Shown here in pieces: positions 1 to 64,000 of a stretch of 64,000 nucleotides of DNA; within the stretch, counting starts at the first letter, position 1, and each line of letters begins with the position of its first letter. The stretch is from Fistulifera solaris (lineage: Eukaryota; Bacillariophyta; Bacillariophyceae; Naviculales; Stauroneidaceae), in assembly GCA_030295235.1 (NCBI GenBank), contig AP026162.1, positions 2,604,001-2,668,000 of the forward strand, written 5' to 3'. The notes beneath the pieces are model-generated. The model had not been told where the DNA came from and did not search any database. It saw only the letters and a list, made by a program, of their open reading frames with translations. Made by a program: the position numbers and the translations under genes.

Positions 1-1410
1 ACAGATAACAACAATTTACGAGGAGGCAAACGGCGACGAACACCCATTCCGGCTCCGTTGCGGCAACCGTGGCTCCTTTTCTGTTGTCTGCTAGCTACGT
101 CGACGACGTCGGCATTTACACGGTCTTCGACAACAATATCAACAACTACTACTATTCTACAATCATCGACCAGTTTATCCGAAATATCTCTGGAAGAACG
201 AATTCATCATCAACGAACGAACGATTTGCGTTATCTGTTTCCGACGACTCAAGATCAACGTTACAAAACCAAGAAACTTACCGCAAATACCGCCAAAGAA
301 GAGCCGCCTACACAGAAACCGATTCTGTCATCACGCCGTTCGACAGTTCCCGAAATACAATCGCAACAACGACGAAAGCGACGAACGACTGCTTCCACCA
401 TTACGAAACCCCATCGCACGCACACCTTGTACGTGCAATCCCCCAATGTCCCCGATTCCATGATTCAATTGACCGACACCATACATGCAACGACCCGCTG
501 CATTACACACGAACAAGAAGTGGAATTGGGATACAAAACGCAAGCCGCCGTGCGGCTCCAACGACAATACGACTATTTGTTGGAAAAACTCCAACGCGAA
601 CCCACGGACGAAGAATGGTGTGCGGCGGCGGGGAAAATCAACATGGCGGCGATTCGAGAAACCCTCGAAGAAGGCAAGGCCGCCAAGGAACAATTGGTGA
701 CATCGAATTTGCGGCTCGTGCAATCGGTCGTCAATACGTATTTACGCAATGGGTTATCGGCCCAATACAATGCGGGTGATTTGATGCAAGAAGGGATTGT
801 TGCGCTGATCCGAGCGGCGGAAAAATTTGAACCACAACGGGGATGGAAATTCAGTACGTACGCCATGTATTGGGTCCGATCGTCGGTCAAACACAATCAA
901 TTGCAACAAGCCGATCTTATATGGGTGCCCCAACGCATTCAAGAACAATACAAAAAATTAAAAACGAAAGAACAGGAATTGACGACTCAATTACAAAGAA
1001 AACCGACGCGAGAAGAATTGGCCGAAGTGATGCAGTGTTCGGTGGAACAATTGGAACATTGTATTGTTTCGGTGGAACGAACCACGATTTCCTTGGATGC
1101 ACCCTTACCCAATCGTAAACAACCCTGGAAAGACGGAGCATCCGTGGCGTTGCAAGAATTGGTGGACATTCCGGACGCCGGCTCGTTGCGACAAGAACTA
1201 TGGGATACCTTGCATCGTTATTTGGATCCGCATCAAGTCGAATTACTGTTGTTAAGATACTGTGTCACACCGACGCAGAGCATTGCCGACATTGCCCGAC
1301 AAGTCGATATGACACCCGACAAGGTACGGCGGACGCTGCACCAAAGTCTGAAAATTTTGCGGAATGCGGAAGAAATGAAATACTTTCAGCAAGCTTTTTT
1401 GCATTATTGA
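1..1410 (+). CDS. Plastid sigma-70 family RNA polymerase sigma factor, 5' end outside window
   Basis: A sigma factor for the bacterial-type plastid RNA polymerase. The frame is open to the left edge and has no ATG before the conserved part, so the start lies upstream of the window or in an upstream exon. A hydrophobic stretch (WLLFCCLLATSTTSAF) ending in an ASAFAP-like site suggests a bipartite signal for the complex plastid. A low-complexity Ser/Thr/basic linker follows. Counting residues from position 58, region 2 spans about 210-285 and includes the core contact DLMQEG and the melting segment FSTYAMYWVRSSV. Region 3 spans about 290-360. Region 4, the -35 binding helix-turn-helix, occupies the last 75 residues (SIADIARQVDMTPDKVRRTL). 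Family identity is firm. Plastid location is inferred from the pre-sequence. Confidence 0.88.
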   Translation, partial: TDNNNLRGGKRRRTPIPAPLRQPWLLFCCLLATSTTSAFTRSSTTISTTTTILQSSTSLSEISLEERIHHQRTNDLRYLFPTTQDQRYKTKKLTANTAKEEPPTQKPILSSRRSTVPEIQSQQRRKRRTTASTITKPHRTHTLYVQSPNVPDSMIQLTDTIHATTRCITHEQEVELGYKTQAAVRLQRQYDYLLEKLQREPTDEEWCAAAGKINMAAIRETLEEGKAAKEQLVTSNLRLVQSVVNTYLRNGLSAQYNAGDLMQEGIVALIRAAEKFEPQRGWKFSTYAMYWVRSSVKHNQLQQADLIWVPQRIQEQYKKLKTKEQELTTQLQRKPTREELAEVMQCSVEQLEHCIVSVERTTISLDAPLPNRKQPWKDGASVALQELVDIPDAGSLRQELWDTLHRYLDPHQVELLLLRYCVTPTQSIADIARQVDMTPDKVRRTLHQSLKILRNAEEMKYFQQAFLHY

Positions 1411-1534
1411 ACAAGCGTGTAAAAAACGATACCAAGTAATAGAAAAGCAATTACGAAATGTCAAGTAATGTACAGGAAAACGGAATAGGAAAGTTTCAAA
1501 CAAAGTTCTTTCAAAACAAAAGAATAAGTTCATT

Positions 1535-1937
1535 TCAGTAAGTTCTCAAGTAGCCCCATTCTCCGAATCCGCGTCGTCCAAGCGTCGTCGCTTCGGACTC
1601 GAACAGAACCCTGCTTCCGTTTTGATCGTACGATACAAGGTTCGGCAATAATTCACGAGCAACACCGGCGTCACACCAAACGGTAAAGTTGTTGTGAAAC
1701 ATTTGTTTCAATTGATCCGGATGCATTCATTTGTGACGATAATGGCAGCAGCCGACGAAGGCGTGTCGTCCTCGTCTTGCGGTTCATCCGTGGAAAACGC
1801 CAACGGAATTGAATGTGCAAGCAACATCGAATGATGCCAAAATGGGGCAAAAAGGCCCGCAAGGAAGACGAATTTCCGGCGCGGGCATTTTCGACGACGA
1901 TGCGAGCAAAACCATCGACTACTTCGAATGTCGTCAT
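1535..1937 (-). CDS. Possible hypothetical protein, frames interrupted
   Basis: I do not recognise this product. Three minus-strand reading frames look successively protein-like. The first starts at the ATG at 1937 (MTTFEVVDGFARIVVENARA). The second ends in TDEPQDEDDTPSSAAAIIV. The last runs from 1726 to 1535 (FTVWCDAGVARELLPNLVSY). Both frame steps go in the direction expected from one missing base, as in other genes here, but I see no homology to confirm the reading. A plus-strand gene cannot be excluded. The rest of 1411-2300 shows nothing else I can support. Confidence 0.25.
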
Positions 1938-2306
1938 TTGTTCGAGAATGATGAATGCACGAGAGGAGGAGGATTTTCGTTTTGTTATGTTTTTTTGCAA
2001 GGTTTTGGCATTGCGCCTTGTGATGGGCGAAGAATATGTGGAACGGCGTTATCAAAAAGCGCGCCATAACGCGGGTTAGCCCAATAATCTCTATGTATTT
2101 TTATGAACGGAATAGATACTTATTAAAAAAACAAGATACGGAGTATTGTACTCTCGTACTACGGAGTAAAAAACAGTCACCTGATTAAGACTGGAAGATC
2201 CGGAATCGTGAATGAAAACCACGATGTCGCAGTCACGAGTAACGTAAACGATGGAACCACACGCAAGCCGACCCTTTAACTCTAGAAAAGGATTCCTTGG
2301 CCGGCT

Positions 2307-2424
2307 ACTTTCCCCAATGGTGAAACAGCTTTCTCATTACTTTCCCCAATTGGGGAAAGTGCGAGAGTGCACTTTCCCCAATTTGCACTTTCCCAATGCA
2401 ACTTTCCCCAGTTGGGGAAAGTGT
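2307..2424. repeat. Cluster of ACTTTCCCC / GGGGAAAGT palindromic units
   Basis: Several copies of ACTTTCCCCAA occur on both strands. Some are joined head-to-head as near-perfect 20-22 bp palindromes built on CTTTCCCCAATTGGGG. There is no coding content. The same core occurs in a second cluster 0.4 kb downstream and inside the foldback element at 3803-5381. Confidence 0.8.
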
Positions 2425-2836
2425 CGCGACTTTTACGCAATCGCCAAAATAATTCTTCGGGCTTTGGGGCGACTGTTCACCCATCTCAGAGAACATGACA
2501 ATTGTTATCATTGCAGATACCTTCAACAACAATGTTGATTTTCAAGTATGATGAGGTTTCGGGTAGAGGAACCAGCCACGGAAGCGACGGCAACCGAAGA
2601 CGCACCGTTGAGCGGTGTGAAGCGCAACCTTGCCAAATCAAGTGAAGCAAGCCAGGGCAGGGAATGGCGGCATGGACGAGAAGAAGAAGCCAGCTGATGA
2701 AAAGACCACAAGGTTAAGGCATATTATTACTTTGATGTTATCTATGTAAACGGTAGTTGTTGTTTATTATTATTCATTCCTTTCCTCCGGCACTTAAAGG
2801 CGACGTTGTTTGCGTAAACGTTGAAGCACGCTACGA

Positions 2837-2970
2837 CCTTTCCCCAATTCTCACTTTCCCCAATTGCACTTTCCCCAATTGGGTAAAGTGTGTGACACTT
2901 TCCCCAACTAGCGAGACACTTTCCCCAGTGCAACTTTCCCCAATTGGGGAAAGTGCGAGACACTTTCCCC
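2837..2970. repeat. Second cluster of ACTTTCCCC palindromic units
   Basis: About seven ACTTTCCCC cores are packed into 130 bp, with spacers such as GCGAGAC and TGTGAC, and two are joined into palindromes with GGGGAAAGT or GGGTAAAGT. The 2425-2836 interval between the clusters has only weak open frames that I do not support as genes. Confidence 0.8.
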
Positions 2971-3279
2971 CGATTGGCGCAAGCCGTGCTTATCATCATC
3001 AAACCTGTTTTGGGTGAGGATTTTTCAAATCGCTGATAAGGAGCACGGTCGGCGTTTCATGATGACGAAATCGCCAATGCCGAATTCAGCCAAACAGGAC
3101 TGATTTAGTCACGGTTCCGGATCTTCCTGACCCTCTTCAACTATGATGTCCAGCATGTTTGCTGATGCTTCGGCCTTGAATCAGGACACTGAAACTGGAA
3201 TACGAAAAAGGTAATCGACATGACTGGTATCTTTGAAACTGAAGAGAAGCCCGGCGAGAGAGGGAGATTTTGTTTGGCC

Positions 3280-3728
3280 CGGCAAAGAATGAAGCTTCGA
3301 GAAACATGGTTTCATTGCTAGTAAGAACTCTAGCAGTATCCCTGTCACCAATGTCATGGCGGTAGCCTAATTAAATATGGAAAACATGTTGGTGACGCTC
3401 GATGTATCCCAATCGCCAATGTTTTGATAAAAGTCAGACGTACCAAAAACCAAGAAACTCATATCTGTGACGGCCGACGTATCCCAGTCACTGATACCTT
3501 CGTTAAAGTCGGTCATGTCAAAGAGGTCTCTGAAATCGTTAACTCGTGAAACATCCCAGAAGTTGGATGGAGGCCCGGCGGGTGCTAGTGCAGTATGAGT
3601 TCATCAACAGCGTCCTTGGGATTGGTTCGGTTGGTGAAGACTTTTCCACAGGAATCATGACGAACAAAACGCCGAAGAAATTGATCGTTTCGTGTTAGGA
3701 AAGAGAATGGGGATGACGAAGCTTTCAT
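3280..3728 (-). pseudogene. Decayed DUF285 (BspA-like) repeat gene
   Basis: This is a paralogue of the DUF285 gene at 23112-23827. From the ATG at 3728 the N-terminus reads MKASSSPFSFLTRNDQFLRR. The conserved block FWDVSRVNDFRDLFDMTDFN and two repeat units of the W-D-T-S-A-V-T-x-M type follow in another frame. Homology to the intact paralogue can be followed to about 3280 but is broken by at least one frameshift and an early stop in the third repeat. Its upstream region carries the foldback element. The first 45 codons keep the frame that the paralogue at 23112 has lost, which helps in reading that gene. The sequence from 3011 to 3279 holds no clear feature. Confidence 0.8.
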
Positions 3729-4200
3729 TCTAAGGCGTCTGGTTTGATTTTGTGCGATGATGTTTGTTTGTGAAGATTTTCTGCGAATAAGATACAAGTA
3801 CTGGGCACGGCGTTAAAAATTCCCCCGCCTTGCTGTCACTCCTTGTCGGGAAGACCTTTTCGATTAGGGTTTTTCATTTCCGTTGCACAGTCTCTCACCG
3901 TGCGGAATTTTGTAGCGGCTGTGTTACTACGTAAAAAAGACCTCGTGACTTCGTCTCCAAAGGGGTTTAACTTAATAAGTCTATATAACTTGGTAAGGCG
4001 TTTCTTATTAAGTGCAATATTTGTCCTGTACTACGTAGCTTTTACTGTGTTATCGTGGCACATCTCGCTCTATAGTCTCTCCAGTTGCTGTTTCAACGGC
4101 TCGCCAACAGATTGCATGTGGCACTCGCCAATACCGGTCTTTCCAAATCTACGATTGAAGGCCCGATAATGCAAACTACGTTTAGCTCAAGAATGTGCGA

Positions 4201-4308
4201 CTTCCCCACTGTTCCCCATCTTTCCCCGCCCTTCCCCAACTTTCCCCGCCGTTCCCCCAACTTTCCCCGCCATTCCCCAACTTTCCCCGCCATTCCCCGT
4301 ACTTCCCC
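4201..4308. repeat. TTCCCC-rich tandem array, left
   Basis: A degenerate tandem array of 10-20 bp units with the core CTTTCCCCGCC or CTTTCCCCAAC lies inside the foldback element, just internal to its left arm. Confidence 0.8.
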
Positions 4309-4850
4309 AGATTTCTTGCATTAGCTGAAAATTTCCTGAAATATATCCACCGGCCGTGTCTGAATCAGATAGGAGCCCCTCTGTTCGCATGATTCACATG
4401 TTTGACCTGGCAGCGGTTCGGTGTTCAGTGGATTTCATCCATTGTCCATTGGGTCAGTTGTGTTTCTCTAACTTGTATTAGGGATTCGGTTCTCTTGTAG
4501 GGATAGGACGTAAGCATAGTAAATTCTAGAGCCATTTTTTTATCCGTGAATTACCGGTCACGAATTGGCGATTGGGGTCTGTTTTACCTTGAAAATGACA
4601 AGTAAACTAGTGCTGTTCCGATAGCGGAAGACTGACTCGAGTAAGTGCCCAGCTCGTCCGCCCACGGATAGTCCTTACCCTAGCGGAGCTCCAAAGCTGA
4701 TTCTAAAGTACCAGCTATGCCCTATGGTCGCGATGTACAGGTACCAATACTACGTAGTCTGTATCTTTTCAATTTGTTCAAATTTGAGACTTGGAAAAGA
4801 TCTCTTTATTCACATAGGACAAGGTAAAAACGACCTGACATACCTTTTAT

Positions 4851-4972
4851 ACTTCCCCGGAAATCCCCTATAATCCCCGAGATTCTCGGGGATTCTCGGG
4901 GATTCCCGGGGATTCCCCTAACTTTCCCCAACTTTCCCCACCATTCCCCAACTTTCCCCATCTTTCCCCGGA
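4851..4972. repeat. TTCCCC-rich tandem array, right
   Basis: This is the counterpart of the left array, in the same (not inverted) orientation. It is preceded by a short GATTCTCGGG tandem stretch. The unit resembles the palindromic clusters at 2.3 and 2.8 kb. Confidence 0.8.
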
Positions 4973-5384
4973 ATTCTGAGGTTGAGCTAAACGTAATTTA
5001 CACCGAGGTAAATTCACTTAAACATAGATTTTTGCGATGCGACAGGCAAAAAAGCGTTTTGGTAACGAGTGCCACATGCAATCCGTTGGCGAGCCGTTGA
5101 AACACCAGCTGGAGAGACTATAGAGCGAGATGTGCCACGATGCTACAGTAAAAGCTACAGGACAAATATTGAATATAATAGGAAACGCCTTACTAAGTTA
5201 TATAGACTTATTAAGTAGAACCACTTTGGTTACGAAGTGCGAGGTCTTTTTACGTAGTAACACAGCCGCTACAAAATTCCGCACGGTGAGAGACTGTGCG
5301 ACAGAAAAGAAAAACCCTAATCGAAAAGGTCTTTCCCGACAAGGAGTGACAGCAAGGCGGGGAATTTTTAACGCCGTGCCCTGA

Positions 5385-5880
5385 TGTACGAAATCGAGGC
5401 CTCATTTTTTGGCGGCGGGCTGTGAGCCGTCAGACGTGGCAGCACGCTGACTTCACATGTTACAAGTTACAAGACAGTGAAATGTTTCCTGTGAATCGAT
5501 TTACCTTTTACCACGACTGATGTCATGTTCTGCCCGCAAGTCGCAATCTATTTATCTACTCCGTATTTATAATAGCGCGCTGTGTCCGTGTGTGTGTCAC
5601 GTAACGTAACGCTGGTCCCGGGTGTCCGAATCACGGGTGTGACGCTATCCCTGGGGATCGAGCCCCCCGCTTGCGGGAAGGGCGAGAACGAAAAAAGCCC
5701 CCTGCAGGCCGTAGGGGCTAGACGCCGAAGGCGGCTAGTAGTAATAATTCAGAAAGATCCCTGATGTCTTTTTCACGTAAAAAAGTAGAGTGCTGGCAAT
5801 GGTATCCTCCGAAATTGGAGAAAAATTTCACTACATCATGCCCCATAGTCAAACCATCCATTTTTGTTTTCGCACTTCGC
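5385..5880. repeat. Intergenic half of an inverted segmental duplication
   Basis: Blocks 5390-5510 and about 5740-5870 match the reverse complement of about 22720-23040, the intergenic region between the second cysteine-rich/DUF285 gene pair. They are interrupted here by a dispersed repeat (5564-5749). This shows that the two gene pairs descend from one duplicated, inverted segment. The short open frames in this stretch are not supported as genes. Confidence 0.8.
5564..5749 (-). repeat. Dispersed ~180-bp repeat, copy 1
   Basis: It matches 41850-42021 in inverted orientation, from TATTTATAATAGCGCGCTG to GCGGCTAGTA. It contains a short TG microsatellite and a GC-rich middle. On the minus strand GGCTCGATCCC resembles a pol III B box. 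It is absent from the paralogous intergenic region near 22.9 kb, so it inserted after the duplication. It could be a short SINE-like element; that is inference. Confidence 0.7.
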
Positions 5881-6127
5881 ACTTTACACTGTTGCACTTT
5901 GCACGAAGGACATTCCATACACAGCGCTCTTTGGACAAAAGCAGCACCCGCAACCGCTGCGAAACGGCGTCAATATTCTTTTATCGTAGATGCTACGTAG
6001 ATTCTGTACAAGAGACAAAAAATGTGAGATGAGTAAACATAAGAAATAACGACGACGAAGAACAGGATCGAGACTCGAGAATCATCCAGATCGCAACAAT
6101 ATCCGTTCAAGGCTCATTCTGTAAACT

Positions 6128-6506
6128 ATGAGATCTTTCATTTACCTTATCACGCGATTCTTCATCTTTTTGGCATGCAGCCGCTGCACTGCGCAGGCCT
6201 TGTTGTTCGGCCTTTGTGCGAATCGAGATTGCTCTGCCGAATGCACCACCTTTGGTCAATCTTGTGGAACCCAAGGAGGCCTGTGTTTCCCCCGATCGCA
6301 AGATAAGGACTGTCTGGTCTGCGCATTGGATGATTTCATCTCTTTCGAGTGTCGCACCGATTTCATTTGCTCGTCACGGTAAGTGGTTGCCGTCTTCCAA
6401 TGTGCGACCTGATATACGTCCCACCACTTGTTTCTTTAGAAAAGTATGCGTGTTGCCTTATCCGGATACTCCGGAAGGATCGGGAAGCTGCTATACGAAA
6501 GCATAA
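6128..6506 (+). CDS. Small secreted cysteine-rich protein, subfamily A
   Basis: A two-exon gene: exon 1 is 6128-6378, the intron 6379-6439 (GTAAGT...TTTCTTTAG, 61 nt, phase 2) and exon 2 6440-6506. The signal peptide (MRSFIYLITRFFIFLACSRCTAQA) is followed by a mature chain of about 80 residues with 11 cysteines spaced C-x4-C-x3-C-x6-C-x6-C-x8-C-x2-C-x9-C-x5-C-x5-C-x13-C. The intron falls between the ninth and tenth cysteines, and exon 2 gives KVCVLPYPDTPEGSGSCYTKA. Reading through the intron gives a stop at once, so splicing is needed. It is related to the genes at 13377, 14718 and 22202. The protein is probably extracellular or on the wall, disulfide-bonded, with unknown function. It was probably divergent from the DUF285 gene to its left. 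Confidence 0.8.
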
Positions 6507-7351
6507 TAGGAATTGCAATGGAGTGAGGGAAGATGACGCAATATTATGATGTTTTGCACAACTCATGATAACACGACTTTTCCATGATACTCGTAAAATA
6601 ATTGTTTGTAACCTTATAGGAACCATTCTTGGTGAAACAGTCGATTGGAATTCATACTATAGCGCCGAAGATAATTTGTGAACGGCGACCCGCTGATACG
6701 AATGATGGAGGTTGCCGTAAGAGAATAACTTATGCTATATTTGTTGATTGCTCGTACCAAATGATAGAACAAGTAGCGAATGAACGAGTCAGCAAATGCG
6801 TACCAGGTATAGGATCGAAGATAAACGAGCGTCTGTTAAGTACGTTCATGCATTAATTAATTTCGATTTACGAAGTAGATTTGTCCGCACTCTTTTCAAA
6901 TTGAGTCGCATTGCTTGGGGAGGATCCTGCGCCGAACGTTGGCACGAATGACCGTTTTATGAGACGCAGCCGCTTTTATTGTCGATAATAGATACTCGAT
7001 CTGTATTACAGGTACGTTAATAATAAGCAATGAATGAATCGCTATTGACTCATAAATTGAGTCCCGAGACTGACACACGTCAGGTGACAGTCAGACCGCG
7101 TACGTACGTTGTTCAACGTGGAGGCGACGAACCGATGATGATTTTTGTTTTTGATTTTGCAACAATCAAACAACTCACTCACATCGATCCCCATTATATT
7201 ATATATATTGTTATCGGATTGTTACGACCCAAGTGTCAACAATCGCTTCTTCTTTACCTTTTCCTCGTTTTGCGACACGCTAACGAAGTTTTTCCAGAAA
7301 ACAGCAATATACTTACCGACTGTAATTCCTTCCTCTTCGATCTGTTTCCTC
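6507..7351. other. Intergenic, nothing recognised
   Basis: Short open frames only, with no recognisable domain, repeat or RNA gene. The Alb3 reading frame is open upstream to 7145, but the sequence before 7352 looks untranslated. Confidence 0.5.
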
Positions 7352-8670
7352 ATGAAAGTAGTAACGGCTTTTCTGTTTATCTCCGGCGTGCAAGCCTTTA
7401 CACCGCCGTTGCATCGTGTGAGTCATCCGACTACAACCACAGCGCGCTCCTTTGCCCCTTTGGACGCTTTCTCGGATTTACCGCAACAGATTAGCTCGAT
7501 GCAAGATGCCTTCGTGTCGTCCTCCACATTCTTGGCGGATGCTGCTGCCGAAGCCGCCACCGAAGTCGCCAAAAACGACAATGGCTGGTTCGGTTTCTTG
7601 ACGGGCCCCATTATGTTCTTACTGCAACTCATTCATGCCGGACTCGTTGCTGTAGGAGTCAGTTCGAATGCTTGGGGTGTCAGTATTATTGCCATTACCC
7701 TTCTAATTAAAGCCGTGACGTTTCCTTTGACGAAAACACAACTGGAAAGTACCAACAAGATGCAAGCGATGCAACCCGCCATTAAAGAATTGCAAGCGAA
7801 ATATCAATCCAATCCGGAAGTTATGAATCAAAAAATTGCCGAATTCTATCAATCCAACGACATTAATCCACTCGCAGGGTGTTTGCCGAGTTTGGCGCAA
7901 ATTCCCATCTTCATTGGTCTGTATCGAGCCGTCTTGGATTTGGCACAAGAAAATAAGCTCAATGAACCCTTTTGTGGTTGCCCAATTTGGAAGGTCCGAC
8001 GTATGGTGCGGATCCGACGTCCGGATCGGATTGGCTCTTCAAGGGATGGTGCGTCTGAAAAACGAAACAATTGCAGTATGTTTGGGTATGTGATAATGCT
8101 CACTTGTATTTTACTTTCAACAGGACCAACGGAGTTCCATCGCTGGGTTGGGATGATACCATTTCCTTTTGATTCTACCGGTATTGTTGGTGGTTTCGCA
8201 ATTTGTCAGTATGGAACTGATGCAACCCAAAACGACGGACTCGGCCCAACAACAGAGCAATGCCATCCTCAAAGCCTTGCCCCTCATGATTGGTTGGTTC
8301 AGTTTGAATGTGCCGGCCGCTTTGTGTGTGTATTGGTTTGTCAACAATGTCATTACGACCGGTCTTTCCTTATTCATTCGGAGTACGATGCCACCCCCGG
8401 CGGCCATGGAATTGAATACAGGCAGTAGTAGTACTACAAGTAAAGCCGCCATCTTTACGCCTCCGCGGGAAAAAACCGAGTGGATTTGGGACGCCCACGG
8501 AAAGCAGCAGCAGTGGCATCAAGACTTTGACCAAACAAGCCATTGTTGATGCGGAAGTCGTAGAAAAGAGTAGCAGTGACGACGACGAGGATAGTAGTAG
8601 CGAAGCTGCCACGGAAGAACCCAACAGTAACAGCACTAACAAGAAACGTGGCAAGAAGAAAAAGAATTAA
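7352..8670 (+). CDS. ALB3: Plastid Alb3/YidC/Oxa1 membrane protein insertase
   Basis: It inserts light-harvesting and other proteins into the thylakoid membrane. The ATG at 7352 gives a signal peptide (MKVVTAFLFISGVQAFTP) with an ASAFAP-like site for complex-plastid import, so the longer upstream frame is not needed. The YidC core follows: a first segment WGVSIIAITLLIKAVTFPLT, then MQPAIKELQAKYQ, then NPLAGCLPSLAQIPIFIGLY. After the intron (8049-8123, 75 nt) come FVSMELMQP and LMIGWFSLNVPAALCVYWF. A Ser/acidic/Lys-rich tail ends at 8670. The frame changes at three homopolymers: T4 at 7970 and T4 at 8167, each fitting T5, and A6 at 8470, fitting A5. All three restore family-like sequence, so I read this as an intact gene with base-call errors. 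Confidence 0.88.
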
Positions 8671-8842
8671 ACACCCAGCAAATCATCACTGACCCACATT
8701 GCTCGCAATCCATTACTCCAATTACAATCCCCGGCGGTGCAACGTAGGTAAAATACTCATTATTAAAGCGGAATGATAATACATCACAAAGAGTGAGTGG
8801 TCTTATAGCCTAGAATGAAATTTACAACTCGTCCTTCTTCAA

Positions 8843-9231
8843 CTACTTTTTCGTATTCTTCTTCTGTTTTCGTTCGTCATAATCATCGGGTTTCGGCATG
8901 GGATTTTGTTCCAAATGGACATTCCACGATGAACTACTCGTTGAGGTCATTCGACTGACATTAAATTGTTGCAATTGATCCAATCCTTTGATGGCAATCG
9001 AAATTTGTTGCTCAATTTTGTGCGGATCTTGTTCGTTTTGATAAAAGCGAAAATCCTCCCGAATCGCTTGATGTATTGAATCGCGTTTGCGGGATGGAAA
9101 TCTGGATAAGTGTGAGCGAAGAAAGGAGGAGGAGAAGAAGAAAGAACAATCCTACGAACGTACGTTTGACACGAACGCAACAATTTGCGATACAAATGCA
9201 ATAAAGATTGTTGTGTCGATGTGGCGGACAT
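8843..9231 (-). CDS. LYR-motif (Complex1_LYR) mitochondrial protein
   Basis: Exon 1 is 9164-9231, the intron 9102-9163 (GTACGT...TTATCCAG, 62 nt) and exon 2 8843-9101. The protein is about 108 residues. The N-terminus carries the LYR tripeptide in LLHLYRKLLRSCQTFPSRKR, followed by a conserved Phe (DFRFYQNEQDPHKIEQQ) and AIKGLDQLQQFN. LYR proteins are acyl-ACP-binding adaptors for Fe-S cluster and respiratory complex assembly in the matrix. The subtype cannot be fixed from sequence alone. The gene is tail-to-tail with Alb3, with about 170 bp between them. The Lys-rich C-terminus (KQKKNTKK) is unusual for the family. Confidence 0.8.
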
Positions 9232-9362
9232 TCTATCGTGCTAACAAATGAATTGGTGGTTGATGGAATGAATAAAGTGAAGAACGTTGTTGAGACGAAA
9301 TTGAAAACGCTTAAATATATATAACACACATTAAAACATCGTTTCATGAGATTAGCGAAAGA

Positions 9363-10260
9363 ATGAATGGGACGATGACAAAACGCAATCGCGCAGGTCT
9401 ACCTATCCAAGCACTTCCCCAGAAGTGTGACGGATGCAACAAACCCTTCTCGGTAGAACACGCTCAAACATGCAAACACGGCGGTCTTGTCATCCTTCGA
9501 CATGACGATGTCAAAAACGAATTCATGTCTCTTTGTGCGCAGGCGTACGGCCCAAAAGCAGTACGCAACGAACCGACAATCCACACTTACAGCACTGACA
9601 ATTGGAATGCACAAAAGAACAAGAACTTCGCGGTGACATTTCTACTTACGGTTTCTGGAGCGATCGGAAAACAACCATCTTTGACGTCCGCGTTACCGAC
9701 ACTGACGCCCCTTCGCACAAGAATCGCGAGCCAATGAACGTTCTTGCTTCCCAAGAACTCGAGAAACGAAGACTTTACGGTAAGCCCTGTATGGACCGCC
9801 GCCGTGATTTCACGCCTCTTGTTTTTTCTGTCGACGGGCTCATGGGTAAACAAGCTGTTGCGGCCTCACGCCAGCTTGCAAGAAAGCTGCAAAAGAAATG
9901 GAAGAGACCGTACTCAGAAATTTGTGGGTTTATCCGATCTCGTTTGAGTCTCTCGTTGGTTCGATCGGTGAGCATGCTATTGCGAAATCCGAGAGATGGC
10001 GCGCCACAGCGCAATCCTCCGCACTGGGAAACCGGCGCAGGTTTGTCGCTTTACTACTAACTGTGGTACAGTGATTCAGAAATTGGAGTTTCTGAAAGAA
10101 AGAAAAAACAATATTTGTGCCAAAAGAGAAAAACCAGTGGAAAATTCAGTCAAATGTCGAAAAAGCATCCGCATTTCAGGAAAATTAGGAATAAATATTT
10201 AGGATTTTATTATACAACTTAAAAATCAAAAAGGAGTGCGCGTTCGTTGCGCCTAAGGTT
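9363..10260 (+). mobile_element. 3' remnant of a LINE-like non-LTR retrotransposon
   Basis: Only the part downstream of a reverse transcriptase is present. There is a zinc-binding block (CDGCNKPFSVEHAQTCKHGG, then HDDVKNEF). A restriction-like endonuclease-type segment follows (RGDISTYGFWSDRKTTIFDV, RVTDTDAPSH, FTPLVFSVDGLMG). The frame shifts near 9613 at an A4 run that fits A5. No reverse transcriptase lies upstream, so the copy is 5'-truncated, as LINE insertions usually are. The AT-rich 3' tail includes a 24-nt string starting AAATTAGGAATAAAT (10182-10205) that recurs exactly at 31456-31479, probably the family's 3' end. Confidence 0.65.
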
Positions 10261-10366
10261 GGTGATAAGGCAGTGACGTCATTCATCGTTCCTGGCTAGA
10301 GGGATCAAAGAAAACCAATGAAGTTGGGCCTTCCCAGTCCCATCGAACCATTTCGGCACTTTTTTC

Positions 10367-12576
10367 TCATTCCACATGAACTTGATGGAGATCCGTATGC
10401 AATTGCTGTATACTTTTTTGTAATTGGTGCCATTCTGTCTTGGAAAGCGTACATCCGTTACCACATTTCTCCGTGACACCCCGAAACGTCATTTGCAAAT
10501 TCCAAATTTGCGATTCAATGTGAGACGGCAATGCTTCATGTTCATTCCACGTAGTCGTTGTGTCATGGAAGGTGGGTGAAGTCGTTCCTTCCTCCTCCTG
10601 CTGATGTTTGGATCGTGTCACGGATGCCGTCGTTGCTTCAGACGAGTTTGAATTCGAAGCGTTGGAGGATCCCGACGACGACAACAGTTGACTCATGATT
10701 ACGGTTTGTCCACTCCACGCCCGATGTATTTTTGGCCACACCAATAACACTAAAACTGTCAAAGCAATTCCAATCGAAACAATCGATTGCAACAAGACGA
10801 CGGCACTCGGTGACGTATTGGGGTCATCAATGACTTGCGCGACGGCCATCGACATGGCCGTGATAATAGCCGAAATGGTGGCGGCATGAAAAATGGGATC
10901 TTTTCATTGAAACAAAAGGGTAAATCACGGGACAACCAGGCCAGAATGACGGCCAACAGATACAAACCACAAGAAATACCGGTTCCCACCAATGTGATCC
11001 AGTGATCGACATTGCCACAAACGACGCGTCCGGCGGTACCCAATTCGTTGAGTTCTGTGACCAATCGGGCATTGTCGTGGAGCGCAGCATAAATTTGTAA
11101 GGCGACTTGAGGTGCGATCAACATCCCGATCAAACACCACGTTTCTGTGGCGGTTACGGCACTGCGAATGGATTTCCGGGGTCCCTTGCTTTTACTGTTT
11201 TTGGAAGAATGACACGATGACCACAGCGAATACGGAATGCGTGCCAAGGCATCCAAACATCCCACTACGTACGTATCGAGCCATGGTTGGGATTCGGACG
11301 AACGTCCCAGACGTTGGACCGCCGACAACGTCCCGTACACGCGCCACACGCGTCCCACCAAGACAGCTGCCACCAGAGCAATGGGCAATTGCACCAAGGG
11401 TCCTCGTAATTGACAATATTCGTCTTTCGTCGGAAGATGCGTAAACGAAAACACAATTTGCACCAAACACGCGGCCGCCATGAGAGCCAAGAAGGGTGCT
11501 TGCGCCAATCGCATCATGGCGTGTTGTCGATACACAACAATGGCCCCGAAACAAACGAAAGCAAACATTCCGGCGACCGCAATCACGACCGCCAACACAA
11601 TTTTCGTGCGATTTCCGACGACGGCAATCTCCGGAGGTGGTGACACGTACACGACTTTGGATGGTACCGTTTGTGCCACATCCAATCGCACTTGTTCTCC
11701 TTCCGCAGTGAGTCCTAGAGGAACAACCGCTTGTCCCAATAACACAAAGGGCCGGGCGCCCATTTTTTCATAGATCGAATTGTCGTTTGTGGGCAACGGA
11801 AATTCAATCGTAATCGGAATGGTCGTACGATACAATGTGGTAGTATTCTGTCGTCGCAATTTCCATTTGCACCATCGTCCGTAATAATAATCTTCACCCA
11901 TAAGGGTCAATCCATTCAAAGTGACATTGGGATTGTACACCCACTTGTCGGCGGTTTCGGGGAATTCCGCTACCGGTTCTCCTGGCAAGGGTTGATCCGC
12001 TTGCGCACGGGTCAGAACGGCATCTTCGGAACGCGTATCGCGAATCGGATCACACCATCCTTGCAACGCATCACACAAATGGAGTCGAAAATAAATTTCC
12101 CAAATATCCGGCAATGTCTTGTTTTGTAAAGGAATGGTGACTTGGGCAAAATCCATTTCCAAATCCATTCCGACCGTATAAGGACGTCCGAGAAACAATT
12201 GCGGTTCCTGTTCGAGGTCGTACGAATTCACCGACAGCATTGTGCCGGCAAAACATTCCGGCAACAGTTGCGATTCATCCGACAAGGCAAACATTTCTTC
12301 ATTGCTGCTCTCAATGAGATTGGATTTTTGGGATTCTTGCGCCGAAGAATTCCACGTCGTTTGCCAACACATGGTGGCATTGCCCCCTTGATCGTACCCA
12401 TTGCGGGTTCCAAATAGTACTGTAGTGTTGTTGTTGCTTTGCAAAGATCGGTGCGGAGCGACTTGTTGCGACAAAGCCGACACGGCGTTTTGCGTACAAC
12501 AACAACAGCAGACGAGAAGGAAGAAGGATGCTGCATCTATCATTCTTCGGCTGAGTGAAGTTGATTCCAGGTTCAT
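10367..12576 (-). CDS. Class C (GABA-B-like) seven-transmembrane receptor
   Basis: A signal peptide (about residues 12-35, including FFLLVCCCCC) leads into an extracellular part of about 280 residues with cysteines and N-x-S/T sites. Seven membrane segments follow: KIVLAVVIAVAGMFAFVCFG, the PFLALMAAACLVQIVFSF region, LVQLPIALVAAVLVGRVW, CLIGMLIAPQVALQIYAAL, ITLVGTGISCGLYLLAVILA, HAATISAIITAMSMAVAQVI and SIVSIGIALTVLVLLVW. The FNEK sequence before segment six matches the class C hallmark. The frame steps at 10901-10904 (T4 on the plus strand, fitting T5), after which the last two segments and a Ser-rich, partly helical cytoplasmic tail read on. There is no obvious Venus-flytrap ligand domain. 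It is likely a plasma-membrane receptor; ligand and G-protein coupling are unknown. Confidence 0.72.
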
Positions 12577-12635
12577 GTTCCAGGAAGCGAAAGGTAGGAT
12601 ATGTTGATAGACGGCAAGTCGAGTAATAGGAACGT

Positions 12636-12662
12636 TTCATTCATTCATTCATTCATTCATTC
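12636..12662. repeat. (ATTC)n microsatellite
   Basis: A perfect run of about six ATTC units, 60 bp upstream of the receptor start. Confidence 0.95.
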
Positions 12663-12926
12663 AACAACACGGATCTTCGTTTCCAGTCCATCAAAAACGG
12701 CGCGCCACGAAAGATCTTCTACTGTATGCAGCATTCGGAACGATACGGAATCCGGATGGTACAGTCAACTATCGTTAAGTAATCGTCAAACACGTTCTCT
12801 AAGAGTGTCCATTGGACACTTCACATCTATAGTCGAGTCTTGGCGGAATGTCACTATCGAACTGAATGTAGTAGTGGACGACGACGCTCGGTTTTGTTTA
12901 CTCGCGGGTTGAAGTGGGTCGGAGCA

Positions 12927-13192
12927 ATGGCGCAACCGTCTGTCATTCGTCACAACGAAGCATTGGCGAAACGAACTCGAACCTTAGCACTTTCCATCCG
13001 TTCCTTAGAATGATCATTACCGATCCGAAAATGGCTCATTTCTTTCTCGTTGGAACGAGCCACTTGAAGCATCAAAAAGCATTCCAAGGAGTAATAACCT
13101 GTGTTTGTACATTCTTTGTTGGACTGGTCGTCGTTCCTGTAGCAGCGGGTCGTCCCACTCGTTCGATCAAGACTGCAATGATACCGAAATGA
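12927..13192 (+). CDS. Possible small protein, uncertain model
   Basis: The ATG at 12927 opens MAQPSVIRHNEALAKRTRTL and stops after 28 codons. Beyond that, another frame with a possible intron (GTAATA...GTAGCAG, about 13091-13145) would end RPTRSIKTAMIPK at 13192. I recognise no family and cannot join the parts convincingly. An antisense frame of similar length exists. The region 13193-13376 is otherwise empty. Confidence 0.2.
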
Positions 13193-13376
13193 ATTCCACT
13201 CGACGACTGGGACGAAACTGGCAAATGTCAAAATACACACTACTATAATTTATGTTTCAACGGATGATATTCATGGAACAACGGTAATGTTGTTCGACAT
13301 CATGTGCAGATAACCAACACCTGGCGTGTCTTTTCTTTTCATTCGGTTATTCAACTCAAAATTCCTCGACTGACAT

Positions 13377-13768
13377 TTAGGCCTTCGTGTTACAAGTACC
13401 CGATCCCTCTGGATCACTCGGATCCCTCAGTACACATACTTTACTGGGAGAAACAGCTTGAGCGGTGATGGATATTCGAAACCCGTTAAGCAAGCGTTCG
13501 GAGTCACTTACTTTCGAGCGCAAATCAAGTCTCGTCGACACGTGAAAGTGATAAAATCATCCAAGGCACACACCAAACAATCCTTATCTTGCGATCGGGG
13601 AAAACACTGTCCTCCATTACTTCCACACGATTGACCGAACGTCGTGCATTCGGTCGAACAATCTCGATTTCCACAAAGGCCGAACAACAAGGCCTGCGCG
13701 GTCCTGCTGCAGAACGTCAAAACAAGCAAGAAGCGCGTAAGAAAAGATATGATTGATTGCATTGTCAT
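13377..13768 (-). CDS. Small secreted cysteine-rich protein, subfamily A
   Basis: Exon 1 is 13512-13768, the intron 13444-13511 (68 nt, phase 2, GTAAGT...TCTCCCAG) and exon 2 13377-13443. The signal peptide MTMQSIISFLTRFLLVLTFC is followed by LLFGLCGNRDCSTECTTFGQ and the same 11-cysteine pattern as the gene at 6128. Exon 2 encodes NKVCVLRDPSDPEGSGTCNTKA and a stop. The mature parts of the two proteins are close to identical over the first 45 residues (QDKDCLVCALDDFI is shared), so this is a fairly recent duplicate. The function is unknown; secretion is inferred from the signal peptide. Confidence 0.8.
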
Positions 13769-14060
13769 GTAATATACGCCAGTAGGGGCCTAAAACGTCA
13801 TAGAACGGAATTGAAGATGATGATGGCAAATGAATGTTTCGATCTTTTTTTCGTTTTGTCGGGTGTTGACGTTGTTGTGGGTTGTTTGGGGTGTCAAGCG
13901 TGCATTTTTGTGAAGGGATGAAGGATGTCGGCTGTCCAGCAAAGAGTGCGAAATTTTTTCGCATCTTCGGGTATATCGATGTCATGAGTACATTACTGTA
14001 TTAAATGAACACGTCATAGATTTCTGTTGTGCTACAGCGATGAATGCAATATAACATGAG

Positions 14061-14135
14061 AATGACGTTAAAATTCTGCCTCTCAGTACAAGTTTCTACG
14101 TAGAGCCTACGGCGAGGCAGAATTTTAACGTCGTT
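14061..14135. repeat. Short inverted repeat
   Basis: Arms of 22 bp (14061-14082 and 14114-14135, 21 of 22 matching) with the core GACGTTAAAATTCTGCCTC enclose a 31-bp loop. The arm recalls the GCGTTAAAAATTC near the end of the foldback element at 3803, so it may be a relic of a related mini-element. The rest of 13769-14717 holds nothing I can name. Confidence 0.75.
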
Positions 14136-14717
14136 TCCACGAAGAGGAGAGTCGTCGTGGAGAAATCATCGAACAAATCACGAGTCACGTGGCCCAAATA
14201 TGAATGCGCCTTTACCTTTAGCTAGAGCTAAAGAAAGCCATTCCAACATCTTTCGACTTTCGATCGTCTACCGTTTTGGACTCGCGGCTAGAAGCTATCA
14301 GTCGTGCTAATGTTAGGCCCACATATGAGACTCTTTTATGGATGGAAGTCGTCGTCCTGATGATAATTTTTAAAAAATGGCTAGTTTCAGGTTGTTGTAA
14401 ATTCCTCCCTCGTTTTCCGAACGATTAAGCCCGAAACACGCAAGGAAATACTCAATTTTATTTTAGTATCATGAAAAGTCAATCATACTTTAATCTTCAA
14501 GGAAAAAAGACTATATGGAATTTTTTTTGGCGAACCGAAGAACGCCACTCGATCACGCAGCATGAACGGCTACACGCAAAAAAAGTAACCAAACTTATCG
14601 TGTCTTTGAATATCCGTGCCAAAAATACCTTTCAATGCCGATGAGAAATCAATCGTCCTCGCATTGTGCAGAAACACTTTCGTCTCCATGTTGTTCCGTT
14701 CACTTCAATTGCCTTGG

Positions 14718-15127
14718 CTAGGCATTCGATGCACAAAATCCAGAGTCCTCTTCATCCAAATCATTCAACACGCATATTTCACTAAGAAACAAGAAAAGGC
14801 TTTGGGTGATATCGCTTTCCGAGCAAATGGCACGCACGACATAAGCAACAGATACTTACGCTCGATGGCAAATCACATCTCGTCGACACGGGAAACTAAC
14901 ACTATTATGTCTCACGCAAACCAAACAATCCTTATCATTGACTCTAGGAAAACACTCTCCCCGTTACTTCCGCAAGACTGGGCGAACGTTGTGCATTCGG
15001 TAGAGCATTCTCGGCTCCTTGAACAAAGGCCGAACAAGAAGGCGTGCACAGTCATGCTTGTGCAAGCCAAAACGACCAAGAAGCGCGCCGTGCAAGCTTG
15101 AATTGATTTCATTGTCGTGTAATTCAT
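14718..15127 (-). CDS. Small secreted cysteine-rich protein, subfamily A, apparent frameshift
   Basis: Exon 1 is 14860-15127, the intron 14782-14859 (GTAAGT...TTTCTTAG, 78 nt) and exon 2 14718-14781. The product starts MNYTTMKSIQACTARFLVVL (the Met at 15112 is an alternative start) with a signal peptide, then LFGLCSRSRECSTECTTFAQ. At a four-base C run (14959-14962; G4 on the coding strand) the frame is one base short. Adding one restores DKDCLVCVRHNSV, the phase-2 junction, and EICVLNDLDEEDSGFCASNA. The error is of the same kind as in conserved genes nearby, so this is probably an intact gene rather than a pseudogene, although a real frameshift is possible. It is more diverged than the 13377 copy. 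Confidence 0.65.
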
Positions 15128-15221
15128 ACAGGGCGTTGTAACATAAAGGAAAATGAAGTATAATATGGAGTATTATTCATTGTTTTGTCCTAATAGTAAA
15201 AGCAACGAAAATCCGACGCAC

Positions 15222-15434
15222 AACGAGAGTTATTGATAGATTGAGTCACGAGTTACGATTCAACGTATGACGGACTTACGTCAGTGTATTGGCGAGCAAT
15301 CTTGTTCGAACGTAAGAAGTAGGATGATAATTATATAGTGTGTAGTGAGTTACCGATTGGCTTTGTTATCGAAGTTGATCTTGTTATTGCGGTTATTCAT
15401 TGGATAATCGCTCAGAGGAACGTTTATCTTCGCT
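15222..15434 (+). repeat. 5' LTR (213 bp)
   Basis: Begins AACGAGAGTTATTG and ends ATCTTCGCT. It matches 21696-21908 with no difference that I could see. It lacks the usual TG...CA ends. Confidence 0.93.
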
Positions 15435-18400
15435 GGTTATGAGCCCAGTTCACGCCGATTGGATTTGATTCGATTGAAAAGCGTGAATCTGAGTGTGTTG
15501 AAGTCATTCTCTCTGGTGGATGACTGATCGTGGAGAAGAAGAGGAAAGCCTTCCATCGTTACAGGAAGAAGAAGAGGAGCCCGACAGGCTTCATTTGAAC
15601 GTTTTCTGGCAAGGAGAAAGAGATTCGGATTCGGATTCGGAGTCGGAAGAAGAAGAAGAAAAGGATTCGGATTCGGAGTCGGAAGAAGAAGAAGAAAAGA
15701 TGGCCGACGACGATAATTTGGACTATTTGAGCCAGAAACTTCGGAGTTGCTCTGGCGACCGACCGTACCACCCAGGAAGTTAAGAAGAAGAAACCTTTGG
15801 TCGAAGCTAAGGATCGAGAAAGTATGAAGCCGAAGGAGAAGTCCCAGCTGCATGAAATTGCTACGGCGGGCATCGGAAACGAAGTTCGAGATCATGGATT
15901 CGATCAATTTGAATGATGGAGAAGCGGTTGCGACTCTGTCGAAGGCATACCGTGTTGATTTACGCATCGCTGAAGTTCGTGCGGTGGCGAACGATACGAC
16001 ATGGATGATGTTTTTCAGATTCCGCTCGGAGTTTGTGGCGCACCCGGATTTTTCGGTGCCGATTCCGACCGCACGCAGCGAAATGGTAAATTTGTTTACT
16101 GGATATTACAAGTTGGATATGGATACTATCAAGAAAGCTTGTGATTTCTACGCGGTGCAAGGTGCAGATTGGCAGGTCGAGAATTTGCAATGGACCGGGA
16201 ATTGATCCTCAACTGTTGCTCGCCCGACTTGCGAACTCTGATTGAGACACAGGCCCAGAGTGTACCCTACGGAAAAGAGGCGGCCTACCAGAGCGGGCCG
16301 GTCTACTTTAAGATGATGATGGATTACGTTATCGTGCGTGATTCGTCGGCTATCCGAGGGCTTATCAGTCAGTTCGAGTCGACACGGTTAAGAACTTTCC
16401 GGGAGAAAATGTGCGCGACTATAATACGGTTGCGGTGGGCGTTTACAATATGCTCGCAACTTCGATGAACTTATCGGCTAATGCGGCGATTCCGGATATG
16501 GCGAAGCTTGTGAAGCGTGGATTGATCGCGAGCTCTACCGGAGTTTAATAGCGATTTGACAGCCCATTCGGTGCTATTGGGACGCGATTGTACCGTTGAG
16601 GCTTTGACCGATAAAGCCAACGAGTTGTATTCTGGCTTATTGGGAGCAAGTCTTTGGGTTGCTGGCGATGGAAAGCAAAGCGACTCTGGATTCTTTGCCG
16701 GGAACTGCTATGAGTGCGGTGAGAAAGGACACAAGTCTGTCGATTGTCCGAAGAAGAAGAAGGACGGCGATGGAAATAACAACTCTGGCAACCGTGGTTC
16801 GGGCAATGGTCGTGGAAATGGCCGTGGTGGACGCGGAGGCCGTGGAGGAGGTCGTGGTGGTCGTGGCGGACGCGGTGGTGGAAGAGGCGGAGGCGATTCG
16901 AACGGTTCGAATGACAAGAAAGAAAAGGATCCCTTCAGTACCCCGCCCAAGAAAGGCGAAAGTCACACGAAGACCATCAATGGAAAGACTTACCATTGGT
17001 GTGGACGGTGCAATCGCGGGTCGATCACGACACGACCAGCATCGAGCTATGTTAGCGTTAAAAGCGAGCGAACCTTCGGATACCAAGTCGTCTGACAAGT
17101 CGGATGACAAGAAGGAGTCCGGAAACTTCGCAGGGCGCTTTGACGCCAGCGTTTTTAATGGGCCGCTTCAGTGGTTTTCTGGACCACTGGAGCAGATGGC
17201 CCAAACTCTCCAGAATTGGAAAGGAGTTTATGAAGACAAGCTTCCGAAGCAAGCTCGGGATTATTGGGCTGTTACTTTGGTTGCTTATGGTTGGAGTTAT
17301 GATTTTCGAAGCGATTGTCGATGGTTCGTGTTCGGCCGATTGTTTTGATGGAAATGCCACTTCGCTTGCATTTTATGGCGGAGGGTGTGTTAGGATTTGG
17401 TTCTGTTGCCCCAGTTTGGTTTGACGTTACACGCAGACCGATTGTGCGCGACAGAGAGAGAGTTGGAAAGAAGAAGCGACGTCGTCGCTTGCCGTGGTTT
17501 CGCGAGGAGCAAGACTCGGGAGTCAAAACGCGTCACGAAACGTCCTGGATTCCTAGGAGACGAGATTTCTGAGTGGATTAAAGGATGGGCAGATATACCC
17601 GTTCGCTATGTTCCTCACGATTCCTGAGATGTTCGATGAAGCGTACGTGCCAATCCTGAATTTTTGGATCTCCTCTGTGGTTTTGGTCGATTCAAATGGC
17701 TACGGTGCCTCTCGTTGACAGAAAATCTGGCATTGACAGACAATCTGGTTACATGCTTAGCGACACTCAAGCCGCTTACGTACAACAATCTGAGTCCTGT
17801 TGATGGATGTGTTCAATTACAGAGCGTCTACTTTGGTGCAATGAATGATACTTCTATTGTGTTCGATACTGGCGCGTCAACTGGTGTTACCCCACATCAC
17901 GATGATTTTATTGATTTCACTCTGAGTGATTCGTCTTTGACCGGGATCGCTCAGCAAGCACGAAGTTCGTGGTTCGGGTACTGTTTCCTGGACGGTTCGA
18001 GATGATACTGGACAAGAGCATGCATTGAAAACGCGGGCTCTTTATGTGCCTGACGCTCAAGTTCGCTCTTTAGTCCACAAGTGCATTTGCAGCTCGAAGC
18101 TAGAGGGGGTCGTGGTGAATTTCGGAGTCACGGAAAAGGGTTCTGTCTTTCGATTTCCTTTTACGAAGAAGTCGTTGACGTTCCATGCGACACATGACCG
18201 ACTTCCCGATTGCACGTTTAGCGACGGATGCTGTTGACGACCTCTCTGCGTTTTCCGAGTTTTACGCCGCCTCAGGTTGCGGTGGAAGAAAATGTCCATC
18301 TTTCACCGGGCAGTGCGAGTTGAAACTGTTACACGATCGTTTGGGACACTTTAATTTCCCTTGGATTCAGCGACTCACGCGAGTTCGAGAGGGGGATAGA

Positions 18401-21400
18401 GTGCAGGAGCCCATTTTGCGAACAAAATACAAGTCTACGCCCTCTTGTGCGCCGCCGATCTGTGCTTCGTGTCAGTTTGGCAAGGCAAAACGAAAGGCTA
18501 TTGGAACGGAAAACAAGTCGAAAGTCCCAGAGAGAGATGGTTCGTTGAAAGAAGGTATCTTGACGCCAGGTCAGATGGTATCGACGGATCAGTACGTGTC
18601 AAGTGTGTCGGGTCGACGATCGCATACTTACGGGAAAGAGCAAGAGCAAGACAAGTTCAAGTGTGGGACAATCTTTGTGGATACGGCTACGACGTACCTG
18701 TATGTCGAAAATCAAGTGTCCACGTCGTCAACGGAAACTATTCGATCAAAACATATGTTCGAGAGAGAGCCTCGTTCGTATGGAGTTGAAGTCAAGGAGT
18801 ACCAGCGCAGATTTAGGAGTGTTCAAGTCGCAGGAATTTCTGAAGGATTTGGAGTTGCAAGGACAGCGAATCCATTTCTCCGGTGTCGGTGCACACCATC
18901 AGAACGGAATTGCAGAGAACGCGATCCGAACTGTGACAGAAAGCGCGAGGACGATGCTACTGCACGCGATGATTCACTGGCCAAGCGAAACGTCCGGTGG
19001 ACTTATGGCCATTTGCGGTAGACTATGCGGTGTACTTATGGAACAGGTTACCGAAGCAGGATTCGGGACTTGCACCGGTCGAGCTACTGTCTGGAGTTAC
19101 GATGGATATGAGTGTACTTCAGCGAATGAGAGTGTTCGGATGTCCGTGCTACGTTCTGGATACTAGGATTCAAGACGGAAAGAAATTACCGAAGTGGAAG
19201 CCGAAAAGTCGAAGAGGTCAGTTCTTGGGAATGTCGAAGCGACACGCAAGTACAATTGGGCTTATTAGGAATTTGAGAACGGGAGCGGTTTCGCCACAGT
19301 TTCACGTGGTGTACGATGACAAGTTCACGACGATTCCGTTGGTTCCGAAACCTGATGTCGAAGAGCCCGAACCAAAGGATTGGGAAGAGTTACTTACATT
19401 TAGCCGAGATAAAGTTGAACCCGAGGATGGACAAGAATTACCTTTGCTACACGAGGATTGGTTGACTGACGAAGAAAAGAAACAGAGAGAGTTGTTAATT
19501 CGACGACAAACACAAGAGAGAAACTTGGCTCCGGGACCTCGCCATCGAGAACCGAGAGTCGAGCCGAATCAGATTCATGCGGATCAAGATCAAGATGAAG
19601 TTCCTATGTTTGCTCCAGAGAGAGATGATAGTGATGATGAGGATGTGGAAGAACCTGCTCCTCGTCGAAGTGAGAGACCGCTGACGTTGGAATCGCGAAG
19701 TATTACGGTTCCGATTTCGTAAATCGGCCTGTTAGTCGTGGAAGATTTTATGGGCCCGACGACGATGACAACATTGAAGAAGTTTATATTGCTGAGCGCG
19801 ATATGACGAAATTCGGAAAGGAGACCGAGTCTGAGCTGATAGAGAAAGTACAGAAAGAGTTTGGTCTTCCGTCGGAGAATGAAGCTTTTCTGGCGAGTCT
19901 GGATTTTGATGGGGACATCTTGTCGCGAGGGAAATTGGGGTGCGCATGCTTTGTTGATGCGATCGAACGTCGATGAGGACGGATTGCTCGATGATTTGCA
20001 TCCTTTGGCGTTTGCTAAAGCGAACAACGAAGACACTCCGAATTACCACCAAGCCGATGAATGGACCGAATAGTGAGGGCTATCGTCAGCGATGGTCGAA
20101 GAGATCGAGTCGTTGGAAAGTTTGGATCCTTGGGACGTGGTTCCGAGATCTGACGCAGTTGAAAAGGGAGCGAATATCTTGCCGAGCACTTGGGCGTTCA
20201 AATGCAAAAAGATACCCCGATGGTCGGATCAAGAAATTTAAGGCAAGATGGTGCATTCGCGGAGATCGTCAAATTGAGGGCGCTGATTTCTTTGAGACGT
20301 ATGCCCCAGTGGTTTCGTGGAGTACCGCTCGTTTGCTGTTGATTCTGTCGATCGTCTTGGGCTTGGCTACGAAGCAAGTCGACTATACGTTGGCGTTTGT
20401 GCAGGCTGACCTGAACGAGGAAGTGTTCTGTGAGATGCCGAAAGGATTCGAGCGTCCGGGATAATGCGTGTTGAGATTGAAGAAAAGTGTTTATGGGTTA
20501 AGACAGAGTCCCTTGAACTTCTTTAATTGTTTGAAGAAGGGATTGGAAGATCGAGGATTTGTTCAGTCGAAGAATGAACCTTGTTTGTTTATGTCGAGAA
20601 AAGTTGTTTGCTTGACTTACGTTGATGATTGCCTGTTCTTCGCGACGTGAGGAACGCGACATCGATGCAGTGATTGACGATCTGGCGAACAACGAAAAGT
20701 TCCAGAGATTTCAGTTGAATATTGAAGACGATGTTGCTGGATTTCTTGGGATTTTGATTCAAAGAAAGGAAGATGGATCGATTGAGCTTTTGCAAAAGGG
20801 ATTGATTGATCGGATTTTAGTCACGATGGGTTTACAGGATTGTCGGACGAGTTCGACTCCTGCTGAATCGAAAACGCTTGGAAAGGATTCTGATGGAGAA
20901 GACTGTGTTGAGAAGTGGTCATATGCCTCAGTTGTCGGAATGATGATGTATTTGGCGTCGAAATCACGACCAGATATTGCGTTTGCGGTGCATCAATGTG
21001 CTAGGTTCACGCACTGCCCGAAACGAATAGCATTGAAACGAATTGGTCGTTATTTGAAAGCAACGAGTGATCGAGGGATGATTATTCGTCCGGATAAGGA
21101 CTTGAGATTGGATCTTTACGTGGATGCCGATTTCGCGGGATTATGGAATTCCGAAGACGCGAACGATCCTACGAGTGTGAAAAGTCGTACTGGGTATGTT
21201 ATTACGCTTGGAGGTGTTCCGGTGCTTTGGGGATCTAAGTTGCAAAGTGAGATTTCGTTGTCTACTACGGAAGCGGAATTTATCGCAGCGTCTATGGCAA
21301 TGAGACAGTTGTTACCCGTACGCGAAGTTATGGAAGAGCTGACGGAGCATTTCAAGATCGAGCGGAGTGCAGAGTCTACTGTTTCTATTGTGTGGGAAGA

Positions 21401-21695
21401 CAACAATGGAGCGCTTACTATGATGAACAACTCTTATCCAAAGATGACCCCTCGGACAAAGCATATTGCTTGCAAGTATTGGTGGTTCATTTCGCATATC
21501 AAAGATGGAGAGATCGAAGCGAGACGAATCGATACAGCTGAGCAGAAGGCGGATATATTTACGAAGGGCTTGTCGAAAGGAGAGTTCGAAACAAAGCGCA
21601 GGTTATTGATGGGTTGGTGAGACTCGTCGAAGTTATATGTGTTTAGAGAGATTTAGGATTTTAGGAAGAAGTTCGAAGCTACGATTGAGAGAGAG

Positions 21696-21908
21696 AACGA
21701 GAGTTATTGATAGATTGAGTCACGAGTTACGATTCAACGTATGACGGACTTACGTCAGTGTATTGGCGAGCAATCTTGTTCGAACGTAAGAAGTAGGATG
21801 ATAATTATATAGTGTGTAGTGAGTTACCGATTGGCTTTGTTATCGAAGTTGATCTTGTTATTGCGGTTATTCATTGGATAATCGCTCAGAGGAACGTTTA
21901 TCTTCGCT
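21696..21908 (+). repeat. 3' LTR (213 bp)
   Basis: Same sequence as the 5' LTR. It is preceded by a GA-rich polypurine tract (GAGAGAG) and followed by the target duplication CGCAC. Confidence 0.93.
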
Positions 21909-22201
21909 CGCACGGCGGCAAGAGATCCAATAAACTTCGTTAACCTTTACCCTTAAACTCTTACTGGTATTTGCAACAACGTTCACTCTATCGTCGACGA
22001 TTATAATTAATGTAAGAAAGAACGATCAGTAGTTGTAAACATGGCTCAGTTTCCATTACTCTCACTCAAGAAAAAAGCGTAGCTTTAACCTGACTTTAAA
22101 CTTAAATAAAATAGAATGCTACATTTCGGATTCTTTTGTAATCTAGAAAAGAATGATTGTCGTCATAATACTCTCTAGCGGACCATTCTTGGGCAAACCA
22201 A

Positions 22202-22588
22202 TCAGGCTCTTCGAAAGCATGTCCCGGCTTGTCCTTCATCAGGATTTTGGTATTCGGACACACATACTTTGCTGGGACCGTCCGAAACAACAGTGATCAA
22301 TACTTAGATGATACAAGAGAGCGACGATGACACATCGAAGAAAACGTACCCCGGAGCACAAATAAAATCGCTTAGACATTTGATTCCAAGTCCTCCAAAC
22401 GATGTGCACACCATACATTTGCTGTCTCCAAATCTATAATAACATTGCTCATCATTACTTCCGCAAGGTTGACGGTAATACGTGCATTCCGCGTCGCAAT
22501 CCGTGCTGGAGCACAAATCGAACAGCTGAGCATGAGAGGTCGTCCCCAAAATTAGAGACAGCGTTGCGAAAGTGATAAATTGGTGCAT
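22202..22588 (-). CDS. Small secreted cysteine-rich protein, subfamily A, divergent member
   Basis: Exon 1 is 22350-22588, the intron 22272-22349 (GTACGT...GTCCCAG, 78 nt, phase 2) and exon 2 22202-22271. The start at 22588 is chosen because MHQFITFATLSLILGTTSHA is a clear signal peptide; the frame is open 55 codons further upstream, but that part corresponds to untranslated sequence at the paralogous 6128 locus. The mature chain starts QLFDLCSSTDCDAEC and keeps the 11-cysteine frame, and exon 2 gives GKVCVSEYQNPDEGQAGTC. It is transcribed divergently from the DUF285 gene at 23112, with 523 bp between the starts, mirroring the arrangement at 3.3-6.5 kb. Confidence 0.8.
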
Positions 22589-23111
22589 TTCTTGTTTGTT
22601 CAATGCATGAAGGGTTAAGCCATCTCGTTTTGTATGATTGATTGGGTGCGGTGTCAACAGAGAGGGGGCACGATGCGCGAGAAAAGAGTATAAAGATCCA
22701 GCAAAAATCTTTTTGTTCGGCTGGAGATGGTCGCCGCAGTTATTCGAAAACAAAAACGGATGGTTTGACTATCGGGCATGATGTAGTGAAATTTTTCTCC
22801 AAATTCGGATACTGTTGTCAGCAGTACTCTTGTATATCAGAAAGACATCAGGGATCTTTCTGAATTGTTACTCGCGGAGAGAACATGAGTCTTGGTAAAT
22901 GGTACGGAGTAAATCGATAATCGATAATCGATTCATTCACTGGAAACATTTCACTCTCTTGTAACATGTAAAGTCAGCGTGCTGCGTGCTGCCACGTCTG
23001 ACAACTCACGGCCCCGCCGCCAGAAAATGAGGCCTTGATCTCGCGAGCATCATCAATAACTTCGCAGAAATTCTTTCACAAACAAAGATCGTAGCACAAA
23101 ACCAAACCAGA

Positions 23112-23827
23112 ATGAAAGCTTCGTCGTCCCCTTCTCTTTCCTATCACGAAGCAATCAATTCCTTCGTTGTTTTGATCGTGACGATTCCTGTGGAAAAGTC
23201 TTTGCCAACCGAACCGATCTCAAAGCGGCTGTGGACGAATACTTACAAGCACCTACCGGTCCTCCACCCAACTGCTGGGATGTCTCACGAGTCACCAGTT
23301 TTCGAGGACTCTTTGATACGACCGACTTTAACGAAGATATCAGTGATTGGGATACGTCCGCGGTGACGGATATGAGTTTCTTGTTCTTTGGTAATTCTGA
23401 CTTTAATCAAAACATTGGCGACTGGGACACATCCCTAGTCACCAACATGTTTTCCATGTTTTATGAGGCTACCGCCTTTGACCAAGACATAAGTGACTGG
23501 GATACTGCCAGAGTTACCAGCATGAATACCATGTTTCTTGAGGCCTCGAATTTCAATCAAGATATTGGAGACTGGGACACGTCCAAAGTGACCGCCATGA
23601 ACGCCATGTTCTTTAAGGCTACATCATTTAATCAAGACTTATCAGACTGGAACACTACCATCGTGACCAGCATGTACGAAATGTTTTCTGGTGCATCGGC
23701 CTTCAATCAAAACTTGTGTGCGTGGAAGGATGTGATCGCCACGAAAACGTTCATGTTTACGGATACCAGTTGTGCTCAACAAGGGACTCCCTCTGGCGAT
23801 TATATGTGTCGGTCCTGTAATAATTAG
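23112..23827 (+). CDS. DUF285 (BspA-like) repeat protein
   Basis: About 238 residues. After a cysteine-containing N-terminal region ([20 protein letters not shown]) come [18 protein letters not shown] and about six units of 24-25 residues with the pattern W-D-T-S-x-V-T-x-M-x-x-M-F-x-x-A-x-x-F-N-Q-D-I. These are the short leucine-rich-like repeats of PF03382, usually a surface-binding solenoid. The end is cysteine-bearing ([18 protein letters not shown]). The ATG at 23112 (MKASSSP) is one base out of frame with the repeats. The shift maps to a C4 run at 23128-23131, and the decayed paralogue at 3728 has the uninterrupted frame, so I read this as a base-call error. It lies head-to-head with a cysteine-rich protein gene. 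Confidence 0.82.
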
Positions 23828-24066
23828 GTTCGTTGTGAATCTCTGTCATAGATTTTGAACTTAGAATTACGCTCCCGGATAAACCAAATCGTTCAAACCA
23901 TGTTGATAACGATACGACAGATACTGATTTTCCAGTTAAGAGGCACGCGAGCCCAATTTGCGCCGCCTAATGTTTGTTATTGCCTTATTCATTGCCTTTC
24001 GTTCAATCATTGCTTTCGACTCGACTAGTTTTTCCTTATTCCTTCTCACAACAATCACAATCCGCA

Positions 24067-24765
24067 ATGACAATGACCGATGTAACAGCGACACCCAGCA
24101 AAGACGACAGTAAGAAATTACACTCAGCCGTCGAATTTGAACCCCCGCTCGCCTGTGTGCGACGACTCCTCAAACATTCGTTGCCCAGCTCGACGAATGT
24201 CGGAAAAGATGCATCGGCCGCATTTGCACGTGCTTGTGGTATCTTCATTATCTATTTGACGGCCTGTGCGAATGATTTTGCCCGTGAACACAAACGCCAA
24301 ACGATTACGGCCAATGATGTGCTCGCGGCGGTACAAGTAAGTGCGCTGCAAGGAACCGATGCTCATCTTTAACAGCGTTTCCCTCACTTTTTCTTGTTAG
24401 GAACTTGACTTTGATTCCTTTACACCCGAAATGACGTCGTTTTTGGAATCCTATCGTCAAACCGAAAAGAAAAAGAAAAGATGAGAAAAGCGGCCGCTAA
24501 GAAAGAGGAAGAACAAGAAGGTCGAGACGGCGACGACGATGATGAAGAGGATGACGACGACGAAGAAGACGAGGAAGTGATAGAGGAGGAGGAAGATGAA
24601 GAGGAAGAAGAAATGTCACCGGAAATGAGGAAACGCAAGGACAGCGACGGGGAGAGTCATATGGATGAAGAATCATCGCCTTCGTCTCCTAAAAAGTTGA
24701 AGCTCTCGGATGAAGATGAAGTCGAAGTATCGGCCGAGGCAGAATCGGTAGCTGAGGAAGACTAG
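24067..24765 (+). CDS. Histone-fold protein, POLE3/Dpb3 (CHRAC17)-like
   Basis: Exon 1 is 24067-24336, the intron 24337-24400 (GTAAGT...TTGTTAG, phase 0) and exon 2 24401-24765. Residues 20-110 form an NF-YB-type histone fold: VRRLLKHSLPSSTNVGKDAS, AAFARACGIFIIYLTACAND, and FAREHKRQTITANDVLAAVQ followed by ELDFDSFTPEMTSFLESYR. A long Asp/Glu-rich tail with basic patches follows, as in POLE3, a small subunit of DNA polymerase epsilon and of CHRAC-type remodellers. The acidic tail is one base out of frame after an A4 run (24476-24479) that fits A5. NC2-beta is the main alternative, but LESYR and the acidic tail favour POLE3. Confidence 0.78.
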
Positions 24766-25257
24766 AATTTGTTTGATATACAAGTAATAGGCATTTGATA
24801 GGAGCATAAGATATTCCATTCGTTCTCTACAGACTTTATTTTTAATTCTATAAATAGATCGGCATACTCTCGTATACAGTCTCGCTTTTCAAACAAAATC
24901 TCGTACTGAGCCTGTCAAAAACCAAACAACTGTGAGACACTGTTTGTTTTCCAAAAATATCCATGCTACGGTTATCTCCCAACACGTAATGGCGCCAGAG
25001 CGCTCGTCCAGGAGTGGGAATGTAGCTCGCCAAACGGAGCTCGCCTAGTCCGTAAAAAGACCCAGCAAGCTCAACGATGGGAACTTGATTTAGAGCTTTC
25101 GGCGATCGCTTGTACCGCAGGAAATTTCGAAAACTAGACAGCTTTCGAATCAGCGCGAAAAAAGGCCAGTGACACTGCTATCTTTTACACGCCTGTGACA
25201 ACGTGTACGCGCAGGTCGAGCTCATTGTGAAAATGGAAAACAATTACTTTGACTCAC
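24766..25257. other. Intergenic between convergent genes
   Basis: The 3' regions of the histone-fold gene (plus) and the hemerythrin-like gene (minus). I see no supported gene or repeat. Confidence 0.5.
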
Positions 25258-26160
25258 CTACCAGTCACCGGCGACCGGTTCGTACAACAACCGTTTCCAC
25301 CGTGGAATCATTTTCCGAGCGAGACTGGGAATGATTTGTTCAAATAGTTTCATTTCGGTCGGATCGTCCGCAATGGCTTCGTACATGCCCACCAAATGCA
25401 ATCGAGAATCCCATATTCCCAAATTTCGAATAACTTGATTATTGAAGGATTTTTGTTCGGATTCCGGAATGATTCGGGCAATCGTCGGAACGAGGTATGT
25501 GTTTTCGAGATGCAACATGGAGCGCGTTTGTTGGGCCACTTGCGCCGAACGTTCCGCAATGGAGGCGGACGATGAAGGTATCAAAGTGGCGTCTTGGTTC
25601 TGTGTCGAAAGAGTGCAGGTGTGAGTGTCAAAGGAGGCTAGTTAGTAAGAGACACCTTCTCTCGCCACGTACCATTTGCGACCCCAGTATTTGTACAGAT
25701 TGCCGCAATTCCTCCAATTCTTCTAGTACGACATGAATGGCGGACCCTATAGCAGGATTCTTTGTCGCAATTTGCTTTCGTACCCAAGGAAAAAACAAGT
25801 CGGTTTCAATCTGATGCAACGCCTTCATGTTAAAGTTGACCACATGCTGCACAGCCCTGGTGATGACTGCAGTGTCGTGCGGTCGACGCACGGCCAATTG
25901 CTGCAATCGTTCCGCTTGTCTCGCCAAAGACATGGTATGCCAGCGCCATCCTTGAATTTGGAACGTCGCGCTGTTGGCAGCGTCTTGTTGCAAAACGTTT
26001 CCAACTGTTCGTACGCTTCGGCCCGTGACAGACAACTGCCAATGACATCCGCCTTTTGGGGAGCCTTGCGCGCAAACAGAGAGAAGCCTCGACTCGTCAC
26101 CAATCCCATCAAGACTTGAAAACAGAGCCACAAACGGCTGACCCGTGTCGTGCACTTCAT
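25258..26160 (-). CDS. Hemerythrin/HHE-like helical protein with N-terminal pre-sequence
   Basis: Exon 1 is 25673-26160, the intron 25600-25672 (GTACGT...GACACAG, 73 nt, phase 0) and exon 2 25258-25599. The N-terminus MKCTTRVSRLWLCFQVLMGL is a signal-type pre-sequence; SRGFSLF after it could be a plastid site. The frame changes at an A4 run on the plus strand (25992-25995, fitting A5), giving a continuous helical protein. It contains GWRWHTMSLARQAERL, VNFNMKALHQIETDLFFPWV, MLHLENTYLVPTIARIIPES and WDSRLHLVGMYEAI. The spacing of His and acidic residues resembles HHE cation-binding four-helix bundles, which bind iron or oxygen. No metal ligand set can be proven by eye, so the family call is tentative. 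Confidence 0.5.
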
Positions 26161-26804
26161 GATAGCTTCAAACAAAGAAATGATTTAAACAGCCTACAGG
26201 CCTTCGCCTCGCTCGGCTAATAATAGTATGATTGTTCTATCTAAAGTCGACGTGCATGACATTGACAACGGCAGTAACAACAATATCAAAATAATAACAT
26301 TCACAGCCGAACATATCATCGAATCGACTGCGTCAATGGGGAAGAATGTGAATGGACGCGACGAACGATCGATCGAAAATAATGGTGGCAGCGTGTTTGA
26401 TTGGATGCAGTGTTGACGCATGGAAGTACAGACGTATCGGGAATGAAGAATTGACCTGAGTCCCGTCGTAGACAGCGTTGCGCGTGCTCTTCGCACTTCA
26501 CATTTTTCTGTTTTTCTGCTTTCACACAATACCGCAGTAACAACTCACATGTCGAAGGATAGAAGAGTACAGAAGCTAAATTACTTGTAATGAAGAATCG
26601 CAGGACACCTTGTCAACCGTCAACTATCACAAAAGATGCGAGAAGAATAAGCTCATGCTTCATGCTTGTCACGCGTCTTTAGGGAAATGCACGAACGCAG
26701 CGAAAAGATATCGGCATGTTGTTGACAGCATTATGATTTTTTGAAATGCTTCGACCGTTCATTAACCATTCGTTTCATGCATCACGACAATCGACTGGAA
26801 AATA
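26161..26804. other. Intergenic, divergent promoters
   Basis: The upstream regions of the hemerythrin-like gene (minus) and the iron-complex binding gene (plus). Frames up to 111 codons occur but have no domain or codon pattern that I trust. Confidence 0.5.
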
Positions 26805-28357
26805 ATGTATCGCACGTTGCTGCTACTGCTCCTCCTCCACTTCCTTCCCTTGACACACGCCGCTACCTTTCAAGATGATTTGGGCGTGACGCACGAATGG
26901 GACAATGCCATGAAAGCCAAAATCGCGGTCCGTGCCGGAATTGGTGGCATTTCGCTCTTTCACATGGGTTTGACGTCCGATCAATTGGTGGCGACCTGGG
27001 GATTGTGGGGGATCCGTGGCTCCGATTTTGATCCCGAAAATCCCTCGGCCGGTTCCATCTTTCCCGAAGTCGATCCGGGCGTCGACGAAGCGGCCTTCTT
27101 GGCGTCGGCCGTCAACTTGTCACCGTCTTGTTGGAAGAATCCGCGGGGTTGTTTTCAAGTCGATAATGTCACCGATTTGGTGGCACTCCAAGATCAAATT
27201 GATTTTGTCCTTTTGTGGACAATGGTGTGGACGAAAACTTTGTGGAGATTGTCAACGCCGGCATGCCCATTATTTTCGTGGATACCTTTTACGACTACAA
27301 CGAAAATTGTCGGGCTGCGAATTATTCCGTCGCCGATCCTTCCAATTGTTACGGACGTTCCATGATCGATATTGCGAATCGCTTGGAGGAATTGGCGGTG
27401 TTTTTGGGCGCCGACGTGGATGTGGAAGCCTTGAATGAACAGAAACAGGCCGCGTGTGCGGCCGCCAGTACGCTGACGGAAGCGGCCGAACAAGCGCACG
27501 CCAAAGGCTTGCGCATCAAAGCGGTCGTCATGGGGGTCGACCAAGATCCCGAGACCGGAAGTTCGATTGCCACGGTCAGCGATTTTGATCCGATTGAACT
27601 TTGGGTACCCCGGACCTTGGAAGAATTGGGTATGCCACTCTTGCATGCGGATACGTACGATGAAGACGGTGGTGCTCTAACGGCAGACGAATATTTCAAC
27701 AATTGTGAACCCGGTGCCGTCAATCAAGAATGCAATGCCAATACATACTTTCCCGTGGACTACTGGTTGATTGACTCGCGCAGCTACCAATTGATCGATG
27801 ACACTTTCAAATTGATTTTCCCTGACCGAGTGAGTAACGTTTGTCATATTTTCGATTCATATTTCGACAAGTCTCACAAATGCTGTGTTTTCGTCACTCC
27901 CAGGCAATCCTGGCCGACCAGTTCTGGTACTTCCCCCGCAATGATGGACCTCTCTCGTACAAAACCATTGCGTCGTATCTGAACGCCGTGACCGAACGGA
28001 TTACCGCAGCCGAAGTTGTCCAAGAATCATCCTCGTCCGAGACGTGCACTGCCGTCGATCCCAAAGCGATTGCCCATTTGACGGCCGATGGGACCGGTGG
28101 CCTCCCCCTTGAACGGTTTTGTTTGCTATGATCGCAGTCTTATCCAAGAAGAGTACTTGCAATGTCCCGAACTAACGGAACCTACGACTCCAAGTGAACC
28201 AGCACCGACTGAACCGCCGGCTCCAACCGCAACAGAACCAGCGACTCCTACCTCGGACGATGCATTGCCCACTAGCACGGAACCCACATCTTCGTCCATG
28301 GGTCGCGCATTGAACCAAGGTATGGCGATGATTACCGTCGTCTTGTTTGTCTTGTAA
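26805..28357 (+). CDS. Cell-surface iron-complex (siderophore) binding protein, FBP1-like
   Basis: The signal peptide MYRTLLLLLLLHFLPLTHA leads into a two-lobed periplasmic-binding-protein fold of the TroA/FecB type (for example IPGVDEAAFLASAVNLSP-like linkers, then AGMPIIFVDTFYDYN and ELWVPRTLEELGMPLLHADT). An intron at 27830-27903 (phase 0) precedes ILADQFWYFPRNDGPLSYK. A Pro/Thr/Ser-rich stalk and a hydrophobic end (MAMITVVLFVL) suggest a GPI anchor. Diatoms have such a protein (FBP1) in uptake of ferric siderophores; assignment here rests on overall resemblance. Frame steps occur at T4 (27211-27214, fitting T5) and C5 (28104-28108, fitting C4), both homopolymers. Confidence 0.62.
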
Positions 28358-28731
28358 CGAAAAGTTTTAGAACGAAAGGGACTATCACTAAACTAAGAAA
28401 AAATGAAGCTGCTCTTTGTTATGAATATTGTTACAAGAACACATAGGTGACGATGGTTTTTAAAGTTTATGAGTGAATGGCTACAATTTTCATTCGTGAC
28501 TCAAAAGAGGACACGCCTGTCCGGCGCGCCCGCCGAATTCGCAGAAACGCGCGGAAAAAGATTTTCTTCGTGCTTCGTCGTCTCACAATGACACGCGCTA
28601 TACAAAGCAAAGAGAACATATTCTCCTTTCTTTCAAAACACACAGTTGCAATCTTTTGTTATCCCTTTGTCTTTCCTTCCATTATTCTTTTTGGTTCACA
28701 ATTTGCTGCGCACAAGACGATCCACCGAAGC

Positions 28732-29261
28732 ATGAAACAAATCATTCGTCCGCATCCCATCGTTTGTGTCGTCATGGCGGTCGTTCTGTCACACATTCGT
28801 CCGTGTCCAGCGTTTCTCCCCCCAACGAGATCATTGCAACCGCGCACCACTTGCCTTTGGGTCGGAGGCAAGGGTTGGGAAAATAACAATTACTTGGATT
28901 CGTTGAGTGGCAATGACGCCGATCGGGAAAGGGCCCAACAGGAGTATCAAGAATTTCAAGATTCGCGGCAAGCCTTTTGCATCGCCAACAAGCCCGCCGT
29001 CAAACACCGGAAGGACAGCGATTCTTGCGGGAACAACAGCAACAGCGAATGCAGCAGCAGTCTTCTTTCGATGACGACGACGATGGCACGGGTGACTTTT
29101 TTGCCCAATTGGGCGAGAGCAGTGGCGGTTCGCGTTTTCGGAAGGTCCTGCAACAAGGGCAGCGTCAACAACAGCAAAAGAGTCGTCGCACGACGTTTAT
29201 TGATCCGGCGACGGGCTTGGAAATGAAGTTTGCCGTTCCTTTGGACGAAGACGAAGAATGA
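28732..29261 (+). CDS. Plastid-type targeted small protein, unknown function
   Basis: The ATG at 28732 gives MKQIIRPHPIVCVVMAVVLS, a signal peptide ending in CPAFLPPT, an ASAFAP-like site. It is therefore probably plastid-directed. The mature part is Gln/Arg-rich and probably coiled coil (REQQQQRMQQQ), then Asp-rich, then conserved-looking GDFFAQLGE and TFIDPATGLEMKFAVPLDED. The frame changes at a T4 run (28975-28978) that fits T5. The upstream open frame from 28477 is rejected because it would bury the signal peptide. I do not recognise the family. Confidence 0.7.
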
Positions 29262-29496
29262 AGATGAGGTAGTCGCAGTATACGAAATATATTGGTTGTA
29301 TGAAATCACCATTTGAACAACGGTAGTCATCGTACAGCCTTTTTATAGTTCAGCTAGGAAATGAGGTCAGGCATATATATATATACCCAAAGAAAGGAAT
29401 CCTTGTGCGCCGCTTCACCGTCAAACGACGACGGTGAGTTTGCATTTATCCCATGTACCAATGTCATTATTGAACTCGTAGTCTCAAGAAAGCATT

Positions 29497-29634
29497 CGAT
29501 TTATGTTGGTGACAGCGGATGTGTTCCAGTCGCCAATGGGTTCGTTGACTCTCTCCAGTCTGCGAATAACTCGCTAAAATTGGTTCCTTTCGATACATCC
29601 CACGTGTCGGGGAGTGGCCCGCCGAGACACTTAT
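29497..29634 (-). pseudogene. DUF285 gene fragment
   Basis: The minus strand reads PDTWDVSKGTNFSELFADWR and, in a second frame, VNEPIGDWNTSAVTNINR. These are the entry block and first repeat of a DUF285 protein like that at 29853-30815. No further repeats or start are present. It is a broken partial duplicate 200 bp from the intact gene, in the same orientation. Confidence 0.7.
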
Positions 29635-29852
29635 CGTAGTTTAGACTCTGGCGAATGATACTTTGGAAGGATATGATGACTTGTGCCGCAATCCGTCAGT
29701 CGTGACATCGCTCGACATGAAGACATTGACCAGGCTAGTCGCTTTACGTCAAACGACAGGAGAGCTTACGCAATAATGCCGGGCTGCTATCAAAAGAAAC
29801 TAATTACTATAGCTTCTTGCCTAATTGTTTAGAAGAAACAGCCGCATTATAG

Positions 29853-30815
29853 CTACGATGCAGGGCATGTCACACAGAACTGATTGCCCGTCGGCGTACC
29901 CGGATGAGGGCAACTCGTGTCCGTAAACATGCCCGTTTTCACAGCGGCAGAATTCTTCCACGCACAGAGGTTTTGATGGAACGCTTCCGCCGTCCGAAAC
30001 ATGTCTTCCATGGTGGTGACTTTTGCAATGTCCCAGTTACCAATGGGCCGGTTAAACGATTCCGCTCCATCAAACATATTTTGCATGGAAGTAACTTTCG
30101 ATGTGTCCCATCCACTCAAGTCTCGGTTAAAGGATTCGGCATTGGCAAACATCAAACTCATGTCGGTTACCGCCGACGTGTCCCATCCTCCGATGGGTTG
30201 ATTAAAGGCTCTGTCGCCCCCGAACATGGAGCCCATGTTTCTGACAGCAGAAGTATCCCATTGACTGATATCCCGATTGAAATTAGTATTGGGGAACATG
30301 GCGGCCATGGTCGTGACCGCGGCCGTGTCCCAATCTCCAATATATTGGTTGAACGCTAAGGCAGCATTGAACATATCAATCATGTCTGTGACCGCCGAGG
30401 TATCCCATTTTCCAATCTTTTGGTTGAACGCTACCGCTTGAAAGAACATGCCTGCCATATTCGTAACAGCAGAAGTATCCCACTCGCCAATATCCTGGTT
30501 GAAGTCGAGTGCTAAAAAGAACATGTATTCCATAGTAGTAACCGCCGATGTATTCCAACGACCGATGGGTTCATTGAAGGTATACACTTCCGAAAAGAGT
30601 TGACGGAAATCGGTAATTTTGGAAACATCCCAACAGTTGGGTTTGGGTACCGAAATAAGGGGATTGTAAGTTTCAATCGCATTGCGCAGCTCGGCTTTGT
30701 CGTCAAAGGGTCTTGTCCCATTCGGACACGGATCCGGAGGCGGAGATCGATTGCCACAACTCGCGAAGAGATCGTTGCGATCGAAAAGAGACGACGATGA
30801 AAAGTAAAGGTTCAT
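29853..30815 (-). CDS. DUF285 (BspA-like) repeat protein
   Basis: 320 residues from the Met at 30815 (MNLYFSSSSLFDRNDLFASC). The same frame is open 65 codons further, to 31010, and I cannot exclude a longer N-terminus. Residues 20-60 hold DPCPNGTRPFDDKAELRNAI, then PNCWDVSKITDFRQLFS. About ten 24-26 residue units follow (for example EWDTSAVTNMAGMFFQAVAF) with F-N-Q/R/E-x-I/L-G/S at each boundary, and a cysteine-bearing cap (CAWKN, DTSCPHPGTP, FCVTCPAS). The solenoid probably mediates extracellular binding, though no clear signal peptide is visible. It is intact, unlike its neighbours at 29497 and 3280. Confidence 0.85.
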   Translation of the reverse strand: MNLYFSSSSLFDRNDLFASCGNRSPPPDPCPNGTRPFDDKAELRNAIETYNPLISVPKPNCWDVSKITDFRQLFSEVYTFNEPIGRWNTSAVTTMEYMFFLALDFNQDIGEWDTSAVTNMAGMFFQAVAFNQKIGKWDTSAVTDMIDMFNAALAFNQYIGDWDTAAVTTMAAMFPNTNFNRDISQWDTSAVRNMGSMFGGDRAFNQPIGGWDTSAVTDMSLMFANAESFNRDLSGWDTSKVTSMQNMFDGAESFNRPIGNWDIAKVTTMEDMFRTAEAFHQNLCAWKNSAAVKTGMFTDTSCPHPGTPTGNQFCVTCPAS

Positions 30816-31010
30816 GTTGTTGTTACTCTTATTATTGACGGAACGATAGATCGGACGACTTACTTGTGATTTTCTCGAATGCAAATATGCAATCGTTTTG
30901 TCGACCCAAAAACAAATGGATAGGTAGTCTATTAGTACTGTAATAGTGTAAGGATCTCCGTGCTTAGTGCAAAACGACGATGAGAGATGAGAAATACCCG
31001 TAATGAACAA

Positions 31011-32634
31011 TGTCGAAAGTCGAAAGTCGAAAACTCCCAGTTACAACTCCCAGTACTCTGACAAACACAGTATTAATTCAGTTCGACATTCTTTGTTATT
31101 GTTACTACAGTATTGATATTGTAACGTGTCACGTGCTACGTGTCACGTGCTACGTGCTACGTGCTACCTTTCTTCAATGCACGTACAAACAGGCTGGCAA
31201 CTGGCAAGTGGCAACACGATTCATTGAAAAATTTCGCTACTGGTACTTTCTGGGTGTGCGAAACGTTCGTTGTGAATGGGCACTGAGTAGTGAGCAGTGG
31301 GCAGTTGCAGTTGCCAGTTGCCACGTTGCCACCCTTTTCATACCCATCCTTATTTAATACTCCGAGACTCCGAGTAATGATGATTGTAATGGGCCTCCGT
31401 AATAATAAAAAATATGAACAAAACATCAAAAAAAATTTCTAACAACAAAACAAGGAAATTAGGAATAAATATTTAGGATATAATCGAAAAGTGCAACGTT
31501 CGTTTTGACAATTGGGGGTGTGGGGTGTGGGCAGGCCTCTTTATATCCGTTTTCACCCGAAAACACGGAAATAAGGTATTTTCGGAGACCTGGTAGATTT
31601 ATTTTCGGTTAAATCCGGATTTTACGTAGAGCTACGTAGAATATGTACTGACTAACACATTAGCCCTGCTAGACAATCGTTTTGCTAAGTTCACTTCATC
31701 CAGAACTGTTTACAACAAGCTAACCCACAGAGTACATAAAGCAATTTGATTAGACTAATCAAATTGCTTGCTTTTGTGCCTTAACGTCGCTTACTGCAAG
31801 CCACCGAGATGCGTGGCTAACTATTGCCAGCTGCAACTTTATCAATGGAGCACTTGCCATCACGAAAACATTTTGTTTTTGACTTTAATTTAGTTTGTGC
31901 GCTTTCATGTCGGAAATCATTTCTTTCGCAGCACCAATGTCGTCAACTATATTACACAAAGCTTTCGCGATCATTTATCAACCCCTCAAGAAAAACAACA
32001 TCTTGATTGTAACAATGATGAGGCTTTTCTAAAATCTCTATTATCAGGCTGTTCTATGTTTGCATGACCTGGTTGAATATAGTTCCAAAAAGCTTCAGAT
32101 ATTGTGTGCTAAAGAACGAACCACCATAGTTTTTACCAAGATTATGGTACAGGTTCTCATCCGTTACACCCTCTCCCACACTCACTCGCAATACGGAAAC
32201 ACGGAATTAGGTTAAATTCGGGGGTCCTGAAACCTCAAATCCGAGTATTTTCGGGATTTTTCGTAAAAACCCGAAAAAAAGTGGCCTGGGTGTGGGGAGG
32301 TTTTCTCGGTCATCATTATTTTTTAGGCTTTTTTACTTGGGTGAAAAGTATCTTAATGGCTTCGCCACGGTGGTTGGGGACTACTACTTGCAAATATTGT
32401 CAATTAGCGTCATTTCACCTATTTTCTACTTGTTGTATGAAAAAACCTGCTAGAATTTGGGACTTTTAACCAAAAATAGCCTCTTGTAGTTTTATCATGA
32501 GCTAAATTTGTTTTACAAATGCTAAATGTACCTTTTATTTTCCTTTTCTACTTTCGTTTTCGTCATGATGAAAAGAAGAAAACGAAATAAGACGGTGTAG
32601 TAAACGACTTGTAAAATTATGACCCTATGGCTTT
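31011..32634. other. Repeat-rich intergenic region without genes
   Basis: It contains short tandem units built on GTGCTACGTGTCAC (about 31120-31165) and CTGGCAA repeats (about 31190-31215). It also has the 24-nt LINE tail at 31456-31479 and two diverged blocks sharing AAACACGGAA and GTGTGGGG near 31.5 and 32.2 kb. Short open frames have no recognisable content. Confidence 0.5.
31739..31769. repeat. Perfect 31-bp palindrome
   Basis: Arms AAGCAATTTGATTAG and CTAATCAAATTGCTT flank one central base. It lies in otherwise unassigned AT-rich sequence. Confidence 0.9.
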
Positions 32635-32726
32635 ACCGAAATAAGGCAGTGGTGTAAAATTATGACTACAAGTGTTACATCTACCACGGAGGCTTCCCCG
32701 TCTGTACTACACTCGGTTATTTCGGT
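32635..32726. mobile_element. 92-bp MITE-like unit, copy 1
   Basis: Ends are perfect 10-bp inverted repeats (ACCGAAATAA...TTATTTCGGT). The inner sequence is nearly identical to 41111-41197. A partial diverged copy (CGAAATAAGACGGTG) precedes it by about 60 bp. It lies just outside the coding part of the old Copia element. Confidence 0.6.
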
Positions 32727-32990
32727 CCCCTCACGATGAGACCCGAGCTAGGGCTTCAACGTGTCCTTCATAACCGATAAACCCTTATTTCATGGAAAAA
32801 CAACATAAAAACCATGACGATTCATTCATCGAATCCATCCTTCATCATGTGGAAAATACATCAAAACCACACATCGACTTGTCCGTGGAAAATACGTCAA
32901 AACCACGTATCAAACTTGAAACTTCAATCACTGTACCTGGACGAAAAACTTATCCCCAGGAGGCTCATCCCATCGGAATAGTAAACATAA

Positions 32991-35900
32991 CTACCCAACC
33001 AGTGCATCGGGACCTATCGCCTGCATCACTGATGTAAAATACGCTTCACCAGTGGATCTCGTACATTCCCAGCTTGAATCTTCGTCAGAATATCTGCCAA
33101 ATTCGCCTTCGTGAGGCTCGTAGGATACATCAACAATACCCATCGCAACTCGGCCACGTACATAGTGATATGCCACCGAATTGGACTTCTTCTTCAGAAC
33201 TGATTCAGGAATACTCGAGTTCTTGATCACTGACATATTGTCACCTTTGACAACCGCAGGATCTTCTACCGGCACACCCATCATCTGTAGTTTGTACCGT
33301 AGACCTTCGATTAACTCGACCGCCCGTTTTCATAGCACTAAACTCAGCACCAAATGTCGACGTCTCAATCGAAGTTTGCTTCTTGCTGTACCATACTGTC
33401 AATGACCTGTTCAAATAGACCAAGACACCTGTACGGGAACGACGAGTAACATGGTCACCCGCCAAGTCAGCATCAACGAAACACGTTATTTGCACAGGCT
33501 TACCCAATGGCTTTGGACAATCCGTTGGAATCATAGGCTTAGCATCTCGGTAAAAGTCATTCCAATCAGGTCTAGGTTGTCTGGCGTGCTCGACATACGA
33601 AGGATCGAACACAATCTTAGACCTTTCATGTGACCTCAAATATGCAAAGACATGCACAACCGCAGCTAGATGGCCTTTCCTTGGCATCGCACTGTGAGAC
33701 GCAAGCATCGAAACTTCACCACAAATATCAACTCTTCCAAGCTCGACCATCCAGCCGTAAAACCCCTATCTGCGAGTGATAAAACTGGATTTCGTCGTCA
33801 TCGCACTCCGGGCGATATGTCAAGCTCCGGACGGTACTTCGGTAAAACACTTGACGCCTTCTTCGGTAAAGCCTCATCTCGCTTTTCCAACCAAAGACAA
33901 ACGTTTCGTATTGCTTCCTTCACATATTCATTCGAACTCATCGACCAACAAGGCTTTTCATCACCCGGGAATTGATGCTGACCAATCGTCGAACCCAAGT
34001 AGCGAGTCGGCTTGCCTATCGAACCTTCTTTCAGACCAAGCTTGTATAGAATAGCTTCCGGCGCCGCAGAAACACACAGGATGTCATCCGTATAGACCAA
34101 TACCAACTCGTAGTAACTAGTCCCATCCGCTTTCTGTGCCGGCCGTATCCATACATCGTTATCCCATTTCGACAAGGTGTAAAACTCAACGACTCATGCA
34201 AACACTCACTCAGATATGACCTCCACGCAGCTCCAGAACTCTTCAGTCCGTAAAGAGCTTTCACGATTTTCGCCTTTCGACCTTTGAACTGTGGACCAAA
34301 TTCGGCACCGCAAATAATAAAGATTCGTTCTCGAACTGGTGCATTCAAGTACGCATTTCCAATATCTGCCGCCATAATGTCCAAATCGTTCAATGCCGCA
34401 TAGTAGGAAGGCAATCCGCACGCTTTCTCTCGATACAACACTAGCATAGGTAATCGAGCTCGGCGGATCCGTCATGTGTCCCCCCTGCTACGGTAGGCGG
34501 GCCTTCCGTGTGAAATCTGGTTTTATATCAAAAACCATGTGAACCCCAATCTTGGTAAAACCAGCAGGATCGGGAGCGTCTTCGTCAAGGATCTGAAACG
34601 CCTTAGCTACCGCGACGCATCTCTTTCGCGAATCGCCTTCGCCCAAAAGTCAGTTCCCGTAGCGCGATCAATCGCCAATGCTTCTTCGACTGTCTTTGGC
34701 AACGCGATTCCATATTTCTGAGTAACACGAAAGTAGCGCTTAGCCATCGCTTTGATGATCCTGGTCCTTCTCTTGAGCGTGTAGGGAACCCACCATGAGA
34801 AAGCAGGCTCCTCAGCAATCTGTCTCGCAACAGCAAATTCCGCTAACTGTAAAGGGTGAGACTGCTTTAGGTCTTTCAGTTTCTCCCAAGTAGTAGTGCC
34901 ATCATTCCATAGACAACACAGCTTCCATCCCTTGGTAGTCCGCTTAGGATACTTTCGGTTGTTGTGGATCACGAATGCCTCTTCATGCGAACCGCGACTC
35001 TTTCTTGTAGTCCACTATTTCCTTTAGGACATAACTCGCACGCCCATGGTCATCCACTTCGGCATAGATGGCTTCAGCGATCTGATTCGCATGATAAGCC
35101 TCCACTTCACCCGTATCAAATTCAATCTCATACAGAGCGGTATCGAGCAAAGGGTTAGGATGGTACCGGCCAATAGGATTCCCGTCTTGATCGTGCTTCC
35201 GACCTTTAACCGTACCGTACGACATCGAGTCCCCTTGGCGGAAGCATTACCCTTGCTGAGATATATTGATTGTATGAATCGTAATCAAACTCATCAGCTT
35301 CCTTAATCTCGGGAACCGGGATCTTGCGACTCGGTCGGAACATAGTATTCCAACTCTGGGGTGCTCGTCTTCCGGTATCTCGGTCGGATCCAAGGGCATG
35401 GCTCGGTCCTTCAGCTTTTGCTCCAACGTCTGCGTGAACTTTGCCTTCAACTCAGCAACGGCTTGGCTATTCTGTTCCTCAACTGACAAAGGGAAAACAC
35501 TTGTACGGGAAATCGGTCGACCAGAAGCGGGTAGGATCCTAGCACATAGGACATCACCGACATCGAAACTGGGACCAAGGTATCTTCCAAGATGCTTCCT
35601 TTCCATATTTTCGTCTTGAGGCGAGATAAACCAAACCCAATCATACCAACCGAACTCACAAATGTGTGAAATATCAGCGGTGTCCCCTGTCAAAAGCGTC
35701 TGCGGCACTTCACCATCTAACTGTCTTATGGAAAGACAAGAGTGGCTCCGAACATACGCGTGGTAGACCAAACATAGGTCCCATAGACAACGTGGGGAAT
35801 TCGTGCGAATCATAGCACGCCTATACATCCTTTTCAATTCACGAATGCCGTCTTCAGCGAGGTTGGCGCGGTGTGCTTCGATCGGCCTAATGGTCGCTTG

Positions 35901-38480
35901 CACTCGTTAAGCCTTTCGCTTAAACTCTCCTGCTGTCAACTCTCCGGCATTGTCCGGAATTAAAGTGTGAGGGACTCCGACAGCGACGAAACAAGTTGTC
36001 AAGCGTGTAATGGGCATCGCTTTTCTTTTCAATCGGGTCCACACATATCCAGTGAAAGGGGGTGCAATACACAGCCGCATATTTGTTACCCAGCAGTGAG
36101 ACACATGTACCGACCAGAATGTCGCAGTACATCTCCGTATTAAGCCGAGGATAACGCAGCTGGTACGCAAATGGTTTGAGACGGCGCGTTCCAGAGACTG
36201 TCGAGAAGTCCCGAATTGCCCGTTGCGATTGGCTGGAGCGTTCGCCTAGCCGTCTCGAATCCCTATACTCCATCGTTTTGCCAAATCTTCGGGTGTGACA
36301 TATGCTTTCCGGTTCTTCGTTGAGATTGCGGCACTTGTAAGCGAAGCAGCATACGAATCGATGTCAAAAGCTGCCGAACCGCGCTCAGCTGAAATCACAG
36401 CAATCGAACGAGCTGGCGGGACAAACGTGCGCTCACTCGTAACCGAACCAAGCATCCTCTGTCCCCCTAAACGAAGCTCAGAGTCAAGGGAAACACGCAA
36501 TGAGTCCTCATCATGCGCGTGGTTAGAATCCATAGGATCCCAGAACGACTTCGGAGGTGACGTTTACATGGATGCAGTCAACGTCCGAGCTCAGTTCTTT
36601 GTCGGTCGGTCGGCGAGTGGGGAAATATGAAATAGTCCCCATCAGTTTCAAAGGAATCTGGAGAGCTGGCTCAGAAAACAAAATAGAATGGCTCTCCGGG
36701 CGACGTTGTTCCGGAGGTAGGTGTAGGAGAGGAGTTTCATTCACAACGACTTGGTTGTGCCGAAGTTGAGCGGGGCTGATCAAGTGTCGATGCATGTTTG
36801 AAAAGTAGAGTGACTGGTGAAAGAACAAAACGTAGGTTTGCAGCGTCGTGGGGCAATCGTATGCAACCGCAACTGTACCAATGGGAACTTTGGTCACTTT
36901 CCCAAGAGAACTAATGAATGGTTCCACCGAAACTGTTTCGCCGGTATCATACACGAAAACCGGGCGTCTTTACCGAACGAGCAAGTATCACAGTGCGAGT
37001 CCAATTCAGCTCTACCAGGAGTCTGTTGTCGCATTGCCGCCGCAACTCGCTGCACCGCCAGTCAAGGTCGTCGACTCATGCGGTTACCTGTCGACTCAAC
37101 CACACCGTCACTATCGGAGTCAGCCGTCTCAACAGCTGAAGCATTTCGGCGTCTCGGACTTAGCCCTTTCACGAGCATTGCGAACTTCTTCCTGTTTCTC
37201 TTTCGGTAACTTGATCCACTCCTTCCATTTGTAGTACGGGACACCATCTTTGCCTCTCTTTGCTTTTCCGCCCTTTCCTTTACCAGATTTGCCGCCACCT
37301 TTCTTGTTGTTACCGCCGCCAGAATTTCTGGTAACCGAAGAAATGTTGCGAGTGGAACCACGGGTCTTTGCTGCATCTTGCTTCTTTCTATCAACCTGCT
37401 CAGCCAAGTAGTTCATCGCGTTTTCGAAGGTACTTTCCAACACAGCATCAGCCCGGACGCTCGGCGAGCTCATCTTTAGTTCATCTGCCCAGATGTTGTC
37501 TAGAAAGATTCGCACCTTCCTATCTTCAGTCATCACCTCACCCGCCTCTTCCAAGTCCAAGAAAGCCAAGTTAAGCTTCTGACAGTAGTCTTCAAAGGTA
37601 AAGTTACGCGCCTTTCCATCATAGAAGACTGTCGAAAGGACTCGGTCAGCATGAGCAATGTTGCGCTTCTGATAAGAACGCCCCATATAGTGAGTCTTCA
37701 AGGCAAAATAAGCGGCGCGTCCATCTTTGCTGTAAGCAAAGGCTTAACCCAATTCCAAGCTGGTCCACCGTGTGAAACCTGACGAATAACGCTCCACAGC
37801 ATCATATTGTCTTCTTCATACTGGTCTCCATCATGGCGAAATGAACAAGTTCCGACATAGCATCAGGGACACCGAAACCTGGATCATCAACCCCTTCGAT
37901 TCCATCGGGATCGACATGCTCCCGCACAAGGTACGACAAAGGCGCACCATAAGCTCCAAGGTGATTGCCAAGTACCTCGTCGATGTCTTCAATCGTCTTC
38001 CGAGCGTTTTCCACCTTCAACAACACATCGATCTTAGGAAGATCTTTGTTGGTCTCACGCATGCGACGAATGCGCTCACGCGAAAGTCCAAGCGCGTTCC
38101 AATCGAGCAAGAGTTGCAAAGCCAGGAACAAACTCGCGCTGCAAGCGGTGCAAGTGGAAAAGGAAGTAGCGAAGCTGACGAACACGGAGCTCAAGATTGA
38201 CTCCGATCGCAATACCACGGTTCGGAATCATCGCAGGTACCATCGGTGCAGCCTCCGCTCCAACCGCAGGAGGGACAAAGGCTGGGTTTGGAATCAAACC
38301 CCCAGGGTTTCGAATCTTCGTAAAGATCTCCTGAACGTACTTATCACTCCGGTGCGTCAAGTCGTCAAAGCGGTAATGCCTTGGCCATTGATGGCCTGAC
38401 GAGCTGCCGCATCCTCAATAAAGAGGACATCACGGAGGTAGTTGTTGAATGCAGCAAGATTGGCTGCCATCGTAAACAAG
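32991..38480 (-). mobile_element. Ty1/Copia LTR retrotransposon, older, broken
   Basis: Read on the minus strand from right to left: gag (about 38.5-37.1 kb) with Lys/Gly-rich linkers; protease and pre-integrase region (about 37.0-36.2 kb); integrase (about 36.2-35.2 kb, including SCLSIRQLDGEVPQTLLTGD); reverse transcriptase (about 34.9-33.8 kb, including VYTDDILC); and RNase H (33.7-33.0 kb, including TSTFGAEFSAM). The coding region has roughly eight to ten interruptions. I could not find LTRs or a target duplication at either side, so the limits given are those of recognisable coding sequence. It belongs to a different Copia lineage from the 15.2-kb element and is clearly older. Confidence 0.85.
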
Positions 38481-39221
38481 GAGAAAGGAGAGAAAGTTCA
38501 CAAATCGGAATGCGAGGGAGATAAAAGCGAAGCGACGTTTTCTTTTCTTTTTGTGTGCGAAACTGCATCGTTGCTAAAAACGTTTGCACGAAATTCCGAC
38601 CCCTTTACTCTCCCTTCGAGAGTGTTGTGTACTGTAGGGAACTCCAGTGTAAAGCGCCAAAAGTGCCCTTATGTACGTGAAGGCCATTGTACACACTAGG
38701 CCCTACAGAACAATCGTCCACACCCTCATTTAGCTCTGAATCCGTTCATAGTCAAAAAAAGACAGATCGGCCTAAACAGTATAGAACACGACCTCGGACA
38801 GGCCAAAATACACGCACAACACGATTTCACTTGCGCAACTTCTCGCGAAATCCGACGATGTTGTGCTTTGACCGCCTCTGGAGGAAAAACATCCCTCCAC
38901 CATGAGGACTTCGCAACAATCGGGTGAATAATTCACTCATTTATGTATTCTAGCATTAAAGGTGTATTAGCATGTATACGGCGTCCCCCATATTTTACCC
39001 GACAAGTGACATAATCACTGTGGTCCGATGCATCCATCGACAGAGCCAGAACTGTCAATAAAGGAAAGCAACGGTGCTTCATAAGCTAATTACCTCACAA
39101 ACCCAGCCATCTAATCAAGACATATGATTAACATGATGACTCCATGGGGTCGACCTATACATAAGGTCATGATCTCACATTTTCATGTGGACAATTGTCG
39201 ACTTCCGACAACGCCCGAGAT

Positions 39222-39909
39222 TGACAGATTTATAATAAGATTGATTCCTGGGTGTTCATGACTGGACAGTCTGTTTGTCTGTCAGGTGTGTTTTGGGTGG
39301 TTCATGACTGGGAGTGAGTCATGAAGCTTGAAGTTGAAGTTGAATACCAGTGTGAGGAAGATATGTTTTTGGATTCTTCTCTCGCTACGTCAGTGACCAC
39401 GTCAGTATTTTGAGAAGGATGAGACAGCTTCTCATTTTCATTAGTTTTAGATAATGCGCACAATTTAGAAACCCAGTTGATAATGAACTAGTTGTCATTA
39501 CCTCGTATCGAGTACGGTCAGAGATACATTTGCTGTGTGGAATCTCAGAGGGTTGGCACACCTTGTGAGAACGGTTGAGTCGAGTTGGCACACTTGACGA
39601 ACCAGTGTTAGGAGAAGGCTGGCACGCCGGATCTTTATACTGAAGCAGTAAGTACGCGCATTTCGGTTGGCACGCCGGATTGTACTTATTGACCTATACG
39701 GCAGCGGGTGGCCAGTTGTCGTACTCTTTGTGTGTAGTGTGCAGTGACACGGTCGGGTCATTCGTTCATAGCGAGTTCGGGTGATTTTGACGTCTGTGCG
39801 TCGATTGTTGCGTGTGTCGAGTTACACGTGGAATTGGATTGTGTCGTTTGTACTCTCGCGTGGAGAGTCTCAAATTCTGGGAGCTATCTGTGCGCTCGGA
39901 ATTTTGTCA
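39222..39909 (+). repeat. Left LTR of TRIM (688 bp)
   Basis: Has TG...CA ends and contains internal GGTTGGCACGCCGGAT repeats (about 39625 and 39667). Confidence 0.88.
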
Positions 39910-40281
39910 GATTAACAGTCGCAAGTCTCTGTACTACTTGGGCTTTGTGATTGGTGGGTTTCCGATGACTCTGGTTCTTTCTGAGTCATTGTTTCTCTAG
40001 TGGATACTCTTCGTTATTGGTGACGTTCCCTACTGTTCAGTGTGCGGAGAGACAGAAACACGGGGAGACACGATTTCACTGTACATTTGTCCTACTTGGT
40101 GTACAACATGATTTCTTTCAGCGTACTTTCGCGGTAAGAAACCGGGATTCAGGTTGAGTACTACGCACCAACCTACTTTTCAGTGGGAAACACTGCATTT
40201 TCATTTTCGCTTGGCGAATTTACTGTGGAGCGGCACTGTGGGAAGTTATTTTGTCTGACGTACCTTCGAGAAGACGGGGAG

Positions 40282-40972
40282 TGACAGATTTATAATAAGA
40301 TTGATTCCTGGGTGTTCATGACTGGACAGTCTGTTTGTCTGTCAGGTGTGTTTTGGGTGGTTCATGACTGGGAGTGAGTCATGAAGCTTGAAGTTGAAGT
40401 TGAATACCAGTGTGAGGGAAGATATGTTTTTGGATTCTTCTCTCGCTCACGTCAGTGACCACGTCAGTATTTTGAGAAGGATGAGACAGCTTCTCATTTT
40501 CATTAGTTTTAGATAATGCGCACAATTTAGAAACCCAGTTGATAATGAACTAGTTGTCATTACCTCGTGTATCGAATGCGGTCAGAGATACATTTGCTGT
40601 GTGGAATCTCAGAGGGTTGGCACACCTTGTGAGAACGGTTGAGTCGAGTTGGCACACTTGACGAACCAGTGTTAGGAGAAGGCTGGCACGCCGGATCTTT
40701 ATACTGAAGCAGTAAGTACGCGCATTTCGGTTGGCACGCCGGATTGTACTTATTGACCTATACGGCAGCGGGTGGCCAGTTGTCGTACTCTTTGTGTGTA
40801 GTGTGCAGTGACACGGTCGGGTCATTCGTTCATAGCGAGTTCGGGTGATTTTGACGTCTGTGCGTCGATTGTTGCGTGTGTCGAGTTACACGTGGAATTG
40901 GATTGTGTCGTTTGTACTCTCAGCGTGGAGAGTCTCAAATTCTGGGAGCTATCTGTGCTCGGAATTTTGTCA
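40282..40972 (+). repeat. Right LTR of TRIM (691 bp)
   Basis: Nearly identical to the left LTR; differences are mainly 1-2 bp indels. Confidence 0.88.
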
Positions 40973-41110
40973 GAGATCATCTCCTTGACCACTCAAGCCC
41001 AACAGTTAGTAACACATACATAAGGAACATTACTCTTACGATATTACCATTGTTTTCCTGTGTATTTCATCGTTTCAGAGGGATTCATCGCGAAACCCCG
41101 GTTTTTAACC

Positions 41111-41197
41111 CGAAATAAGGCAGTGGTGTAAAATTATGACTACAAGTGTTACATCTACCACGGAGGCTTCCCGTCTGTACTACACTCGGTTATTTCG
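41111..41197. mobile_element. MITE-like unit, copy 2
   Basis: Same orientation and nearly the same sequence as 32635-32726 (CGAAATAAGGCAGTGG...CTCGGTTATTTCG), with slightly shorter terminal match. Confidence 0.6.
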
Positions 41198-41849
41198 TTA
41201 CATCCTACTTCTCTAATGCTCCTGTCCGTATGTACGTCACTCGCATATTTCGGAAACGCCTACCAGCTACCAGGTAAACAAATGAATGAAAGTACAATTT
41301 CAAGGCCGTTTTTCATTGATTGTATAAATACGAACCGATGTATGGCAAGGTAATTTCTACGGTTCTGAAAGTGTCTGCTGGTCGCAAAATTTTGAGAATG
41401 AGTCCTGTTTTTGGAACGTGCAAGCTGCGAGAAAAATGGACAACTGTCATTGCACTTGTTCGTGCAAACCAATGCAAACATTCGAATTCATTCGATGAAT
41501 GACTTGTGTAGCATCGACAAGTTGCTGGTAAAGGCAACCATGTGAATGGTTTAATTGGCTAAGAAGACTTTTAACTCGCTCTCCGCCCTCTGGCTTTAGG
41601 AAATAAAGAGATAAATAACTCCGTGATTAATAGGCGGTCACCTATTATCTAAGGAGACTTATGATTAGCTCTCCGCCCTCCAGACGCCGTAGGCGTCTGA
41701 CTGTGACCCCGCAGATGAACAGAAGCCTCACGTCTGCGCCCTAAGGTAAGAGGTGTCGTCGACGGCCGACATAATAGGAATTTAAGAATGTCCTTTAAAT
41801 TCCGTGACAAAAAAACGAAAACCAAGAAAGTTATGCGTGGTGTTTCTTC

Positions 41850-41971
41850 AATTATTGTTACTAGCCGCCTGCGGCATGTGGGGCTTTTTTTCGTTCTCGC
41901 CCTTCCATGGCGGGGGGCTCGATCCCCGGGGATAGCGTCACACTCGGGATTGAACAACCGGGACCGACGTG

Positions 41972-42002
<31 letters not shown>

Positions 42003-42021
42003 CAGCGCGCTATTATAAATA
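41850..42021 (+). repeat. Dispersed ~180-bp repeat, copy 2
   Basis: The inverted partner of 5564-5749. It has the same B-box-like GGCTCGATCCC followed by GATAGCGTCAC. Confidence 0.7.
41972..41999. repeat. (AC)14 microsatellite
   Basis: A perfect dinucleotide run inside the dispersed repeat, much longer than in the copy at 5.58 kb. Confidence 0.95.
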
Positions 42022-43003
42022 GATCGTAGCAGACAATCTCCATTTTCCCGTTAACACAAAATCTGGGCAATATATCTATAAGGCACACGGAAATTCTGAG
42101 TATTGCCTTTTATCGGACAGAAAATCTTTGCAGCGTCGTGTCGGTACATCAACATTTTTTCGGCGCACAATAAGCTTAGTTGTACATAAATTCTGTATGA
42201 TGTGTCGTCGACTGAACAAAAAAATCAGAGGAGCTTTCCGTCAATGTGTCACATCACTTTTCTGCCTCACAAAAGGCGCAGCCCACAATAAAAACTCCAT
42301 TCATTCGTTTCGATCGCCACGTATATTTTCCTTCAAGTTAGTTACAATGATGAGAAACGACACGAACAAATAATAATAACGACCGCTTCTCGATTGCACG
42401 ATAAGAAAAAGCCATCGATCTTTGACGAAATGCAACATTGAATTCCCCATCGGTCGACAAACGGTTTTTGACGCATCACTCGGACTTTCAGCTCGAAAAA
42501 AATGATGTGAAAGAAGACTGGTTGTTGCGAGCAAGAGTCATCTTTCTCCTTTATGAATTGTTTCATAAATCAGCGAATGATTGAATGTGACAAAGAGCGA
42601 TGGAAAAGTTCACCAAGACAAGGAAACGATCCGCACTTCACACAAGAGTCGTCTGTATTTTGATAAGAAAACAGGACGATGCATTAAAATAATAATTTGA
42701 GAACGAAGTGAACCTACAGATCGCAATCTCAGAGGGGACGGACAATGAGCGCCCACAAGATTCTGGCAGGTCACGCAACTACTCACTCGAGACAACAATT
42801 CACTGCAACGTCGAACGCGATGACTGATTCAACAATGCATACATCGTCACGATACTTTCCTTTCGCGTACCGTGGCCTCGTCTGCAGTCGATTTACCGCG
42901 AGCCCTTTTGTTTTCGTTCATAACATTGAAGATACAACGATTTTTTGAAGTTATATTCCTATTTTGAAGTTATATTGACTCACGAATCACATCACGTCAC
43001 CGA

Positions 43004-46000
43004 TCAAGACTCAACAATTTCCACCAACAAATCCCCTGCCGCAATTTCGTCTCCTTGGGTCACTTCCACGTGCGAGACAACTCCCGAGCACGGTGCGGCT
43101 ACGGTCGTTTCCATTTTCATGGCACTCAAGCTCAACAACGGATCTCCTTTTTGACAGTATCGCCCTTTTTGACTTTGGCTTCGACCACGACACCGGGCAT
43201 GGGGGCACCAACACTGCCCAAAACGTTCTTCATGGCCTTGGGGCGAGAAAATTTGGCAATTCCCGTATTCTTGTCTTGAATTTGAACGCTGCGAGGTGTG
43301 CCGTTCAACTCGAACTGCAAAGTTACCATGCCATCTCGATCGGGTTCCGAAATACTGTTTAATTTGATAACCAATTGTTTACCGGCTTCGATTTCGACAT
43401 CCAATTCTTGTCCGATTTTCATACCAGTCAAAAGGTCCGCGTGTCCAAGAAATCGAGTTGACCGAATTCGTGTTTGAATTCTTGAAACTCGTTGAACACG
43501 GCAGGATACATGACTTCACTCATCACGTCGACATCGCGAACCGTGCCCCATTTTTCTTCCAAACGAGCACGGGCTTTGTCCATATCGTACGGTTTCAAGT
43601 CGATACCCGGACGCCCTTGGAAAACTGTCAACCCATCGGTACCTGGAATCGTTTGCCCCTTGACGACACGGCTACGAAGCGGTTCGGGAAAGCCAAAGGT
43701 GGGATTCCCAAGTATCCTTGAAAGTATTCAATGACACTTTTGGGAAAGTTGAGGTTATCCGCATTGTCGATGACTTGTTGTTCAGTCAAGTTGTTGGCGA
43801 CAATAAACTGAGCCAAGTCGCCTGTGACTTTACTGCTCGGTGTCACTTTGATGATATCGCCCAACAATCGGTTGGCCATGGCATACGCCTTTTGACCTTG
43901 GACCACTGTCCGGTCAAACCCAACTGCGTGCTTTGGAACAATAAGTTGGTGTACTGTCCGCCTGGCATTTCGTGTTCGTAAACGTCGGCACTGCCGGTTT
44001 TCTGACCCGATTCGAAGGACGCATACAATCCACGGCATTCCTCCCAGTATTCGTTTAGTGCTTGGATCTGTGTCAAATCCAAGCCAGTGTCGTACTCGGT
44101 TCCTTGGAGACTGGCAACCAGAGCTCCCAGCGTGGGCTGAGACGTCGTACCCGACATTGCATCGGATGCTGCATCCACCACATCGGCACCTGCCTTGGCG
44201 CAGGCAATCATGGAAGCGACTCCAGTACCCGCCGTATCGTGCGTGTGCACGTGAATGGGTAGATTGGGAAACTCCTCGCGAATGCTTCCAATCAATAATG
44301 TCGCAGCTTCCGGTTTTAGTAGCCCAGCCATGTCTTTCACAGCCAGCACGTGAATACCAAGGTCGGTCAACTGACGAACGAAGTTCATGTAATACTCCAG
44401 ATCATATTGACCACGATGCGGATTCGATACATCGCCCGTGTAGCAAACCGCCGCTTCCACAATACCGCCTGCAGTACCAACTGCATCGATGCCCAACTTC
44501 ATGTTCTCGATGTAATTCACGCTATCAAAGATACGAAAGACGTCCATTCCGGTTTCTTTGGCCATTCGACAGAACTCAAAGACTACGTTGTCCGGGTAGC
44601 TCGTGTATCCCACCGCATTGGCGCCGCGCAGCAGCATTTGAAACGGAATATCTGGTACCACCTCTCGCAAGGCGGCCAAACGGTCCCACGGACATTCACG
44701 TAAGAAACGCAACGAAACATCAAAGGTTGCACCGCCCCAACATTCCAGCGAATACGCCTTATTCAGGGCAACACGGGTTGCCGGAGCAATGTTGAGCATG
44801 TCGATGGTTCTCAAACGAGTCGCCAAGAGCGACTGGTGGGCATCGCGCCAAGTCGTATCCATGAGCAAAAGTCCTTTCTGATTGCGAACAGCCTTGGCGA
44901 ACGATTCAGGTCCTTCTTCGTCAAATATATGCTTCAAGCTGCGATCGATAAGTTGACCGGGCTTCGGATGGATCGTAGGGATAAAAGGATCAACCGGTGA
45001 CGGAGGAGGTCCAATCGCTCCCAACTCTTTGGGTGTACCATTGACAATTACGTTCGCGATGTAATGCAACAACTTTTGCGCACGATCTTTTTCACGAAGA
45101 GGTGCAAGCAAATTCGGGTTGGCGGCAATGAATCCAGTATCCACGGAAGCGTCAAGAAAGTCATCGTGCTCCAACACATTCAACAAAAAGCTCTTGTTGG
45201 TCTTGACACCACGAACACGAAACTCACGTAGCGCACGTCGCAGCTTTGCGGCGGCTTCACGACGATTGCGAGCTTTAGCGGTAATCTTGACCAACAGAGA
45301 ATCATAATGTGGAGTGATGCGAGCACCGGGAAATCCCGGTCCATCGTCAAGTCGAATCCCCATACCCGCCGGTAAACGAAAGACACTGATAGTGCCTGTA
45401 TCAGGACGAAAGTCTTGCGAAGGATCTTCGGTTGTCACACGGCATTGCATCGCACAACCCTTCGGATACGGAATAGCATCTTGCGTTAAACCCAGCTCCG
45501 GCAATGTTTTTCCTGACGCAATCAAAATTTGCGACTGCACAATATCGATTCCTACAATCTCTTCCGTCACGGTATGTTCGACTTGCACGCGCGGATTGAC
45601 TTCCATAAAATAATGGCTTCCATTTTTGTCGACCAAGAATTCTACAGTACCCGCATTGCGATACTTTGCGGCACTCAGCAAGCGCACCGCATCATTCAAA
45701 ATCTGCGTCCGCGTTTCTTCTTTCAAGCCTTCCGCCGGCGCCAATTCGATCACTTTTTGATGACGACGCTGCACACTGCAATCTCGATCCCACAAATGCA
45801 CGACATTGCCCGTCCCGTCGCCCAAACACTGTACTTCAATGTGTCGGGGACGTTCGACGTACTTTTCCACAAAGCAGCGACCATCCCCAAACGCATTCGC
45901 GGCTTCGTTCGATGCCTGCAGAAACATGGGTTCCAACTCGTGTGCCGTATGCACAATCCGAATACCACGGCCGCCTATACAAAAGATATGGTATGGGTGA

Positions 46001-46872
46001 GTGAACATTCTTTTAATCGCAGACAGAATAACATTAGAGACACTTCTTCCTCTCTCTTTCTCTTTTGACGTACCTCCACCCATGAGTGCCTTGACAATCA
46101 CTGGATACGAGCACTTGTTGACCGGATCGGCGATCCAATCCTTTGCTTCTCGCCAACTTCCAAAGGCATCGGTACTTCCGGGTACGACTGGTACATTTGA
46201 TGCAATCGCCATATTCCGTGCCGACGTCTTGTCACCAAACATGTTCAAATTCTCGACGGTCGGACCGACAAAGACAATTCCGGCTTGTTCCAAAGCCGTC
46301 GCAAAATGTTCATTTTCACTCAAGAATCCGTACCCCGGATGCACCGCTTGGACATGATTTTGCGTACAAATTTTAACAATATTGGATATATCGAGATATT
46401 GTTGGATGGGACTTTTCGATCCATCCAATTCAAACGCTTGATCGCATTTGTAACGATGTTGGGTAAACCGGTCTGTCGAAAGAAGGAATTGTTAGCGTTC
46501 TTTAAAGTTTGAGTTACGAATATTTCACTCTTTTTCTTTCGCGCTTTCGTAATCACCTTCATGACTGTAAATGCCGGCCGTCGGAATGCCCAATTCACTG
46601 GCGGCCCGCGTAATGCGGGTCGCAATTTCTCCGCGATTCGCTGCTAAGAGCTTGGTAAAAGGAGCCGTTTTGGCGGCTCCGGTCACCGGCGGATGTTCAT
46701 CGGGCGTATGAAACGTATGAAAGTATGTAATTTGCGGCAACGAGTGACGAAGGGACGTTACGGTTGTATTAGCCAAAGGCACGAGGAAGCCTCGGGGATG
46801 CGACGACGACGAGGATCGGTGACGACTTTTTCGGAAAAGCCGCTGGCTCGAAAGGCGACTGAATGGATGCAT
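43004..46872 (-). CDS. PYC: Pyruvate carboxylase, probably mitochondrial
   Basis: Biotin enzyme converting pyruvate, bicarbonate and ATP to oxaloacetate. The start at 46872 gives a basic, Ser/Arg-rich pre-sequence of mitochondrial type ([19 protein letters not shown]). Introns are at 46473-46556 and 45975-46073; the second is 99 nt, in frame and stop-free, but its removal restores the ATP-grasp glycine loop GGGGRG. Biotin carboxylase: [28 protein letters not shown]. Carboxyltransferase: [22 protein letters not shown]. The tetramerisation region follows, then a C-terminal biotinyl domain with AMKMET (about 43111-43126). Four frame steps lie at short runs (plus-strand T4 43890, A3 43695, A4 43430, CC/T5 43146-43152), each fitting one missing base and restoring family sequence. 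The gene is therefore probably intact. It is divergent from the SMR gene. Confidence 0.93.
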
Positions 46873-47523
46873 AATGCTACGTTTTGTTCTTTCTTCTTTG
46901 ACGAGTTTCCCTTCGCTATTAGAGCAAACGATGACAGGCGATAAAAGGTATGCTGCTCTCGTAATAAAAGAGAAGGAATGAATATAAAAGACATCGGTGA
47001 CGAGCAGCCTTTTTCGCTTTGATGGCAAAAGATCGTTTTCGTCGGACACGCGGAATGGTTGTTTGGATGCCGAGGTATCTTTCCTGTACTTTAACATCGA
47101 CAGTGGACGTGTGACACGTCACTGACGCGATGCTTCGATGCGATCCTTCGGTCCCGCAAAATGTGAGTCATGAGTTGTCTACAATATTACCTAGTGTGAA
47201 ACGTCCGACAAGAAGAACACGGAGCCTCTACAACAGATTAGTGTCTTATCTTTTAATCGATGGGAACCGTACGGTACCGGTACCCTATTAGATTACTGTA
47301 GCAGTAACTGTCAACCATCAACCATTACCCATTACCCATTACCCATCACCCATCATCAATCATCAATCATCAATCATCACTCATCACCATCAACCATCAC
47401 CGATGGGCGCATGGCGGCGGACGAGTTTATATTTTATTTGCGTTGTTTATTATCTACTACGTACCTGGTACCGGTACCTTACCTGTTATAAAAAAGGTCC
47501 CCTGATGGATCGACAAAACAACT
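46873..47523. promoter_or_regulatory. Divergent intergenic region, pyruvate carboxylase / SMR gene
   Basis: It must hold both promoters. GGTACCGGTACC occurs twice (47273-47284 and 47467-47478), and a degenerate CCATTACCC/ATCATCA tandem tract spans about 47311-47402. No regulatory function is shown. Confidence 0.4.
47311..47402. repeat. Degenerate tandem tract
   Basis: Units of 7-10 bp grade from AACCATCAACC through CATTACC to ATCATCA. Confidence 0.85.
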
Positions 47524-48138
47524 ATGAAGAAGGTATATAGCCTAACCGTCCTTGTGCTGTCGTTTAGCACAACTGCATGGTCGTTACAGGATGTTAAAGC
47601 TGGCAAAATTACGAGGAGCCTGAGTCTTCGTAAAGTGTCGCGAGAAACACAACAAGCTCCAGCTGCAGCAGCAGCCACATCTCTGCAGGGTGGCTCTCTG
47701 CCAAGCGCAAAGCGATCTGTAACGACTTGCTGGATCTTTCTGATTATGTCGATTTTGTTAGAATGCCTAGATACGACGGTTTCAAAGCTAGCACGCGATC
47801 AGGAATCAACGCCCCTCTTTTTCCTCGCGTGCTCATTGAATCTTATTAGGTACGCCGAATGCACGCGAAAGCTGAAAGAGTTACGGGTTGATCAATCGCG
47901 TATCTAAACCACAATCTCTTTGTTTCTCTTCTATTGCACATTCAGCATGTACGGCATTAATATTTCCATGACACGCCTTCCAGTCAGTCTCGCGTATACG
48001 GTATGGACGGCACTCGGGACACTGGTTGTGACTCTAATCGGCGCGGCTTGGTTTCAAGAGCCCATAGGTGCACAACAAATGGTTTGCTTAGCAATGATCA
48101 CAGTGGGAGTGATTGGTCTCAATCTACAGGAGGAATGA
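47524..48138 (+). CDS. SMR-family (EmrE-like) small transporter with pre-sequence
   Basis: Exon 1 is 47524-47849, the intron 47850-47945 (GTACGC...CATTCAG, 96 nt, phase 2) and exon 2 47946-48138. The product is 172 residues. The signal-type leader MKKVYSLTVLVLSFSTTAWS is followed by a linker of about 45 residues and four membrane helices. Helix 1 (CWIFLIMSILLECLDTTVSK) keeps the membrane glutamate that SMR proteins use for proton/substrate exchange. Helix 3 has AYTVWTALGTLVVTLIGAAW with the conserved Trp and Gly, and the end (GVIGLNLQEE) is typical. SMR proteins are bacterial drug or guanidinium exporters working as dimers, so a eukaryotic, intron-containing, pre-sequence-bearing copy is notable. 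Membrane location (plastid or secretory) is uncertain. Confidence 0.8.
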
Positions 48139-48897
48139 TGTGAAAAATGAGTTGGATGAATTTTGCGGATGTCTTCTTTGGTTCGCCAATGCCCGGATTT
48201 GATGAGCAGATTGACTCAGAAAGCAGGAGACTTTACCATGACCTTTTGATTTCTTGAGAGGTATTGGACTGGAAATGAAGCTAAGTGCTTTTGTCATTCG
48301 TTGTCGCTTTGAATCCCGACTGGGAATACAAGGCTCATTCGTTAACGTACTGCGCTTGTCCACTGTGCTTCATACTTACACTAGATCCAAAGACACGGAA
48401 AACGAATTCATGACGAAGATTTTCGCAACAATAAGAGAGTCTGTTTTGTAGTTAGGCAGCGACAATTTTTGTGTGAATTTCAGCACCAACGTCATCATCA
48501 GTCTATTGTATAGTGTTATTGATGACCAGGCCATGGGACAGAATTTGTCACTCTAAACCTATATTCATTATTTGATTGTTTTGATTTAACGACATTGGCA
48601 TTGTTTATTATTATAATAACCTCAAAAACGTGCCCGGAACTCTCGCAGTAGCTTCGTTCTTGTTATTCAAACGCCGGAACTGTTTTCTCATGACTGAATT
48701 CCAGTCGAGAGTTGAGAGAGCTTTTGATTGCGATAAAAAAATGCGACGAACTCCTTTGCAAAAAACTCTTTTCGCAATCTTCACCCAAGACACCCCCTCT
48801 GTATCACCAATTTCAATAAACGAATAATAGGCTCCACTATTTGCGTCTTGTCTACGCTACACTTTTCTGTGCTCATTAATACCCTCCTTCCCGCTCT
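48139..48897. other. Intergenic, nothing recognised
   Basis: Only short open frames; no repeat or RNA gene seen. Confidence 0.5.
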
Positions 48898-49395
48898 ATG
48901 AATCTCGATTCCCTCCCTATTGTGTTGTTCTTCCTTTCTGCCTCCTGCACGGGCGCATCCGGTGCTGATGAACGCGGATCTCTTTTCAATCGCAACGTCC
49001 TTTTTTCCAATTTTCTGTGCTTACCTGTGCTGGATGACTGCAATAGGAATAGCAAAACGGAGAGTTGCGATGGTGAAGGCGATCCTTGTCTCGGAGATTT
49101 CGGTGGCTTGGCCTGTGTCGAGACGACCCGAGGAGGTAAAGTGTGCGCTGCTCCGTTGGAAGGGCCTGCACAGTTTTGCACGAAATCCAGAGATTGCCCG
49201 GAAGAGTAAGTGTGTCTTTATATAAATGAGAAAATGCCTTGCGGTTTGATGATAGACCAGTACGTTTCTGACACGGCAAACTCACCCTTCTGTCTCGGAT
49301 TCATTATTTTCTTATATTTTAGTCAAGTTTGCGCGGTGATTGGAGATTGTTTTGCGACTAATGTATGTGTTACGCAAGTTCGCCGTTTCGATTGA
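48898..49395 (+). CDS. Small secreted cysteine-rich protein, subfamily B
   Basis: Exon 1 is 48898-49205, the intron 49206-49322 (GTAAGT...TATTTTAG, 117 nt, phase 2) and exon 2 49323-49395. The signal peptide MNLDSLPIVLFFLSASCTGA precedes a mature chain with 11 cysteines spaced C-x6-C-x8-C-x6-C-x8-C-x9-C-x10-C-x5-C-x5-C-x5-C-x5-C. Landmarks are LCLPVLDDCNRNS, GDPC, CVETTRGGKVC, FCTKSRDC and, after the intron, DQVCAVIGDCFATNVC. The C-x5-C-x5-C core around the splice site and the intron phase match subfamily A. The function is unknown; a disulfide-rich secreted protein is inferred. Confidence 0.78.
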
Positions 49396-49922
49396 GGGTA
49401 AAGCAATGAACAGAACGGGCCGATCTGTCTGTTTTTCAGTAAGCACTATTGTTTCAAACCAACTTTGGATGTGAGTTGTGTAGCTAGAGATTTACGTTAG
49501 ATGTCACTTATTGAGCACAAGTACAAATAAGCTACAAACCTTTTTCATATACTTTGTAGTTATTTCGTCGATCAATTTTAGCGTCCTTTCGAGTGATGTT
49601 ATGAGAGATGCCCTTATTTTCTGCGAGACTCAGCAAATTGTCAGTCCCGTATACTCTTTCAACGGAAAGTGTTGATACTGATACGACAAAGAGTCATTTT
49701 ACAGCTAGTATTTGAATGTTGAGAAAGAGATAGTATAGCGTTTAAAGTGGTGTTGTCATTGGTCGCTGTTTTCATCGCGTCATTTATGTTATCATTATCA
49801 TCGAACTCATCATCATTCTTGTTATTCAGTTCTATTCTTTTCCTTAATACCTATCTTTCAAAAAGAATAACACTAATACTAAAGTAGTTTATTTCGGGAA
49901 AAAGACGCAGCGAATCGACACA

Positions 49923-51549
49923 ATGGCACGTCGCTTATTCGAACATATCTGGGACGAACATCTGTCGCCCTTGCAAAGGAGTTGCAACCGATCGGCCGGG
50001 ACGGCCTGCCCGTGCCCGTTCATACACTCAAACGCGAACCGAAGCGTCTCCAGGATATCAAGGTGTACCAAAAGACCCGTATTGCGATTTGGCGGGACAA
50101 CGAAACGATGCTGGTCGTCCGCAATTGTCTGTTAACGGATCAACCCTTTGCTCCCACTCTCGCCAAGAATGCGGCCTTCACGATCATGAACGCCGGCATG
50201 TATATGCTCGATTGCAATGTCTTTGGCAAAACAGATGCGGCCATCGCGGAAACGTTAACGTATGGTTCTGGTCGTTGCCGCAACCGAAAGATAAAATCAC
50301 TACATTGGAAATTGGGAAATACGGCAAGCGCGAGGAATACACCGAACACGCCTTTGACTTGACGGCGTTGCAGCCCGAGCAGTTGCAACGCATTCTAAAT
50401 GCGAATCCGACACGAAAGTACGAGCTGTATACAGGAGAGTGGACTCCGGCGCAGTCGGCCGTGTTGGCTTCACGCCCGTTCCCCTTGCATATGACCTTTT
50501 TTGGTCGATTCGAATTGCAAGATGAAGGAACCGCCTTTGTGGATGCCTTGCAACAACGAACGTCGCCGTTTGGATCGCTGCAATTCTATGGATCACCCTT
50601 CAATGATCCCAACTTGGAGCGCCTTCTTCAGCTCGAAAATACTTTTCAAAGGCTTTCTCCCCTGGGTCTCGATCCGAAGTTCAATCGACTGGCCCTATCC
50701 ACCAAAGTCAATGCGTTGGATTACAAGTTTTGCGTGAAGCACTTCCAGTTGAACGATTTCGATACTTTGTCGATCGCCACCAAGGATCTCAGCGTGGATC
50801 TGTATATCGGCAAAGAGGATCCGTGGAAGGAGATTTTGATCGCCTTTTTCCATCGATTGAGTGCACTCGGTCATTTGGAAAAATTCAACTTAAAAACAAG
50901 CTGCAGCGATTTTTATTTCAAGCCGAGTCCGGGGGAATGCGTCGTACCGGTCGTCGACGCTTTGATTCGGGCCGTGACAGCAAATCAGAAACTTTCGTGC
51001 TTGAACCTAAGCTCAGCGTATTGGATCGAGGATCATCTTCCCAATATTGTGAAAGCTCTGGAAGATCATGAGGGCATTCGTCATCTGATTGTGTCTAGTT
51101 ATCCGGTGGAGAAAGATTCTTGGGGTCGAACTTCTTGTCCCTCGTTGATGCGCTTGTTGGAGCGCAACCCGAACATTCGAGTATTGGATAGTTGCGGCAA
51201 CTTGATTACCGACGGATCCAACCGGATGCTCCTATTGTATTTCCGGAATTTCTCTTATCAAGATTCGTTGAGCTTTATGAAAGAGCCCACCACAGTGCGA
51301 CCGTTTGTGGTAGCATACACATTGATGGGATTCGCATTCGCCCAGTTTCCACTCATTACAACCTTGTTGTCACATCATACGGATTTGCTCTGCGAGTTTA
51401 TTGAAGCTCCAAGCCAGGATAATGTTGGTGGAAATAAAGATACTGTTGCACGCCCTTCTCCTCAACCGAACAGTCGTTTAAAGCGCAAGAGAACTAGGCA
51501 AGCGCCACGAGCCACAAAGAAAGCACACGAATTCGGCTGTGATGATTAG
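49923..51549 (+). CDS. Leucine-rich, LRR-like protein of unknown function
   Basis: About 540 residues from the ATG at 49923 (MARRLFEHIWDEHLSPLQ). The middle has regularly spaced Leu/Asn stretches (NQKLSCLNLSSAYWIEDHLP, NPNIRVLDSCGNLITDGSNR) like irregular leucine-rich repeats of diatom-specific proteins. The basic end (SRLKRKRTRQAPRATKKAH) could be a nuclear signal. No signal peptide is seen. Two frame steps at A3 runs (49975-49977 and 50250-50252) each fit A4 and give a continuous N-terminal region (IKVYQKTRIAIWRDNETMLV, then VNVWFWSLPQPKDK). There is no named family I can support. Confidence 0.65.
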
Positions 51550-51815
51550 ATCGATTTCTTTTTTGGTATAATGGGCCATTTCCTTTTGTCTAGAAAACTT
51601 ATTTATTTGTGTTTAAAAAATACCAGCCAATAAACGTTATGCTAAGGTGATAACTGGGTTTACCATGGTCCAAAGTGTAGGAAGTAGGATACTTTTCTCG
51701 TGACTGGATGCGATGTAAGTCATGAGTTCTAGTTGCCCCCGCCTGCGCGCAGTCTGAGATGATTTGCGCCTTTTTAGAAATAATAATGAATGTCAATAAT
51801 AATCCATATTTTACA

Positions 51816-52239
51816 ATGAATAAGCTTCTCTTCGCCTCACTCGTGCTTTGCTTTCTTTCGGCTTTTATAGAAGCGGAAACCGAAAACGGTCACCGCTCAC
51901 TCTTGTTGCGGAATTTCTTGTGTTTGCCCTTGTTCGACGGCTGCAACTGGAATAGTAACACTGTCGGCAACGGTTCCGGTGATTCTTGTATGGATGATCG
52001 AGGAGTATGCGCTGAAACGACCGAAGGTGGCGTCGTTTGTGTCACCGAAGGACTGGGTGACGGAGATCCTTGCAGCAGATCGAGAGATTGCTCGGGAAAG
52101 TACGTTTTACATTCCGCGTTTTTTTGCTCTTTGACGCAGCTTTTTCTAACTTTATTCTCGTTCATTTCTTTTTTTTAGCCGAGTTTGTATTACGCTCAAA
52201 AATGGTTTCTGCGTGACGCAACTTCGTCGTTCGGATTGA
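51816..52239 (+). CDS. Small secreted cysteine-rich protein, subfamily B
   Basis: Exon 1 is 51816-52099, the intron 52100-52178 (GTACGT...TTTTTTAG, 79 nt, phase 2) and exon 2 52179-52239. MNKLLFASLVLCFLSAFIEA is the signal peptide; the upstream in-frame Met at 51759 is rejected. The mature chain carries LCLPLFDGCNWNS, DSCMDDRGVCAETTEGGVVC, DPCSRSRDC and NRVCITLKNGFCVTQLRRSD. One early cysteine of the subfamily pattern is missing (GNGSGDSC in place of CDG-type), so the first disulfides may differ. The end VTQ-x-RR-x-D matches the 48898 gene, its closest relative. Confidence 0.75.
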
Positions 52240-52668
52240 GGACAATTCTGCAACTAAAGATGATAGAAATGTTACTTTTACTGAAAGTAAAGCTCTTTGT
52301 ACAACTCTAGAAAGCGCCCGAAACAACTCTCTCCGAGCCAGAGGACGCCGCTCTTTTCCCATTTTTCCGTTCATCAATTCTACATCCTTTTGGCATTCTT
52401 TCGTTACCTTCTTCAAAATCTTTTCCGAAATCATCGACCAAACTTGAATTAATCACAGCTAAAGCGAGAGCATTCAGGCGGATGATAACGGAAAAGTAAA
52501 CGATAGTGAGAGCGACTTCGATAGACTTGATCGAAAGGCGAGCATGATTAGTTACAATCTATATGTAGACGACAAAGAGAGGTGGCTTGTAAAGGAAACA
52601 CAACGGGCTGAGTGCAGTCCAGAAAATCAAATAACAAGCGATTTAACAATGGGCAACAAAAGTCTTCA
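52240..52668. other. Intergenic between convergent genes
   Basis: No supported feature. Confidence 0.4.
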
Positions 52669-55600
52669 TTATAGCTCCATACGAGCACCCACCAAACGAT
52701 GCTCCACTTTGTCCACCATTTCTTGGACATGATCGGCTCCCTTGAACATGACTTCACGAGGATCTTGTTGAAGAACGGTGTCAACGGCGACTTGCAGCCT
52801 CTGCTGAGTTGCCTCGTATATGTCCAACGGTTGGTCACTGCCATCTGAGTCTAGAGAAATATCGTCATCTTCATTTCGATCCATTGCGCTGTCCAACACC
52901 CGATATTGTGTCATCCATGGAAAGAGTGCTACTACGGCTAGTTGACGCCACGCAGCTCCTGCGTGTGTACCAAACGTGTCGGGGTGCTTCAATTTCATCA
53001 AATACATCTGCGCTAAGCGTTCCATATAGGGATGTCGATGGGCTTCATGTACCAGCAAGTCTTTCACAAAGTTGGACGGGACGTAGTCAAAGCCATATCC
53101 CAGAAAGTTCACGTCTTCGGCCAAGAAATTGACATCGATCCGGCCTACCCACAATGCCGCTGCCAGCAGAAACTGTAATACCCGACAAAGAGCCGTCGAA
53201 GAAGCGAGACCGAAATACCAACACTCTAGCGCTAATGAACTCACGCGCGCTGCACCGGGTCGAATTCGGAAAAGGAACGATACTGAAAGCTGCGACATCC
53301 CATGGTGAGCAGCATCTTTAGCACTATAGTCACCGAGAGACCAATGGACCATCCAAGAATAAGCAACATGACTTTTTTGCGAGTAGGGCCACTGGAAAAG
53401 GAAGAGGAGGACGCCAAAAATAACTGGGGAGTCGAAATTTGCGATAATGAGGTGTGCACGGGGCGTTAATGTTTAGTCGACAAGTGATCAGACTTACAAA
53501 AGATCAATGTGGCAGATCCAATCATGCACCATACACCGTTTGCCGCGTTCGTGTACACCTACGCACGTTTGAAGTGAGAGCGCATTTATCCTAGAAAAAC
53601 AACAGTACGATGCGTCCCTTGCTATTTGAGATTACTTACCGAGTCGACTCCGCCGCGATACCTGATCAGCGAGCATTGTGTGAGATGTGGGTGGTCCAAT
53701 TATACTTACCGACCAAAGCATTTCAAAAAGCTGACTTACTTGTGGAAATATGTTGAACGAAACGAAGGCAGCACCTGGCTCCGATACTTCAGCACAGTCG
53801 TCGTTGCGCTGGTGGAGGGTTTAAGTCAGATACTGTGGCACATAGCAATTGTTGCTGCATTGAGCGAACGAGCTCAGACGTACCTCGGGATATAAATTAG
53901 GATCAAGAACAGCTGAGCAACCATTGCCAACACAGCTGAAGGGTAGAAAGACCGTTTGATCATTGCACCTGTAGGGAACAGATCAACCACCCAGTTTGGC
54001 GTATCGGCAGGTAAGCTCGCTCTCGCTTCCTCTGCTTCGTCGGCTACTGTTATGACAAAAGAAGCACTGCCACGGCGAAAAAGACCCCCACGACTACCTG
54101 AGCAACCTGCATGATGATCAACCTTGTGTTGATCCACACTCCTTCCGTACTCAAAAGATCTCCGTTAAAAACTCGCTTCCACGTCCAGAAATACCCGCCA
54201 CAAGACTCATACTGCTCTATTTGTCCCAGAAAACTACGAAAGGCATCGCGTTGGGATGATTTTTGTCCTCCTTCAACTACCTTCGAGCTTCTCTGGCGAT
54301 GGCGGTGCAGCAAACGTGCATTTTCGATCATTTTATTCATCTTTCGCGATGCTGCGTACTTCAAACAAAGCTCTCCTCTCACGTTGGATGTCGAAAGGAA
54401 ATATCTTAAAGCACGAAATTTTACCGAGACAATGGACCGTATCCATGATAAAAGCAAGTTCGACACGTACATTGCAACCAGAATCACGCAAATTGCCAGT
54501 GTTATCGCTTGCCCCGCCGCGAAAGCATCCCCTTCTACAATCTTACGCATGTCTTTGTCGTAATCTTCATACGTGCGAACAACAATCAACGGTATACTTG
54601 GCCGCGAACAATGTCAGATGATTGTCAGCAGAGCTCCAAAAATCATCCGCTCTGTGTCTCACGTACCATCCATAAATTGCCGAAAACGTCACAGAGGAAG
54701 TGGTTCGAAAGATATTTGATCTGTATGGGTTGTTACCGTAGCTCATGGGTGCTATAACAAATACACCAGCCACAGACAATAAGACGGCCAGAACCGCCCT
54801 GTACAGGCGTGAGTTTCACGTACATTCAAATGGCATCTAAACGTCGAAAGAACGTACCACGTGACAACTGTAGACGAGACTTGACATGAAAACTTTGACA
54901 GATCGCACCAGTTTGCGCTATAAATTGTTATCACAAGCAGGGACCCACTGCGGAAAACATGGTTAGGACTATGTGGGCAAAGTATATTCTCTCGTTTCGC
55001 TCTTCCAAAAAAAGTCGACTTACTATACAATAAAGCTGTCAAGATTTACAGAAAGGAGTTGTCAGACTACCTGTGACTAAAATGAGAAAACAAACGAAGG
55101 GTCGTACCCGAAGAGGTAAAAGAGCCACACCAAAACGACAGCAATGGATGAAGCATGCGTATCGACGACAAGATCAATGTTGGTTCGCTCGGGCCGAAAA
55201 ACTTGTAGACCTCTCTTTTTCTTGCCGCAGATTGAAAACGTGGAGTGCGGTTCTACTGAAATCTCTTTCTTTGATTGCTCTGCTTCTTCGACATCCGAAT
55301 CTCGGTCCATCACGAATACCTCCCCTGGATCACTTCCGCCAAATACATCTTGAAAGAAGGACGACAGGTCCGTCTCGCTGTCTACATTCCATTCAGTCAG
55401 ATCCGCAGACAGAACGTGCAACCAAGTTTGGGCATCCAATAGGCTGGAATTGCTTTGATGTGCCATTTCTACCATTTCCTTCACTAAAACAGAATCGTTT
55501 GCTCGAACTTCTTCACCATGTCGAAGGAGCAGTCGACGTACTGCCTCCTCCGTAATTTCCAAATAGCGATTCTCATCCCCGGTAACCAGCAGCCTCCATT

Positions 55601-56447
55601 TCTCCGAAATGAAATGGGCATTCGGCAGAGTACTTTCGTAGGCCGCATACATGGATCGGATGGGAATTGCCCGAATCCGGTCCAGACACTTCAAAAATCT
55701 GCCGTAGCAACCATTTCCTCGAGGCGGTGGAAGATGCATGGGCTTTACCCCGTCCTTACGTATTTTTGAAGCAGCTGCAAATGTCGGGATGAGAAGGAGA
55801 GAAACGATCTGCACCAAACTGGAATATCGCCAAGACAGAACCTAAATTGAGTGAAACCTTCGGAAACATCATAGAAAATGCATATGTACTTACTCAAGCT
55901 GACAATGTGAAAAATTCGGCTGGTATTTTTGGTCAACGGTTTGTTTTGTAGTAGGCTCATTCATCAAATAATCCCGCTGACAGTTTGCAACCTCGTCTGA
56001 GTTTGTTTCTATTTGGTTTGTTTCATGCTTTTCGTTTGTTTCATGCTTTTCGTCTTCCCCTATGATATCATCACCGCTAAGGTCAACTATAATTTCTTTC
56101 TCTTCATTGAAACTTCCATTGTCGTTTGCGACTTGACTAGAGGACGCTGGGAGATGATTAGGTGAAAGGAGAATGCTGCTTTGCAGTTGCGATTGTTGTA
56201 TTCTTTCAGGTCCAATTGTCGTCAATCTTAAATCATCACAACCTCCCAGCGAACTTAACAGCTCAGCCAGTTGACTCTGCGAGACTGCTTTGGGTGATAA
56301 CGCATACCGACTTTGCAGGAAACGATGTACATCAATGGAGCTAATGGTTGCCGTTTCGCGCGGAATCGTTTGATGCAAAGCAATTATGTATTCGAGTTCT
56401 TTAACGTCCGCCGCCGCGCCTATTTTTCGTTGAAAATGCAAAGACAT
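52669..56447 (-). CDS. Multi-exon polytopic membrane protein, unknown family
   Basis: A series of minus-strand coding blocks separated by short GT-AG introns looks like one gene. Exon 1 (56447 to about 55906) is soluble and acidic, with KHETNEKHETN repeats, and ends at GTAAGT. The next block (about 55850-55090) has a hydrophobic start (IVSLLLIPTFAAA), a soluble helical domain and then IAVVLVWLFYLFGY. Blocks near 55.0-54.6 kb give LLVITIYSAN and AVLAVLLSVAGVFVIAP. Block 54589-54050 has AITLAICVILVAMYVSNLLL and IIMQVAQVVVGVFFAVAVLL. The last block (53352-52669) ends with VNFLGYGFDYVPSNFVKDLL and a helical tail. At least six membrane segments are seen. Exon borders between 55.1 and 53.3 kb are uncertain, and two genes are possible. 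I recognise no domain. Confidence 0.5.
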
Positions 56448-57684
56448 CTTTCTCGTCCTCCCTGGGTTTCATGAAAGCTAATTTTCAGATGATTTGTATT
56501 GCATGCGAAGCGAATGAGAGGAATAATGACAGCGAAATTCATTTTTTTGTTCTGTTAAAGAAGTCTTCAAAAGATCTTTTATAGCCATGCTTAGCGTTAA
56601 GGCTTAGTTGAAGGACGACGCGACTCGATGCTTGCCGTCGCCGAATTGATAATAACTTGGAGGCATGCGTTGCCAATTCTTCCATGATGTATATTAATAT
56701 AGAGAGTTGAAAGACGACATAACGGAGGGAAGCTATTGGACGGGCATGGATGCCTCCTCCTCTACATCAGGAGCTTGAATTTCAATCCTCGTCACTCTTT
56801 TCATTTCGTACAAGCTGAATGAGGAAGCTGTCATCTTACAGCCTTCTCACTCGTCATGATCAGGATTACAGATTGTTTGTACAACACACAAGAGTTCTCC
56901 AGACACGACCGTTCACTCGACAAGAATACATCATTCTTTGTAGTGGGTCACCTGCTTCCAGATTTACTCACGAGCTAATTCTTGATCGTTGCATCCTTCG
57001 AGCGTGCGTTCTCCATGCAACGCTGGTGCAACTCGAAATGTACGCGGCATACTTCGACAGGATCGTTCGCAATGTGACGCTGCTTTGCTAAACAATCCTG
57101 TAAGGCACAGGCGTACTTTTGACATCGACGTTCATCCTCTTGTGGCGATGGCATGATTGTGAATAAGTTAGCTATGCTTTCTGACGCAAAACGTCTCTCA
57201 TTTGTAAGCAGTTAGATAGCAGTCGAAATCGATTAGAAATAGTTCCATCGTCAATTGTTTCATGGGGCTTATCGAGCAATCGTTTTCTGGTGATGTTTGG
57301 TTGGAAGAAAAATGTGTGCGCATCAAACAACTTACGTTTTTGTCCGCACGTGCTACGTTTTAGACAGCAGTATAGAAATAGAATGTACGCACATAACTCT
57401 CAACAGAAACACGTCTCGGTTACTTAGCAGAAAAATGAGATGCTGATTATCTTTCATAAGCTAAAATTGTCGAGTGAGGATTGAAATTAAGCCATCTCTG
57501 CTTAATTATAATTGTCAACGGAGATTGCCAAGAATGTCTCACCTATTTGGAAGGAGAAAAAAAGTCAACACGCGTTTTCCATTTTTATTTCAAACGAGAA
57601 GACGATGATGAGATGCTAACAGTGACGCTCTTCGACTAGCAATGATATAGAACACGACAAACTCCTTCCTATTAAAGCTATAAT
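56448..57684. other. Intergenic, nothing firm
   Basis: A 90-codon frame at 56819-57091 has no recognisable content. There are no repeats of note. Confidence 0.45.
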
Positions 57685-59667
57685 ATGAGAAAAACAATAC
57701 ACGCCCTCGCGATTATGTTGCTAAATGCGCTAGCATTACATCTAGTAATCAGTCACGTGCGAAGACGAGAGGAATTATTCATCGACAGCGAGAATGAGTC
57801 TCAGCAGAATGGAATCGTGCAAAGCGACAAACGCCATGATGCATCTATATTCGCTTTCTTTCGTCGTTTGAATAAGTCTAGTGAAAGCAACGTGAAGAGA
57901 TCGCTAATTACACGACATAAAGCACTTTTGCCGACAGAATTACTGCACGAAGAAGAAGTCGTCAATTCGATATCTTCGAGAGATGGTCTCGTGCAATTAA
58001 GCGAGGAAGACGAAAACCATTCGAATGTCGGATTCTTTCCAAAGGGTTTTGCTATTTTCTCTGGTCTTGGAAGAGGAGAGGAGATTGATAGCGAAGAAAC
58101 AGAGACGGAAGACGAGGGCTTGTTTTCCGAAGAAACATCAGATCTTGGTGATGGAGATCAAGTCTCTTTTGATTTTCTGGATCCTCCTGCTGTTATCGAC
58201 GAAGCGGAAGATGCGGAAATAGATACAATCGATACGAGTCCAGATAACGGTTCAGTTGTCGACCGGCCGCAAGCCTTTTTACCAGTTTTTGGAGACGATG
58301 CCTCGGAGAAACATTATCTGAATTTATTTCAACCCGATGATCTACCCGATAAACCAACCGAAGACTCAGATCAATTTCAACCACTGTATAACCTTGAGAC
58401 CGATCCCGATAATGCCCAAGATTACAGTGAGATTTTCCTTTCTGTCTTTGGTACACGGTCGCCGAATCGATCGCCGGCACCGACCGTGGCGCCGTCGGAA
58501 GGATCTTCTCCAGGCCCTAGTCCGGAACCGTCTTCTCAAATTGTAGGAACGCCCATGCCGACTCCTCAATCCAGTTCCGCCAGCTCAGTGGCTCCTACTG
58601 AATCCTTACCATTGTTTACTTTTGCGCCGTCTACGGGGGATGCCCCGACGTCGCGACCGGATGCCTCCGTCACAGTGCGACCCACATTGTTGAACGCCCC
58701 GACGCTGCGACCTGCTACCCCGACGTTGAAACCTACCCTGTTGGATGTTCCGACGGTACGACCCACGTTCACCACCCTGCCTACCGAATCGACGCCTCTC
58801 TTTACACTCATGCCGACCACCGGAACGACAACGGTGCCTTCCAGTCAGACGACAACCACACCGGGTGTTCCAACGATGGCTCCGACAACCTCCAGTGCAC
58901 CGGCGGGTAATAATAGTAATGTCAGCTTGGCTCCGTCGATCGATGGGTCTGTGATAAGCGCTTCACCTACAATCATTTCAGCGTCTAACTCCTCCGCGGC
59001 ACCCACGGGAAGCGGAACGGAAACATTGCAACCGTCGATAGGAAACGCCACACAGGCTTCGAGCTCCAGTAGTCCCACCCTGAGTGTAACGTCCCTGTCA
59101 GCGTCACCGTCTGTGGCGGATAATGCAACCGTGCTTCCGACCCTACCACCGACGTCCACTGCCGCACCATCCATATCTGCGCCGCCGTCGTTTGCTCCAT
59201 CAATCTCTCCGGCTCCGTCTTCCACATTCTCTCCGTCCATTCTGCCATCTGCCGCACCTTCCTTGGCGGGATCGCCGTCGGCCGCTCCCTCGACAACGGT
59301 GGCTCCCAGTGGAAGTCCCACTGTTCCGGAAAGTCTGGAACCGCCGGGGGCGCCATCGATCGCCGCCAGTAGTCCACCGACGGTGCTTCCTACCAACGCT
59401 CCGACCGCCGGTCCGACGGCAGTTCCAACGGCAGCGCCAACCACGGCTCCTACGCTTGTCCCAAGTCCGGCACCTACCGCCAGCCCCACCGCGGCACCAA
59501 CCCCCATTCCCACTCCACAGCCTACCAGCAGTCCGGTCGCGTCAGTGGCTCGTCGCGATGTTCAACTACAGCAATCTACTCTTTCATCATCCTCGGCTAG
59601 TAGGGCAGTTTCCTCTGTACATATCATCGCTGGAATAACAACCTTCATTTTACTGGTGAACTCTTAA
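57685..59667 (+). CDS. Mucin-like Pro/Ser/Thr-rich surface protein with GPI-like tail
   Basis: 660 residues, one exon. A signal peptide (MRKTIHALAIMLLNALALHL) leads to an acidic, Ser-rich part (about 30-260), including DDASEKHYLNLFQPDDLPDK and SEIFLSVFGTRSPN. Residues 265-630 form a long Pro/Thr/Ser/Ala region with degenerate A-P-T and A-P-S units (for example APTVAPSEGSSPGPSPEP), probably O-glycosylated, as in diatom cell-wall and adhesive proteins. The hydrophobic C-terminus (VHIIAGITTFILLVNS) after a Ser-rich spacer looks like a GPI-anchor signal. No catalytic domain is visible. The acidic half is tandem-like (EEIDSEETETEDEGLFSEE). Function in wall or adhesion is inference. Confidence 0.75.
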   Translation: MRKTIHALAIMLLNALALHLVISHVRRREELFIDSENESQQNGIVQSDKRHDASIFAFFRRLNKSSESNVKRSLITRHKALLPTELLHEEEVVNSISSRDGLVQLSEEDENHSNVGFFPKGFAIFSGLGRGEEIDSEETETEDEGLFSEETSDLGDGDQVSFDFLDPPAVIDEAEDAEIDTIDTSPDNGSVVDRPQAFLPVFGDDASEKHYLNLFQPDDLPDKPTEDSDQFQPLYNLETDPDNAQDYSEIFLSVFGTRSPNRSPAPTVAPSEGSSPGPSPEPSSQIVGTPMPTPQSSSASSVAPTESLPLFTFAPSTGDAPTSRPDASVTVRPTLLNAPTLRPATPTLKPTLLDVPTVRPTFTTLPTESTPLFTLMPTTGTTTVPSSQTTTTPGVPTMAPTTSSAPAGNNSNVSLAPSIDGSVISASPTIISASNSSAAPTGSGTETLQPSIGNATQASSSSSPTLSVTSLSASPSVADNATVLPTLPPTSTAAPSISAPPSFAPSISPAPSSTFSPSILPSAAPSLAGSPSAAPSTTVAPSGSPTVPESLEPPGAPSIAASSPPTVLPTNAPTAGPTAVPTAAPTTAPTLVPSPAPTASPTAAPTPIPTPQPTSSPVASVARRDVQLQQSTLSSSSASRAVSSVHIIAGITTFILLVNS

Positions 59668-60358
59668 AGCAGATTAGCGATGATTCTATCGTGTTTGCTG
59701 GCTTCGAATGCTCTATTTAAATGCATTTAGACGCTAACAAAAGAGCGAGCCGGCGTTTCCAAATCCTTTATTTTCAGGACTGGGATAATCACCCGTAAAC
59801 GAGGATCAAAAAGAAAGAGAGAGGTGGTTCGGAAAATGTGGACAAAACATGGTCGGAGAGCTAATGCTATTGAGTACCGGTCTAGTAGAAGAATGCGGTC
59901 TTCATCCAGAGTCCATGCTCACAATGATAGGGTAGCTGTAATGGAAATATCGCGATAGGGAATAATCTAGCTCATGGTTCGAGAAAACAAGAACGTGGTT
60001 GTAACGTTGATGGCGCGACAAATGGCACTTCTGATCGATTCGTAAAATAGAGAATAAGGCTCAGCGACGTATACGGCCAGTTTCGTACTTGTATGAGCGG
60101 TGCTCAGTTACATTTTAAATATTAAAGCGAAGGAAAAATTACACCGTACTCGTTCATTAGTATCCGTGCTGCTATTATTGCAAGACCACTTTAGAAAATG
60201 CGTGTTCGAGTTCGTGACTAAAATTGCACATAAAGGTGAATAAGCGTACTTATCGCATCATAGTACCATTTCATTGTGGGTCTTGGGACGCCGGCTAACT
60301 CTCTTTTCATTTTCTGCTCACAATCTCATCATTCGGCCATTCTATCATTCATTACACG
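59668..60358. other. Intergenic, nothing recognised
   Basis: AT-rich; no gene, repeat or RNA seen. Confidence 0.45.
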
Positions 60359-60842
60359 ATGAAATCTTGCTACCTCTCCCTGTGTCTCCTCTTCCTTCTC
60401 ACATCCCACTCCGTTTTTAGCGCCGAAAATGAAGAGGACAGGGATGCTTTTCTGTTCGGCCGCTCTGCTCGGTTTGCCAACGCTTTGTGCTTGCCATTGC
60501 TCGATGGTTGCAACAGAAACAGCCAACTCGTGGACTGTGATGGCCTCGGTGATCCTTGCAGCGATGGCATATCATCATGTGCAAGAACCACCGAGGGCGG
60601 AATAGCGTGTGCCGTTCGAAGCAGCGACAGCGGGGCACTCTGCGAGAGCTCCAGAGATTGCCCAAGAGAGTAAGTACCTCAGTTGTGGCCCTGTTTTTCA
60701 TCTCGGCAGAAAAAACTCAAAGAAGCAGCATTGACTCGGATAATTTAACACTAACACTGGCTTGTCGTCTCTTAGTCAAGTCTGCATCGATATTGGAGAT
60801 TGCAACGACAAACGTTGCTTTAAGCAGTCTCGTCGTGCATGA
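60359..60842 (+). CDS. Small secreted cysteine-rich protein, subfamily B (array member 1)
   Basis: Exon 1 is 60359-60669, the intron 60670-60775 (GTAAGT...CTCTTAG, 106 nt, phase 2) and exon 2 60776-60842. Signal peptide MKSCYLSLCLLFLLTSHSVF. The mature chain begins with an acidic stretch, then FLFGRSARFANALCLPLLDG, CNRNSQLVDCDGLGDPC, CARTTEGGIAC, GALCESSRDC and DQVCIDIGDCNDKRCFKQ. LFG near the mature start echoes the LFG-L-C of subfamily A. It is the first of three tandem, same-strand genes about 1-1.5 kb apart. The function is unknown. Confidence 0.8.
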
Positions 60843-61368
60843 AGGGTCCATCCAGTTCGTGGATAAAAATTATATGATCAAGATAAAGTGAGCTCAGCTC
60901 GTAAGAAGATAACTCTCTTAAATTGTTTCATGCTAGTCTCTTTCAGCAACCCCCTTATAGGCGAGTCTGTCTGTTGATTGTTTTATTTTACAAATAATTT
61001 GGAAACACCTCAAAGCCCGTTGTATGGTCGATTAAAATAGCGATGATGATACTCGTTCCGCAAATTAACATAACTCATTGTTGATTGCCGAGACGCACTC
61101 CTTTTCGTTTGTTCGCAAATCCCTCGAAACTAAATAGAGAGTGCTGTGAGGCGGGAATCATCGTATCTTTAATTGCAAGCGGATCAGCGGAAGCATGAGC
61201 CCGTGAACCGTGAATAAAAACTTGCATAGACGAAGTGAATACAAGTACTTTTCCTTTCATAGTAAACAGGTCCTACGGAACATCCGGCTTTCAGCTCACT
61301 TTTCTTATTTTCCTTAATAAAATAAACAAACAACCATCCTATCAATCTTCGTCTTTATCCATCTCACG

Positions 61369-61837
61369 ATGAAGTTCTCCAACACAGCCATGTTTCTCTT
61401 TAATCTGTCTACATATATCTCTGGTGCTCATGCTTCGAACGACGACAACGACGTTTCTATGTTTGGTCGCTCCTCTCGATTCTCCAACGCTTTGTGCTCG
61501 CCACTATTCGATGGTTGCAGCAGAAGCAGTGAATTAGCCGGATGCGATAGACGGGGAGACCCATGCAGTGGAAATAAATCGGCGTGTGTAAAAACTACTG
61601 AAGGTAATGTCGTATGCGCTGTTAATGACGATGACAATGGAGCCTCCTGCAACTCGTCGGAAGATTGCGACAGCGAGTAAGTACATTGGAAAGACGCACC
61701 GTATCATATTGGCACAATAAATTATAACTGACACAATTCTGAACGTCGACTTCGTTGTTGATCGTTCATCTAGCCAAGTTTGCGTTTCCTTCGGCTCTTG
61801 TTCTCCCAATCAATGCATCAAACAGGCGCCTGGCTAA
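61369..61837 (+). CDS. Small secreted cysteine-rich protein, subfamily B (array member 2)
   Basis: Exon 1 is 61369-61676, the intron 61677-61773 (GTAAGT...TCATCTAG, 97 nt, phase 2) and exon 2 61774-61837. MKFSNTAMFLFNLSTYISGA is the signal peptide. DVSMFGRSSRFSNALCSPLF, DGCSRSSELAGCDRRGDPC, ACVKTTEGNVVC, ASCNSSEDC and, after the intron, DQVCVSFGSCSPNQCIKQ follow. It is close to the 62819 gene (DVSMFGRS...FxNALC is shared), so the pair is a recent tandem duplication. The 60843-61368 spacer holds nothing else. Confidence 0.8.
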
Positions 61838-61984
61838 TGTTGATTTACAAGCAAATATTGACAAATAAGAACGATTATTTATGAACTCCAATATGCATGC
61901 ATGCGCCCTTGCATTTGCTGTAGCTCTGTAAATGATCTTGCTTTCACTTGTAGTACTTCAAAAAATGCAAGCGCATGAATACTA

Positions 61985-62450
61985 TATCCCAACCTTCAAA
62001 AAATTGTCGGGGTTCAGACAATTTTTATTTTGCGGTAAAACTCTGAATCAAAAATTGTATACCAGTTCGACAATTTTTGTCACCGTCGTAGAATTTGTAT
62101 GACATTGCTACGTAACGCCGATTTGAGAATGTACCAGCGTTTCTACGTGAAAGACCCGGAAGTAAAAGGCAGAAAAACCTCAAAAATAGATTTAAAAACA
62201 AAACATACCATTCTATTCAGTATTTTCTAATGCATCTAACTGATAAATTTGATCTTTTGTTTATTCATTATTTTGGTCAGAAACTGATGATTTAAATTAT
62301 TTTCCAAAGGGTTAAGGATATGCTGTAGTAGTATTTGTACTTTGTACGTGAGAAAAATTGTCTGGGTTCAGACAATTTTTTTATGTACTAGCTTACGTAA
62401 AGCTACAGAAAATTGTCTGAACCCAGACAATTTTTGAAAAGGTTGGGATA
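61985..62450. mobile_element. MITE, Tc1/mariner-like, with TA target duplication
   Basis: 466 bp, with ends TATCCCAACCTT...GGTTGGGATA and flanking TA (61983-61984 and 62451-62452). Terminal inverted repeats extend about 45 bp, through AAAATTGTC and GGGTTCAGACAATTTT. The terminal motif is itself a hairpin (AATTGTCTG-GGTT-CAGACAATT) and recurs internally near 62350-62380 and 62408-62436. There is no coding capacity. It sits between array members 2 and 3. The superfamily is inferred from the TA duplication. Confidence 0.8.
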
Positions 62451-62818
62451 TACTGTTTTGATCGGACAATAATTAATCCTTTCTTTGACGGCTTCATCCC
62501 TTCATGAAGGGTTACACTGGACGAAGGGTTACAGAAGAAGATAAGAATAAGCGTCAGAAGCTGACTTACGGAGTTACGGAGTATATGTTTTCGTTTTGAT
62601 ACGCGAGAAGAAAAATGGATTACGGTACCAGGTAAACCTCTATCCGCGCACGAGCGCATGAATAGCTCGGCAAGATGAATCCGGTACTTATTACGTCATA
62701 GTATTAACGCGGATTCTGGTCTTGCGGAACTCACATAGAATAAAAATCTGCTTAGTCAACGCACTGCGCTTTTCGCTCACATTTTTAAGAAACCAAAGAC
62801 TTTTCTATTGATCGCACA

Positions 62819-63303
62819 ATGAAGTTCTCCGCTGCCTCCACCTTCATCTTTGTTCTTCCCAACTCTATCTCTGCAGCAGACGTCACAAACAAAGACGACC
62901 AGGACGTCTCGATGTTTGGTCGCTCAACCCGTTTCTTCAATGCTTTATGCTTGCCATTGTCCGATAATTGCAATAGAAAAAGTAAAGTAGCCGACTGCAA
63001 TGGGAGTGGTGACCCCTGCAGCAACAGCAAATCCTCTTGTGCAAAAACAGCCGAAGGTGGCGTAGTTTGCATTGTCGACGACGAGGACAATGGGGCCCTC
63101 TGCAGTTCGTCCAGAGATTGCAACAGCAAGTAAGTAGATCAAATATAGCGCCCTGTATCCGTCAGGCGCATATAATCACTACACATGCATGAACTTTGGT
63201 TTTATTGCTAATGACTCATTGTGTAACATGATCCTCCAGTCAAGTTTGCGTTGCTCTCGGAGCTTGCTCTCCCGGTCAATGCTTCAAACAGGAACCCCGC
63301 TGA
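62819..63303 (+). CDS. Small secreted cysteine-rich protein, subfamily B (array member 3)
   Basis: Exon 1 is 62819-63129, the intron 63130-63239 (GTAAGT...TCCTCCAG, 110 nt, phase 2) and exon 2 63240-63303. MKFSAASTFIFVLPNSISAA is the signal peptide. VSMFGRSTRFFNALCLPLSD, NCNRKSKVADCNGSGDPC, CAKTAEGGVVC, GALCSSSRDC and, after the intron, NQVCVALGACSPGQCFKQEP follow. All 11 cysteines of the subfamily are present. The spacer to member 2 is longer than between members 1 and 2, partly because of the MITE. Confidence 0.8.
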
Positions 63304-63514
63304 ATACACCCAACTAGCGACAATAGCGAATTCTTGATAATAACAACTAAACACAATTTCAAGAAAAGTTTGCATGCAAACATAGCAACGCGTGCGAAGA
63401 AAGTGAATTGTGAGACCTCTTGAATTTTTTGCGATGGAGCAATCGATTTCCAGTGGCTAAGCCAAATCAAAATACGGTCGCGTTGACAATGTTTTGTTCG
63501 TCGAGATCCAGCCA

Positions 63515-63721
63515 TCATAGCATTTGTTTCTCCCGTGAAAACTGCTTACTGAAGCATGATGGAATCTGACCCCCAAAGAGCAGTAGATCTAGCTCCATAG
63601 GCCCCATGCTTTTCATTATAACGGTTTTCCAGTATGCTTCAAACAAATCGAAATCCTTCTCTTCGTCAATTTTGTTGCGTTCCGATTTGTCAACCAAATA
63701 AACAATCTTATCCAGCTTCAT
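63515..63721 (-). CDS. Possible hypothetical protein
   Basis: The frame MKLDKIVYLVDKSERNKIDE...FDLFEAYWKTVIMKSMGP is protein-like, acidic at first, with no recognised domain. It may be one exon of a gene continuing on the minus strand. The sequence from 63722 to the right edge shows no clear gene. Confidence 0.25.
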   Translation of the reverse strand: MKLDKIVYLVDKSERNKIDEEKDFDLFEAYWKTVIMKSMGPMELDLLLFGGQIPSCFSKQFSREKQML

Positions 63722-64000
63722 GGTAGGGCGGTCGACTTAGCGCAACCTGATATTCATAAATTCGTCTGGCCACTCCAGGATTGCTTGATAGCTAACAAAT
63801 AAACCATCGTAACGTTATGCGTTTCATCGTATCGTCGTGGCGGCACTTCCTCGGAACCAATCAATGGGGGCTGTGTGGCAGTGCCTCGACAAATGGTTCG
63901 GTACACCACACTCTACTGTTTCTCCTGGAAACAAAATAGGTGGTTGTCACGGCAAGCAATGTTCTTCAAGCTCCATAAACACCTGCATTTTGAGCACTAA

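Follow-up and report, generated by a model that had tools for sequence, protein, structure and literature searches.

A multigene family of small, apparently secreted cysteine-rich proteins with a shared intron position in the diatom Fistulifera solaris

Gene models in the window

A stretch of 64,000 nucleotides of Fistulifera solaris contig AP026162.1 (positions 2,604,001 to 2,668,000; hereafter the window) carries two groups of short cysteine-rich genes, A and B, which an earlier note had read as nine two-exon genes of one secreted family, and the locus raises the question of whether these genes are related, whether their family is already described and what its products might do. The two-exon reading holds for eight of the nine genes, which are intact open reading frames with phase-2 introns of 61-117 nt (GTAAGT or GTACGT...AG), and fails for the gene at 14718, whose frame breaks in exon 1. 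In group A, the A1 gene (plus strand, exons 6128-6378 and 6440-6506) encodes 105 aa with 11 cysteines from residue 23 onward and has a 61-nt phase-2 intron, and the positions 13377, 14718 and 22202 are the 3′ ends of genes on the minus strand. A2 (exons 13768-13512 and 13443-13377; 68-nt phase-2 intron) encodes 107 aa, or 105 from the second methionine, and corresponds to the public model FisN_12Lu001 (P0001), and A4 (exons 22588-22350 and 22271-22202; 78-nt phase-2 intron opening with GTACGT) encodes 102 aa. The remaining copy, A3 (15112..14718), retains a recognisable 78-nt intron, counted by eye, and second exon (EICVL...), and its frame change falls between 15112 and 14957; it represents either a damaged copy or a mistake in the assembly.

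All five group B genes lie on the plus strand and have phase-2 introns: B1 (exons 48898-49205 and 49323-49395; 117-nt intron; 126 aa), B2 (51816-52099 and 52179-52239; 79-nt intron; 114 aa), B3 (60359-60669 and 60776-60842; 106-nt intron; 125 aa), B4 (61369-61676 and 61774-61837; 97-nt intron; 123 aa) and B5 (62819-63129 and 63240-63303; 110-nt intron; 124 aa). The B2 product, with nine cysteines, is identical to FisN_2Hu011 (P0004). The splice point is the same in all eight intact genes, C-x-x-[split codon]-x-[VI]-C, between cysteines 2 and 3 of a C-x5-C-x5-C stretch, and five public F. solaris gene models (P0001, P0002, P0003, P0004 and P0007) are spliced identically. Among 12 further protein matches, one continues across the intron, and the other 11 stop at the donor itself or no more than about 10 residues from it; for at least two of this set (P0006 and P0012), the coding part matches loci in this genome. 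Between B2 and B3 the window also encodes a long PS/PT-rich protein with a hydrophobic C-terminal tail, in a region that is conserved in contigs C7 and C8; PS-rich proteins of diatoms have been linked to walls.

The products of all eight intact genes are cysteine-rich and begin with a hydrophobic stretch, as had been proposed; this stretch is weakest in B4, and signal peptides were judged from hydrophobicity alone. Counted from residue 23, the assumed start of the mature part, 11 cysteines are found in seven of the eight, which agrees with the number first given for most members, and nine in B2. A further proposed landmark, LFG near the mature N-terminus, is present in variant forms in A1, A2 and A4 (LFGL or LFDL) and in four of the five B genes (LFNR, LFGR or MFGR) and is absent from B2. 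Open segments with at least eight cysteines per 70 residues number 19 in the window, namely the eight family genes and 11 others, several of them antisense, against 0-4 in each of 20 control windows shuffled in 100-base blocks. Because of these 11 others, cysteine density alone does not set the family apart, and its distinctive features are the common spacing, the intron place and the sequence.

Descent, size and genome position of the family

Genome searches give at least 34 loci, comprising five in group A, 18 in B, three in a group S and eight in a group C, and the nine members counted earlier make up only part of the family. A candidate at C2:2347378 (L060), found in the genome search at E 0.08, was rejected on reading as a chance match. 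Group S has the B cysteine frame with a spacer of 24-95 residues between the first two cysteines, C1 and C2, which is Pro/Ser-rich in two S forms, and its spacing after C1 is that of B (8-6-5-9-8-5-5-6-5). Each of the 21 proteins modelled from groups A, B and S has an odd number of cysteines from residue 23 onward (11 in 19, nine in two), whereas those group C products or pieces that were read contain 12, 14 or 15 and odd parity fails there. The B-frame cysteines C3 and C10 are missing together from two proteins, B2 and L026. The intron, first described as conserved throughout, is present in groups A, B and S and in some C genes and is missing at the family splice point in four C loci, in which it was either lost, or gained by the others after their divergence.

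Relationship between the groups was assessed by profile comparison, in which A and B align with a probability of 75.9 (hhalign, P 2.3e-5) and have eight cysteines and a V-C pair in common, so that the earlier statement that the two subfamilies share little else understates their likeness. None of 100 cysteine-fixed shuffles reaches the real score for B against A, B+S against A, B against S or B+S against C. The possibility that A and B are unrelated, their common cysteine motif being a generic one and their introns alike by coincidence, could draw on a second, weak A-B profile run (probability 16.7 and P 0.0015, with a score of 24.2 where the best shuffle gives 23.9), on the comparison of C with A alone, which falls short of significance (its score is reached by 6 of 100 shuffles), and on single-sequence searches, which yield no B loci from A2 or A4 and no A loci from B3. 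Such negatives carry little weight, as B3 used as a single query against the protein database matched nothing, although F. solaris B proteins are contained in it and a profile search recovered three of these. Coincidence is made very improbable by the B+S against A score of 38.1, compared with 26.4 for the best of the 100 cysteine-fixed shuffles, and by the position of the intron at the same codon and in the same phase. Judged by profiles and architecture, the common descent proposed for A and B stands, and groups A, B, S and C are descendants of one ancestor, with A tied to C via B and S since the direct comparison is not significant. The shared intron also serves as a marker for relatives that single-sequence searches miss.

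Whole-gene dN/dS is 0.07-0.29 in 13 of 14 pairs and saturated in the fourteenth; selection is purifying in all 13 estimable pairs, and diversifying selection finds no support in whole-gene dN/dS. In the genome, 28 of the 34 loci are found no farther than 120 kb from the end of a contig, and after homoeologs are collapsed by hand six of nine places remain near contig ends against about 28% expected (binomial 0.018), where the 120-kb limit was chosen after inspection of the data and the 28% is a rough figure supplied by the authors. Blocks near the ends of contigs C1, C7 and C8 are homologous to one another, and CCCTAA repeats occur at the start of C8, the one contig end checked for telomere repeats. 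These data suggest that family loci crowd towards contig ends; the local expansion noted in the window is borne out, and most likely the family expanded close to chromosome ends. Apparent homoeologous pairs also occur within the family.

Comparison with known families

The products have the features of small secreted cysteine-rich proteins, namely a hydrophobic N-terminus, a short mature part, a conserved cysteine frame and multigene organization. No Pfam family passes its curated cut-off for the scanned members and no NCBIfam family does so for the four proteins compared, in keeping with the earlier view that no described family has this pattern. Protein searches with groups A and B name F. 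solaris as the only organism, PDB searches give no matches or matches at E 0.1 or worse, and no paper on this family was found among the matches listed, as far as titles and the opening parts of abstracts indicate. The Dickkopf_N family (PF04706), which had been singled out for comparison, has a similar cysteine spacing and matches three of 11 scanned members weakly (best E 0.015); none of the 11 reaches its curated cut-off of 25 bits, and the two matches that it gives in the genome (best E 0.31) both stay under the cut-off and lie outside the family loci. The UniRef name of P0003 starts with Dickkopf, and those of P0001 and P0004 refer to TNFR-Cys or SRCR; a Pfam scan of A2 gives nothing up to E 1, and the four families that B2 matches are all below cut-off and include neither SRCR nor TNFR.

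Scytovirin (PDB 2jmv), a cyanobacterial lectin, has a C-x5-C-x5-C-x5-C arrangement like the stretch that spans the B exon junction, a likeness at the level of a motif that is not significant (E 0.15), and hirudin-type inhibitors give a weak, non-significant profile match (E 0.1) that covers the last cysteine cluster. Among diatom proteins, the frustulins are likewise acidic and cysteine-rich, with acidic cysteine-rich (ACR) domains that carry the motifs CQGDCD and VPGCSG and are in some cases accompanied by proline-rich linkers, according to PMC4712521, and the S proteins too join a Pro-rich stretch to a cysteine module. The motifs C.GDCD and VPGCSG, based on that paper, are absent from all 25 proteins tested. 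Frustulins also have tryptophan-rich and polyglycine domains, and the comparison that sets the family apart from them covers the ACR motifs. The family looks real and, in these comparisons, undescribed.

Possible roles of the products

All 25 computed products are acidic (pI 4.2-6.1). With moderate confidence, the genes are best read as a multigene family whose small, acidic and disulfide-rich products are apparently secreted and may serve at the cell surface or in the extracellular matrix as a structural or a binding module. The predicted signal peptide would direct the protein to the ER, where five disulfides among cysteines C2-C11, or four in B2 and L026, could hold together a compact core; as both of these proteins lack C3 and C10, these two cysteines probably form one bond. 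The odd cysteine, C1, would then make an interchain disulfide, giving a dimer, or tether the protein to wall or mucilage, and an interchain bond is suggested by the odd cysteine count in A, B and S and by the remote C1 in S. In two S forms, the two proteins on which this part of the argument is based, the Pro/Ser-rich stalk would hold the module off. The predicted core, external C1 and stalk together make a surface or extracellular-matrix module the most likely role.

Secreted peptides of defence or allelopathy, directed against bacteria, parasites or grazers and maintained in many copies close to chromosome ends, would also fit the size of the products, their density of cysteines, the number and location of the genes and the presence of broken copies, a sign of birth and death, but purifying selection over whole genes in all 13 estimable pairs (dN/dS 0.07-0.29), acidic rather than cationic computed products and S forms better suited to a surface role leave this a rather low probability. 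For secreted inhibitors of proteases that resemble knottins or hirudin, the hirudin match (E 0.1) and weak B2 matches to a carboxypeptidase A inhibitor (E 0.052) and an EB module (E 0.8) can be cited; as none is significant or above a curated cut-off and the hirudin match is limited to the last cysteine cluster, such an activity is unlikely. Signals in mating or cell recognition, for which multiple copies, apparent secretion and the restriction of named matches to F. solaris in searches with groups A and B would be suitable, are quite improbable given the purifying selection.

Extending the surface-module reading, it is conceivable, as a tentative proposal, that the five-disulfide core and external C1 form a hitherto undescribed extracellular module of diatoms, in which C1 links the proteins covalently into a network at the surface or in the mucilage. 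The length of the C1-core spacer, between 6 and about 95 residues, would then be a tuned property, as would copy number, through exchange between the ends of chromosomes. Fast-evolving proteins are considered the building material of diatom walls and mucilage, and the family offers a cysteine frame that is well defined, an argument for homology that spans divergent groups, and a prediction about a single cysteine that can be tested. It occurs, moreover, in a species that has already been transformed (PMC4712521) and gene-edited (PMC13276009).

Extent of the family and position of its intron

The cysteine-rich genes of the window (contig C1:2604001-2668000, part of a 51.7-Mb, 61-contig assembly) belong to a larger family. 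Whole-genome searches with A2, A4 and B3, two members of group S and three of group C as queries yield at least 34 loci (five in A, 18 in B, three in S and eight in C), against the nine members of the earlier note; for large families the search method gives minimum counts. All of these except the locus at C1:24059 were read (33 of 34), with provisional N-termini for L063, L064 and L065; five loci are degenerate or broken, namely A3, L015, L024 and L025 with frame breaks and L031 with lost cysteines and a doubtful start. A further candidate locus, L060, was read and rejected as a member. Of the loci read, 28 have an unbroken module, and 24 of them (four in A, 14 in B, three in S and three in C) have the intron at the same place and in the same phase; the single conserved phase-2 intron of the earlier note thus stands for most of the family but not for the four group C loci L061, L062, L064 and L065, which are uninterrupted at this position. 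These intronless relatives carry the motif GC[NT]C-x-N, and the copies on contigs C13 and C14 lie 1-2 kb from the contig starts. Values of dN/dS, from a Nei-Gojobori script, range from 0.07 to 0.29 in 13 pairs, and the A2-A4 pair is saturated.

Models of the window genes were rebuilt by listing GT-AG introns from the start to the exon-2 motif; most genes gave several mechanical solutions, and the one chosen had a consensus donor and kept the cysteine frame. The chosen models place one phase-2 intron of 61-117 nt in eight genes, with 11 cysteines from residue 23 on in each except B2, which has 9. The description of nine two-exon genes, mostly with 11 cysteines, holds apart from A3, a copy that retains the intron and exon 2 but has an exon-1 frame change between 15112 and 14957. 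Two public F. solaris proteins are identical to window products, FisN_12Lu001 (P0001) to A2 read from its second Met and FisN_2Hu011 (P0004) to B2. The junctions of the public models P0001, P0002, P0003, P0004 and P0007 are those in the models of A2, L006 (the contig C2 copy), L023, B2 and L028, with predicted models on both sides of the comparison, and part of these five begin at a later Met than the rebuilt models. Among the other 12 profile-search matches, 11 stop at the donor or about 10 residues or less from it, as expected of a gene caller ignoring the intron, and P0010 reads through it; for P0006 and P0012 at least, among these 12, the coding part matches loci of the F. solaris genome. 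Where the phase-2 donor is GTAAGT, an unspliced message would give TAA at once and a product without the last cysteines, as introns of this kind do in general.

Relationship of the four groups and spread

Alignment of the eight window proteins with MAFFT leaves eight cysteines and the V preceding one of them invariant. Comparison of B with A by hhalign gives a probability of 75.9 (P 2.3e-5) and, under other settings, 16.7 (P 0.0015, score 24.2); this score was reached by none of 100 shuffles keeping the cysteine columns, a narrow control with a best shuffle of 23.9. The same controls are clear for B against S (82.9, best shuffle 27.7) and for B+S against C (66.1, best shuffle 20.7). Group A scores 38.1 against B+S (best shuffle 26.4, probability 87.6) and 35.0 against B+S+C (best shuffle 22.7), and its comparison with C alone is not clear, the score being reached by 6 of 100 shuffles. 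Group A therefore enters the family by way of B and S, the same-phase intron adds weight to its membership, and the common descent proposed earlier for A and B is supported.

A profile search with group B scored 1070 candidates and returned 15 matches, all of them from F. solaris or lacking an organism name, which makes a restriction of this group to Fistulifera plausible; the protein search relies on five-residue words in common, and for group A it supplied 3 candidates only.

Cysteine frame and candidate role

The gaps between cysteines in the 12 11-cysteine B proteins are 6-8-6-(5 to 8)-9-(8 to 11)-5-5-(5 to 6)-(4 to 5), with an exceptional third gap of 10 in the B protein L029. Those of the S proteins, (24 to 95)-8-6-5-9-8-5-5-6-5, follow the B spacing after the first gap, so that S represents the B frame with a lengthened spacer between the first two cysteines; L042 and L057 have a Pro- and Ser-rich spacer, L056 a shorter one. 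From residue 23 on, each of the 21 A, B and S proteins that were modelled has an odd number of cysteines. Cysteines C3 and C10 are both missing in B2 and L026, and this joint loss suggests that they are bonded to each other. Cysteine C1 would then be the likeliest to stay free or to bond with another chain.

The earlier note knew of no described family with this pattern, and the scans agree with it: no Pfam family reached its threshold in any of the eight proteins of the window, in three from groups S and C, in two from group C or among 11 representatives (a set overlapping the others), and NCBIfam gave no match for any of four proteins tried. Matches of family proteins to Dickkopf_N, hirudin, scytovirin, carboxypeptidase inhibitor and colipase-like entries are weak; the domain scans lend no support to TNFR-Cys, SRCR or Dickkopf, the names given in public records. 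Frustulin motifs, as described in PMC4712521, are absent from all 25 family proteins tested.

A putative role at the cell surface or in the matrix is favoured, as two proteins carry this module after a Pro/Ser-rich stalk, the products are acidic and apparently secreted, and selection is purifying. In diatoms, proteins rich in Pro and Ser often belong to the cell wall or serve in adhesion. Less probably, the products may act as defence peptides, protease inhibitors or mating signals.

Genome setting and neighbouring ORFs

The F. solaris genome is described as allopolyploid (PMC5935921), and we read the loci on contigs C1/C2, C25/C26, C9/C10 and C13/C14 as apparent homoeologous pairs. Several parts of window 1.5-31 kb have counterparts at the end of contig C2; within these apparently homoeologous ends, window 6150-12430 is inverted relative to C2:2445500-2451050 (L046), with a group A copy inside. 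Pieces of window 43-64 kb match contig C8:36-55 kb, nearly all inverted at ~65-85% identity, and contig C7:38-50 kb, inverted, with main colinear pieces at ~72-89% identity. The translated core of B1 is near-identical to that of its contig C7 copy L024, despite the frame break in the latter. Contig C8 opens with CCCTAA telomere-like repeats (C8:1-280, L035).

The product of a 660-aa ORF between B2 and B3 (57685-59667, plus strand) has a hydrophobic tail at its C-terminus and an extended segment rich in PS/PT, and may be a surface-anchored stalk protein; most of the DNA here is matched in the contig C7 and C8 blocks. Near the group A genes, a GAG-pre-integrase match below the cut-off (18185-19021, plus strand, E 9.9e-5) is a possible retrotransposon remnant. 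The product of an ORF with sigma-70 region 2 and region 3 matches (58-1410, plus strand) would, in a diatom, presumably be plastid-directed. The minus strand carries ORFs with a class 3 GPCR-type seven-transmembrane match (10759-12576; PF00003, E 2e-12) and a strong DUF285 match (29853-31010; E 1.6e-124, four stretches); DNA related to the latter occurs at window 23.4 kb and on contigs C2, C7 and C8.
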